Positions 1-45,663 of a stretch of 45,663 nt of DNA are shown in pieces. The stretch lies in contig NZ_LQPT01000094.1 of the NCBI RefSeq assembly GCF_002102355.1, forward strand, positions 1 through 45,663. Direction: 5' to 3'. Source of the DNA: Mycobacterium sherrisii. GTDB lineage: Bacteria; Actinomycetota; Actinomycetes; Mycobacteriales; Mycobacteriaceae. Under the pieces are notes generated by a model that saw nothing but the letters and a program-made list of their open reading frames with translations, had not been told where the DNA came from and made no database searches. Position numbers and translations under genes: made by a program. The first letter of the stretch is position 1. Each line of letters starts with the position of its first letter.

Positions 1-579
1 CCGGAGCACAAGGGCATCATCGAACGCGCCCATGACTATCTGGAGCGGTCGTTTCTGCCCGGCCGAACCTTCACTGGCCCTGGGGATTTCAATCACCAAC
101 TCCAACAATGGCTGACGCTGGTCAACGGGCGCACCCGCCGCGTGCTGGGCTGCGCCCCGACCGACCGGATCGGCGCGGACCGCCAAGCGATGCTCACCTT
201 GCCGCCGGTGCCACCAGCAGTGGGCTGGCGCAGCACGACGCGGTTGGCGCGCGATCACTACATCCGGTTGGACTCCAATGACTACTCGGTGCACCCGAGC
301 GTGATCGGCCGGCGCATCGAAGTCCTCGCTGATCTGGACCGGGTGCGGGTGTTCTGCGACGGCCAGACCGTGGCCGATCACGAGCGGGTGGGGGCCTGGC
401 ATCAAACCATTACCGACGCCGAGCATCGGCAGGCGGCGAACATGCTGCGCCGCAACCGCATCGGCGCACTGCGCCCAGTGCGTGAATCCGAGGCCCAGAT
501 CAGCGTCGAGCAGCGCACCCTCAGCGACTATGACGCGGCGTTGGGTATCGACCTCGGCGAAGACGGGTTCGCCTCATGA
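1..579 (+). CDS. istA: IS21 transposase IstA, C-terminal fragment (cut by window edge)
   Basis: The reading frame is open from base 1, with the N-terminal part of the transposase outside the window; 192 residues are visible. It contains the end of the DDE integrase core (PEHKGIIERAHDYLERSF, then a region around residue 35-50 with QWLTLVNGRTRR) followed by the C-terminal beta-rich segment usual for IstA (HYIRLDSNDYSVHPSVIGRR). IstA cuts and joins the element ends. The stop overlaps the istB start as ATGA (576-579), the translational coupling typical of IS21. An internal GTG at 142 is only a codon in the longer frame, not a start. Confidence 0.9.
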   Translation, partial: PEHKGIIERAHDYLERSFLPGRTFTGPGDFNHQLQQWLTLVNGRTRRVLGCAPTDRIGADRQAMLTLPPVPPAVGWRSTTRLARDHYIRLDSNDYSVHPSVIGRRIEVLADLDRVRVFCDGQTVADHERVGAWHQTITDAEHRQAANMLRRNRIGALRPVRESEAQISVEQRTLSDYDAALGIDLGEDGFAS

Positions 580-1391
580 CCACCACCAAAGCCACCCGGA
601 CCGCTGCCGCCTCGTCGAGCAACCGCGACCTGACCGCCGAGATCAGCTTCCTGACCCGCGCCTTGAAAGCACCCACGATGCGCGAAGCAGTGGCCAGATT
701 GGCTGATCGGGCCCGCACCGAATCGTGGACCCACGAGGAATTCCTCGTCGCCTGTCTGCAGCGCGAGGTCTCCGCCCGCGAGTCACACGGCGGTGAGGGC
801 CGCATCCGCGCAGCCCGCTTCCCATCCCGGAAGTCCTTGGAAGAGTTCGACTTCGACCACGCTCGTGGGCTCAAACACGACCTGATCGCGCATCTGGGCA
901 CCCTGGACTTCGTCACCGCCCGCGACAACGTCGTATTCCTCGGCCCGCCGGGCACGGGCAAGACCCACTTGGCGATCGGTATAGCGATCCGAGCCTGCCA
1001 GGCCGGCCACCGGGTGCTGTTCGCCACCGCCTCCGAATGGGTCGCAAGACTGGCCGAGGCCCACCACGCCGGACGCCTTCAACAAGAACTCGTCCGGCTG
1101 GGCCGCTACCCCCTGCTCGTCGTCGACGAAGTCGGCTACATCCCCTTCGAGCCCGAAGCCGCCAACCTATTCTTCCAGCTGGTGTCTTCCCGCTACGAGC
1201 GCGCCAGCCTGATCGTGACGTCGAACAAACCGTTCGGGCGCTGGGGTGAAGTGTTCGGCGACGACGTCGTGGCCGCCGCCATGATCGACCGCCTGGTCCA
1301 CCACCCCGAGGTCATCGCCCTCAAGGGCGACTCCTACCGCATCAAAGACCGCGACCTCGGGCGAGTCCCGGGATCAACCACCGAAGAATGA
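576..1391 (+). CDS. istB: IS21 helper ATPase IstB
   Basis: A 271-residue AAA+ ATPase. Walker A is GPPGTGKTHLAIG near residue 127, Walker B is LLVVDEVGYIPF near residue 187, followed by a sensor-like SLIVTSNKPF segment. The length is normal for IstB. In IS21 transposition IstB, related to the DnaC/DnaA clade, oligomerises on target DNA and activates IstA for insertion. The start codon overlaps the istA stop by four bases, so the two are co-translated. Terminal repeats of the element begin about 10 bases after the stop. No disruption is visible. Confidence 0.93.
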   Translation: MTTTKATRTAAASSSNRDLTAEISFLTRALKAPTMREAVARLADRARTESWTHEEFLVACLQREVSARESHGGEGRIRAARFPSRKSLEEFDFDHARGLKHDLIAHLGTLDFVTARDNVVFLGPPGTGKTHLAIGIAIRACQAGHRVLFATASEWVARLAEAHHAGRLQQELVRLGRYPLLVVDEVGYIPFEPEAANLFFQLVSSRYERASLIVTSNKPFGRWGEVFGDDVVAAAMIDRLVHHPEVIALKGDSYRIKDRDLGRVPGSTTEE

Positions 1392-1540
1392 ACACCAAGG
1401 GGGCCAATTTTCAACCGTCGAAAAGGGGTCAATTTTCGGCCGCCGTTGACAGGTACTTCCGTCAAAATCATCCTGTCATCGATGATCGATGCTGATGGTA
1501 GCTGTCATGGCGACACGCTATGCCTCAGCGGCTCCGCACG

Positions 1541-1560
1541 TTAGGGACCGTCGTCCCGCA
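1541..1560. promoter_or_regulatory. candidate DosR box 1
   Basis: The core GGGACCGTCGTCCC (1544-1557) fits the DosR consensus GGGACTWWAGTCCC at 11 of 14 positions, with a TTA flank on the left and GCAA on the right. The arms GGGAC and GTCCC are inverted repeats. It lies about 200 bases upstream of the small gene at 1753. The consensus is known from the M. tuberculosis hypoxia/NO response; binding here is inferred. Confidence 0.55.
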
Positions 1561-1632
1561 AAGGGTATGAAAGTCCTTGACCCACAACCACAGATCTGCG
1601 GGGGACTGAGCTGGGACGAATGACCGGATCGA

Positions 1633-1652
1633 GAGGGGACTTTGGTCACTCG
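1633..1652. promoter_or_regulatory. candidate DosR box 2
   Basis: The core GGGACTTTGGTCAC (1636-1649) matches 12 of 14 positions of GGGACTWWAGTCCC. It is 92 bases downstream of box 1 and about 100 bases before the start codon at 1753. Paired boxes are common upstream of strong DosR targets. Confidence 0.55.
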
Positions 1653-1752
1653 TGCCGGTGAGTCGGCAGTCCTAACGTGGGAGCGTCGCCACAAGGCCCG
1701 AAATTCATTGGGCCAAGAGGTGCCGATATCGCCGAGTACGAGGAGACTGACA

Positions 1753-2019
1753 ATGACGCAGGCACCGCAGAAACCCGCGCCACGCTGGGCCGAGCTTTCC
1801 GACGACGTGCTGGCATCGGTAGAGGTCGGACGCAAACAGGCTACCGACGCCGTCCGTAAGTTTGTCGACCAGATCAGCCCTGTCCTGCCCGAGCAGTCGC
1901 GGCGCAAGACCGTTGTCGACGCCGCCCTGGACTTGGCGGACGAACTAGTCACCACGCAGATCGAGTTCGTCCGCAGCGTCGTGCGAAGCGCCGGCCACTC
2001 GGAAAAGCACAGTGAATGA
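1753..2019 (+). CDS. small conserved-looking hypothetical protein, candidate DosR regulon member
   Basis: An 88-residue acidic/amphipathic protein beginning MTQAPQKPAPRWAEL. The frame is open upstream to 1642, but the ATG at 1753 is preferred because GAGGAG at 1740-1745 sits 7 bases before it. There is no signal peptide or membrane segment. The middle (DDVLASVEVGRKQATDAVRKF, then RKTVVDAALDLADELV) reads as two or three amphipathic helices. The overall pattern resembles short helical proteins that recur in mycobacteria, but I cannot assign a function. Two DosR-like boxes lie in the 300 bases upstream, and an Rv2629-like gene with its own box follows, so hypoxia/NO induction is the best contextual guess. 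Confidence 0.7.
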   Translation: MTQAPQKPAPRWAELSDDVLASVEVGRKQATDAVRKFVDQISPVLPEQSRRKTVVDAALDLADELVTTQIEFVRSVVRSAGHSEKHSE

Positions 2020-2459
2020 ATCGACGCCGCACTGGCCATCGCCGATCGGACTGGCCGGCCGCAATGGAGCGACGAAAGATCCTGTCCGAGTGCGGAGTTC
2101 GGCGGATGCGAAGGCAGACTAAAGCATCTGCCAGCCGCGATCAAGGAAGGCGGCGCCAGGTCAGTAGCCTGACGCGATCGAACGGATGGCAACAGCTACG
2201 CACGGTATAGCCCGCCCGAAAAGCCGGCTCCATCCAGAAACAACCTGCTCGTGACACAGCGAGGAATCGATCGGTTGACGTTTGGGCCCGAGTCCCGAGT
2301 TTGCCCATGCCCCTTCGACCCTCGCCCTGTCGGAAACCGAGGTCGCCCTTACTGGGACCTAAGACCCCTATCGAGGGGCTAATGGCTCTCGTTGTGCCTG
2401 CGTCCCGCTTCGTACGGTGGAACCACCGCAAACAACCGACAAAGCCGCGGAGGCAGGGC
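2020..2459. other. 440-base non-coding interval with one DosR-like box
   Basis: Separates the small gene from the Rv2629-like gene. Short open frames here are arginine-rich or lack start signals and are not credible genes. The only structure I can support is the box at 2351-2370, about 90 bases upstream of the next start. This leaves room for a promoter and 5' leader. Confidence 0.5.
2351..2370. promoter_or_regulatory. candidate DosR box 3, upstream of Rv2629-like gene
   Basis: The core GGGACCTAAGACCC (2354-2367) matches 12 of 14 positions of GGGACTWWAGTCCC. Rv2629 of M. tuberculosis is a known DosR regulon gene, which supports the assignment by orthology. Confidence 0.6.
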
Positions 2460-3607
2460 ATGAGATCGGAACGATTCAAGTGGCTGGTAACAGCAGAAGG
2501 CCCGTTCGCCTCGGTGTATTTCGACGATTCACACGACACCGCAAACGCGGCCGAGCAGCTCGACGCGAAATGGTGCGAGATCCGGAAGCGTTTCGTGGAT
2601 CTGGGCGCGAGCATGCAAATCCTTGACAAGCTCGAGGAAGCCGTGCGGCACTTTCGGCCGGCCGTCGGCCGAGCTGGCCGCGCGGTGATCGCGACCAACG
2701 GGCGGGTGTTACTCAACGAGCATCTGATCAGCCCACCCCAGGCCACGGTGGTTCGGTTATCGGATTACCCCTACATCACCCCGTTGATCGAACTCGAGAC
2801 GCAGCAGCGACCGACCTACGTGTTCGCCGCGGTCGATCACACCGGCGCCGACATCACCTTGTTCCGGGCTGGCAGCATCACCTCCACCAGTATCGAGGGC
2901 GCCGGCTACCCAGTACACAAGCCGGCCACTGCCGGCTGGAACGGTTATGGCAGCTTCGAACACGAGATTGAGGAAGCCATCCGTGTGAATTGCCGTGTGG
3001 TCGCGGCCGAGCTTACGCGGCTGGTCGACGAGGTGGATCCCGGAGCGGTGTTCGTGTGCGGTGAGGTCCGTTCCCGCGCGAGCTTGATTTCTGAACTACC
3101 GGACCGAGTAACGCGGCGGCTGACGCAGCTGCACGCCGGTTCACGCAAGACCGGTATCGACGAGAAGCAGGTCCGCGAGACTATTTCGGCGGAATTCGAT
3201 CGACGGCGCAGTAGCGAAAGAATGGACGTTGCCGATCGGTTTGAAGCCGAAATTGGCTGCGGGTCGGGGCTGGCGGCCGAAGGGCTCGCGGCGGTATGCG
3301 CGGCGTTGCGTTCCGGCGATGTCGACACGCTGATCATCGGTGAACTTGGTGATGCCACCGTGGTCGTCGGCAAGCGCTCACCGCAATCGCGCCCAACGCC
3401 GATGCACTGTCAGAATTCGGCGAACCGGTGAGACTCGTTGCAAGGGCCGACGAGGCGCTACCTTTCACGGCCATCGCAATTGGCGCCTCTTTGGCGCGAG
3501 CCGACCACCGCATCGCGCCCGAAGACGGGATTGGGGCGCTACTGCGCTACTCCACCCTTGAGAAGACTGCCAACGACTCGCACGCCGGACCAATCGCTCA
3601 TACCTAG
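2460..3607 (+). pseudogene. Rv2629-like bacterial archaeo-eukaryotic release factor (baeRF) family protein, frameshifted near C-terminus
   Basis: Starts at ATG 2460 (MRSERFKWLVTAEGPFASVY), matching the start I recall for M. tuberculosis Rv2629. The body follows the family throughout, for example VFAAVDHTGADITLF and HKPATAGWNGYGSFEHE. After TVVVGK (codon ending 3374) the frame goes wrong and stops at 3431. A shift at that point resumes the family sequence (ALTAIAPNADALSEFGEP, then LVARADEALPF and GIGALLRYSTLE) up to TAG at 3605-3607. One missing base after 3374 explains this; restored, the protein would be 382 residues against about 374 for Rv2629. The family is related to eRF1/Vms1 domains and suggested to act on ribosomes; Rv2629 is DosR-induced. 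The lesion removes only about 80 native residues, so partial function or a sequencing error is possible. Confidence 0.85.
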
Positions 3608-3825
3608 CAACCACGAATCCAGCTGACTCGCTTGGAAGTCAACCGGCGTGGCGATCCGGGCTAAACTCACCGCAAAGCCTGGCGCCGCGACGGCTTCGTT
3701 GGACTCGGCACCGCACGTGCGACTAGCGCATCACCAATCGTCCAGCACCGTAACAGGCACGCCGGATCACGTTGACCGCCCGGACTTAAACGCCATTCAA
3801 GCCCTGACGGGGAACGCAGGAGGCG

Positions 3826-4512
3826 CTAGTCGAGGACGGCCCGCCGGTCCAGGTGCAGATACGTGATGGCGGTGGTGGCCGCGCACACCCCCGACGCGAC
3901 CACCAGCATCCAGGTGCCGTTGACGACGAAGCTGATGCAGCCGCCGACCGTCGCCCCGAGCATGAAGCTGGACAGCAGCAGAAAGTAACCCAGCCAATCC
4001 GCGGCCGTGCCGTCGGCGAGGTGCCGTTCGATGCCCTGGCCCATCTTCACCAGCGTGCCGGTGACATAGCTCAGCGGCACCGAGACCTCGCCGTCCTTGA
4101 CGAACGAGGTGTTCAACGCACCCACACCGAACACCATCAGCATGATCGGCGCGAAATCGAGCATGTTCTCCCGCCAGCCCTCGCTGACCACGTCGAGCAC
4201 GGTGGCCGCGATCAGGCTGAAAGTCGTCAGCACCGTCGGGCCGTGCGGATGCGCCGCCCAGAACCGGCGCCGGCACACCGAGGCGACCACGACTCCGGTG
4301 AGAAAGCACAGCATCAGCACGCCCGCCGAAATCGACAGCAGCACGTCGTGGCGGAAGAACCCCAGCATCGCCCGTTGGGCATTGCCCGTCATGAAGGTGA
4401 CGAAGTATCCCTCCGAGTGGGTGAACGCAGTCGCCCCCAGGATGCCGGCCAGCCCGGCCAGCACCCAGGACAGTCGGGCCTCACTGTCGAAAATCTCATT
4501 CGCCACGCGCAC
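3826..4512 (-). CDS. YoaK/DUF1275-family integral membrane protein
   Basis: A 228-residue protein with six likely membrane segments. It carries the two signature stretches of DUF1275: YFVTFMTGNAQR near residue 36 and SYVTGTLVKMGQG near residue 148. The function of the family is unknown; a transport role is often assumed. The start ATG at 4512 gives the usual length, with the first transmembrane helix beginning near residue 15. It lies just downstream of mak on the same strand, 35 bases away, but has no known link to glucan metabolism. The roughly 220 bases beyond its stop, up to the Rv2629-like gene, hold no supported feature. Confidence 0.85.
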   Translation of the reverse strand: MRVANEIFDSEARLSWVLAGLAGILGATAFTHSEGYFVTFMTGNAQRAMLGFFRHDVLLSISAGVLMLCFLTGVVVASVCRRRFWAAHPHGPTVLTTFSLIAATVLDVVSEGWRENMLDFAPIMLMVFGVGALNTSFVKDGEVSVPLSYVTGTLVKMGQGIERHLADGTAADWLGYFLLLSSFMLGATVGGCISFVVNGTWMLVVASGVCAATTAITYLHLDRRAVLD

Positions 4513-4547
4513 ATGCTTTCAAAGCTCGGCCGCAGGCGCGCGGCCTG

Positions 4548-5900
4548 TCACGAGGCTCCGGTCAGCCGGGTGATGGCCCGCAGCGGGATCGGCAGCCAAC
4601 TCGGCCGGTGCCGCGCCTCGTAGCCGGCTTCGTAGACGGCCTTGTCGAGCTCGTAGGCGGCCAGCAGCGCTGCCGAATCGCGTGGGTCGATTTCCGACGC
4701 GGCCGCGTAGCCGTCGCAGAAGGCGGCGCGATTGCGCTCGACCCATTCCCGTGCGCGGGCCGCCAGCTGCTTGTCCCCCTCGTGGTCCACCAACGGTCCG
4801 TATGCGGCGTATTCGAACGACCGCAACACCCCGGCCACGTCACGCAGCGGCGAGTCCGGGGCCCGTCGCTCCTGCAGCGGCTGGCCGGGCTCCCCCTCGA
4901 AGTCGATCAGCAACCAGCTCTCCGGGGTGCGCAGCACCTGCCCCAGATGCAGATCGCCGTGCACCCGCTGGACCGTGATCGTCTCGCCCGACAGCTTCTG
5001 GAAACGCTCCTCGATCGTGTCCGCGTGCGCCGCCAGCTCGGGAACCTGCGCGACGGCGGAGGCCGCCCGCGCCAACATGGTGTCCACCGGGAAGGGCACC
5101 TGCGCCGTGCCGAGAACTTCGGCGAGCGTCGCATGCACCGACGCGACCGCCTCGCCGAGTCGATAGGACTCCCCGGCGAAATCGCCGCCGACCTCATGGG
5201 CGTACAGGTCGCCCTCGGCGAACAGGTCGCGCACGCTGGCCGTGGCCATGGCCCAGCCTTCGGCGGCGGTGGCCGCGAATTCGGTGACCATGCCCAACGG
5301 CCACGCCGTGTCCTCGGCGCCGTCGGTCCCGGCGATCTCGTAGGTGCCCAGCAGTCGGGCCACGTTCGGGTTGCCGGCCCGCCCGAGGACTCGGTTCAAC
5401 TCGATGTCGGGGTTGATCCCGCTGCTGACCCGCCGAAACACCTTGAAGATGGCCGATCGGTCGAAGATCACGCTGGTGTTCGACTGCTCGGCGTCGGCGA
5501 CGCGCGGCTCCGCGTCCAGCGGCAGCGTGACGTCCGGTTCCTTACGGAACACCACCCGGGTGCCGGCGGCCTCCCGGTCGGCGGACCCGTCGATCAGCGA
5601 CAGCAAGAACCGCGGGCCGTCGACGCCGTACAGCGCGTCGTAGCCGGTCCGATCGTCGGCGGCGCCGATGGTGGCCACCGTGTTGTACTCGGTGACCGGC
5701 TCCGCGTCCCACCCGACCAGCACCTGATAGCGCTCGGACGGGCCACTGAGGTAATTGGCGTCGACGAGGACGAGTTCGAGGTTGTCGCGCAGCGGAACGA
5801 CGAGTGCGGGTTCGGCGCTGATTAGTTCGCGGTTACGCCCGGCGTACCAACGCTGTTGCGGCAGCCAATCGATCCACGGCAGCTTGGCTGACTGGGTCAT
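4548..5900 (-). CDS. mak: maltokinase (Mak/Pep2)
   Basis: A 450-residue cytoplasmic kinase, close to the roughly 455 residues of the mycobacterial enzyme. It phosphorylates maltose with ATP to maltose 1-phosphate, the donor used by GlgE to build alpha-glucan. The eukaryotic-like kinase fold is visible: the N-terminal cap ([19 protein letters not shown]), the catalytic loop [11 protein letters not shown] near residue 315 and the metal-binding [12 protein letters not shown] near residue 332. It also has the family-specific [20 protein letters not shown] stretch. It lies directly downstream of treS, with the 5' end joined to it through a MIRU-like spacer whose small frame ends on the mak start codon (TGATG). 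In mycobacteria TreS and Mak form a complex that converts trehalose through maltose to maltose 1-phosphate. Confidence 0.95.
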
Positions 5901-5980
5901 CGGCGCCCCTCCTCCTCATCGCTTCGTCCCCCGCAAGCGGGAGGTACCCCCACTGCATCGTCACGGGCGCGAGTCGTCAT
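5897..5980 (-). repeat. MIRU-like element between treS and mak
   Basis: The treS-mak spacer reads as a 27-codon frame whose ATG overlaps the treS stop (ATGA, 5977-5980). Its TGA overlaps the mak start (5897-5900). The segment contains the MIRU-type tail GACGAAGCGATGAGGAGG and a CCCGCTTGCGGG hairpin. Mycobacterial interspersed repetitive units are known, for example in senX3-regX3, to sit inside operons with exactly this overlapping start/stop arrangement, preserving translational coupling. The peptide ([20 protein letters not shown] and so on) is unlikely to matter itself. Classification is by pattern; a genome-wide repeat search would settle it. Confidence 0.7.
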
Positions 5981-7758
5981 GCATTCTCCTCCGATGCGCA
6001 CAGCTGGAACCAGTAGAAGCCATGTCCCGGCAGTGTCAGCAGATAGGGCAGGTGTCCGATCCGCGGGAACTCCACTTGCCCGGTCAGCTCGATGGGCGTG
6101 TAGCCGCTCCAATGCTGCAGGCTCAGCTCGATCGGCTGCGGGAATCGTGACAGATTGTTAACGCATAGCACGATGTCGCCGCCGCCCGGCGCTTCCCGCA
6201 GGAAGGCCAACACCGACGGATTAGACCCGCCGAGCTCCTCGAACGAACCGATGGCGAACGCCTCGTGCCGGCGGCGCACCGACAGCATCACCCGGGTGAA
6301 GTTGAGCAGTGACGTCGAGGTGTCCCGCTGTGCCTCGACGTTGACGGCCTGATAGCCGTAGACGGGGTCCTGGCTCGGCGGCAGATACAGCCGACCGGGA
6401 TTGGCCTTGGAGAAACCCGCGTTGCGGTCCGGTGTCCACTGCATCGGGGTGCGCACCCCGTCCCGATCACCCAGCCAGATGACGTCGCCCATGCCAATCT
6501 CGTCGCCGTAGTACAGCACCGGCGACCCGGGCAGCGACAGCAGCAGCGCGGTGAACAGCTCGATCTGGTTGCGGTCGTTTTCCAGCAGCGGAGCCAGCCG
6601 GCGGCGGATCCCGACGTTGGCCTTCATCCGCGGGTCCTTGGCGTACTCGGAGTACATATAGTCGCGCTCTTCGTCGGTGACCATTTCCAGGGTCAACTCG
6701 TCGTGGTTGCGCAGGAAGATGCCCCACTGCGCCAGCTCCGGGATTTGCGGGGTCTGCGCCAGGATCTCCGAGATCGGGAAGCGCGACTCGCGCCGGACCG
6801 CCATGAAGATGCGCGGCATCAGCGGGAAATGGAACGCCATGTGACATTCGTCGCCGCCGGTGCTGGGGTCGCCGAAGTATTCGACGACGTCGGCGGGCCA
6901 CTGATTGGCCTCGGCCAGCAGCACCCGGCCCGGGTACTCGTCGTCGACGACCTTACGGACCTGCTTGAGGAACGCGTGGGTCTCCGGCAGGTTCTCGCAG
7001 TTGGTGCCCTCCCTCTCGAAGAGGTACGGGACCGCGTCTAGCCGGAATCCGTCGATGCCGAGGTCCAGCCAGAACCGCAGGACGTCGATCATCGCCTCCT
7101 GCACGGCGGGGTTGTCGTAGTTCAAGTCCGGCTGATGGGAGAAAAACCGGTGCCAGTAGAACTGCTTGCGGACCGAATCGAACGTCCAGTTCGACTCCTC
7201 GGTGTCGATGAAGATGATGCGGGCGTCGCCGTACTTCTCGCTGGTGTCGCTCCACACGTAGAAGTCGCCGTACGGCCCGTCGGGGTCGTGGCGGGACTCC
7301 TGAAACCACGGATGCGATTCCGAGGTGTGGTTCATCACCAGGTCGGTGATGACGCGGATCCCGCGTTCGTGGGCGGCGTCGAGCAGCGCGACGAAATCCT
7401 CGACGGTGCCGAACTCGGGCAGCACCTTGTAGAAATCCCGGATGTCGTACCCACCGTCGCGCAGCGGTGAGTCGTAGAAGGGCGGCAGCCAGATGCAGTC
7501 GATGCCGAGCCACTGCAGATAGTCGAGGCGTTGCATCAGCCCGCGCAGGTCACCGGACCCGTCGGCGTTGCCGTCCAAAAACGCCCGCACCAGCACCTCG
7601 TAGAAGACGGCGTGTTTGAACCACGTCGGGTCCGCGGGCAGCGCGGCCGCGTTCTCGAAATCCTCCGCGTTGGGGTGCTCGACGACGCCCCCCTCGACGT
7701 GACTGCCCTCCGCGGGATCGTGTTCAACGGCTCCAGGGTCAGAGGTTGCGTCGTTCAT
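5977..7758 (-). CDS. treS: trehalose synthase (maltose alpha-D-glucosyltransferase)
   Basis: A 593-residue GH13 enzyme from ATG 7758. A GTG at 7767 would add three residues and cannot be excluded; neither has a strong ribosome site. It interconverts maltose and trehalose. The family motifs appear in order: [52 protein letters not shown] (catalytic Asp), [11 protein letters not shown] (catalytic Glu) and [12 protein letters not shown]. The N-terminal segment [12 protein letters not shown] closely matches M. tuberculosis TreS as I recall it. It is followed by mak through a MIRU-like spacer, giving a treS-mak unit of the GlgE/trehalose-glucan pathway. Confidence 0.96.
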
Positions 7759-7868
7759 CAAGTCCACGATGCCACGTGTACCCGAGCCGGGCAGCGGGGA
7801 ATCACACAGCTAATCCGCTGCGGCGGCAACCGAATTGACCGCCGATCAGGCATTCCGCGCGATCGGGA

Positions 7869-8951
7869 TCAGGCCGGCGGCCCGTCGCCCAGCGTCACGG
7901 GCGCGGTGCGCTCGCCGCCCTGCGCCGATTGCCAGCGCAGCGTGATGACGTCGCCGGGGTGATGCGGGACCATCACGTCGGTCATCGCGGTGGGGCCGTT
8001 GATCGCCACGTTGTCGACCCCGGTGATGACGTCCCCGGGCCCGATTCCGCTGCCCGCGGCCGGACCTCCCTCGACCACGCGCTGCACCCGCGCCCCGTTG
8101 CCGCCGTTGTCGGCCACCCCGAGGCCGAGAAACGCGGTGGGCCCGATGTGCACGGTGTTGGAGGCGGCGCCGGATCGGATCTGGTTGGCGACGCTCATCG
8201 CGCGGCCGATCGGAATGGCGAAGCCCTGACCGCCGGACATCTTGTAACTGTCGGTCGCGGCCGTGTCCACCCCGACCACCTGTCCGGCCATGTTTACCAA
8301 CGGTCCGCCGGAGTCGCCGGGCTTGATCGCGGTGTCGGCCTGGATCAACCCGCCCAGCGTCTCGTCTGCGCCGGTGAGGGTGTCGTTGGCCGACACGGTC
8401 TGGTTGAGCGCGACGACACGGCCGGGGATGACGCTGGGCGCGCCGCCCTGGCCGTGGGTGTTGCCGAGCGCGACGACCGGCTCGCCGACGGCGACGCCGC
8501 CCCCGATCGCGGCGGCGGGCAGGCCACCGGCTCCTCGCAGCTGCAGCACCGCGATGTCGGCGCTGCGGGAGTAGCCGATGACGTCGACGCCGTAGGTCTG
8601 ACCGTTGCCGACGTCGAAGGCGCTGATGTCGGTGGCGGCCGAGATCACGTGGTTGTTGGTCAGGACGACACCGCCCGGGTCGATGACAATGCCGGTGCCG
8701 GCCCCGACCGCGCTGTTGTAGCCGAACCTGGTGTTGATGTTGACGAGCTGCGGTCCTACTTGAGCGGCGATCGCGGCGGCGTCGAGCGGGAACATCGGCG
8801 CATCCGCGTGGCGGTCCAACGCCAGGTTCGGCGGCGCGGCGCCGGCCGGGACCCCCGTCGGGCTCAGGGTCAGGCCCAGGCCCAGTCCGAGCACAGCCAG
8901 CAAACCGGCCAACCGTGACCACCAGACCGAGCGGTGGTGCCATTTGCCCAT
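7869..8951 (-). CDS. pepA: secreted PepA/Mtb32A-type serine protease with PDZ domain
   Basis: A 360-residue trypsin-like protease of the HtrA type. A signal sequence is visible at the N-terminus (RLAGLLAVLGLGLGLTLSPT, then an Ala-rich cleavage region near residue 35). The catalytic triad can be seen: His in VVLTNNHVISA, Asp in SADIAVLQLRG, Ser in KPGDSGGPLVN. The C-terminal part carries the PDZ-like GPGDVITGVDNVAINGPTA. Length and order match M. tuberculosis Rv0125 (Mtb32A, about 355 residues), a secreted immunodominant antigen that lies beside treS. GTACCTCCTGC upstream on the + strand means the minus strand has AGGAGG about 6 bases before the ATG, supporting this start. A 110-base gap separates it from treS. 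Confidence 0.94.
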   Translation of the reverse strand: MGKWHHRSVWWSRLAGLLAVLGLGLGLTLSPTGVPAGAAPPNLALDRHADAPMFPLDAAAIAAQVGPQLVNINTRFGYNSAVGAGTGIVIDPGGVVLTNNHVISAATDISAFDVGNGQTYGVDVIGYSRSADIAVLQLRGAGGLPAAAIGGGVAVGEPVVALGNTHGQGGAPSVIPGRVVALNQTVSANDTLTGADETLGGLIQADTAIKPGDSGGPLVNMAGQVVGVDTAATDSYKMSGGQGFAIPIGRAMSVANQIRSGAASNTVHIGPTAFLGLGVADNGGNGARVQRVVEGGPAAGSGIGPGDVITGVDNVAINGPTAMTDVMVPHHPGDVITLRWQSAQGGERTAPVTLGDGPPA

Positions 8952-9099
8952 CCCGTACCTCCTGCGTCGGGGTCCGAATCATAAGCGGCCCAGCCTTGAT
9001 ATCTGGGCCGCACAGCGTATGTGTACCTCACCGTAATGCAGGCAGCCGGTTCCGGCCGTACAAAATGGCGGCCCGTCATTGCGGCCCTAAGCTGGCACG

Positions 9100-9525
9100 G
9101 TGGGCGAATTCGACCCCAAAACCAGCTTCACCCGAGCCCCGGTGGCTCGGCTGGCCACCAGTACGCCGGACGGCAGACCGCACCTGGTGCCCGTCGTGTT
9201 CGCCCTCGCCGAGGATGCCGGCGCGGGGGACGAGGTGGTGTACACCGCGGTCGACGCCAAGCCGAAAAGCACGCTGCAGCTACGTCGGCTGGCCAACATC
9301 GCGAGCAACGCTCAAATCAGCCTGCTGGTCGACCATTACGCCGACGACTGGACGCAGCTGTGGTGGGTGCGGGTCGACGGTGTGGCGGCGATTCATCACG
9401 ACGGCGCTCCGGTGCACACCGGGTATCGGCTCCTTCGCGCCAAATACCCTCAGTACCAAGAGGTTTCGCTGAACGGGCCGGTCATCGCGATCACCGTGCG
9501 ACGGTGGTCCAGCTGGCACGCCTGA
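9100..9525 (+). CDS. PPOX-class, probably F420-dependent oxidoreductase, Rv0121c type
   Basis: A 141-residue protein from GTG 9100 ([20 protein letters not shown]). The split beta-barrel of the pyridoxamine 5'-phosphate oxidase-like family is evident: [20 protein letters not shown] is the usual first strand pair, followed by [19 protein letters not shown] and [12 protein letters not shown]. It corresponds to M. tuberculosis Rv0121c, a family predicted to bind coenzyme F420; the substrate is unknown. It is divergent from pepA (148-base gap) and lies 119 bases before fusA2 on the same strand, possibly co-transcribed. Confidence 0.82.
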
Positions 9526-9644
9526 CCGGCTGCTGCCGGGGTCGCGATTGCGGCCTTGTGTTGGGCGTCCGTTGGGAGAAAGGTTGCCTGTACGTGCTGT
9601 GAGCCACGACACATCGGTCGGCCAGATGAACTTGGAGGAAGGTC

Positions 9645-11816
9645 ATGGCGGACAAGGCAAACAATTCCCCGGGCGCCGGAGCCGCCCCCACCGCGAACCG
9701 TCCCGGCGACGTCCGCAACATCGTGCTGGTGGGTCCCTCCGGCGGCGGCAAGACGACGCTGGTGGAGGCCCTGCTGGTGGCGGGTGGGGTGCTGACCAGA
9801 CCGGGCTCGGTCACCGAGGGCAGCACCATCTGCGACTACGACGACTCCGAAATCCGCCAGCAGCGGTCGGTGGGCGTCGCGGTCGCCTCCCTGGCGCACG
9901 GCGGCATCAAGGTCAATCTGATCGACACGCCCGGATACGCCGACTTCGTCGGCGAGCTGCGGGCCGGCCTGCGCGCGGCGGACTGCGCGCTGTTCGTGAT
10001 CGCAGCCAACGAAGGCTGCGACGGTATTGACGAACCGACCAAGTCGCTGTGGCAGGAATGCAACCAGGTGGGGATGTCCCGCGCGGTGGTCATCACCAAG
10101 CTCGACCACGCCCGGGCGAACTACCTGCAAGCCCTAGCGGCCGCGCAGCATGCCTTCGGCGACAAGGTTTTACCGCTCTACCTGCCGACCTCTGAAAACA
10201 ACTGCGCCGGGCTGATCGGCCTGTTGTCGCAGCAGCGCTACCGGTATTCCGACGGTCGGCGCACCATCGAGCCGCCCGATCCCGCCGACGCCGACCGGAT
10301 CGCGCAGGCACGCGGCGCGCTGATCGAGGGGATCATCGAGGAGTCCGAGGACGAATCTCTGATGGAGCGGTATCTCGGCGGCGCGTCGATCGACGAGTCC
10401 GTGCTGATCGACGACTTGGAGCGCTCCGTGGCGCGCGGCTCGTTCTTCCCGGTCATCCCGGTGTGCAGTGGAACCGGGGTCGGCACCCTGGAACTGCTCG
10501 AGGTCGCCACCCGTGGTTTCCCGTCGCCGATGGAACATCCGCTCCCGGAGGTCTTCACCCCGCACGGCGCCCCGCACGCGGAGCTGGCCTGCGACGCCCA
10601 AGCACCCCTGCTGGCCGAGGTGGTGAAGACGACGTCGGACCCCTACGTCGGCAGGGTCAGCCTGGTCCGGGTGTTCTCCGGGACCATCAGGCCCGACACG
10701 ACGGTGCATGTGTCGGGCCATTTTTCGTCCTTCTTCGGCAACGGGCAGCCGGGCAGCGCCAACATCCATCCCGATCACGACGAGGACGAGCGGATCGGGG
10801 TGCTGTCGTTCCCGCTGGGCAAGCAACAACGCCCCGCGCCGGAAGTCGTGGCCGGCGATATCTGCGCCATCGGCAAGCTGAGCCGCGCCGAGACCGGCGA
10901 CACGCTCTCCGACAAGGCCGAGCCGCTGGTGCTCAAACCGTGGGCCATGCCGGAGCCGTTGCTGCCGATCGCCATTGCGGCGCATGCCAAGACCGACGAG
11001 GACAAGCTCTCGGCGGGGCTGGGCCGGCTGGCCGCCGAGGACCCGACGCTGCGGATCGAGCAGAACCAGGAAACACACCAGATCGTGCTGTGGTGCATGG
11101 GTGAGGCCCACGCCGGGGTGGTGCTCGAGGCGTTGGCCAACCGGTACGGCGTCACGGTGGACACCGTGGACTTGCGCGTTCCGCTGCGGGAGACGTTCGC
11201 CGGCAAGGCCAAAGGCCACGGCCGCCACGTCAAGCAGTCCGGCGGGCACGGCCAGTACGCGGCGTGTGACATCGAGGTCGAGCCGCTGCCCGAGGGCACC
11301 GGCTTTCAGTTCGTCGACAAGGTGGTCGGCGGCGCGGTGCCGCGGCAATTCATTCCGAGCGTGGAGAAGGGCGTCCGGACGCAAATGGAGAAGGGCGTAC
11401 ACGCCGGCTATCCGGTGGTCGACATCCGGGTCACGCTGCTCGACGGCAAGGCCCACAGCGTGGACTCGTCGGACTTCGCGTTTCAGATGGCCGGCTCCCT
11501 GGCGCTGCGCGAGGCGGCGGCCGCGACCAAGGTCACCCTGCTCGAGCCGATCGACGAGATTTCGGTGCTGGTGCCCGACGATTTCGTGGGCGCGGTAATG
11601 GGTGACCTGTCGGGTCGGCGCGGCCGGGTGCTGGGCACCGACACCGCCGGCCAAGACCGCACAGTGGTGCGGGCGGAGGTGCCCCAGATCGAGTTGACCC
11701 GGTACGCGATCGATTTGCGCTCACTGGCGCATGGGGCCGCGTCGTTTACCCGGTCATTCGCCCGGTATGAGCCGATGCCCGAGAACGCGGCGACCAAGAT
11801 GACGGCTAGTGTTTGA
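9645..11816 (+). CDS. fusA2: elongation factor G-like protein FusA2
   Basis: A 723-residue translation-factor GTPase, close to M. tuberculosis FusA2 (Rv0120c). G1 is LVGPSGGGKTTLVEALL near residue 28, G3 is DTPGYADFVGELR near residue 90, and G4 is ITKLDHARANY, with Thr in place of the usual Asn of NKxD. Domains II to V follow, including EF-G domain IV (GRHVKQSGGHGQYAACDIEV) and the C-terminal RRGRVLGTD. Starts at ATG 9645 with GGAGGAAGG just upstream. This paralogue is distinct from the housekeeping fusA of the ribosomal-protein operon. Its role is not established; related EF-G2 proteins bind ribosomes but do not replace EF-G. Confidence 0.93.
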   Translation: MADKANNSPGAGAAPTANRPGDVRNIVLVGPSGGGKTTLVEALLVAGGVLTRPGSVTEGSTICDYDDSEIRQQRSVGVAVASLAHGGIKVNLIDTPGYADFVGELRAGLRAADCALFVIAANEGCDGIDEPTKSLWQECNQVGMSRAVVITKLDHARANYLQALAAAQHAFGDKVLPLYLPTSENNCAGLIGLLSQQRYRYSDGRRTIEPPDPADADRIAQARGALIEGIIEESEDESLMERYLGGASIDESVLIDDLERSVARGSFFPVIPVCSGTGVGTLELLEVATRGFPSPMEHPLPEVFTPHGAPHAELACDAQAPLLAEVVKTTSDPYVGRVSLVRVFSGTIRPDTTVHVSGHFSSFFGNGQPGSANIHPDHDEDERIGVLSFPLGKQQRPAPEVVAGDICAIGKLSRAETGDTLSDKAEPLVLKPWAMPEPLLPIAIAAHAKTDEDKLSAGLGRLAAEDPTLRIEQNQETHQIVLWCMGEAHAGVVLEALANRYGVTVDTVDLRVPLRETFAGKAKGHGRHVKQSGGHGQYAACDIEVEPLPEGTGFQFVDKVVGGAVPRQFIPSVEKGVRTQMEKGVHAGYPVVDIRVTLLDGKAHSVDSSDFAFQMAGSLALREAAAATKVTLLEPIDEISVLVPDDFVGAVMGDLSGRRGRVLGTDTAGQDRTVVRAEVPQIELTRYAIDLRSLAHGAASFTRSFARYEPMPENAATKMTASV

Positions 11817-11867
11817 GGTCGTTCGAAAGCACCTGCGAGCCAGCCAGATTGGATCCCTAATTCGATC

Positions 11868-12338
11868 ATGTCGACGTTCAACGGACTGCCCGCACATATC
11901 CTGCTGAATCATTTCGTCGTCGTCCTGGGTCCGCTGACGGCGATCCTGGCGATTCCCTGCGCGTTGTGGCCGACGGTGCGGCGGCGGCTGATCTGGGTGG
12001 TGGTGGCCCTGGCCGTCGCCACCCTCGTCTTGACGCCGCTGACCGAGAACTCGGGCGCGTGGCTCGCCGCGCGGGTGGGCACGGCGCCCATCCTGACCCG
12101 CCACGAACAGCTCGGCGAAACGCTCGTCTACATCGTCGCCGCGCTGGCCGCGACCGTGGCAGTCTTGGCCGTCATCCATGTTCGTCAGCAGCGTGGCGAC
12201 ACCGTCAAAGTGCCGCTGCACATCCTGGTCGGCGTGCTGGTGGTGACGGCCGCGGTGGCGACCCTGGTGCAGACTTACCGCATCGGCGATTCTGGCGCCC
12301 GGGCCGCATGGGGCAGCGTGGCCTCTTCGTCCCCGTAA
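11868..12338 (+). CDS. DUF2231-like four-helix membrane protein
   Basis: A 156-residue membrane protein with about four hydrophobic helices. The opening FNGLPAHILLNHFVVVLGPL, with its His residues in the first helix, and the loop TPLTENSGAWLAAR are characteristic of DUF2231-type proteins. The function is unknown; the conserved His and Glu residues suggest cofactor or metal binding, which is speculative. It lies 51 bases after fusA2 on the same strand and converges on fadD7, separated by a stem-loop terminator that begins at the last base of its stop codon. Confidence 0.75.
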   Translation: MSTFNGLPAHILLNHFVVVLGPLTAILAIPCALWPTVRRRLIWVVVALAVATLVLTPLTENSGAWLAARVGTAPILTRHEQLGETLVYIVAALAATVAVLAVIHVRQQRGDTVKVPLHILVGVLVVTAAVATLVQTYRIGDSGARAAWGSVASSSP

Positions 12339-12358
12339 TCGCTTGCCGTACAAGCGAT
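12338..12358. terminator. bidirectional stem-loop terminator between convergent genes
   Basis: ATCGCTTG-CCGTA-CAAGCGAT forms a perfect 8-bp stem with a 5-base loop. It starts at the last base of the DUF2231 gene's TAA and lies 15 bases from the fadD7 stop. There is no U-tract on either side, which is usual for mycobacterial hairpin terminators. Confidence 0.7.
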
Positions 12359-12372
12359 CTTCGCGGGTGGTA

Positions 12373-13950
12373 TCAGCCGGCGAACTGCTCGGTCACGGCT
12401 CGGCGGTCCAGCGATCCCTTCGCGGTGTGCGGCAGTGAGCTGGTCTGCAGGAACGTCGCGGGCACCTCGTAGGGCGCCAACCGTTCGCGGCAGAATTCGG
12501 TGAGCTGCTCGGGGTCCAGCGACGTCGAGTCCCGAGCGACGATCGCCGCGGCCACCGTCTCGCCGTACATCTTGTCCGGCCGCCCGAACACGGCAACTTC
12601 GAGCACATCGGGGTGGCTCGCCAACACGCCCTCGACGCGCTCCGGCGAGATCTTCTCCCCGCCGCGGTTGATCAGTTCCTTGATGCGGCCCCGGATCCGC
12701 AGGTCGCCCGCGGCCGACAGGGAACCGAGATCGCCGGTGCGTAACCAGCCGTCGGTGAAGTTGGCGGCGGTGATCGCCGGGTCACCCAGGTAACCGCGCA
12801 CCACGGTCGGGCCGCGCAGCCACACCTCACCGGTGGCGTCGGCGGCCAGCGGCGCACCGTCGGGGGTTGCGACGCGAATCTCCGGACCGGTCGACTTTCC
12901 GACGAGACCCGTTGTCTCGGCTGGGTTTTCGAGTGCGTCGATGCCGGTGGTGGCGACTTGGTGGGTGCCCTCGGTCATGCCGAACGCGCACACCACCGTC
13001 GCGCCGAACGTGTCCTGCAACGCCCGGGCAGTTTCCGGGGTCAGCGGCGCGCTGCAGCTGCGGATGAAACGCAGCGCGGCGTGTTGGGCACCGGATTGCC
13101 CGCTCTTGGCCCGTTCCAACAGGATCTGGTGGATCGTGGGCACCGCCGTGTACCAGGTGGCCTTGACGGCGCCGATGTCGTCCCAGAAGGTGTGCGCCGA
13201 GAACTTTCCGCGGGCGGGCAACGCGAGCGTGCCACCGGATGCCAGCGTTGACAGCAGCGCGGCCACCAGACCGTGGCCGTGGTAGAGGGGCATCACCGCG
13301 ACCGTCGCGTCCCCGGGCCCCAATTGATAGGCGGCGATGATGGCCCGCACCGAGCCGGCGATGTTCGTGTGCGTCCAGGGCACCATCTTCGGGGTGCCGG
13401 TGGTACCGCCGGTGAACATGATCATCGCATCGTCGTCGTGCAGCCCCTGGGGCGTCGACACCGCGCGGTTGGGCGGCGTTGCGGCGTTCAGTTGCACCGA
13501 GGCGGCACCGTCGCCGACCGTCACCGCCAACGGCCACCACTCCACCCCCGGGTCCTGGTCATCGCTAGGGCCTTCGCTGTCGACGAGCACCACGCTCGCC
13601 CCCGCGACCTCGGTGCGGGCACGTTGATCGCCGATCGGCAAGGCCGGGTCGAGCGGAACGGCAATCAGCTTCGCACGCGAGGCGGCCAGCAGCGCGACGA
13701 CGAATTCGGCGTTGCTACCGGATCGCAGCGCCACCCGGTCGCCGGGCCGCAGCCCGGCCTCGGTGAGCTGTTCGGCCAGCTCGTCGACCAGCCGGGTCAG
13801 CACGCCGTAGCTCACCGGAATGCGCTCGGAAGTGACAACGAGTGCGGTCTTCTCCGGCGCGCGACCGGCCACCGCGGCGACCAGGTCGGCGACGCTTGGC
13901 GCTTCGCCGGCCAATTCGGCTGCCGAAAGGTGGGTCATCGAGTCAGACAT
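12373..13950 (-). CDS. fadD7: acyl-CoA synthetase FadD7, possible oxalate-CoA ligase type
   Basis: A 525-residue AMP-forming ligase. The start is placed at ATG 13950 (MSDSMTHLSAAELAGEAPSV), with AGGCGGAAGGA upstream, and gives the length I recall for M. tuberculosis FadD7; the open frame continues upstream to 14061. Motifs: MIMFTGGTTGTPKMVPWTH (ATP-binding loop), CAFGMTEGTHQVAT, GWLRTGDLG and the C-terminal catalytic Lys in TAKGSLDRR. This sequence type is related to plant and yeast oxalyl-CoA synthetases. Its position divergent from oxcA suggests that the pair activates oxalate to oxalyl-CoA and then decarboxylates it; that link is inference. Converges on the DUF2231 gene. Confidence 0.9.
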   Translation of the reverse strand: MSDSMTHLSAAELAGEAPSVADLVAAVAGRAPEKTALVVTSERIPVSYGVLTRLVDELAEQLTEAGLRPGDRVALRSGSNAEFVVALLAASRAKLIAVPLDPALPIGDQRARTEVAGASVVLVDSEGPSDDQDPGVEWWPLAVTVGDGAASVQLNAATPPNRAVSTPQGLHDDDAMIMFTGGTTGTPKMVPWTHTNIAGSVRAIIAAYQLGPGDATVAVMPLYHGHGLVAALLSTLASGGTLALPARGKFSAHTFWDDIGAVKATWYTAVPTIHQILLERAKSGQSGAQHAALRFIRSCSAPLTPETARALQDTFGATVVCAFGMTEGTHQVATTGIDALENPAETTGLVGKSTGPEIRVATPDGAPLAADATGEVWLRGPTVVRGYLGDPAITAANFTDGWLRTGDLGSLSAAGDLRIRGRIKELINRGGEKISPERVEGVLASHPDVLEVAVFGRPDKMYGETVAAAIVARDSTSLDPEQLTEFCRERLAPYEVPATFLQTSSLPHTAKGSLDRRAVTEQFAG

Positions 13951-14173
13951 CGCCGTGATCCTTCCGCCTCCTCGCTCGTGCGACAACTCGTGATTGCAGA
14001 GTTGATGCGGACTTGACTGCAGGATGCCGAGCGACCCGACAGTGCGTCCAATACTGTTCACCTGACGATTGATAATCGCCAGCTATCGAACTTACGCCAT
14101 GCCACGCCATGCCACGCCGTGCCGCCGCGCGGCACGTGCCGAGCTGCGCGCATCGCCGAGGAGGAGCGGGGAC

Positions 14174-15880
14174 ATGACCACCAGCGCTGAGCTGACCGAC
14201 GGCTTTCACCTCGTCGTCGACGCCCTTGCCGCCAACGACGTCGACACCATCTACGGCATCGTCGGCATCCCGATCACCGACCTCGCGCGCGTCGCGCAGG
14301 CGTCCGGCATGCGCTACATCGGCTTCCGTCAGGAGACGTCCGCCGGTAACGCCGCGGCCGCGGCCGGGTTTCTCACCGGGCGGCCCGGGGTGTGTCTGAC
14401 GACCTCGGGCCCCGGTTTCCTCAACGGCCTGCCCGCGTTGGCCAACGCCACCACGAACTGCTTCCCGATGATCCAGCTCTCGGGTTCGAGCAATCGAGCG
14501 CTGGTCGACCTGCAGCGCGGTGATTACCAGGACCTCGATCAGCTCAACGCCGCCCGGCCGTTCGCGAAGGCGGCGTTCCGGGTCGATCGGGTCGAGGACA
14601 TCGGACGGGGCGTGGCCCGCGCGATCCGCGCCGCGGTCTCCGGCCGGCCGGGCGGGGTGTATCTCGACATTCCGGGAGCGGTGCTGGGCCAGGCCATTGA
14701 GGCGCCGGCCGGCGCCGGCAGCGTGTGGCGGGTCGTCGACCCCGCGCCCCGCCAGCTGCCGGCACCCGAGGCCGTCGACCGTGCACTCGAGGTACTCGGG
14801 CAGGCGCACCGGCCGCTGATCGTGCTGGGCAAGGGTGCCGCTTACGCTCGCGCCGACGACCAGATCCGGGAGTTCGTCCAGGCCAGTGGAATTCCGTTCC
14901 TGCCGATGTCGATGGCCAAGGGACTGCTGCCGGACTCGCACCCGCAGTCCGTCGCGGCCGCCCGGTCGCTGGCCATCGCCCGCGCCGACGCGGTGCTGCT
15001 GGTCGGCGCGCGGCTGAATTGGCTTCTCGGGCATGGGGAATCGCCGCAGTGGTCGGCCGACGCCAAGTTCCTGCAGATCGACATCGCGGCATCGGAGTTC
15101 GACAGCAACCAGCCCATCGCGGCACCACTGGCCGGCGACATCGCGTCCGTGGTTTCGGCGTTGCGCGAGCGCCTGACCGCCCGCCCCGTCGATGTGCCAC
15201 AAGAATGGATCGACGAGCTGGCCCGCCGCCGAGCGTCCAACGACGCCAAGATGCGGGACCGTCTTGCCGAAAACCCGCACCCGATGCGCTTTTACAATGC
15301 CCTGGCCGCGATTCGTTCGGTGCTGCACGCGAATCCGGACGTCTACGTCGTCAACGAGGGGGCGAATGCGCTTGACCTGGCGCGCAACGTCATCGACATG
15401 GAATTGCCCCGACACCGCCTCGATACCGGGACGTGGGGCGTGATGGGCATCGGCATGGGCTATGCGATTGCCGCCGCCGTCGAAACGGGCAAGCCGGTCG
15501 TCGCGATCGAGGGCGACAGCGCCTTCGGCTTCAGCGGCATGGAAGTCGAGACGATCTGTCGCTACCACCTGCCGGTGACCGTCGTGATCCTCAACAACGG
15601 CGGCGTCTACCGCGGCGACGAGAAGCCCACCGGGGATCGTCCGGCGCCGACCGTGCTCAACGCCGGTGCACGTCACGAGCTGATCGCAGAAGCGTTCGGC
15701 GGCAAGGGGTATCACGTCACCACGCCCGAGGAGTTGCGGGCCGCGCTGGCGGCGGCCGTGGCCTCGAACGGGCCGTCGGTCATCGACTGCGCACTCGACC
15801 CGGCCGCCGGGGTGGAAAGCGGCCACCTGGCCAACCTCAATCCGACCAGCGTCGCCACCCGGGTCAACGCCGGCGCGTGA
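14174..15880 (+). CDS. oxcA: oxalyl-CoA decarboxylase
   Basis: A 568-residue thiamine diphosphate enzyme from ATG 14174, with GAGGAGCGGGG directly upstream; in-frame codons back to 14069 are not needed. It decarboxylates oxalyl-CoA to formyl-CoA and CO2. The catalytic Glu lies in YIGFRQETSAGNAAAAAGF near residue 56. The ThDP/Mg motif runs from EGDSAFGFSGMEVETICRY to ILNNGGVYRGDEKPTG. The sequence matches the OxcA/HACL branch in the central region and in the Tyr/Glu-rich VIDCALDPAAGVESGH near the end. Divergent from fadD7 (223-base gap) and convergent with oxyS, whose coding end it overlaps by 17 bases. Confidence 0.92.
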   Translation: MTTSAELTDGFHLVVDALAANDVDTIYGIVGIPITDLARVAQASGMRYIGFRQETSAGNAAAAAGFLTGRPGVCLTTSGPGFLNGLPALANATTNCFPMIQLSGSSNRALVDLQRGDYQDLDQLNAARPFAKAAFRVDRVEDIGRGVARAIRAAVSGRPGGVYLDIPGAVLGQAIEAPAGAGSVWRVVDPAPRQLPAPEAVDRALEVLGQAHRPLIVLGKGAAYARADDQIREFVQASGIPFLPMSMAKGLLPDSHPQSVAAARSLAIARADAVLLVGARLNWLLGHGESPQWSADAKFLQIDIAASEFDSNQPIAAPLAGDIASVVSALRERLTARPVDVPQEWIDELARRRASNDAKMRDRLAENPHPMRFYNALAAIRSVLHANPDVYVVNEGANALDLARNVIDMELPRHRLDTGTWGVMGIGMGYAIAAAVETGKPVVAIEGDSAFGFSGMEVETICRYHLPVTVVILNNGGVYRGDEKPTGDRPAPTVLNAGARHELIAEAFGGKGYHVTTPEELRAALAAAVASNGPSVIDCALDPAAGVESGHLANLNPTSVATRVNAGA

Positions 15881-16796
15881 CTCCCGGCAGCTGGGTGTCG
15901 AAGAACTCCTTCAGCGAAAGCTGATGCGCCGCCGCGACGAGCGCCCGGGCCACCGGCGATCCCGGCCCGGTGGCGTTGGTGGCCAGCGCAATCTCGGCGG
16001 TCACCACCGGGTCGACCATTTCGACGGCGCGGATCTCGCCGCCCAGCGGCGACGTCCACAGCCAGGTGTGCGGAACGATGCACGCCCAGTTACCGCTGGC
16101 TACCTGAGCGAGTAACGAAGCCACGGAGTCGGTCTCGACTTGCGGTCCGACGGTGAGGCCGTGACCGGCGAACGTCTCGTTGATGATCTGACGGTCGTGC
16201 ATGTCGGCGGTGAGCAACGCCAGCGGCAACTGTGCGGCATCCCGCCACGACAGGGTCGACACCCCGGAGGGCAGCATGTCCGCCGACGACAACAGGACGT
16301 AATGCTCGGCGTAAAGCGGTACTAGGTCCACGTCGTGGGCGTCGCCGTGGGCCGCATGCACGATCGCGGCGTCGAGTTCGAATTCACGCAAACGCCGGTA
16401 CAGTTCGGTGGCGGCCAGCCGGGAATGAATTTGCACCTTTGCCAACGGGTGTGCCGAACAGAACGCCGAGAGCACCAGCGATGCCGTGGTGGAGGCGGTG
16501 GGCACGGTGCCGAGCCGCAGTGTTCCGGTGATCCCGGACCGCACCGCATCCACCTCGGCCTTGAACGCGTCGTGCTCGGCCAGAATCCGCTTGGCCCACA
16601 CGACCAGTCGTTCACCCTCGGGCGTCAGGCCCTCGAAGCTGTGTCCCCGGTTGATCAGCGTGACGTTCAGCTCGCGCTCGAGTTTGGCGATCGACGCGGA
16701 CAACGCCGGCTGGGACACGTAGCACTTCTCGGCGGCCCGAGCGAAGTGACGTTCCTGAGCGACCGCGACGAAATACTCCAGCTGGCGAAAAAGCAA
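15864..16796 (-). CDS. oxyS: LysR-family transcriptional regulator OxyS
   Basis: A 310-residue LysR protein. The start is placed at TTG 16796 because the family N-terminus begins LFRQLEYFVAVAQERHFARA and GAGGAGGG lies a few bases upstream; the longer open frame to 16973 is Gly/Arg-rich and unlike the family. The winged helix-turn-helix spans residues 1-60 (ARAAEKCYVSQPALSASIAK), followed by the effector domain (GTLRLGTVPTASTTASLVLS). It matches M. tuberculosis OxyS (Rv0117), reported as a regulator linked to oxidative stress. Its 3' end overlaps oxcA in the convergent orientation, so antisense effects or control of oxcA are conceivable but not shown. Confidence 0.9.
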   Translation of the reverse strand: MLFRQLEYFVAVAQERHFARAAEKCYVSQPALSASIAKLERELNVTLINRGHSFEGLTPEGERLVVWAKRILAEHDAFKAEVDAVRSGITGTLRLGTVPTASTTASLVLSAFCSAHPLAKVQIHSRLAATELYRRLREFELDAAIVHAAHGDAHDVDLVPLYAEHYVLLSSADMLPSGVSTLSWRDAAQLPLALLTADMHDRQIINETFAGHGLTVGPQVETDSVASLLAQVASGNWACIVPHTWLWTSPLGGEIRAVEMVDPVVTAEIALATNATGPGSPVARALVAAAHQLSLKEFFDTQLPGVTRRR

Positions 16797-17248
16797 CGGC
16801 CCTCCTCGGCCTGCGGGCAATGATTTTGCTGAGGTTAACCCGTGGCCGGCCCACCAGCCAGTCCTGCCCGACGATCGCGGCCCACCGCCCCGCCGGTCAT
16901 CGTCGAAGACCACTGTCCCGCCGCCACTTTCACCCGGCCAGCTGCGCACTGCGGGATCACCGGCGGGCCACACCGCTTTCTTCCAGTTTCTTCCAGGGAC
17001 TTTCTTCAGCTGACTGGGGCCGACAACAAGTCCTGGTCCGGCTCAACGACTTTGGCGGCCGATTCGGCGGCGCTCGATCCGAGCCGGTAAAAGCAGCGGA
17101 ACTGATCGGAACTGAGCTGCGGACCGGCTCGACATCGTGTCACACAGCGAAGGTCTCAAATCGATCGAGAGTTTGCTAAAGGCCGCACCAGCCAAACAGC
17201 CAGTAGAATATCGTCGTGTTGATCGCACCGTCTCGGAGGGTGGACGCC
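16797..17248. other. 452-base divergent intergenic region, oxyS/ldtA
   Basis: Must contain both promoters. A TAGAAT at 17204-17209 is a plausible -10 element for ldtA, 40 bases before its start, but no well-spaced -35 is visible. A 10-base tandem repeat, CGGAACTGAT/CGGAACTGAG, sits at 17097-17116. Nothing in the interval reads as a gene. Confidence 0.4.
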
Positions 17249-18004
17249 ATGGGCCGTGGGGTTCGTTATCTATTTGTTATGGTCGCGATCACGGCGTTGG
17301 GCACCGTGACATCGGGGGCACGCGCGGCCGCTGCGGTGCCGGTCCCCCAGCCGACTCCCGCGATCGCCGCAATTTTGCCAGCCGACGGTGCGACGGTGGG
17401 AATTGCGCACCCGGTGGTCGTGAAATTCACCGCGCCGGTGTCCGATCGCGGCGCCGTGGAACGGTCCATCCACGTGACGTCTTCCAGCAACATGTCCGGG
17501 CACTTCGAATGGCCGGAGAACAATGTCATGCAATGGGTTCCGAATCAGTTCTGGCCGGCGCACAGCCACGTTTCGGTGGGCGTGCAGGAATTGACCACGG
17601 GGTTCGACACCGGTGACGCGTTCCTCGGTGTCGCCAGCATCTCCGGCCACACCTTCACGGTCAGCCGTAACGGTGAGATTCTGCGCACGATGCCGGCCTC
17701 GATGGGCAAGCCCAGTCGGCCGACGCCGGTGGGTAACTTCACCGCCTTGGAGAAGCAACGCAGCGTGGTGATGGACTCCCGGACGATCGGGATCCCGTTG
17801 AGTTCGCCCGAGGGGTACAAGATCACGGCTCAGTACGCGGTGCGGGTGACCTGGAGTGGTGTGTATGTCCATTCCGCCCCCTGGTCGGTGGATTCGCAGG
17901 GGCATTCCAACGTCAGTCACGGCTGCATCAATCTGAGCCCGGACAACGCGGCCTGGTACTTCAACAATGTGAACGTGGGTGACCCAATCCAGGTCGTGGC
18001 GTAG
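17249..18004 (+). CDS. ldtA: L,D-transpeptidase LdtA (LdtMt1 type)
   Basis: A 251-residue exported peptidoglycan cross-linking enzyme, the same length as M. tuberculosis LdtMt1 (Rv0116c). ATG 17249 is chosen (MGRGVRYLFVMVAITALG, a signal sequence) with GGAGGG 8 bases before it; an upstream start at 17216 is possible. Residues 45-125 form an Ig-like domain (ILPADGATVGIAHPVVVKF). The YkuD catalytic domain follows, with the His in YVHSAPWSVDSQGHSN and the active-site Cys in VSHGCINLSPDNAAWYF. It makes 3-3 (meso-diaminopimelate) cross-links in the cell wall and is inhibited by carbapenems in related species. Separated from oxyS by a 450-base divergent region. Confidence 0.94.
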   Translation: MGRGVRYLFVMVAITALGTVTSGARAAAAVPVPQPTPAIAAILPADGATVGIAHPVVVKFTAPVSDRGAVERSIHVTSSSNMSGHFEWPENNVMQWVPNQFWPAHSHVSVGVQELTTGFDTGDAFLGVASISGHTFTVSRNGEILRTMPASMGKPSRPTPVGNFTALEKQRSVVMDSRTIGIPLSSPEGYKITAQYAVRVTWSGVYVHSAPWSVDSQGHSNVSHGCINLSPDNAAWYFNNVNVGDPIQVVA

Positions 18005-18127
18005 CGGTACTGCCAATCCGAGCGGCCGCACGGCGAAGGCAAGTGGCCACGGTCACACCTCATCGATGGAAGACTCGCAACGGGCGGGAGGTTGCGCTTA
18101 AAAGTCGTCCGAACGAGAGGTGTGGGC

Positions 18128-21100
18128 ATGACTAGTACAGCGCCGGGAGCACCGGAATCCGAAACCGCGACCTTTGCTGGGCCCCCGGTCGGCCCACGAG
18201 CACGCGTCGCCGAACGCATCGAGCGCTTGGACGCCACCGACGACCAATACCGCAACGCCAAACCCGATCTCGCGCTGCAGAGCGCGGCGCGCCAACCCGG
18301 CCTTCGCCTCCCGCAAATCTTGCAGATGTTCGTCGACGGCCACGCCGACCGGCCGGCGTTGGGCTGGCGGGCGCGTGAGCTGGTCACCGACCCCGCGACG
18401 GGCCGGACCGGTTCGCGGTTGCTGCACCGCTTCGACACCATCAGCTACCGGGAGCTGTGGGACAACGTCCGCGCCGTCGCCGCGGCATGGCGGCGCGACG
18501 ACGACATCCCCGTTGCGCCCGGGGACGTGGTCGCCACGTTGGGTTTCGCGAGCCCGGAGTATTTGACGTTGGACCTGGTGACCGGCTACCTCGGCCTGGT
18601 CGCCGTCCCGCTCCAACACAACGCGACGGCCTCTCGGCTGCAGCCGATCATCGCTGAGGTGCAGCCGCAGGTGCTGGCCACCGGGGCGGGATATCTGGAC
18701 CTTGCCGTCGACGCGGCGCTGGGCAGCACCTCGCTGCGCCGGCTGGTGGTGTTTGATTGCCAGCCGGAAATCGACGACCACCGGGAGAACCTCGAGCACG
18801 CGCGGACGAAGCTGGCCGAGGCCGGCATGACCCTGCGCGTTGAGACCTACGGCGCGCTGGTCGAACGTGGTCGCGCGCTGCCGCCGGAGCCGATGTACAC
18901 CGGCGAGACCGACGAACGACTGGCGATGATCATGTACACCTCGGGCAGCACCGGGTTGCCCAAGGGGGCCATGTACAGCGAACGCATGGTCGCCAAGCTG
19001 TGGACGAACGAGCTTTACCCCGAATTCGCCGACGTACCGGTCTTCAACGTCAACTTCATGCCGCTCAATCACGTGGGTGGCCGGATCCCGCTGTCGTCGG
19101 CGTTCCAGGCGGGCGGCACCAGCTACTTCGTCCCGGAAAGCGATCTTTCGACACTGTTCGACGACTGGAACTTGGTGCGCCCCACCGAGATGGGCATGGT
19201 GCCCCGGGTGGTCGAGATGTTGTACCAACGCTATCAGAGTGCGGTGGAGCGTCTCGTCGGCGCGGGCGCCGAACCCGAATCCGCCGACGTGCAAGCGAAA
19301 GCCGAACTGCGCGAAGGGCTTTTGGGTGGCCGCGTGATCACCAGTTTCTCCACCACGGCGCCGCTGGCCGCTGAGATGAAGAGCTTCATCGAATCCTGCT
19401 TGGACGTACACGTGCTGGACGGCTATGGGCTGACCGAGGTCGGCATGGTGTTCAAGGACGGCGTGGTGACCCGGCCACCGGTGCTGGACTACAAGCTCAT
19501 CGACGTCCCCGAGCTCGGCTACTTCCACACCGACAAGCCGTTTCCGCGGGGCGAGCTGCTGGTCAAGTCGCTCACCGCGTTTCGCGGATACTTCAAGCGG
19601 CCCGACGTCACCGCGAACGCGTTCGACCCGGATGGCTATTACCGCACCGGCGACGTGATGGCCGAGATCGGCCCGGATCGTCTGGTCTACGTCGACCGGC
19701 GCAACAACGTGTTGAAGCTGGCGCAGGGCGAATTCGTCGCGGTGGCCCGCCTGGAAGCGGTCTTCAGCAGCGCAGCGCTGGTCCGCCAGGTCTTCGTTTA
19801 CGGCAACAGCGAACGGCCTTACCTGTTGGCGGTCGTCGTCCCGACGGTCGAGGCCCAGGAACGGTTCGCCGGCGATCCCGACGGGCTCAAGGCCGCGCTC
19901 GCCGAATCGCTGCGCCGCACCGCGAAACTCGCCGAGTTGCAATCGTACGAAGTGCCCGCCGATTTCCTGGTCGAGTCCGAACCGTTCAGCGAGGACAACG
20001 GTCTGCTGTCGGGCGTCGGTAAGTTGTTGCGGCCCAAACTCAAGGAGCACTACGGGCAACGGCTTGAGGAGCTCTACGCCGAGCTGGACGCCACCCGGAC
20101 CGCCGAGCTGCGTGCGTTGCGCGAGGGCGCCGCCGAACGCCCGGTGATCGACACCGTGGTACGCGCGGCCGAGGCGTTGCTCGGCTTGCCGGACGGGCCG
20201 CCCGCGCCGGACACGCGCTTCCTCGACCTTGGCGGCGACTCGCTGTCCGCGCTGACCTTTTCCAATCTGCTGCAAGACATCTTCGGTGTCGAGGTCCCGG
20301 TCGGCCGGATCATCAACCCGGCTTTGGATCTCGGTCAGCTGGCGGAATACGTTGATTCCGAACGTGAGTCGGGGTCTAAGCGGCCGACGTTCTCGACCGT
20401 GCACGGTCGTGGCGTCACCGTGGTCCGCGCGGCCGACCTCACCCTGGACAAGTTCATCGACGCCGAGACGTTGACCCGCGCCCCGTCGCTGCCCCGCGTG
20501 ACCGGCACGCCACACACGGTGTTGCTCACCGGTGCCAACGGCTACCTCGGCCGCTTTTTGACCTTGGAGTGGCTGGAGCGGCTGGCCGAGACCGGCGGAA
20601 GACTCATCACGATCATCCGCGGTACCGACAGCGAAGCCGCCACAAAGCGGCTCGAGGAGGCTTTCGACAGCGGGGACACCCAATTGCTGGAGCGGTTCCG
20701 AACCTTGGCCGCAGCGCATCTAGAGGTCATCGTCGGCGATATCGGCGAGCCGAATCTTGGTTTGGATCAACGGATTTGGTCAGACCTCGCGCAACGGGTC
20801 GATCTGATCGTGCACCCGGCGGCCTTGGTCAATCACCTGTTGCCCTACGACCAGTTGTTCGGGCCGAACGTGGTGGGCACCGCCGAGCTCATCCGGCTGG
20901 CCATCACGACGCGGATCAAACCGGTGACCTATCTGTCGACGGTCGCGGTGGCTATGCCGATCAGTCCCGCAGAGTTCGCCGAGGACGGCGACATCCGCAC
21001 CATCAACGCGGTACGTCCCGTCGACGACAGCTACGCCAACGGGTACGCGAACAGCAAGTGGGGCGGCGAGGTGTTGCTGCGCGAGGCGCATGACCTGTGC

Positions 21101-21712
21101 GGGTTGCCGGTCGCGGTGTTCCGGTCGGACATGATCCTCGCCCACAGCCGGTACGCCGGACAGCTGAACGTGCCGGATGCGTTCACCCGCTTGATCTTCA
21201 GCCTGTTGGTGACCGAAATCGCGCCGGGGTCGTTCTACCAGACCGACGCGCATGGCCGCCGCGCCGTCGCGCACTACGACGGTCTGCCCGCGGATTTCGT
21301 CGCCGAGGCGGTCACCGCGCTGGGCAGCCAGGTAGCCGCCACCGGCGGCGAATACCGATCGTTCGACGTGATGAACCCGCACGACGACGGGATCTCGTTG
21401 GACGTGTTCGTGGACTGGTTGATCGCCGCCGGTCACGACATCCGGCGCATCGACGACCATGACGAGTGGTTTGCACGCTTCGAGACGGCGCTACGGTCTT
21501 TGCCCGACAAGCAGCGCGCCCATTCGGTGTTGCCGTTGCTCGACGCCTACCGCAAGCCCGAGGCGCCGCTGCGGGGCGCGCCCGCGCCGACGGATGTATT
21601 TCGCGCCGCGGTGCGGTCGGCCCAAGTCGGCGCGGACAACGACATACCGCACCTTTCCGAAGCCCTGATCGCTAAGTACGTCTCGGACCTGCGGCTGCTC
21701 GGGTTAATCTAG
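18128..21712 (+). CDS. car: carboxylic acid reductase (CAR, FadD9 type)
   Basis: A 1194-residue three-domain enzyme reducing carboxylic acids to aldehydes with ATP and NADPH. ATG 18128 is chosen, with GAGAGG upstream. The adenylation domain has [19 protein letters not shown] (near residue 268), [24 protein letters not shown] and the A10 lysine in [19 protein letters not shown]. The carrier domain has [18 protein letters not shown], whose Ser needs 4'-phosphopantetheine. The NADPH-dependent thioester reductase domain has [19 protein letters not shown] and the Tyr/Lys pair YANSKWGGE. The length is slightly above the usual 1170-1190. These enzymes prefer aromatic and fatty acids. It appears monocistronic (123 bases after ldtA) and its stop overlaps the convergent 84-residue frame. 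Confidence 0.95.
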
Positions 21713-21963
21713 TCGCTTAGCCGAACCTTGACCGCGGCGGCTTGCTTGCGGCCGATCTCGGTGGCGAGGTCCGGGTAGGTGGGATCGCCGCGCACGCTGC
21801 CCTCGGCCAACAGCAACACGGTGATGGTCTGCGAATTGTTTTGCGAAACACCAGAAATGATTGTGCCGTTGGTGCCGACGGCGACCGGCTGCCAGGTTCC
21901 GCCGGTGACCTTTTGCACATAGTTCGTCTTGGTGTTGTCCAGCCCGTTCGCGGGCATACGCAT
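21709..21963 (-). pseudogene. short hypothetical C-terminal fragment
   Basis: An 84-residue frame (MRMPANGLDNTKTNYVQKVT...), with no ribosome-binding site at its ATG. In-frame codons continue upstream only as far as a TGA about 30 bases away, next to the end of the Nramp-type gene. The alternating hydrophobic pattern (GTIISGVSQNNSQTITVLLL) looks like a real beta-rich domain and resembles the ends of Mce-associated, NTF2/VirB8-like proteins. I therefore read it as the 3' remnant of a gene whose 5' part was lost, perhaps when the transporter block was inserted. It could also be an intact small gene. The stop overlaps the convergent car stop by four bases. Confidence 0.45.
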
Positions 21964-21990
21964 GGGAAAATCGTTCCGCCACTGAATGGT

Positions 21991-23787
21991 TCACAGTAGG
22001 CCAGCCGGTCCCGCGATAGCGATATCGACGACTTTGATCACGACGAACACCGCCGCCACCACCAGATAAGCTCGTAGCGTCAGCAGCCCCGCCCGACGTA
22101 TCGGCGACATGGCCGGCTTCGCGAGCTCGGCGAGATCGGGTGTCTGCCACCGTTCACGGTCCTGCCGGCGGACAGCGTTTCGTTCGGCCGGGGTGAGCGA
22201 TGGAGCGTCATCGATTTCGTCGATGTCTTCAGCGTTCAGTCCGCCGCCGAACTGGCAGACGAGTATTTCTGCCCGCTGCCGGTCCCGATGCCGCCGACCG
22301 ACAACGATTGCGACGGCACCTCCCACGATGCCGATCAGCGCTCCACCCGCCAGTCCGGCCTCGATGGTAACGGTCGATAGGCTCGGAAAAAAAGTGGTGG
22401 CCGTTAATGCCAAGGACAGCAGCACCAGGGACCACACGATGGTCCACGCGATGATGTTCTGTCGCACAGTGTTTACCCACGGTCCGAGAACAGCGTGGTC
22501 ATTGCAGAGCAAGACCAAGAAGACTGTCGCCGAGGGAAGCAAGACACCTGCCAGCGCCTGGACCCCCTGGGTTACCAAGCCCAGGATATGGTCGGGGCTG
22601 AATGCGACGCCGGCAGACACTGCCAAAAGCGCAGCGTAGCCGCCATAGAACGTCGGCGCTTCGCTGATCTTCCAGTGCAGCGAGTGCCGCCTGCCCATCG
22701 CGTCACCGATGGCGTAGGTAGTGGCCAACCCGATTGCATTAGCCCCGATCAACGAGGCGTCCAGCAAGATGATCGCAAACAGCACCCCCGCGGGAGTGCC
22801 CACGTGGTGGGCGAGCCCGACGGCAACCGCGCCAGCATCGGTGAAGTTACCCATGTCAGGAGTGCCCGCCAACCCGAATGCGGATACCACCATCAGCGCG
22901 ATAGCTCCGACCATGACCACGACGATCCCGATGGCCAAATCGGCACGGGCATACGGGATCCACCGCGCCGTGATGCGCTTGTCCACGATGTTGGACTGCT
23001 GGAAAAATAACTGCCACGGTGCGACCGTGGTACCGACAATGGCAACCGTCAACAGCAGGACAGTGGAATTCAGCCCGCCCGGGAACTGCGGTACCAGCCC
23101 AGCCGCGACGCGGCCCGGTGCGGGATGTACCAGCAGGACCATCGGGATGATCAACACATTCACCGCGATCAACAGGAACATCAGCGCTTCCCAGCGCCGA
23201 AACGAGCCACCGGCCACCACTGCGAACAGCAACACCGCGGCGGCCGGAACCGCGACGATCTTCGGACAGCCAAGGAAGCCGAGAGCCATTGCTACGCCGA
23301 TGAATTCGGTGACGACCGTCAGGGCATTAACCACGAGAAGATCGCCCAGGCTAAACGCGCCCCAGAACTTGCCGAAGCGTTGGAAGATCAGTCGGGCATG
23401 CCCGGCCCGCGTGACGGCGCCCAACCGCAGGACCATCTCCTGGTTTACGTAGAGCACCGGGATCAGTAGCGCCAGGGTCCACAACAGGCCCACACCGTAG
23501 TTCTGTCCAGCCTGGGAGTACGTCGCAACCCCACCGGCATCGTTGTCGCCGACCATCACGATCAGCCCCGGACCGGTGATGACCATCAGCGTGCGCAGAC
23601 GCCGGAAGCGGCCTGTGAAAGCGGCGTCGCTGTCGCGCCGAATGCGGCCGAGCGCGCCGACGATGTCGTCGGTATGCGCAGGATTCAGCACGACTCCATC
23701 AGGCGTCGAACGTCGTGATCCAGCGGCGTTGCGGCCGAAGCCGAAAAAGCGTGAACCTCCGGGGTGCGGGGTGAAGATGGAACTCAT
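21991..23787 (-). CDS. Nramp-superfamily divalent metal transporter, divergent clade
   Basis: A 598-residue membrane protein from ATG 23787 (MSSIFTPHPGGSRFFGFGRN); an upstream GTG at 23847 is less likely. About 11 membrane helices follow a cytoplasmic N-terminus of roughly 75 residues. Nramp-fold landmarks are present: GPGLIVMVGDNDAGGVATYS in helix 1 and VGTTVAPWQLFFQQSNIVDK in helix 6. The canonical DPGN and MPH signatures of Mn/Fe transporters are replaced (Asp kept, Asn lost to Gly, Met lost to Ala). Loss of the Met is a hallmark of the Nramp-related magnesium transporter clade, so Mg2+ is a serious alternative substrate to Mn2+ or Fe2+. A cytoplasmic stretch rich in Asp/Glu and Arg precedes the last helix. 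Confidence 0.88.
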   Translation of the reverse strand: MSSIFTPHPGGSRFFGFGRNAAGSRRSTPDGVVLNPAHTDDIVGALGRIRRDSDAAFTGRFRRLRTLMVITGPGLIVMVGDNDAGGVATYSQAGQNYGVGLLWTLALLIPVLYVNQEMVLRLGAVTRAGHARLIFQRFGKFWGAFSLGDLLVVNALTVVTEFIGVAMALGFLGCPKIVAVPAAAVLLFAVVAGGSFRRWEALMFLLIAVNVLIIPMVLLVHPAPGRVAAGLVPQFPGGLNSTVLLLTVAIVGTTVAPWQLFFQQSNIVDKRITARWIPYARADLAIGIVVVMVGAIALMVVSAFGLAGTPDMGNFTDAGAVAVGLAHHVGTPAGVLFAIILLDASLIGANAIGLATTYAIGDAMGRRHSLHWKISEAPTFYGGYAALLAVSAGVAFSPDHILGLVTQGVQALAGVLLPSATVFLVLLCNDHAVLGPWVNTVRQNIIAWTIVWSLVLLSLALTATTFFPSLSTVTIEAGLAGGALIGIVGGAVAIVVGRRHRDRQRAEILVCQFGGGLNAEDIDEIDDAPSLTPAERNAVRRQDRERWQTPDLAELAKPAMSPIRRAGLLTLRAYLVVAAVFVVIKVVDIAIAGPAGLL

Positions 23788-23898
23788 CGTGTGCTCACAA
23801 TCTGGAGTAGGGCTATGAAGCTCGAACGATCGACACTTCCCCAGCACAGGGGTTGCCGCTGATCTGGACCTGCCGCTGGGGCTGCGAGGCGCGGCGGG

Positions 23899-24105
23899 TC
23901 ACCGGTGTCCGTCCCGGCCGGGCGGTGCCAGTCCGTCCCGGCCGGGCGAGATCACGGCGACCGGCGTCTGCGAGACATACCGGTACGGCCGCTCGTCGTA
24001 GCTGGGGATACGCAGCGAGCACCACTTGTCGCGCAGTAGCCTGCCCGCGCGCAGCATCGACCGCTCTGCGACGCCGTGAAACCGTTGTGCAACAACAAAA
24101 GTCAT
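23899..24105 (-). CDS. small hypothetical protein upstream of the transporter
   Basis: A 68-residue basic protein (MTFVVAQRFHGVAERSMLRA...). A strong ribosome site, GCGAGGGGGAAATC, lies directly before the ATG. The middle (RDKWCSLRIPSYDERPYRYV) reads like a folded domain; the end contains two copies of PGRDG encoded by a 24-base tandem repeat. I do not recognise a family. It is 111 bases upstream of the transporter start on the same strand and may be co-transcribed with it. No signal peptide or membrane helix is visible. The main doubt is whether it is expressed at all. Confidence 0.5.
   Translation of the reverse strand: MTFVVAQRFHGVAERSMLRAGRLLRDKWCSLRIPSYDERPYRYVSQTPVAVISPGRDGLAPPGRDGHR
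23908..23948. repeat. 24-base tandem duplication with palindromic core
   Basis: TCCGTCCCGGCCGGGCG occurs at 23908-23924 and again at 23932-23948, a period of 24. Each copy contains the palindrome CCCGGCCGGG. The period is a multiple of three and duplicates eight codons at the end of the small minus-strand ORF. Confidence 0.8.
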
Positions 24106-24675
24106 GATTTCCCCCTCGCCGGATGTCTGATCGGCTCATCGGCGCGCTGCGTCCAGCCCAGCCGGGCGCGCGCCACGCACCGCTACCGCGGTTGCGGGAC
24201 AGGCGAATTCAGAGCTGGGTCAGCAGTAGGAGGTGCCGTGACCGGATCGGAACAAGATGGATTTCGGATGCGGATTATCGCCGGGACTCATCTCGCCCTC
24301 ACCTCCTCACGGCCATGACACACGCGGGTGTCGTTACGTTTCGCACGCGGAGGGGCAGGAACGGCAACCGGGCGGGCCGTCGTGCGCACCCCTCTCGTCG
24401 GAGCTTCGGCACTACACGGCGTATCTGGATTCCAGAAGCCACTTGGGCTCAACCCTTGGGTCCGGGAAGAGCTGTCCTGACCCGGGGCGTCTCTCGACGT
24501 TCGGGGTCAGTGGCCTGTGTCCGTGCAGACGCCTCACCTACCGAGGTGCTTGCCCGTCCATGCTGGCACCGAGAGCGCCGCTCGTCAAACGGGTCGCCTC
24601 GGTGGTGTGCTGGCTCACAGCGCAAGTTCGTGGGCGCCGGCCACCCCCGCAGCATCGCCGCCTACCCTCGACGAC
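24106..24675. other. 570-base interval between divergent transporter and methyltransferase genes
   Basis: Contains promoters for both directions and two tiny open frames facing each other (see the ORF at 24220). Two Shine-Dalgarno-like AGGAGG sequences lie on opposite strands at 24228-24233 (+) and about 24303-24308 (-). I looked for M-box and yybP-ykoY metal riboswitch cores and did not recognise one. The remainder holds nothing I can support. Confidence 0.45.
24220..24291 (-). CDS. candidate 23-residue leader peptide or small protein
   Basis: A frame of 24 codons, MSPGDNPHPKSILFRSGHGT followed by Ser-Tyr-Cys and TGA. GAGGAGGTGAGGGCGAG is placed just upstream of the ATG. It is 114 bases upstream of the 68-residue ORF on the same strand. 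The strong ribosome site is the only positive evidence; the peptide matches nothing I know. It could be an upstream regulatory ORF for the transporter unit. On the + strand a 26-codon frame with its own AGGAGG and GTG (24238) overlaps it, so at most one is likely real. Confidence 0.3.
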   Translation of the reverse strand: MSPGDNPHPKSILFRSGHGTSYC

Positions 24676-25335
24676 ATGGGTAACACATTGCTGGACCCCC
24701 GGGTCGAGGCGGTCCTCGATCGGATGTACGCCGAGACGAAGAACCAAATGTCGCTGCTGCGCGAACGTATGCACGAGTTCAACAAACCGATGACCGCAGC
24801 GGAGCGCAGCGAGGCGATGCGCGAGTTCTACATTCCGGTGACTCCGGATGCCGGTCGGCTGTTGTACGCGCTGGTGCGGGCGGCCCGACCGAGCACGGTC
24901 GTCGAATTCGGAATGTCGTTCGGCATCTCGGCCATTCATCTCGCGGCCGCCGTCCGCGACAATGGCGCCGGCCGGGTAATCACCACCGAGCTCAGCGCGA
25001 GCAAGATCGCCGCAGCCAAGCAGACGTTCGCCGAGACCGGGCTGGCCGACCTGATCACGATCCTGCAGGGCGACGCCCTCACCACGTTGCAGGGGCTGGA
25101 CGGGCCGGTCGAGTTCGTCCTGCTCGACGGCTGGAAAGACCTTTATCTGCCGCTGATCAAGCTGCTCGAACCCCGGCTCAGCACAGGCGCTTTGGTCATC
25201 GCCGACAATGCCAGCGCGGCCGATATGGCGCCCTATCTGGAGCGGGTGCGCACGCCCAGTAACGGATACACCAGCTTCAACTTGCTCGTCCGGGAAAACG
25301 ACAGCATGGAAATCAGCTGCCGCACCGGCGATTAG
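24676..25335 (+). CDS. class I SAM-dependent O-methyltransferase family protein
   Basis: A 219-residue cytoplasmic protein from ATG 24676 (MGNTLLDPRVEAVLDRMYAE); upstream in-frame codons to 24517 look non-coding. Motif I is TVVEFGMSFGISAIHLA near residue 75. The acidic ribose-binding residue is in VITTELSASK, motif II region is LLDGWKDLYLPLIKLLEPRL and the last strand GALVIADNA. This is the COMT-like (O-methyltransferase family 3) arrangement, but the metal-binding aspartates are only partly evident, so the substrate is open. It ends three bases before the convergent acyltransferase stop and has no clear operon partner. Confidence 0.8.
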   Translation: MGNTLLDPRVEAVLDRMYAETKNQMSLLRERMHEFNKPMTAAERSEAMREFYIPVTPDAGRLLYALVRAARPSTVVEFGMSFGISAIHLAAAVRDNGAGRVITTELSASKIAAAKQTFAETGLADLITILQGDALTTLQGLDGPVEFVLLDGWKDLYLPLIKLLEPRLSTGALVIADNASAADMAPYLERVRTPSNGYTSFNLLVRENDSMEISCRTGD

Positions 25336-25338
25336 CCG

Positions 25339-27336
25339 CTATCGCAGGGACTCTTCGAGCCACGGCGTCAACCACTTGACCCCTTCCGGGGTGAGGTGGA
25401 CGCCGTCGCTGCGCACCTTGATGCCGTCCACCTTGGCGGTGTAAACACCGTCCGGGCAAAGCTTTTTGTTCAGATCCAAAATTTGCACATTCGGGTGCCC
25501 GGCAACGGTCTTGCGCAGCATGGTGTTCCACTGGTTGACGCGATCCGGCTGGTCTTCGGGGTATAGACGGCCGTCCGGTTTCTCCCCACCCCGGCTGTAG
25601 GGCACGGTGGCGACCACCACGCGATCCCCGCTGGCGCTGACGATGTTCAGCGCACGCTCCAGCTCTCCGTTGAGGTAGGCGTCGAAGGTCGGATCGCCGA
25701 TGTGGGTCCACTGCCCCTCATTGACCCGATCCACCGTCTCCCAGCGGCCGATGATCAGCAACGCGACATCCGGCTGGTCCTGGCTGACCTGGGCCGCCCA
25801 CCGGCTCGGCCAGGTGTCGCATTCCGGGCGTTGCTCCAGGGTCTGGCCGAGGTACCGATACGGTGTGCCGCGGACCAGGCTGCAGCCGATGACGGTGTGG
25901 TCGAGGAAGGCGAACCCGGGCGTCGGCGGCAAAAAGTGCATCCACGTCCATCCGATGGAATCACCGAATACCGAAACGGTGAACGGCCGGTTAGGGTTTC
26001 GCGGTCCCACCGGGCGACTGCCGCCGGGCTGCGCCGGCGACACCGCGGCGACGGCCGAGACCCCGGGCGGCAGGCCCTCGCGTAGGCCGGTCCCGGTTCC
26101 GACCGGAACAACCAGCAGCGTGATCGCCGCCGCACTGGCCACGGTCGCGGCGGCCAGCGGCAGCAGCGCCACCCGGGCCGGTCGCCAGCGGCGGATCGGC
26201 TGCTCGATCAGCCAGTACGAAGCGGCGGCGACGGCCAGCGTCGCACCGCACCGAGCCGCGAACAGCGGCCAATCCGTCAACCCCGTGCGTTCGCCGTTGA
26301 GCGCCATGAAGATTGGCCAATGCCATAGGTAGACGCCATAGGAGATGGTCCCCAGCCACACCAGCGGTGGCAGCGCCAGGAGGCGGGCGATCAGCCCACG
26401 CTGCTCCATGGCCACCGGGGCCACCACGAAGACGGCCGCGACGGCTACCCCGATCAGCAGGCCGTGGCGGAAATCGCCGACGTTGCCGGTGGCGAAGTGA
26501 GCCGCCGCCGCCAGGCCGGCCAGGCCGAGCACCGGGAGCACGCGGGCGACCCGCCGACCCCAGCGAGTCCGGATCATGCACCAGCCGCGGTTCAGCGACG
26601 GCCAATCTCGTACCAGCAGAGCGGCCGCCGCCGAGCCGACCAGCAGTGCCTGGGCGCGGGTATCGGTGCCGAAGTAGATCCGGTCCCGGGTGGTGTCGGA
26701 GACGAAGACGATGGCCGCCGCCGCGGAAGCCAGTGCTCCCAGGGTGGCGATCACGAACGTGGCGAACCGCACCCCGCCGACGGTGGCCCGCATGAAGTAA
26801 CGCTTGGCCCGCGCCGCCAACAGCAGCGTCACCACGATTAACAGCACCGGCCAGAGGAAGTAGTACTGCTCCTCGACCCCGAGCGACCAGGCATGCCGCA
26901 GCGGTGACGAGGTGCCCTGCGTGAAGTAGTCGGTCTTTTGCGCAACGAAGCGCCAATTGGCCACCCACAGAAACGCGGCGATCGCGTCGTCGCGCAGGCC
27001 GGTCAGGGCCTGGGCCGGCAGCAGCGCCCGCCCGGCACCCACGGCCAACACCATCAAGACCAGCGCCGGCAACAGTCGGCGCGCTCGGCGAATCCAGAAG
27101 CCGGTCAGATCGATACGTCCGGTACGCCCCAGTTCATCGAGCAGGAGCGAGGTGATCAAAAAGCCGCTGAGGACGAAGAAGACGTCGACGCCCAGGAACC
27201 CGCCGGTGACACCCGGGATCCCGCCGTGGTCGGCGAGGACCAGGGCGACGGCGACGGCACGCAGCCCGTCCAGCGCCGGAATACCGGCGTGCCGGTCGGG
27301 TTTGTCCCAGATCGCGAGCCGCCCGGAGCGGCGCAT
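25339..27336 (-). CDS. membrane acyltransferase-3 fused to SGNH domain, Rv0111-like
   Basis: A 665-residue OafA/YrhL-type protein. The acyltransferase-3 domain has about 10-11 membrane helices (residues 20-390), with the N-terminal IPALDGLRAVAVALVLADHG, GFLGVDVFFVLSGFLIT and the conserved RHAWSLGVEEQYYFLWPVLL. The extracytoplasmic SGNH hydrolase-like domain follows a linker near residue 430: VSVFGDSIGWTW carries the Ser and DGVHLTPEG the Asp/His pair. Such proteins transfer acyl groups to extracellular polysaccharides or glycolipids. It corresponds in architecture and length to M. tuberculosis Rv0111. The acceptor is unknown. The start ATG 27336 has no strong ribosome site. Convergent with the methyltransferase. 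Confidence 0.9.
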   Translation of the reverse strand: MRRSGRLAIWDKPDRHAGIPALDGLRAVAVALVLADHGGIPGVTGGFLGVDVFFVLSGFLITSLLLDELGRTGRIDLTGFWIRRARRLLPALVLMVLAVGAGRALLPAQALTGLRDDAIAAFLWVANWRFVAQKTDYFTQGTSSPLRHAWSLGVEEQYYFLWPVLLIVVTLLLAARAKRYFMRATVGGVRFATFVIATLGALASAAAAIVFVSDTTRDRIYFGTDTRAQALLVGSAAAALLVRDWPSLNRGWCMIRTRWGRRVARVLPVLGLAGLAAAAHFATGNVGDFRHGLLIGVAVAAVFVVAPVAMEQRGLIARLLALPPLVWLGTISYGVYLWHWPIFMALNGERTGLTDWPLFAARCGATLAVAAASYWLIEQPIRRWRPARVALLPLAAATVASAAAITLLVVPVGTGTGLREGLPPGVSAVAAVSPAQPGGSRPVGPRNPNRPFTVSVFGDSIGWTWMHFLPPTPGFAFLDHTVIGCSLVRGTPYRYLGQTLEQRPECDTWPSRWAAQVSQDQPDVALLIIGRWETVDRVNEGQWTHIGDPTFDAYLNGELERALNIVSASGDRVVVATVPYSRGGEKPDGRLYPEDQPDRVNQWNTMLRKTVAGHPNVQILDLNKKLCPDGVYTAKVDGIKVRSDGVHLTPEGVKWLTPWLEESLR

Positions 27337-27572
27337 CGGGGCGACCCAACGACGCGGCCCAGCAGGGCGCTCCGGCGCGGGGTGCTCCCCGCCCGGCTCA
27401 GTTCTCGGTTTCAGCGCGGTCGGTCCACTCTGCCGCCCAGCGCGGTAGTTGCTGCCGATACGTCGTCGCCCCTCCTCGTGACGTCAGCAAGCTTAGAGGC
27501 GGCCGTGCACGATCGGGCGGAGGACACGCAGCGGTTTTCGGCCGCGGCGCGTTCGGATTTGGGGTTCGGGAT

Positions 27573-29003
27573 TCAGCCGGCGTCGGGCGCGTAACCCAGT
27601 GTGCTTTTGACTTCCAGATACTCGCGGAAGCCGAAATCGCTCCACTCGCGGCCGTTGCCGCTGCGCTTGTACCCGCCGAAGGGTGCGTTCAGGTCAAACG
27701 CGTGGTTGATCGTCACCCATCCGGCGCGGATCCGGCGAGCAACCTCGCGCGCCTTGTCGAGGTCGGCCCCCGAGACGAACCCGGCCAAGCCGTAATCGGT
27801 GTCGTTGGCGATCTCGACGGCGTGGTCGATGTCGTCATAGCCGAGGATGCACAGCACCGGCCCGAAGATTTCTTCGCGTGCGATCGTCATGTCGTTGGTG
27901 ACGTCCGCGAAGACGGTGGGCCGGACGTAGTAGCCCTTGTCCAGCCCCGGCGGCCGGCCCGGACCTCCCGCGACCAGCGTCGCGCCCTCGTCGATGCCCT
28001 GTTGGATCAGCCGCTGCACCCTGTCGAACTGCGCCTTCGAGGCGACCGGTCCGATCGAGGTCGCGTCGTCGGCGTCGCCCACCACGACTTTCTCGGCTAT
28101 CGCTCGGGCGATCGTAATGGCCTCGGCCAGCCGCGAATTCGGGACCAACAGTCGTGACGGTGCGTTACAACTCTGCCCGGAGTTGGGCATCATGTTCGCC
28201 ACGCCGGCGCTGACGCTCTCGGCGAACCCAGTGTCATCGAGGACGATGTTGGGGCTTTTCCCGCCGAGTTCTTGGGTCACTCGCTTAACGGTCGGCGCGG
28301 CGTTCTTCGCCACCTCGACGCCGGCGCGGGTCGAGCCGGTGAACGACACCATGTCGACGCCTGGGTGGCTCGTCAGAGTCACACCCACGCCAGCGCCGTC
28401 GCCGTTGACGAGGTTGAACACCCCGGGCGGCACGCCCGCGGCGTCGAGGATCTCCGTGAAGATGTAGGGCGAATAGGGCGCCACCTCAGAGGGTTTGAGG
28501 ATGACCGTGCACCCGCACGCCAACGCCGGGTACACCTTGACCGCGACCTGGTTGATCGGCCAGTTCCACGGCGTGATCAAGCCGCAGACCCCGATGGGCT
28601 CCCGGGCGATCAGCGTCGCCCCGTGCTGCTCCTCGAACGGGAAGTTCTTCAGCACGTCGATGGCCGTGGTCAGGTGACCGATCCCGAGAAAGACCTGGGG
28701 TCCGGCCGCCAGCGACGGAGGTGCGCCGATTTCTTCGGTGACGGCCTCGGCCAGATCGTCCGCCCGCTTCTGGTACTCGGCCAGGATTGCCTGCAGCAGA
28801 TCCAGGCGCTGCTCGCGGGTGCTTTGCGACCAGTCGCCGAAGGCCCGCCGGGCGGCGTTGACCGCCACGTCGACGTCGGCCGCCGACCCCAGCGAAATTC
28901 TGCCGGACACCTGTTCGGTCGCCGGGTTGTCGACGTCGAAAGTGTTGGGACGCACCGGGTCGACCCATTGTCCGTCGATGTAGAACTTCAGGTAGTCGCG
29001 CAT
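27573..29003 (-). CDS. NAD(P)+-dependent aldehyde dehydrogenase
   Basis: A 476-residue ALDH-superfamily enzyme of normal length. Landmarks: PWNWPINQVAVKVYPALACG (cofactor site), VSFTGSTRAGVEV, the catalytic Glu in QELGGKSPNIVLDD and the catalytic Cys in NSGQSCNAPSRLL. The C-terminal GGYKRSGNGREWSDFGFREY is typical. It oxidises an aldehyde to the acid. It is the last gene of the minus-strand catabolic operon, 27 bases after the ThDP enzyme, and so could take the aldehyde released by that lyase or decarboxylase. The substrate is not deducible from sequence. Confidence 0.92.
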   Translation of the reverse strand: MRDYLKFYIDGQWVDPVRPNTFDVDNPATEQVSGRISLGSAADVDVAVNAARRAFGDWSQSTREQRLDLLQAILAEYQKRADDLAEAVTEEIGAPPSLAAGPQVFLGIGHLTTAIDVLKNFPFEEQHGATLIAREPIGVCGLITPWNWPINQVAVKVYPALACGCTVILKPSEVAPYSPYIFTEILDAAGVPPGVFNLVNGDGAGVGVTLTSHPGVDMVSFTGSTRAGVEVAKNAAPTVKRVTQELGGKSPNIVLDDTGFAESVSAGVANMMPNSGQSCNAPSRLLVPNSRLAEAITIARAIAEKVVVGDADDATSIGPVASKAQFDRVQRLIQQGIDEGATLVAGGPGRPPGLDKGYYVRPTVFADVTNDMTIAREEIFGPVLCILGYDDIDHAVEIANDTDYGLAGFVSGADLDKAREVARRIRAGWVTINHAFDLNAPFGGYKRSGNGREWSDFGFREYLEVKSTLGYAPDAG

Positions 29004-29030
29004 CAGATCGTCCCTTTCTCGCCGGCTGGT

Positions 29031-30737
29031 CTACTGGGTGCCCTCGGCGTACCAGGTGCGGAATTCGTCGTATTTGGGCATCTCCTCGGAGTTGGCCTTC
29101 GGATCGATGCAGACGTGGACGACGGCGGTCTTGCCGCTGGCGTAGGACCGCGCGATCGCCGGACCGATTTCCTCCTCCTTCTCGACGTACTCGCCGTGGC
29201 AGCCGAAGCCCTCGGCGACCTTGTCCAGCCGGACGTCCTTGCTCCAGTGCACGCCGGGCTGCGGCGACGGCTGGGGGAAGGTGCGCTTGTAGACGCCGAC
29301 TTCCAGCCCCCATTGGTGGTCCACGCCCACCACGCAGACCAGCGGAAGGTTTTGCCGCGCAGCGGTTTCCAACTCGGCGATGTGGAAAAGAAACGCCGAG
29401 TCGCTGGTCAACAGCATCACCGGACGCCGACCGCCGTCGGCGACCGACGCGCCGATCGCATACGGCAGACCGGTGCCCAGGTGGCCGAAGTTCTGGTTCC
29501 AGATGACGTCGTGCGGTTTGGCCTGCGAGTAGGTCCAGCCGAAGATGACGGTCGCGCCGCCGTCGCGCACCATGATCCCATTCTCCGGGAACGCCCGGGT
29601 GGCCTCGACGATGAACCGCGCCGGGTGAACCGGCGTCCGCCCGGCCGGGGCAGTGTCGGCCAGCTGCGCCAGCTCCGCGGCGTCGTCACCGATCCAGCGC
29701 TGCAGATCTGCCGACGGCGCGCGCGGCGTGTCGCGCAGCGCGTTCACCAGCTGGGGCAACACGCCACGCAGGTCGCCGACCAGCGGCAGGTCGATGGGAC
29801 GGTTGACGCCGATGGCCAGCGGATCCTGTTCGACCAGAACCCATTTGCGCTTGGCGTCGTTCGCCGCCCAGTGCCGGGTTCTGCCGTAGTGGCTCGGTTC
29901 GCCGAGCTCCGTGCCCAGGGCGACGCACAGGTCGGATTTCACCACCGCCTCGACGGCGGCCGGCGAGAACCCGTAGGCGAAGGTGCGATCCTCGAGGCCG
30001 TCGATGAACGACGTGCCGCCGGAGGTCTGGATCACCGGGCATTGCATCAGGTCGGCGAGCTGCTTGACCACCGCACCGGTGCGTGAGGTGTGAACCCCGT
30101 GACCCACCAACAGGATCGGGCTTTCTGCCGCCCGGATCAACTCCGCCGCCTCGGTCACCTCGCGTTCGCCCGCGGTTTGGTTGACGAGCCGATACCGTTG
30201 GGGCGGCAGCGGATCCGGCACGTCGAGCTCGGCGAGGATGACGTGTGACGGGTACTCGACGTAGGCCGGGCCGGGGGTGCCGGACATGGCGCGGCGGAAT
30301 GCCTCGCGGATAATTTCGTCGGTTTGCTCGGCGTACTCGATGGCGGCGCTGTACTTCACCGATGCCGTGAACAACGGTTCCTGGCGGACGAATTGGATGC
30401 GACCACGCCGGACGCGGCGTTCGGTGATGCGGGCGCGCTGGCCGCCGAGGAAGATCACCGGCGAGTTCTCCACCTTGGCGCACTGGATCGCGCCGGCCAT
30501 GTTGGCCATGCCCGGGCCGAGCGTGCCGATGCACAGGCCGGGCTTGCCCGTCATGCGCGATGCCGCCTCGGCCATGAATCCCGCGCTCAGTTCGTGGTGC
30601 GGCGCGACCACCGACCAGCCGCGGGCGTCGGCCTCGGCGAACATGTGCACGAAGTTCGGGTCGGGGATGCCGAACAGGGTATTCACCCCCTCGGCCTCGA
30701 ACAGGTCGAGAATGCGCTGGTACACGGGCACGGCCAT
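29031..30737 (-). CDS. thiamine diphosphate-dependent enzyme (acetolactate synthase/decarboxylase/lyase superfamily)
   Basis: A 568-residue enzyme with AAGGAG 9-12 bases before ATG 30737. The three ThDP-family domains are visible: the pyrimidine domain with catalytic Glu in APHHELSAGFMAEAASRMTG, the central domain (residues ~190-330) and the PP domain. The usual GDGxF...NN cofactor motif is altered to TSDSAFLFHIAELETAA ... VVGVDHQWG: the first Gly is Ser and the Asn-Asn pair is replaced. Members include acetolactate synthase, benzoylformate decarboxylase and 2-hydroxyacyl-CoA lyase; which reaction applies here is open. With a CoA transferase upstream and an aldehyde dehydrogenase downstream, a C-C-cleaving lyase or decarboxylase giving an aldehyde is plausible. 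Confidence 0.85.
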   Translation of the reverse strand: MAVPVYQRILDLFEAEGVNTLFGIPDPNFVHMFAEADARGWSVVAPHHELSAGFMAEAASRMTGKPGLCIGTLGPGMANMAGAIQCAKVENSPVIFLGGQRARITERRVRRGRIQFVRQEPLFTASVKYSAAIEYAEQTDEIIREAFRRAMSGTPGPAYVEYPSHVILAELDVPDPLPPQRYRLVNQTAGEREVTEAAELIRAAESPILLVGHGVHTSRTGAVVKQLADLMQCPVIQTSGGTSFIDGLEDRTFAYGFSPAAVEAVVKSDLCVALGTELGEPSHYGRTRHWAANDAKRKWVLVEQDPLAIGVNRPIDLPLVGDLRGVLPQLVNALRDTPRAPSADLQRWIGDDAAELAQLADTAPAGRTPVHPARFIVEATRAFPENGIMVRDGGATVIFGWTYSQAKPHDVIWNQNFGHLGTGLPYAIGASVADGGRRPVMLLTSDSAFLFHIAELETAARQNLPLVCVVGVDHQWGLEVGVYKRTFPQPSPQPGVHWSKDVRLDKVAEGFGCHGEYVEKEEEIGPAIARSYASGKTAVVHVCIDPKANSEEMPKYDEFRTWYAEGTQ

Positions 30738-30820
30738 GCTGGAAACTCCTTAGGGATAGCTCACCGTGAGCGGCCGGAAAGCCGACGTCTCCGGATTGCA
30801 GCGAAATATGCTGCGGCGGT

Positions 30821-31975
30821 TCACGACTCGACCTGCAGTTCGAGCATGCCGAGTATCTCTGCGGTGTGGGCGCCGAGCTCGGGCGCGGGCCCGGCAACGC
30901 GGCCCGGCGTCCGGGAAAACCAGGTCGGCACGCCGGGGAAACGCACCGGCCCGTGCGGGGTGTCCACCGTCTCGAACATGCCGACGGCCTGCAGGTGCGG
31001 GTCGTGGAACAACGCATCCGGCGTGTTCAGCGGCGCGACGGGTATCTCGAGTTCACGCAGCAGCGTCAACCACTCCGCGGTACTGCGCTCTTTCATGGTC
31101 TCGGCCACCAGGCCGTACACGGTGTCGATGTGGCGGGCGCGTTGTTCCAGCGTGGAATACAGCTCGCTGGCCCACGGCGGCCGCACGGCCTGCATGAAGG
31201 CCTGCCAATGCTTGTCGTTGTAGATCAACGCTGCGATGTGGCCGTCGCTGGTGCGGTACGGCCGGCGGTTGGGTGCCACGGTGCGCGGATATACCGCCGG
31301 ACCCAACGGCGGCTCGAACAGCGCACCGTTGGCGTGTTCGACGAGCATGAACGAGGCCATAGTCTCGAACATGGCGACCTCGACCTCTTGCCCCTCGCCG
31401 GTGCGCTCGCCGTGGAACAGCGCCATCGTCGTCGCGTACAGCGCCGTCAGGCCGGCGATCTTGTCGGCCATGATGGTGCCGACGTAGTCGGCCTCGCCGG
31501 TCAGTTGCTGTTGCACGGCGGGCAGGCCGCACTCGGCCTGGATGGTGTCGTCATAGGCAGGGCGGTCGCGGTCGGGGCCGCGGCGCCCGTACCCGTAGCA
31601 GTTCGTGTACACGATCGCGGGATTGATCGCGGCAACGTCGCCGTAGCCGAAGCCGAGCTTGGCGATCGCTTTGGCGCGCATTGAGTGGATGAACACGTCC
31701 GCGGTTTCGACCAGCGCGCGTAACGCCCGGACTCCCGCGTCGGTTCGCAAGTCCAGCACGACGCTGCGCTTGCCCCGGTTGACGTTGACGAATACCCCGC
31801 TCATGCCCGGCGCCGGACCCACCGAGATGTAGCGGGTGTTATCTCTTTGGGGCGGTTCGACTTTGATCACGTCGGCGCCCATGTCGGCCATGATCTGGGT
31901 GCAATACGGCCCCATCACCATCGCGGTTAGGTCGATCACGCGCACCCCGGACATCGGGCCGGTCTGGCTAGCCAT
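30821..31975 (-). CDS. family III CoA transferase (CaiB/BaiF type)
   Basis: A 384-residue CoA transferase. The N-terminal GVRVIDLTAMVMGPYCTQIMADMGADVIKVE is cut short here to its core, VIDLTAMVMGPYCTQIMADM, which is diagnostic. It is followed by NRGKRSVVLDLRTDAGVRAL, ADVFIHSMRAKAIAKLGFGY and the active-site region GEADYVGTIMADKIAGLTAL, where the catalytic Asp is expected. It moves CoA between acyl groups (formyl, succinyl, carnitine and others). Its ATG overlaps the stop of the upstream SDR by eight bases, so the two are translationally coupled. It would activate an acid of the pathway without ATP. 83 bases separate it from the ThDP gene. Confidence 0.9.
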   Translation of the reverse strand: MASQTGPMSGVRVIDLTAMVMGPYCTQIMADMGADVIKVEPPQRDNTRYISVGPAPGMSGVFVNVNRGKRSVVLDLRTDAGVRALRALVETADVFIHSMRAKAIAKLGFGYGDVAAINPAIVYTNCYGYGRRGPDRDRPAYDDTIQAECGLPAVQQQLTGEADYVGTIMADKIAGLTALYATTMALFHGERTGEGQEVEVAMFETMASFMLVEHANGALFEPPLGPAVYPRTVAPNRRPYRTSDGHIAALIYNDKHWQAFMQAVRPPWASELYSTLEQRARHIDTVYGLVAETMKERSTAEWLTLLRELEIPVAPLNTPDALFHDPHLQAVGMFETVDTPHGPVRFPGVPTWFSRTPGRVAGPAPELGAHTAEILGMLELQVES

Positions 31976-32918
31976 TGAGCGCTCCTTGGTCCGTGCAGCG
32001 GTGCGCCAGCTCGAAGCTGTAGCGGATGTGTTCGTTGTGTCCGTTCGGGACGGCCGGAAAGATCAGCGGCGCGTCGACGTACCGGATGGCGTCGAGATGG
32101 CTGCCGACGTCCTCGATGGTCCACGCCGGCCAGCACACGCCGGGGCTCTCGGCGATGACGGCCCGGGCCACCCGGCCCGCCAGCGCGATGAACAGTTCAC
32201 CGGTGACCGAGCACGATTCATGAGCGAGCCAACCCACCACGGGGGCAACGAGTTCCGGGCCCATCGGCGGGTAGGACGAGGTGTCGATGCCGTCGGCCAT
32301 GCGGGTCACGGCCGCGGGCACGATCACGTTGCAGCGCACCCCCTCGGCGGCCCCTTCCAGCGCCGCGACGTTGGCCAGCCCGATCACGCCCGCCTTCGCG
32401 GCCGCGTAATTGGCCACGTTGTGGTTCCCGTACAGCCCGCCGATCGACGAGGTCAGCACGATGCGGCCGTAACCCGCCGAACACATCAGCGGGAACGCCT
32501 GCCGCACCACGTTGAACGCGCCGCGCAGGTGCACGTCGAGCACGGCGTCGAAGTCCTCGTCGTTCATCTCCTTCAGCGAGGCGTGGCGTACGTTGCCGGC
32601 GTTGTGGATCACGACGTCGATCCCGCCGAAGTGCTCGAGCGCGGTCGCGACGATGTCATGGGCCCCGTCGCGGGTCGTCACCGTCGCAGTGGACGCGACG
32701 GCGGTGCCCCCGGCCGCGGTGATCTCGCCGACCACCTGCTGCGCCGGGCCGGCGTCGACGCCGGTCCCGTCGAGGCCGCCGCCGACGTCGTTGACGACCA
32801 CCTTCGCCCCGCGTTCGGTGAGCAGGTGGGCATATGCGCGACCCAGTCCGCGACCGGCACCGGTCACCACGGCAACGCGGTTGTCGAATCGCAGTGGCGG
32901 CGCCACGGTTTCACTCAA
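31968..32918 (-). CDS. short-chain dehydrogenase/reductase (MFE-2-like, with C-terminal extension)
   Basis: A 316-residue SDR. The start is placed at TTG 32918, whose TTGA overlaps the upstream monooxygenase stop; a GTG four codons later is the main alternative. A much longer open frame to 33344 is antisense-like and rejected. Cofactor motif VAVVTGAGRGLGRAYA near residue 15, NDVGGGLDGTG, VIHNAGNVRHAS, the Ser in LTSSIGGLYG and Tyr/Lys in YAAAKAG. GAGRGLGRAYA with NDVGG resembles the hydroxyacyl dehydrogenase half of peroxisomal MFE-2. The roughly 70-residue tail after the SDR core (VCWPAWTIEDVGSHLDAIRY) is part of this subgroup. It probably oxidises a hydroxy intermediate. Confidence 0.87.
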   Translation of the reverse strand: MSETVAPPLRFDNRVAVVTGAGRGLGRAYAHLLTERGAKVVVNDVGGGLDGTGVDAGPAQQVVGEITAAGGTAVASTATVTTRDGAHDIVATALEHFGGIDVVIHNAGNVRHASLKEMNDEDFDAVLDVHLRGAFNVVRQAFPLMCSAGYGRIVLTSSIGGLYGNHNVANYAAAKAGVIGLANVAALEGAAEGVRCNVIVPAAVTRMADGIDTSSYPPMGPELVAPVVGWLAHESCSVTGELFIALAGRVARAVIAESPGVCWPAWTIEDVGSHLDAIRYVDAPLIFPAVPNGHNEHIRYSFELAHRCTDQGALNG

Positions 32919-34768
32919 CGGCCGAGCACCAGCCCTTCCAGGTCGCCCTTGTCGCGCCACCCCCGCAGCAAATCCTCGAAGGCGTAAAAGCCTGGGCCGT
33001 AGGGCTCCCCCAGGTGCGACCGGATGCCCTCTCCCGCCGCCGCACCCATACCGCCGCCTTCGTTGTTGTAGTAGCCCGGCGTGCACTGGGCGTCGAACGC
33101 CGAGTTGTCCACCGCGGTTTCCCGGATGGTCGCGCACCACTGCTCTTGTGCCGCTTGGCTGGGCTCCACCGTGACCGCCCCCCGCTTCAGCGCTTCGGCG
33201 ATGACGTAGGCGATGTGTTCGCCCTGCAGTTCGTAATTCGCGGCGATGTTGGCCGAGATACCGACCTGGGTGAATCCGGTATAGAACTGGTTTGGGAAGC
33301 CGCGGCTGATCATCCCGTGCAGGGTCTGGTAGCCGTCGCGCCAATAGTCGAACAGCGACACTCCGTCGCGTCCCTGGATTGCCTCGATCGAGTACCGCCG
33401 GCTGATTTCGGTGGTGATTTCGAAGCCGCTGGCGTAGATGATGCAGTCCAGCTCGTATTCGACGCCGTTGGCCACCAAGCCTCTTTCGGTGGCCCGCTCA
33501 ACGCCTTTGCTAGCCGACACGTCGACCAGTGTGACGTTCGGGCGGTTGAAGCTCGGCAGGTAGTCGTCATTGGAACAGGGCCGCTTGCACAGGAATCGGT
33601 AGTACGGCTTGAGGGCCTCGGCGGTCGCCGGGTCGTCGATCAGGGCGTCGATGCGGCGGCGCAGCCGCTCCATGATCTTGTAGTCCTCTTCCTCTCGGAT
33701 AGCCATGAACTGCTCGGGTGTCATCGACGCGGGATCGTCGAGGGCCAGCACCCGTGCGGCGGTGTTGCGTCCCAACTCGGTCCAGAAGTCGCACACCAGG
33801 TCCGGCTGCCCCAGCGCCATTCCCTCGAACGTCCAGGAGTGGAAGTTGCGCTGCCGTTCCCGTTGCCAGCCGGGTCGCAGCGTCTTGACCCATTCCGGAT
33901 CGGTCGCGGTGTTGTTGCGCTGGTCCACGGTCGACGGCGTGCGCTGAAACACGTACAGATGTTTGGCGTCGCGGGCCAGGAAGGGAACGATCTGGATCCC
34001 GGTGGCACCGGTACCGACCACCGCGACGCGCTTGTCGGCCAGCTTGTGCAGGCCCCCGGTGACGTCGCCCCCGGTGTAGTCGTAGTCCCACCGGGACGAG
34101 TGAAAGCTGTGTCCGCGAAAGGCTTTGATACCGGGGATGCCGGGCAGCTTCGGTCGGTGGAACGGGCCCGAGGCGAGCACGACGAACCGCGCGCGGATGT
34201 CGTCGCGATTGGTGCTGATTCGCCAGCGCTTGAGCTGTTCATCCCAACGCAGTTCGCGCACCTGGGTGGAGAAGATGGCCGAGTCGTACAGGCCGAAATG
34301 TTTACCGATGTTGCGACAGTGCTGGTAGATTTCGGCGCCGTCGGCGAACTTCTTCGACGGCATGAAGCCGAGCTCTTCGAGCAGCGGTATGTAGCAATAC
34401 GATTCGTTGTCGCATTGGATGCCCGGATAGCGGTTCCAATACCAGACCCCGCCGAAGTCGCCACCGAGCTCGACGATCCGCACGTCGTCGACGCCCGCCT
34501 TCTTCAGCTGCGCCGCCGACAGCAGGCCGGCGAACCCGCCGCCGAGCACCGCGACGTCGATGTCCGCACGGATCGGCTCGCGGGGTGTTACCGGGGTGTA
34601 GGGATCGACCTCGTAATAACCGGCGAAGTCGTCCTCGAGTTCGATGTATTGCTTGGAACCTTCGCTGCGGAGGCGCTTTTCGCGCTCGTGCGGGTACTTT
34701 GCACGCAGCACGTCGATGTCGAAATCATCGGGCGTCTGGGGCGGTCCGCAATTCTCGAACATTGTCAT
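32915..34768 (-). CDS. flavin-containing Baeyer-Villiger-type monooxygenase
   Basis: A 617-residue class B flavoprotein monooxygenase. An N-terminal extension of about 65 residues precedes the FAD site VAVLGGGFAGLLSAAQLKK. The Baeyer-Villiger fingerprint FRGHSFHSSRWDYD lies near residue 205 and the NADPH site VAVVGTGATGIQIVPFL near residue 240. It would insert oxygen next to a ketone to give an ester or lactone, using NADPH and O2. Its ATG overlaps the original stop of the Rieske gene (ATGA at 34765-34768), and its stop overlaps the SDR start. Intact throughout. The extended N-terminus is seen in hydroxyacetophenone- and cycloketone-type enzymes; the substrate is unknown. Confidence 0.9.
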   Translation of the reverse strand: MTMFENCGPPQTPDDFDIDVLRAKYPHEREKRLRSEGSKQYIELEDDFAGYYEVDPYTPVTPREPIRADIDVAVLGGGFAGLLSAAQLKKAGVDDVRIVELGGDFGGVWYWNRYPGIQCDNESYCYIPLLEELGFMPSKKFADGAEIYQHCRNIGKHFGLYDSAIFSTQVRELRWDEQLKRWRISTNRDDIRARFVVLASGPFHRPKLPGIPGIKAFRGHSFHSSRWDYDYTGGDVTGGLHKLADKRVAVVGTGATGIQIVPFLARDAKHLYVFQRTPSTVDQRNNTATDPEWVKTLRPGWQRERQRNFHSWTFEGMALGQPDLVCDFWTELGRNTAARVLALDDPASMTPEQFMAIREEEDYKIMERLRRRIDALIDDPATAEALKPYYRFLCKRPCSNDDYLPSFNRPNVTLVDVSASKGVERATERGLVANGVEYELDCIIYASGFEITTEISRRYSIEAIQGRDGVSLFDYWRDGYQTLHGMISRGFPNQFYTGFTQVGISANIAANYELQGEHIAYVIAEALKRGAVTVEPSQAAQEQWCATIRETAVDNSAFDAQCTPGYYNNEGGGMGAAAGEGIRSHLGEPYGPGFYAFEDLLRGWRDKGDLEGLVLGR

Positions 34769-36142
34769 CTACCGGAAAGCTCCTGCGGTTCGCCGGTACC
34801 CATGTACTTCGACAGCTGGTAGTGCAGGTTGACGGTGCTGCGCTCGCGGTACGGATTGGGCTTGGTGCCGCACGAAGCCGAGCGATTTCATGCCCTGCTG
34901 CACCGCCGCCATGTTGGAGAAGTCCTGCGGTAACACCGACCGCCACCGGGGGTCGCCGACCGGGGTGTACTCCCACTGCGTCTGCGGCTCTTCGCCTTTC
35001 GGGTACAGCTCGAAGACCGAGACCTCGAAGATGCACTTGTCCGGGTTGTAGCTGGGGTGTGGCCGCGCGCCGTAGCACAGCGCGCTGGTCAGGCCCTGCC
35101 CGATCTGGAAGTTGGGGAAGATCTGCCATGCGGTGCCGGCCCGGCCCAGGACGTCGGGTGGAATCGTCGGCCAGATCACGCCGCGGGCCTCGTCGTCGCG
35201 GCGTGCCGATGCCAGCCAGTGCTCGAGCACCTTGTCGGCCGGTGTGCCCTCGGGCAATTCGTCGACCAGCCGCTTGGCGGCGTTCACCAGCGTCTGGGTG
35301 GTGGTGGCATTGGTCTCCTCCATCGTGTACACCTGCATCTGGGCGGTCGACACCCGCGGGTCGGCTCCGGTGCCGAGGCGGATCTTGGACTTGGTTGCCT
35401 CCAGGTCCTCGGGTGCGTCGTAGCCGATGTGGCTGTGCCTGCCCTGTGCTTTCGCCCAGCCCTTGAACTCGCCGAACTGGTTGAACTCCGGATGGGTGGT
35501 GTAGACGTGGTAGGTCTCGTTGAACGCCTCCAGTGCGACCTTCCAATTGCAATCGAATTCAAGCCATTTGCGCCATTTGTAGCGCATGTTCTCACACCCG
35601 AACGGGTCCAGGATCTTCGCGGCGGGAAAGAGGTAATCGGCCAGCGGCTCGCAGTCGGGGTCCATGTTGATCCACAACCAACCGCCCCAGGTGTCGACCT
35701 GCACCGGCCGTAGGCGGGTGTTGTCGGCCGTGAGCGCGCCCTGCCAGTCCTGCTGCTCGCAGATGTGGGTGCAGGCTCCGTCCAGGCCGTAGGTCCAGCC
35801 GTGAAAGCCGCAGACGAAGGATTTGCGGGCCCGCCCGCAGGCATTCTTGGCGCCCGCGGGGATGTCGATGAGCCGGCGGCCGCGGTGCATGCAGACGTTG
35901 TGGTGGGCCGCACACTCTTTGGCGCCGGTGCGCACCACGATGATCGAGTCGTCGAGGATGTCGTAGGTCAGGTAGCTGCCCACCTCGGGCAGCTCTTCGA
36001 CCCGGCCGACCTGTTGCCAGACCTTGCGCCACAGCTTGTCCCGCTCGGCGCGGGCGTAGTCCTCGGAGAGGTAGGCCTCCACGCCGATCGTCATCGGCGT
36101 CGAAAGTTCCTCGGTCGCAGCATCTTTGGCGAGGTCAGTCAT
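34765..36142 (-). pseudogene. Rieske non-heme iron oxygenase alpha subunit, frameshifted near C-terminus
   Basis: Start at ATG 36142 (MTDLAKDAATEELSTPMTIG), 5 bases after AGGAGG; ATG 36145 is just upstream. The Rieske cluster ligands are C84-x-H86 (NVCMHRGRRL) and C111-x2-H114 (FVCGFHGWTYG), with a rather long spacing of 24 residues. The mononuclear iron His pair is in FNETYHVYTTHPE. The frame as given runs on to TAG at 34769 with a foreign tail. Removing one base at about 34870-34873 restores GTKPNPYRERSTVNLHYQLS and a natural TGA at 34765-34767 overlapping the next gene's ATG, giving about 458 residues. Only the last 35 residues are affected, so activity might survive. It would hydroxylate an aromatic or alicyclic substrate and needs a reductase not seen here. 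Confidence 0.88.
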
Positions 36143-37004
36143 CATATCCTCCTAATCGCCGCGCGGAAGGATTCGTCATGTAGGAACAGCGACGTGTTGT
36201 CGGCGCCGAGATGGCTCCACTTCAGGTCCAGGCCGCCGTCGACGAGCAGCGTCTGGCCGGTGATGTAACTGGACAGCTGCGACAGCAGGAACAGAATCGC
36301 GCCGCCTGCTCTTCGGGACGGCCGCGCCGACCCATCGCGATCGCCCGCCGATCGCGTTCGGGGTCCTCGTCGACGTAGGTGCGTGAGGCCGCCGTCGCGG
36401 TGATACCGGGCGCCACGGCGTTGACACGAATTCCCGCCAGCGCCAATTCAAGCGCCATGGTGCGGGTCATCGCCGTGATCGCGGCTTTGGCCGTCCCGTA
36501 GGCGACGTGAAACGGTGCGGTGTTCATGCCGCTGATCGAGGAGATCGACACGATCGAACCCGCCTGTCGCTGCGCGACGAGTTCGCGCGCCACGGCTTGG
36601 CTCATGAAGAAGGCCGTTTCGAGGTTGTCGGCGAAAATCTTGTGCCAGTCGGCGCGCGTCACCCGGGTGGACGGCATCCATGTCGAGGGTTCGGCTCCAC
36701 CGGCGACGTTGACCAGCCCGTACAGGTTGCCGTCGGCGCGGCGCGCCTGGTCGAGCACCGCGGCGATGCCCTCGTCGGTGGCCGCGTCGGCCGCGACGGG
36801 CACCACGGCCAGACCCTGGTGGGCCAGCGGGGCGACGTGTTCGTCGAGGTTTGCCTTCGACCGGCTCACCGCGATCACCGTGGCACCCGCCCGGGCGGCC
36901 ATCGCGGTAATAGTCGTGCCGATGCCGCCCCCGCCGGCGCCGGAGACCACGACCACGCGGCCGTGCAGCCCGAGCAGACCGCCAGGATCCGGGTGACCGT
37001 TCAT
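36142..37004 (-). pseudogene. short-chain dehydrogenase/reductase, frameshifted near C-terminus
   Basis: First gene of the minus-strand catabolic operon, from ATG 37004. Cofactor motif VVVVSGAGGGGIGTTITAMA near residue 16, LVNVAGGAEPS, catalytic Ser in VSISSISGMNTAP and Tyr/Lys in YGTAKAAITA. After GRPEEQA the frame turns to Cys/Arg/Ser-rich nonsense and stops at 36222. One missing base at about 36303-36305 explains this. In the alternative frame the typical SDR ending GAILFLLSQLSSYITGQTLL and VDGGLDLKW appear, running to TGA 36142-36144, which overlaps the Rieske start. Restored length about 287 residues. The lost part forms the final strand and cofactor wall, so the truncated enzyme is probably inactive. 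Confidence 0.87.
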
Positions 37005-37193
37005 GACAACCGTTCGCCTACCTCAGCCAGGTTATTCGTCCGGACCAAATATCGCGTTCTGTCCTTTGGAGAACACTATTCCGATCGGTGGACTTGGCCG
37101 TCAAGGTCGGGCGACGACGCTTCGCGACTATTGTCTGGACTACATGGACTTTGATAGCGTCCAGCCCAAACGGCCGACGGAAGGATCCGGCGA
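37005..37193. promoter_or_regulatory. divergent promoter region with candidate GntR operators
   Basis: This 189-base gap must hold promoters for both catabolic operons. Two near-identical palindromes, GTCCGGAC at 37038-37045 and GTCTGGAC at 37133-37140, lie near opposite ends, each inside an imperfect AT-flanked dyad (TATTC...AAATA and CTATT...TACAT). They are natural candidates for binding by the GntR/HutC protein encoded at 38816. The functional assignment is inference. Confidence 0.45.
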
Positions 37194-38816
37194 GTGGTGG
37201 CCTTCGCAACGCTGCCGTCGCGCTATGCCGCGGCGGATTCCGGGGCAGCGCCCATCGACGTCGCCGCCGGGTGGGAGTTGCAACGCGTCACCGCGCCGAG
37301 CCGGCTGTTCGGCGCCAACGGTCTGCGCACCGGACCCGATGGTCGCATCTACATCGCGCAGGTGACCGGCAGCCAGATCAGCGCGCTGGATCACCGCACC
37401 GGGGAGCTGGTGACCGCGAGCCCCAAGGGCGGCGATATCGTCGCGCCCGACGACGTCGCCTTCGATGCCCGCGGCAACCTGTACGCCACGGAGGTGATGG
37501 ACGGCCGGGTCAGCGTGCGCGACATCGGCGGTCATACGCGGGTGTTGCGCGCCGACGTGCCGTGCGCCAACGGCATCACCTTCCACCGGGATCGGCTGTT
37601 CATCGGTGAATGTCGAGACGGCGGACGGCTGCTGGAATTCGACCTGGCCGGTGGGCAGGCGCGGGTGCTGTTGGAGAACGTGCCCTCACCCAATGCGATG
37701 GAGGTGGGCCCGGACGGTTTGCTCTACTTCCCCGTCATGACCGCCAACGAGATCTGGCGCATCGATCCCGACGGTGGCGAGCCGCACTGCGTGGCACGGG
37801 ATCTCGGCGTCCCGGATTCGGTCAAGTTTGACGCTGACGGCTACCTGGTGTCGACGCAGGTGGCCAGCGGGCAGGTGCTGCGCATAAATCCGCGCACCGG
37901 CGAACAACGTGTGCTCGCCCAGCTGAATCCGGGATTGGACAACTGCACATTCGTCGGAGATCGGCTGTTCGTCTCCAACTTCACCGGCGAGATCACCGAG
38001 ATAGCACCGGACGGTACCGCGCAACCGGTGTTGGCGGGCGGACTCAACTGGCCGCTGGATCTGGCGGTGGGCCACGACGGGTTGCTCTACATCGCCGACG
38101 GCACCTATTTCTATGCCGCGCTGCCCGACGGTTCGCTACACACCGCGGGAATGCTGTTCAGCCCCGGTTACCCGGGGTTCCTGCGGGGCGTGGCCGCGGC
38201 CGGCCCGGGCGAGTTCGTCGTCACCACCTCCGGGGGCCAGGTCGGCCGCTACCGGCCGGCGTCGAACGAAACCGAGTTCCTGGCAGACGGTTTCGATCAG
38301 CTCTACGGTGTCGCGCTCGGCCCCCGCGGAGTAATCGTTGCGGAGCTGGGCACCGGCCGGGTGCTGGCGTTGCGCTCGGGTGCCGTCACGGTGCTGGCCG
38401 CCGATCTGCAGGAGCCCGTCGGCGTCACGATCGACACCGACGGGTCATGCCTGATCGCGGAGTCCGCTGTGGGCCGGGTGATCCGGGCGAATCGCGCCAC
38501 GATCGATACCGTGATCGACGATCTGCAACGACCGCAGGGCATTCTGGTTCACGACGGTGTCCTCTACGTCGTCGACGCGGGCGCCAAGGAGGTGGTCGCG
38601 TTCGATCCGACCGGCCGCACCCGGCAATCGATCGCGTCCGGGTTGCCGATCGGCGCCCCACCCGGTGTGACGCCGAAACCGTTGCGCGGCATGCCTCCGT
38701 TCTCCGGGCCGCAGGGCCCGTTCGCCGGCATCGCCGCAGCGGCCGACGGGACGCTTTACATCTCGGCCGACGGCGACGGCAGCGTGCTGGCACTACGCCG
38801 GACCGGGGCCGACTGA
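37194..38816 (+). CDS. double SMP-30/gluconolactonase-like beta-propeller protein
   Basis: A 540-residue protein from GTG 37194, with GGAAGGA upstream; GTG 37197 is an equal alternative. It is built of many NHL/SMP-30-like blades such as LRTGPDGRIYIAQVTGSQIS, MEVGPDGLLYFPVMTANEIW, LAVGHDGLLYIADGTYF and VTIDTDGSCLIAESAVGRVI. The length is nearly twice that of an ordinary SMP-30 enzyme (about 300), consistent with two propellers or one large one. No signal peptide is visible. SMP-30 relatives are calcium-dependent lactonases, so it could hydrolyse a lactone made by the Baeyer-Villiger enzyme of the divergent operon; that is inference. The stop overlaps the GntR start (TGATG). Confidence 0.8.
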   Translation: MVAFATLPSRYAAADSGAAPIDVAAGWELQRVTAPSRLFGANGLRTGPDGRIYIAQVTGSQISALDHRTGELVTASPKGGDIVAPDDVAFDARGNLYATEVMDGRVSVRDIGGHTRVLRADVPCANGITFHRDRLFIGECRDGGRLLEFDLAGGQARVLLENVPSPNAMEVGPDGLLYFPVMTANEIWRIDPDGGEPHCVARDLGVPDSVKFDADGYLVSTQVASGQVLRINPRTGEQRVLAQLNPGLDNCTFVGDRLFVSNFTGEITEIAPDGTAQPVLAGGLNWPLDLAVGHDGLLYIADGTYFYAALPDGSLHTAGMLFSPGYPGFLRGVAAAGPGEFVVTTSGGQVGRYRPASNETEFLADGFDQLYGVALGPRGVIVAELGTGRVLALRSGAVTVLAADLQEPVGVTIDTDGSCLIAESAVGRVIRANRATIDTVIDDLQRPQGILVHDGVLYVVDAGAKEVVAFDPTGRTRQSIASGLPIGAPPGVTPKPLRGMPPFSGPQGPFAGIAAAADGTLYISADGDGSVLALRRTGAD

Positions 38817-39556
38817 TGGCCCAGGCGATCGCGGCCGACCACCGCTATCTGCAGATCGCGCGCACGCTGCGTAGGGAGATCGTCGACGGCGTGTACCCGG
38901 TGGGTTCGCAGCTGCCGACCGAACACCAGCTGTGCGAGCGGTTCGCGGTGAGCCGCTACACCATTCGCGAAGCGCTACGGCGGCTGCGCGAGGACAACCT
39001 GATCGCGTCCCGGCCGCGCGCGGGCACCCGGGTGGTGCCTCGGCCTGCCTCGAGTTCCTATGCCCAGGACGCGATGTCGATCGACGATCTACTCGCGTTC
39101 GCGGCCGGCGCGCAGCTGACGATCGAGTCCAACGCGATGGTGACCATCGACGACGACCTGGCCGCCCGGACCGGCCTCGAGGCCGGCAGCCAATGGCTCT
39201 CGGTGCGCGGCTACCGGCAGGCCGACGGGACGACGGTGCCAATCTGTCGAACCGAGTACTACATCAGCCGGAGTTTCGCCGCGGTCGGCCGGCTGCTGCA
39301 ACGCCACGCCGGACCTATTTTTCCGTTGATCGAGGACCTGTTCGGTGTGAGCATCGCTGCGCTGCACCAGGAAATCGCCGCCGTCGTGCTCTCCCCCGAG
39401 CTGGCCGACGGGCTCGGGGCGGCGGCCGGTACCGCCGCCCTGCAGATGCGGCGCACCTACACCACCTCCGATGGCGAGGTGGCCCAGGTGACGATCAACA
39501 CCCACCTGTCGTCGAGATTCCGCTACGCCATGACGATGCGCCGGGTGACCGGGTAA
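38816..39556 (+). CDS. GntR-family (HutC subfamily) transcriptional regulator
   Basis: A 246-residue regulator. Residues 5-75 form the winged helix-turn-helix (GSQLPTEHQLCERFAVSRYT, then IREALRRLREDNLI and SRPRAGTRVV). Residues 95-240 form a UTRA ligand-binding domain, with the usual conserved Arg/Tyr in VPICRTEYYIS and the Leu-rich GTAALQMRRTY. HutC-type regulators are commonly repressors released by a pathway intermediate. The start codon overlaps the stop of the propeller gene, and the gene lies at the centre of the catabolic locus, so it is the obvious local regulator of both divergent operons. Confidence 0.92.
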   Translation: MAQAIAADHRYLQIARTLRREIVDGVYPVGSQLPTEHQLCERFAVSRYTIREALRRLREDNLIASRPRAGTRVVPRPASSSYAQDAMSIDDLLAFAAGAQLTIESNAMVTIDDDLAARTGLEAGSQWLSVRGYRQADGTTVPICRTEYYISRSFAAVGRLLQRHAGPIFPLIEDLFGVSIAALHQEIAAVVLSPELADGLGAAAGTAALQMRRTYTTSDGEVAQVTINTHLSSRFRYAMTMRRVTG

Positions 39557-39578
39557 GGCCGCCCAGGATGAGGTCGAC

Positions 39579-41189
39579 GTGAGCGTCTCGCCCCCGCGGG
39601 ACCCGGCGCAGGCGGCGGAGGCGTATCGCCGCGGATTGTGGGTGCACACCACCCTGGCCGATTCGCTGCGCACGGCCGCGGAACGGTCGCCTGAGCGAAT
39701 CGTATTGGTAGATAGGAATATTCGGCTCGATTGTGCCACGTTATATGCCCAAGCCACCGCACTGGCCAGCGACCTGGTGTCGCGGCTGCCGGCGGGCAGC
39801 GTGGTTTCGTTCATGCTGCCGAACTGGCACGAGGCCGCCGTCATCTATCTCGCGGCCACCCTGGCCGGGATGGTGGTCAACCCGATCCTGCCGTCGCTGC
39901 GCGAGCACGACCTGCGGTTCATTCTCGAAGATGCCGCCAGCGCCATCATTTTCGTCCCGCACAGTTACGGCGGGCATGACTATGCGGCGATGCTCGACCG
40001 CGTGACCGCCACGATGAAACCGGCCCCGGCCGTGGTGGTGCTGCGCGGCGACGCCGGTCGGCACCTACCGTTCCGGCAATTGCTCGAACGGCCGCCGGGC
40101 GTCCCGGCCCTGCCGGCGCTGGATCCCGACGCGGTACGGATGATTCTCTACACCTCCGGCACCGCCGGTCGTCCCAAAGGCGTGCTGCACAGCCATAATT
40201 CGCTGCATGCGCTGATTTTTCAGATCCGCGGTCACTGGATGGTGACCCCCGGCGACACCTTCCTGGTGCCGTCGCCGATCGCCCATATCGGGGGGTCGAT
40301 CTACGCGTTCGAATGCCCGCTGCTGCTGGGCAGCACCGCGGTGCTGATGGACCGATGGGATGCGGCCGAGGCGGTCGCGCTGATGGACGCCGAACGCTGT
40401 ACCCACATGGCCGGCGCCACTGTTTTTCTGCAGCAACTGTTGTCCGCCGCCGAACGCGCCGGCACCCGGCTGCCCCACCTGAAGGTGTTCGTCTGCGGCG
40501 GCGCATCCGTACCGCCGTCGCTGATCCGCCAGGCCGCACGGTATTTCGACCGGGCGGTCGTCACCCGGGTGTACGGCTGCACGGAAGTGCCCGTCACCAC
40601 CGTCGGCGCACCACGGCCTGACGAAGCGGACCGGGCCGCCGACACCGATGGGCGGCCCGGCATCGCCGAGATCGAGCTCGTCGCGCACGATGCCGCACCC
40701 GCCGGTGACGCCGAGATCTGTGTGCGCGGACCGCAGATGTTCGCGGGCTACCGCCGTCCCGAGGACAACGCCGAGTCCTTCGACGCCGCAGGGTTTTTCC
40801 GCACCGGCGACCTCGGACGCTGGAGGGACGGCCAGTATCTCGTCGTCACCGGCCGCGTCAAGGACGTGATCATCCGCAGCGGTGAGAACATCTCGGCCAA
40901 GGAGGTCGAGGACCTGCTGGCCGACCATCCCGACATCGCCGAGATCGCCATCGTCGGACTGCCCGATGACCGGACCGGGGAACGGGCGTGCGCGGTGATC
41001 GTGCCCAGCGGTGCGGCGCGACCGGACGTCGCGAGCCTGCTGAAGCTGCTGGTGAGCAAGGGTGTCGCCAAATTCAAGGCGCCGGAACAGGTTGTGCTCT
41101 GGGATGCCCTGCCGAAAAACGATGCCGGCAAGGTTCTCAAGCGTCGGATCCGGGAGTCGTTGATCCGGGCGGAGGCTAAGGATGGCTGA
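39579..41189 (+). CDS. AMP-dependent acyl-CoA synthetase/ligase
   Basis: A 536-residue ANL-superfamily ligase from GTG 39579, with AGGATGAGG upstream and a 22-base gap after the regulator gene. Motifs: [19 protein letters not shown] near residue 187, [36 protein letters not shown] and the catalytic Lys in [12 protein letters not shown]. It activates a carboxylic acid with ATP to an acyl-adenylate and then an acyl-CoA. The type resembles cyclohexanecarboxylate- and medium-chain acyl-CoA ligases, but the acyl pocket cannot be read with confidence. The stop overlaps the next SDR gene by eight bases. Confidence 0.9.
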
Positions 41190-41964
41190 GATGCAAGTCG
41201 CGATCGTCACCGGAGCAAGCAGCGGCATCGGTTGGGGGTGCGCCACCAAGCTCGCAGAGCTGGGCATGGCGGTCGTCGGCACCGGCCGCGACCGGGACCG
41301 GCTGGCCGCTCTGCAGGAGGCGGTCGGCACGCCGGACCGCATCGAGACCCTTGCGGTCGATCTGACCGACGACGACGCGCCCCGCCGCATCGTAGACGTC
41401 GCGGTCGACCGGTGGGGCCGCATCGACTTCCTGATCAACAACGCCGGGGTGGGCAGCCCCAAACCACTACACGAAACCGACGACGAAACCCTAGACTATT
41501 TCCTGGATTTGATGCTGCGGGCCCCGTTTCGACTGGCGCGCGAGGCGCTGCCGCACATGGCACCGGGCTCGGCCATCATCAACGTCACGTCGACCTTCGC
41601 AGTCGTGGGCGGCCTGCGCGGCGGCGCCTACTCCGCGGCCAAGGGCGGACTCACCGCGCTCACCACACACATCGCCTGCCAGTACGGTGCGTCCGGAATC
41701 CGCTGCAACGCGGTTGCGCCCGGCGTGACGGTGACGCCGATGGTGCAGCGGCGCCTGCAGGACGAGCAATTCCGCAAGATCAACACGGAGATGACGCCGC
41801 ACCAGCGGCTCGGCCGGATCGACGACATCGCCAGCACGGTCGCCTTCCTGTGCTCCCCAGGCGGAAGTTTCATCAACGGCCAAACGATCGTCGTCGACGG
41901 CGGCTGGAGCTCGACCAAGTATTTGTCGGAGTCCGCCTTGGCGGCACAGTGGATCCAGCGATGA
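41182..41964 (+). CDS. short-chain dehydrogenase/reductase
   Basis: A 260-residue SDR, intact. Cofactor site [20 protein letters not shown] near residue 6, [13 protein letters not shown], catalytic Ser in [13 protein letters not shown], Tyr/Lys in [12 protein letters not shown] and the terminal [14 protein letters not shown]. It probably interconverts an alcohol and ketone in the pathway. It is translationally coupled on both sides: its ATG lies inside the end of the ligase gene, and its TGA overlaps the next gene's ATG (ATGA, 41961-41964). Confidence 0.92.
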
Positions 41965-43433
41965 ATCTGTTTGCGATGCTCGATCAGGCCGCGCGCCGCT
42001 TCCCCGATCGCGGCGCCGTGTACTACGGACAGCACCGGGTGTGCAGTTGGGTTCAGTTGCGCGACCGAGCCTTACGGCTGGCCGGGTCGATCCGGCAGCG
42101 GCACGGTGCGAGTGCCCGCATCGCGATCACCACGCACAATCGTCCCGAAATCGTCGAGTTGATGTTCGCGGTCTGAGCCGCCGAGTGCGTGGTCGTCCCG
42201 ATCAACTACAAGCTGCATCCGCGCGAGATGGTGCAGATCCTCGACGATGCGGGCGCCGCGGAGGTGTTCGCCTCGTCCTCTCTCGGCGCCCAGCTCGCCT
42301 CGATCACCACGACGCCGCTGGAAATCATTGCCTCCGAAGAGTATTCGCGTCGGCTCACCGCCCCGCCGGTGGTGCCGCCGCACACCGAGCCCAGCACGTT
42401 GGCCTGGCTTTTCTACACCAGCGGAACCACGGGCCGGTCAAAGGGTGCGATGTTGTCGCACCGCAACCTCACGGCGATGACGGTGGCGCACCTGGCCGAC
42501 ATCGACACCACGGACGAGTGCTGCAGCCTGCTGCACGCCGCGCCGATGTCACACGGCTCCGGTCTGTACGTGCTGCCGTACGTGCTGCGCGGCGCGCGCC
42601 CGGTGGTGCCCGAGTCCGGCAGCTTCGATCCCGACGAGTTTCTCGATCTGTGCGAGCAGCACCCCGGCGCCGGCGCATTCCTGGCCCCGACGATGGTGCA
42701 ACGGCTGGTGGCCACGAGCCGCGCCCGGCCGGCCAATCTCCGGACGATCGTCTACGGCGGCGGCTCGATGTACGTGGAAAGCCTGCGCAAGGCGATCGCG
42801 GCGTTCGGGCCGATCTTCGCCCAGATTTACGGGCAGGGCGAATCGCCGATGACCATCACCGGACTGCGCCGCATTGATCACGAAACCGACGACGAGGCGA
42901 TCCTGGGGTCGGTCGGCTATGCCCGGTCCGGGATGGAGGTCGCGGTGCTGCGCGCCGACGGCGACCGCGCGCCCGTCGGCGAAATCGGCGAAATCGTCTG
43001 CCGCGGCGACGCGGTCATGTCGGGGTATTGGCGGAATGCGGACGCGACCGCCGCCGCCCTCAAGGATGGCTGGCTCTACACCGGGGACCTGGGTTCGATC
43101 GACGCCCGCGGATTTCTCACCCTGCGGGATCGGTCGAAGGACGTGGTCATCAGCGGTGGGAGCAACATCTATCCCCGGGAGGTGGAGGAGGCGCTGCTCG
43201 AGCACCCGGCCGTCGCGGAGGCGTGCGTGGTCGGCGCCGCCGACCCGGAGTGGGGCGAGGTGGTGGTGGCGTTCATCGTCGGCGCGGTCGAGCCGGCAGT
43301 CCTGGACGCGCACCTGTTGCGACGCATCGTACGGTTCAAACGGCCCAAGCGTTATGAATTCGTCGACGAGCTACCGAAAAACAGCTACGGCAAGGTCCTC
43401 AAGCGCGAGCTGCGGGCGCGCCTGGCGCACTGA
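41961..43433 (+). pseudogene. second acyl-CoA synthetase/ligase, interrupted by in-frame TGA
   Basis: Starts at ATG 41961 ([20 protein letters not shown]), coupled to the SDR stop. Codon 72 is TGA (42174-42176) in the context IVELMFAV-stop-AAECVVVPINYK, where family members have a Trp or other residue; the same frame then continues uninterrupted to 43433. Restored length is 490 residues. All later motifs are intact: FYTSGTTGRSKGAMLSHRNL, YGQGESPMTITG, WLYTGDLGSIDARGFL and the catalytic Lys in PKNSYGKVLKRE. A start at GTG 42189 would give 414 residues lacking the N-terminal 76, probably non-functional. A TGG-to-TGA change is the simplest reading. It would have been a second CoA ligase of the operon. 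Confidence 0.85.
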
Positions 43434-43463
43434 GCCCGGTCCGCCACGAAAGGGAGGTCGCAA

Positions 43464-44624
43464 ATGAAATGTCGCGCCGCTGTCATCCGCGGAGTCGGCC
43501 AGGATTGGGAGATCCGGGAGATCGAACTGGACCCACCCCACGCCGGTGAGGTGATGGTGCGGATGGCCGTCGCCGGAATCTGCCATTCCGACGACCACCT
43601 GTTCACCGGCGACGTGGTGCCCACTCCCGAGGCCGTCGACGCAAGCGGCCAGCCGGCTCCGGACTGGTTCCCGTTGCTGGGCGGTCACGAGGGCGCCGGT
43701 GTCGTCGAAGAGGTCGGGCCGGGCGTGACGTCGGTGCGGCCGGGTGACCATGTGGCGCTCTCGTTCATCCCGGCCTGCGGCAGTTGCCGTTTCTGCGTGA
43801 ACGGGCAGAGCTACATCTGTGACATCGGCGCCAGCCTGTTCGTGCGGGAAATGCCCACCGACGGAACCTGCCGCCGGCACCTGGGCGACGAAGACCTGTT
43901 GGCTTACGGGCAGCTCGGCACGTTCGCCGAATACGCGGTCCTCTCGGAGAGGTCGGTCATCAAGATCGACGACGCGATCCCGTTCCGCGCCGCTTCCCTG
44001 GTGTCGTGCGGGGTCAGCACGGGGTGGGGTTCCGCGACGATCTCGGCGGGTACCGAACCGGGCGACACCGTCGTCGTCATCGGTGCCGGGGGCGTGGGAA
44101 TGAATGCCATGCAGGGGGCCCGAGCCGTCGGCGCGAAGTACGTCGTCGCGGTGGATCCTGTTGATGCCAAGCGGGATTCGGCCAAGATCTTCGGTGCCAC
44201 CCACTCCGCTGCCTCGGCGCTCGATGCGATCCCGCTGGTCAAGGAGATCACCGCGGGCCTGATGGCAGATCGCGTGGTGGTCTGCCCCGGCGTGGTGCGT
44301 GTCGACTTGCTGCCGTTGGCGCTGACTCTGCTGCGCAAGGGTGGGGTCTGCGTGCTCACCGGCATCACCCCGTTCACCGAGCCGCCGGTGCCGTTGGTGC
44401 TGCAGGAGATGACGCTGTCGGCCAAGCAACCGCGGGGAGCGTTGTACGGCGGGATGAATCCCCGGACCAGCGTGCCGATGCTGTTGTCGCTGTACCAGGC
44501 CGGCGCGGTGAAGCTCGACGAACTGGTCACCCGCCACTATCGGCTCGACCAGATCAACGAGGCGATGACAGATCTGCGGGAGGGCCGCAACATTCGCGGC
44601 GTGATCGATTTCGCGGGCTGCTGA
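43464..44624 (+). CDS. zinc-dependent alcohol dehydrogenase, NDMA-dependent type
   Basis: A 386-residue medium-chain dehydrogenase with AAAGGGAGG 6-8 bases before ATG 43464. Catalytic zinc ligands: Cys in AVAGICHSDDHLF and His/Glu in LLGGHEGAGVVEEVG. Structural zinc: ACGSCRFCVNGQSYICD. Coenzyme site VVIGAGGVGMNAMQGARAVG. The pattern, including VSCGVSTGWGSATISAGTEP, fits the mycobacterial group with tightly bound NAD that can be assayed with NDMA. It interconverts an alcohol and aldehyde. It follows the broken ligase by 30 bases in the plus-strand operon. Confidence 0.9.
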   Translation: MKCRAAVIRGVGQDWEIREIELDPPHAGEVMVRMAVAGICHSDDHLFTGDVVPTPEAVDASGQPAPDWFPLLGGHEGAGVVEEVGPGVTSVRPGDHVALSFIPACGSCRFCVNGQSYICDIGASLFVREMPTDGTCRRHLGDEDLLAYGQLGTFAEYAVLSERSVIKIDDAIPFRAASLVSCGVSTGWGSATISAGTEPGDTVVVIGAGGVGMNAMQGARAVGAKYVVAVDPVDAKRDSAKIFGATHSAASALDAIPLVKEITAGLMADRVVVCPGVVRVDLLPLALTLLRKGGVCVLTGITPFTEPPVPLVLQEMTLSAKQPRGALYGGMNPRTSVPMLLSLYQAGAVKLDELVTRHYRLDQINEAMTDLREGRNIRGVIDFAGC

Positions 44625-44646
44625 CCGTCCCCAAATTCGCGGCAGC

Positions 44647-45117
44647 TCAAGCGGATTCGAAGTGGCGGCGGATTCCGGCCAACATCGCGAGGTGCGCCTT
44701 GACCCCCTCGCGCCTGGTCACCCGGGCCAGCGGCCGGGGTGCCGATATCCGGATTCGCTCGGTGATCCGCGTGCCGGTGACGGGATCCCGGATCGGTTCG
44801 AAGCTCACCATTCCGCGCAGGCGAACGCCGGGCGATTGATCGGCCTCGGTGAGCACGTCTCCGGTACGGCGGACATGCACGCACGCGTGGTAGGTGATCT
44901 CCTTGGTGAAGGGTCCCAGCGGAATTCGATCGACGACGCGGTAGCTCTGCCGGTAGCCGTCCGGCGTTTCGCTGCGCTCGAGCGCCTCGACCGAGACGAT
45001 CAGCGGGTGCACGAGTCTGATGTTGTCCAGATTTACGTAGAAGTCGCGCACCGCCTCCGGCGGGGCGGGCACTTCTTCTGAGAGCGCGTGTTCGGAGTGC
45101 GCCGTCCAGAGGCTCAT
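44647..45117 (-). CDS. SRPBCC/START-like ligand-binding domain protein
   Basis: A 156-residue cytoplasmic protein (MSLWTAHSEHALSEEVPAPP). It begins with the strand-turn typical of polyketide cyclase/SRPBCC domains and has the helix APPEAVRDFYVNLDNIRLVH. Long strands follow (ITYHACVHVRRTGDV; GTRITERIRISAP) and a C-terminal helix (VKAHLAMLAGIRRHFES). Such folds bind hydrophobic ligands in a cavity. No catalytic residues can be assigned. It converges on the alcohol dehydrogenase (22-base gap) and is divergent from the SnoaL-like gene. Confidence 0.75.
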   Translation of the reverse strand: MSLWTAHSEHALSEEVPAPPEAVRDFYVNLDNIRLVHPLIVSVEALERSETPDGYRQSYRVVDRIPLGPFTKEITYHACVHVRRTGDVLTEADQSPGVRLRGMVSFEPIRDPVTGTRITERIRISAPRPLARVTRREGVKAHLAMLAGIRRHFESA

Positions 45118-45191
45118 AGCACAGAACCTAGCCTGGCGGCGACCTCCCGCTTACCGTGGACCCACGAGCGAGCGGAGAAGCGGAGAAGTTA

Positions 45192-45560
45192 GTGGGCACG
45201 CAACATGAAGTGGTCGAGCGCTACCTGGAATGCCTGGCCGCTCATGATTGGGACGGGCTGGCCGACACCATCGCCGAGGAGGGCCTGACCCGCGAGGGGC
45301 CGTTTTGCGACGTCGTCGAGGGCAAGGCGCACTACGTCGCCTACCTGCGCAAGGTGTGCACCAGCCTCAAGGGACACCGCCTCGACGTGCAGCGGGTCTC
45401 GCACGTGGACTCCCGGGTGTCGTACGCGGAGCTGTCCGAGACATTCGAGATCGACGACCTCGCGACCACCTGGCCCGAATGCATCCTTTTCGAGCAAGAC
45501 GCCGACGGCCTGATCGCTCGAGTGAGCGTGTTTTTCAAGCAACGACCGGCCACCGAATAG
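45192..45560 (+). CDS. SnoaL-like / NTF2-fold protein
   Basis: A 122-residue protein from GTG 45192, with GGAGAAG about 5 bases before it; a GTG at 45156 is possible but has no ribosome site. It opens with the helix VVERYLECLAAHDWDGLADT and has the core beta-sheet pattern of the NTF2 fold (AEEGLTREGPF; GLIARVSVFFKQRP). SnoaL-like proteins include cyclases, isomerases and hydratases of steroids and polyketides. The lack of a recognisable Asp/His dyad leaves the activity open. It borders the accessory locus and may act on its substrate or simply be a neighbour. Confidence 0.72.
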   Translation: MGTQHEVVERYLECLAAHDWDGLADTIAEEGLTREGPFCDVVEGKAHYVAYLRKVCTSLKGHRLDVQRVSHVDSRVSYAELSETFEIDDLATTWPECILFEQDADGLIARVSVFFKQRPATE

Positions 45561-45611
45561 CGGGTTGGGTATCCAATGCCCGGGTTTCCCAATGGGTTTG
45601 GGTGTTGTGGT

Positions 45612-45663
45612 TTAGTTGGGTGGTGGTTGGGGTTGGAAGGGTTGGTACCACCACCATTGCGCG
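45612..45663 (-). CDS. C-terminal end of a minus-strand ORF entering from the right edge
   Basis: The last 50 bases are C-poor and GT-rich on the + strand. Read on the minus strand they encode QWWWYQPFQPQPPPN followed by TAA (45612-45614), a Pro/Gln-rich tail of a gene lying mainly outside the window. The amino-acid bias is the only evidence; the family cannot be named. Confidence 0.3.
   Translation of the reverse strand, partial: AQWWWYQPFQPQPPPN

What the first reader, a model, noticed from the sequence alone, without database searches (positions are those of the whole stretch)
27573..45560. Large two-operon catabolic locus combining Rieske oxygenase, Baeyer-Villiger enzyme, double lactonase-like propeller and CoA/ThDP chemistry
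Seen: two divergent operons around one 189-base promoter gap, with ATGA/TTGA/TGATG couplings between most genes and a HutC-type regulator inside. Known: Rieske oxygenases hydroxylate, SDRs and ADHs oxidise alcohols, Baeyer-Villiger enzymes make esters or lactones, SMP-30 relatives hydrolyse lactones, ligases and CoA transferases activate acids, ThDP lyases shorten carbon chains. Inference: a complete route for an unidentified alicyclic, aromatic or terpenoid-like compound, ring-opened through a lactone. I do not recognise this exact set as a described mycobacterial pathway. No Rieske reductase or ferredoxin is in view.
Basis: partly seen in the sequence, partly recalled or inferred. Interest (0 to 1): 0.75.

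Follow-up and report, generated by a model that had tools for sequence, protein, structure and literature searches.

The report
Widespread undescribed ring-opening catabolic gene cluster
This mycobacterial DNA carries a two-operon gene set, shared by many mycobacteria and some soil bacteria, that probably dismantles a bulky ring compound of unknown identity, and in which relatives seem to have repeatedly swapped one pair of enzymes for an unrelated one.

Summary
The gene set is real and mostly as described, and it is not a local oddity. Its Rieske gene has a strong match in 154 of 198 mycobacterial genomes. A seven-gene core (propeller protein, SDR, Rieske, Baeyer-Villiger monooxygenase, SDR, ThDP enzyme, aldehyde dehydrogenase) recurs in other actinobacteria and on Rhodococcus and Sphingobium plasmids. 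The divergent gap holds two TTGTCYGGACAA-like palindromes in 94 of 94 gaps examined, 95-97 bp apart in 89, presumably the regulator's operators. The ThDP gene (101 genomes) and a luciferase-family gene (51) occur only with the Rieske gene, never together, and cover 152 of 154; the tree needs several swaps. I read this as non-homologous replacement of one carbon-carbon-cleaving, acid-forming step. In this genome the route is not intact: SDR-A and Rieske leave frame near their 3' ends, ligase B has an in-frame stop, and one operator is degenerate; recent decay and sequence error cannot be told apart. Best model: catabolism of a bulky alicyclic or terpenoid-like compound through a lactone. The substrate is unknown. 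Ten literature searches found no description.

The parts
27573..29003 (-). ALDH, aldehyde dehydrogenase; core gene
   Evidence: PF00171 495 bits; match at E up to 1e-185 in 100 of 101 ThDP genomes, 11 of 51 luciferase-family genomes, 13 of 44 genomes without the cluster
29031..30737 (-). ThDP-dependent enzyme (lyase/decarboxylase superfamily); core gene
   Evidence: three TPP Pfam domains; Glu49 invariant in 12 of 12; best PDB matches ALS 184 and HACL/OXC 174 bits; below the cut-offs of the 25 NCBIfam families shown of 52
30821..31975 (-). family III (CaiB/BaiF) CoA transferase; mycobacterial add-on
   Evidence: PF02515 381 bits; 65 of 70 long named loci
31968..32918 (-). SDR-B, TTG start overlapping the BVMO stop; core gene
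   Evidence: PF00106 146 bits on the longer ORF 31968-33344; TTGA coupling; 70 of 70 long named loci
32915..34768 (-). type I Baeyer-Villiger monooxygenase with N-terminal extension; core gene
   Evidence: NF045818 676 bits (cut-off 1100); PDB 5mq6 418 bits versus 249 for the next entry; FRGHSFHSSRWD read
34769..36145 (-). Rieske oxygenase alpha subunit; frame disrupted near the 3' end as sequenced; core gene
   Evidence: PF00355, PF00848; single-sequence matches to relatives end at about residue 425 of 458; cluster and iron ligand residues conserved
36222..37004 (-). SDR-A; frame disrupted near the 3' end as sequenced; core gene
   Evidence: PF00106; matches to relatives end at about residue 234 of 260
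37036..37047 (.). operator-like site 1 (TCGTCCGGACCA), two mismatches to the palindrome
   Evidence: only 2 of 94 gaps have two mismatches at site 1
37131..37142 (.). operator-like site 2 (TTGTCTGGACTA), 95 bp from site 1
37194..38816 (+). SGL/ScyE-like propeller protein, probable lactone or ester hydrolase; core gene
   Evidence: PF08450 64 bits (cut-off 26.3); NF033206 125.8 bits (cut-off 80); N42, D87, N126, N167, N250 invariant in 13 of 13, D208 nearly so, at about 42-residue spacing
38816..39556 (+). GntR/UTRA (HutC-type) regulator
   Evidence: PF00392 69.9, PF07702 55.9 bits on the longer ORF; TIGR02018 87 bits, below cut-off 220; TGATG start
39579..41189 (+). ligase A, AMP-forming acid-CoA ligase
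   Evidence: PF00501 238 bits
41182..41964 (+). SDR-C
   Evidence: PF13561 211 bits
41961..43433 (+). ligase B, AMP-forming ligase with an in-frame TGA at 42174-42176
   Evidence: C-terminal piece PF00501 168 bits; single open frames in relatives such as L050 and L057
43464..44624 (+). NDMA-dependent (mycofactocin-type, by recall) alcohol dehydrogenase; variable add-on
   Evidence: TIGR03989 484.5 bits, cut-off 440; 19 of 70 long named loci
44647..45117 (-). SRPBCC-like protein; variable neighbour
   Evidence: PF10604 25.7 bits, below cut-off 27.4; 21 of 70 long named loci
45156..45560 (+). SnoaL-like protein; variable neighbour
   Evidence: PF12680 35.8 bits; 17 of 70 long named loci

Best explanation
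A catabolic pathway, probably controlled by one HutC-type regulator, for a bulky and probably polycyclic alicyclic or terpenoid-like compound. Shown: gene content, conserved order, shared operator-like sites, phylogenetic profile. Inferred: Rieske hydroxylates a ring or branch carbon (electrons from a reductase encoded elsewhere). SDR-A oxidises the alcohol to a ketone. The BVMO inserts oxygen to give a lactone, and the propeller enzyme hydrolyses it to a hydroxy acid. SDR-B oxidises the freed alcohol. The ThDP enzyme then cleaves a carbon-carbon bond next to a carbonyl (1,2-dione, acyloin, 2-oxo acid or 2-hydroxyacyl-CoA) to an aldehyde, which ALDH oxidises to an acid. In other lineages a luciferase-family flavin monooxygenase takes over the ThDP and ALDH steps as one flavin-peroxide oxidation. 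Ligases A and B and the CoA transferase feed the acids into beta-oxidation.
For: Core of seven genes: all seven seen in 8 of the 9 non-genus actinobacterial loci that carry the cluster (in L070 and L071 only the start of ThDP lies inside the stretch; the ninth, L066, begins at a contig end inside ThDP), and in Rhodococcus pUSK13_1 and Sphingobium pBSY17_1. Operator pair in 94 of 94 gaps, at least two sites in 3 of 1880 single-base shuffles. The exact palindrome occurs in 8 of 12 genomes, 11 places in all: 8 in this gap, one before a second propeller gene; the backwards control matched in 2 of 12 genomes. ThDP 101, luciferase-family 51, Rieske 154 of 198; overlap 0; both subsets of Rieske. ALDH in 100 of 101 ThDP genomes but 11 of 51 luciferase-family genomes. 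The luciferase-family label needs at least 9 changes on the Rieske tree, 4 forced by well-supported branches. Its protein's best PDB match is alkanal monooxygenase alpha, 100 bits. The BVMO scores highest with PDB 5mq6 (recalled: polycyclic ketone monooxygenase) and PtlE. An Antarctic Sphingomonas plasmid has a 59% BVMO near Rieske, SMP-30, SDR-type and CaiB/BaiF genes.
Against: No activity or substrate is known for any member. Exclusive occurrence shows substitution of modules, not identical chemistry, and genomes are not independent samples. The luciferase-family enzyme could use F420 (best NCBIfam match is the F420 family TIGR03619, below cut-off). ThDP and ALDH could act on a different part of the substrate; ALDH orthologs also occur in 13 of 44 genomes without the cluster. 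In the window copy three genes are disrupted, and this genome has no exact palindrome. Two of the 11 exact palindromes lie at places with no cluster gene. The ThDP metal motif is unusual (SDS...VDHQ instead of GDG...NN; pattern recalled), and its model had mean pLDDT 59.8, too low to use.
Confidence: 0.55

Rival explanations
1. Tertiary-alcohol / 2-hydroxy-acid route: Rieske makes a diol, ADH and ALDH give a 2-hydroxy acid, a ligase activates it, and the ThDP enzyme is a 2-hydroxyacyl-CoA lyase giving a ketone plus formyl-CoA; the BVMO then handles the ketone.
For: ThDP enzyme is in the HACL/OXC neighbourhood (174 bits); a GntR gene, ThDP lyase, ligase and ALDH sit together in Actinomycetospora. 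Both plasmid copies of the core have an AMP ligase gene nearby.
Against: The 2-hydroxyacyl-CoA lyase 7pt1 (recalled: the Actinomycetospora enzyme) scores only 117 bits, well below HACL/OXC and ALS. NF058623 150 bits against cut-off 600. No gene 30% or more identical to ligase A or B lies in the 20-kb stretches of 6 of the 9 non-genus actinobacterial loci (present in L065, L070, L071). The large BVMO and a lactonase-like gene are unnecessary.
Confidence: 0.12
2. Cyclic 1,2-dione cleavage: Rieske and SDR make a ring 1,2-dione; the ThDP enzyme hydrolyses it like cyclohexane-1,2-dione hydrolase and ALDH makes the diacid; the BVMO and propeller open another ring.
For: Explains why ThDP plus ALDH can be replaced by one flavin monooxygenase; CDH is among the PDB matches (108 bits).
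Against: CDH is not among the closest ThDP matches; this is a specific version of the main model without direct support.
Confidence: 0.2
3. Steroid catabolism or side-chain module.
For: Adjacent pairs of acyl-CoA dehydrogenase-like genes in relatives, bulky-ketone BVMO type.
Against: No steroid-specific family reached its cut-off among the NCBIfam families shown for the window proteins. No KstR-type site was looked for.
Confidence: 0.1
4. The window copy is a decaying remnant with no function in this strain (compatible with any of the pathway readings for relatives).
For: Three disrupted genes and a degenerate operator site.
Against: dN/dS of 13 cluster genes against M. triplex is 0.083-0.211, like 7 neighbours at 0.066-0.292, disrupted genes included. 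Draft-assembly errors are possible.
Confidence: 0.35

Closest known systems
Neopentalenolactone / pentalenolactone D synthase (PtlE) and PDB 5mq6-type BVMOs
   Same: BVMO sequence family with N-terminal extension; 47% identity to a Streptomyces plasmid gene annotated so
   Different: Biosynthetic there (recalled); here a catabolic-looking neighbourhood; score below the equivalog cut-off
Actinomycetospora lyase-HCL 2-hydroxyisobutyrate cluster (PMC7176365; abstract and outline, Results part 1 and Discussion seen)
   Same: GntR gene, ThDP lyase, ligase, ALDH together
   Different: No BVMO or lactonase-like gene among the cluster members in the table seen; the best-matching solved lyase of that annotation is not the closest relative
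Lactone routes of cyclic ketones and monoterpenes (cyclohexanone, limonene, camphor; recalled)
   Same: Dehydrogenase, BVMO, lactone hydrolysis, CoA activation
   Different: No Rieske oxygenase and no ThDP step in those routes as recalled
Luciferase-family enzymes: bacterial luciferase and type II (diketocamphane) monooxygenases
   Same: Protein family of the replacing gene
   Different: Here found in place of a ThDP enzyme plus ALDH; only 29 bits to the 3,6-diketocamphane enzyme

Membership tests
Type I BVMO | FxGxxxHxxxW(P/D) fingerprint and two GxGxxG motifs (recalled) | tested here: met
   FRGHSFHSSRWD, GGGFAG, GTGATG in the translation
NF045818 PtlE equivalog | score at or above 1100 bits | tested here: not met
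   675.9 bits
Rieske oxygenase alpha subunit | CxH...CxxH cluster; His-His-Asp iron site (recalled) | tested here: met
   C85, H87, C112, H115, H213, H218, D408 invariant in 17 of 17; Glu210 at the usual bridging-Asp place, by recall
SMP-30/gluconolactonase (SGL) | Pfam gathering score | tested here: met
   64.4 bits, cut-off 26.3
SMP-30/gluconolactonase (SGL) | bound metal and lactonase activity | not testable with these tools
   only conserved Asn/Asp residues seen
2-hydroxyacyl-CoA lyase (NF058623) | score at or above 600 bits | tested here: not met
   150.2 bits
Oxalyl-CoA decarboxylase (TIGR03254) | score at or above 739.4 bits | tested here: not met
   164.9 bits
ThDP enzymes | catalytic Glu and the GDG...NN metal motif (recalled) | tested here: inconclusive
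   Glu49 invariant in 12 of 12; metal motif reads SDS (or GDS) ... VDHQ/VDYA
HutC equivalog (TIGR02018) | score at or above 220 bits | tested here: not met
   87.1 bits; GntR and UTRA domains present
NDMA-dependent ADH (TIGR03989) | score at or above 440 bits | tested here: met
   484.5 bits
Two-site operator of the cluster | binding by the GntR protein | not testable with these tools
   sequence conservation only

The most novel reading that the evidence does not exclude
A widespread, undescribed catabolic pathway carried by most of the sampled mycobacterial species, some other actinobacteria and sphingomonads, in which one carbon-carbon-cleaving step has been swapped several times between a thiamine-dependent enzyme plus ALDH and an unrelated luciferase-family flavin monooxygenase, all under a two-palindrome operator with fixed spacing.
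Probability: 0.5. Interest if true: 0.72.

Novelty: new variant of a known kind. Interest (0 to 1): 0.6.

Why it matters
About three quarters of the sampled mycobacterial genomes keep this gene set, so its unknown substrate is probably common in their habitats or made by the cells themselves. The exclusive ThDP versus luciferase-family distribution suggests a direct swap experiment that would reveal the chemistry of both. The operator-like sites give a defined promoter for screening inducers, which could identify the substrate.

Tried and rejected
Rejected: (1) 'alpha/beta hydrolase replaces the propeller enzyme in Sphingobium': the plasmid's gene table lacked the gene, but tblastn found the propeller gene in two pieces from 21341 on in L166. 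(2) 'ACAD pair replaces ThDP/ALDH': in the four longer stretches of that type (L169, L170, L171, L179) ThDP and ALDH lie 4-5 kb beyond the CoA transferase. (3) Specific tert-butanol/2-hydroxyisobutyrate pathway: that lyase is not the nearest relative. (4) Rhodococcus pUSK13_1 carries a luciferase-family gene beside ThDP, but it is only 26% identical to the swapping one.

Led nowhere: structure of the ThDP enzyme (mean pLDDT 59.8; no fold search run). The propeller structure never ran. A crude frame check against M. triplex flagged 4 of 28 reference ORFs in the window, at least one of them antisense, and 5 of 11 on another contig where overlapping stretches confuse the count, so it does not separate decay from error. 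The Sphingobium RC1 BVMO (49%) sits in a different neighbourhood. None of the ten literature searches listed a description of this gene set; I saw parts of two of those papers (PMC7176365; passages of PMC4498894), the rest only in listings.
Full report
What is there. The window is one whole contig (45,663 bases) of a 5.56 Mb mycobacterial genome. Its nearest named relative among the 80 loci kept is Mycobacterium triplex (Rieske 94%; records very near the window's own genome may be left out there). Two operons diverge from a 189-base gap. Minus strand, outward from the gap: SDR-A, Rieske oxygenase, BVMO, SDR-B, family III CoA transferase, ThDP enzyme, ALDH. Plus strand: SGL/ScyE-like propeller protein, GntR/UTRA regulator, AMP ligase A, SDR-C, AMP ligase B, NDMA-type ADH; then an SRPBCC gene (minus) and a SnoaL gene.

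Disruptions. As sequenced, SDR-A and Rieske leave the frame of their relatives near their 3' ends, and ligase B has an in-frame TGA. Single-sequence searches end at the break; the alignment-based search lists Rieske matches to residues 449-458 for many loci, but the aligned tails are plainly different. Intact copies exist in relatives. dN/dS against M. triplex over the readable parts is 0.083-0.211 for 13 cluster genes and 0.066-0.292 for 7 neighbours. This suggests that selection held until recently, so the breaks are either recent or sequence errors. Operator site 1 is also degenerate (two mismatches, as in only 2 of 94 gaps), which leans slightly to decay.

Distribution. A Rieske match at E up to 1e-60 is found in 154 of 198 genus genomes. 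In a class-wide draw of 394 genomes it is found in 36 at E up to 1e-90: 24 of the same genus (own included), 1 of the same family, 11 of other families. I fetched 10 of these 12 non-genus hits; nine carry the cluster and one (42% identity) does not. All seven core genes are seen in eight of the nine, in two of them (L070, L071) with only the start of ThDP inside the stretch; the ninth starts at a contig end inside ThDP. They are also all present on Rhodococcus sp. USK13 plasmid pUSK13_1 and, with ALDH and propeller genes each in two tblastn pieces and SDR-B some 7 kb away, on Sphingobium sp. RAC03 plasmid pBSY17_1, a different phylum. Among the 70 of 80 named loci longer than 20 kb (the best 80 of at least 590 by identity), SDR-A, Rieske, BVMO and SDR-B are in 70 (match of at least 50% identity). 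Propeller, GntR, ligase A, SDR-C and CoA transferase are in 65. Ligase B is in 56. ThDP is in 50 within reach of the stretch; elsewhere it lies further downstream or in another part of the genome, or is replaced as told below.

Regulation. In 94 gaps (those of 110 loci with SDR-A and propeller genes on opposite strands; some genomes occur twice under two locus names) there are always at least two sites within two mismatches of TTGTCYGGACAA. The first and last are 95-97 bp apart in 89 of 94. Single-base shuffles give two or more sites in 3 of 1880. Of 12 whole genomes searched, 8 hold the exact palindrome, 11 places in all; the window's genome is one of the four without an exact copy. Eight places are this gap, one lies in front of a second propeller gene (64%) in a related second cluster of G102, and two have no cluster gene beside them. 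The backwards control pattern matched in 2 of the 12 genomes (G046 once, G011 five times on each strand). That the GntR protein binds the sites is inference.

The swap. Over the same 198 genomes: ThDP (E up to 1e-200) 101, luciferase-family gene (E up to 1e-140) 51, Rieske 154. ThDP and the luciferase-family gene never share a genome. Both are subsets of the Rieske set. Two Rieske genomes have neither (G059, G112; 540 and 420 contigs, both 7% contaminated). ALDH accompanies ThDP in 100 of 101 genomes, but is in 11 of 51 luciferase-family genomes and 13 of 44 without the cluster, so it is less specific. In the seven fetched loci that first showed it, the luciferase-family gene sits between Rieske and BVMO. 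On a quick Rieske tree of 120 rows (115 different; 121 loci offered, some genomes under two names, some long branches) its label needs at least 9 changes, 4 forced by well-supported branches; 78 rows have ThDP, 24 the luciferase-family gene, 18 neither in reach, none both. Its best PDB match is a bacterial luciferase alpha chain (100 bits); F420 enzymes score at most 49. Its best NCBIfam match, however, is an F420-type family, below cut-off.

Mechanism. The BVMO has an N-terminal extension: 418 bits to PDB 5mq6, 249 to the next entry, 676 bits to PtlE. By recall such enzymes take bulky, often polycyclic ketones. The propeller protein is SGL-like, with one conserved Asn/Asp per about 42 residues in its first half (N42, D87, N126, N167, N250 in 13 of 13, D208 nearly so), as expected of a lactonase ring; this is inference. 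ThDP plus ALDH, and alternatively one flavin monooxygenase, can both turn an oxidised carbon-carbon bond into carboxylic acids. That makes a 1,2-dione, acyloin or 2-oxo acid the likeliest substrate type, with a 2-hydroxyacyl-CoA as rival. Relatives add acyl-CoA dehydrogenases, an amidohydrolase and, in single cases, other genes. I commit to catabolism of a bulky alicyclic or terpenoid-like compound through a lactone, at 0.55 for the class of pathway and about 0.2 for the dione version.

Novelty. The parts belong to known families, so I file it as a new variant of a known kind: BVMO/lactone ring-opening catabolism. Ten literature searches listed no description of the set; most subscription-journal papers are not held in that library. 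The ThDP/luciferase-family replacement and the two-site operator are, as far as these searches reach, unreported; no search was made for the palindrome itself in print.

Noticed in passing
window 4548-14061: Maltokinase-like cap, trehalose synthase-like amylase, trypsin/PDZ protease, EF-G-like protein and an AMP ligase, which by recall is the order of the M. tuberculosis Rv0119-Rv0127 block: the cluster sits beside an otherwise conserved chromosomal neighbourhood.
   Followed up: partly
window 576-1391: IS21-family IstB-like ATPase near the contig end.
   Followed up: no
window 24517-25335: Methyltransferase-like gene whose M. triplex counterpart matches in two frames, another possible frame break outside the cluster.
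   Followed up: no
L221:7130-8758 and L075:8205-13503: A second, diverged cluster in genome G102 (propeller 64%, Rieske 51%, GntR 53%) with the same palindrome before its propeller gene.
   Followed up: partly
L172:8147-11738: Downstream of the cluster in a luciferase-family genome lie 2-oxo-acid/acetoin-dehydrogenase-like E1 and E3 genes, with a PucR-type regulator gene beside them.
   Followed up: no
L180:6636-9438: Mycolicibacter-like version ends in ALDH and has an acyl-CoA dehydrogenase, an enoyl-CoA hydratase and a MeaB-like gene nearby; its ThDP gene is elsewhere in the genome.
   Followed up: partly
L166:9677-12526: A type II CRISPR cas9/cas2 pair annotated beside the Sphingobium copy of the cluster.
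   Followed up: no
L225:15001-25487: Antarctic Sphingomonas plasmid with a 59% BVMO near Rieske, SDR-type, SMP-30, PEP-mutase-like and CaiB/BaiF genes: perhaps a cousin pathway, without ThDP among the listed genes (the plasmid gene tables are incomplete).
   Followed up: partly
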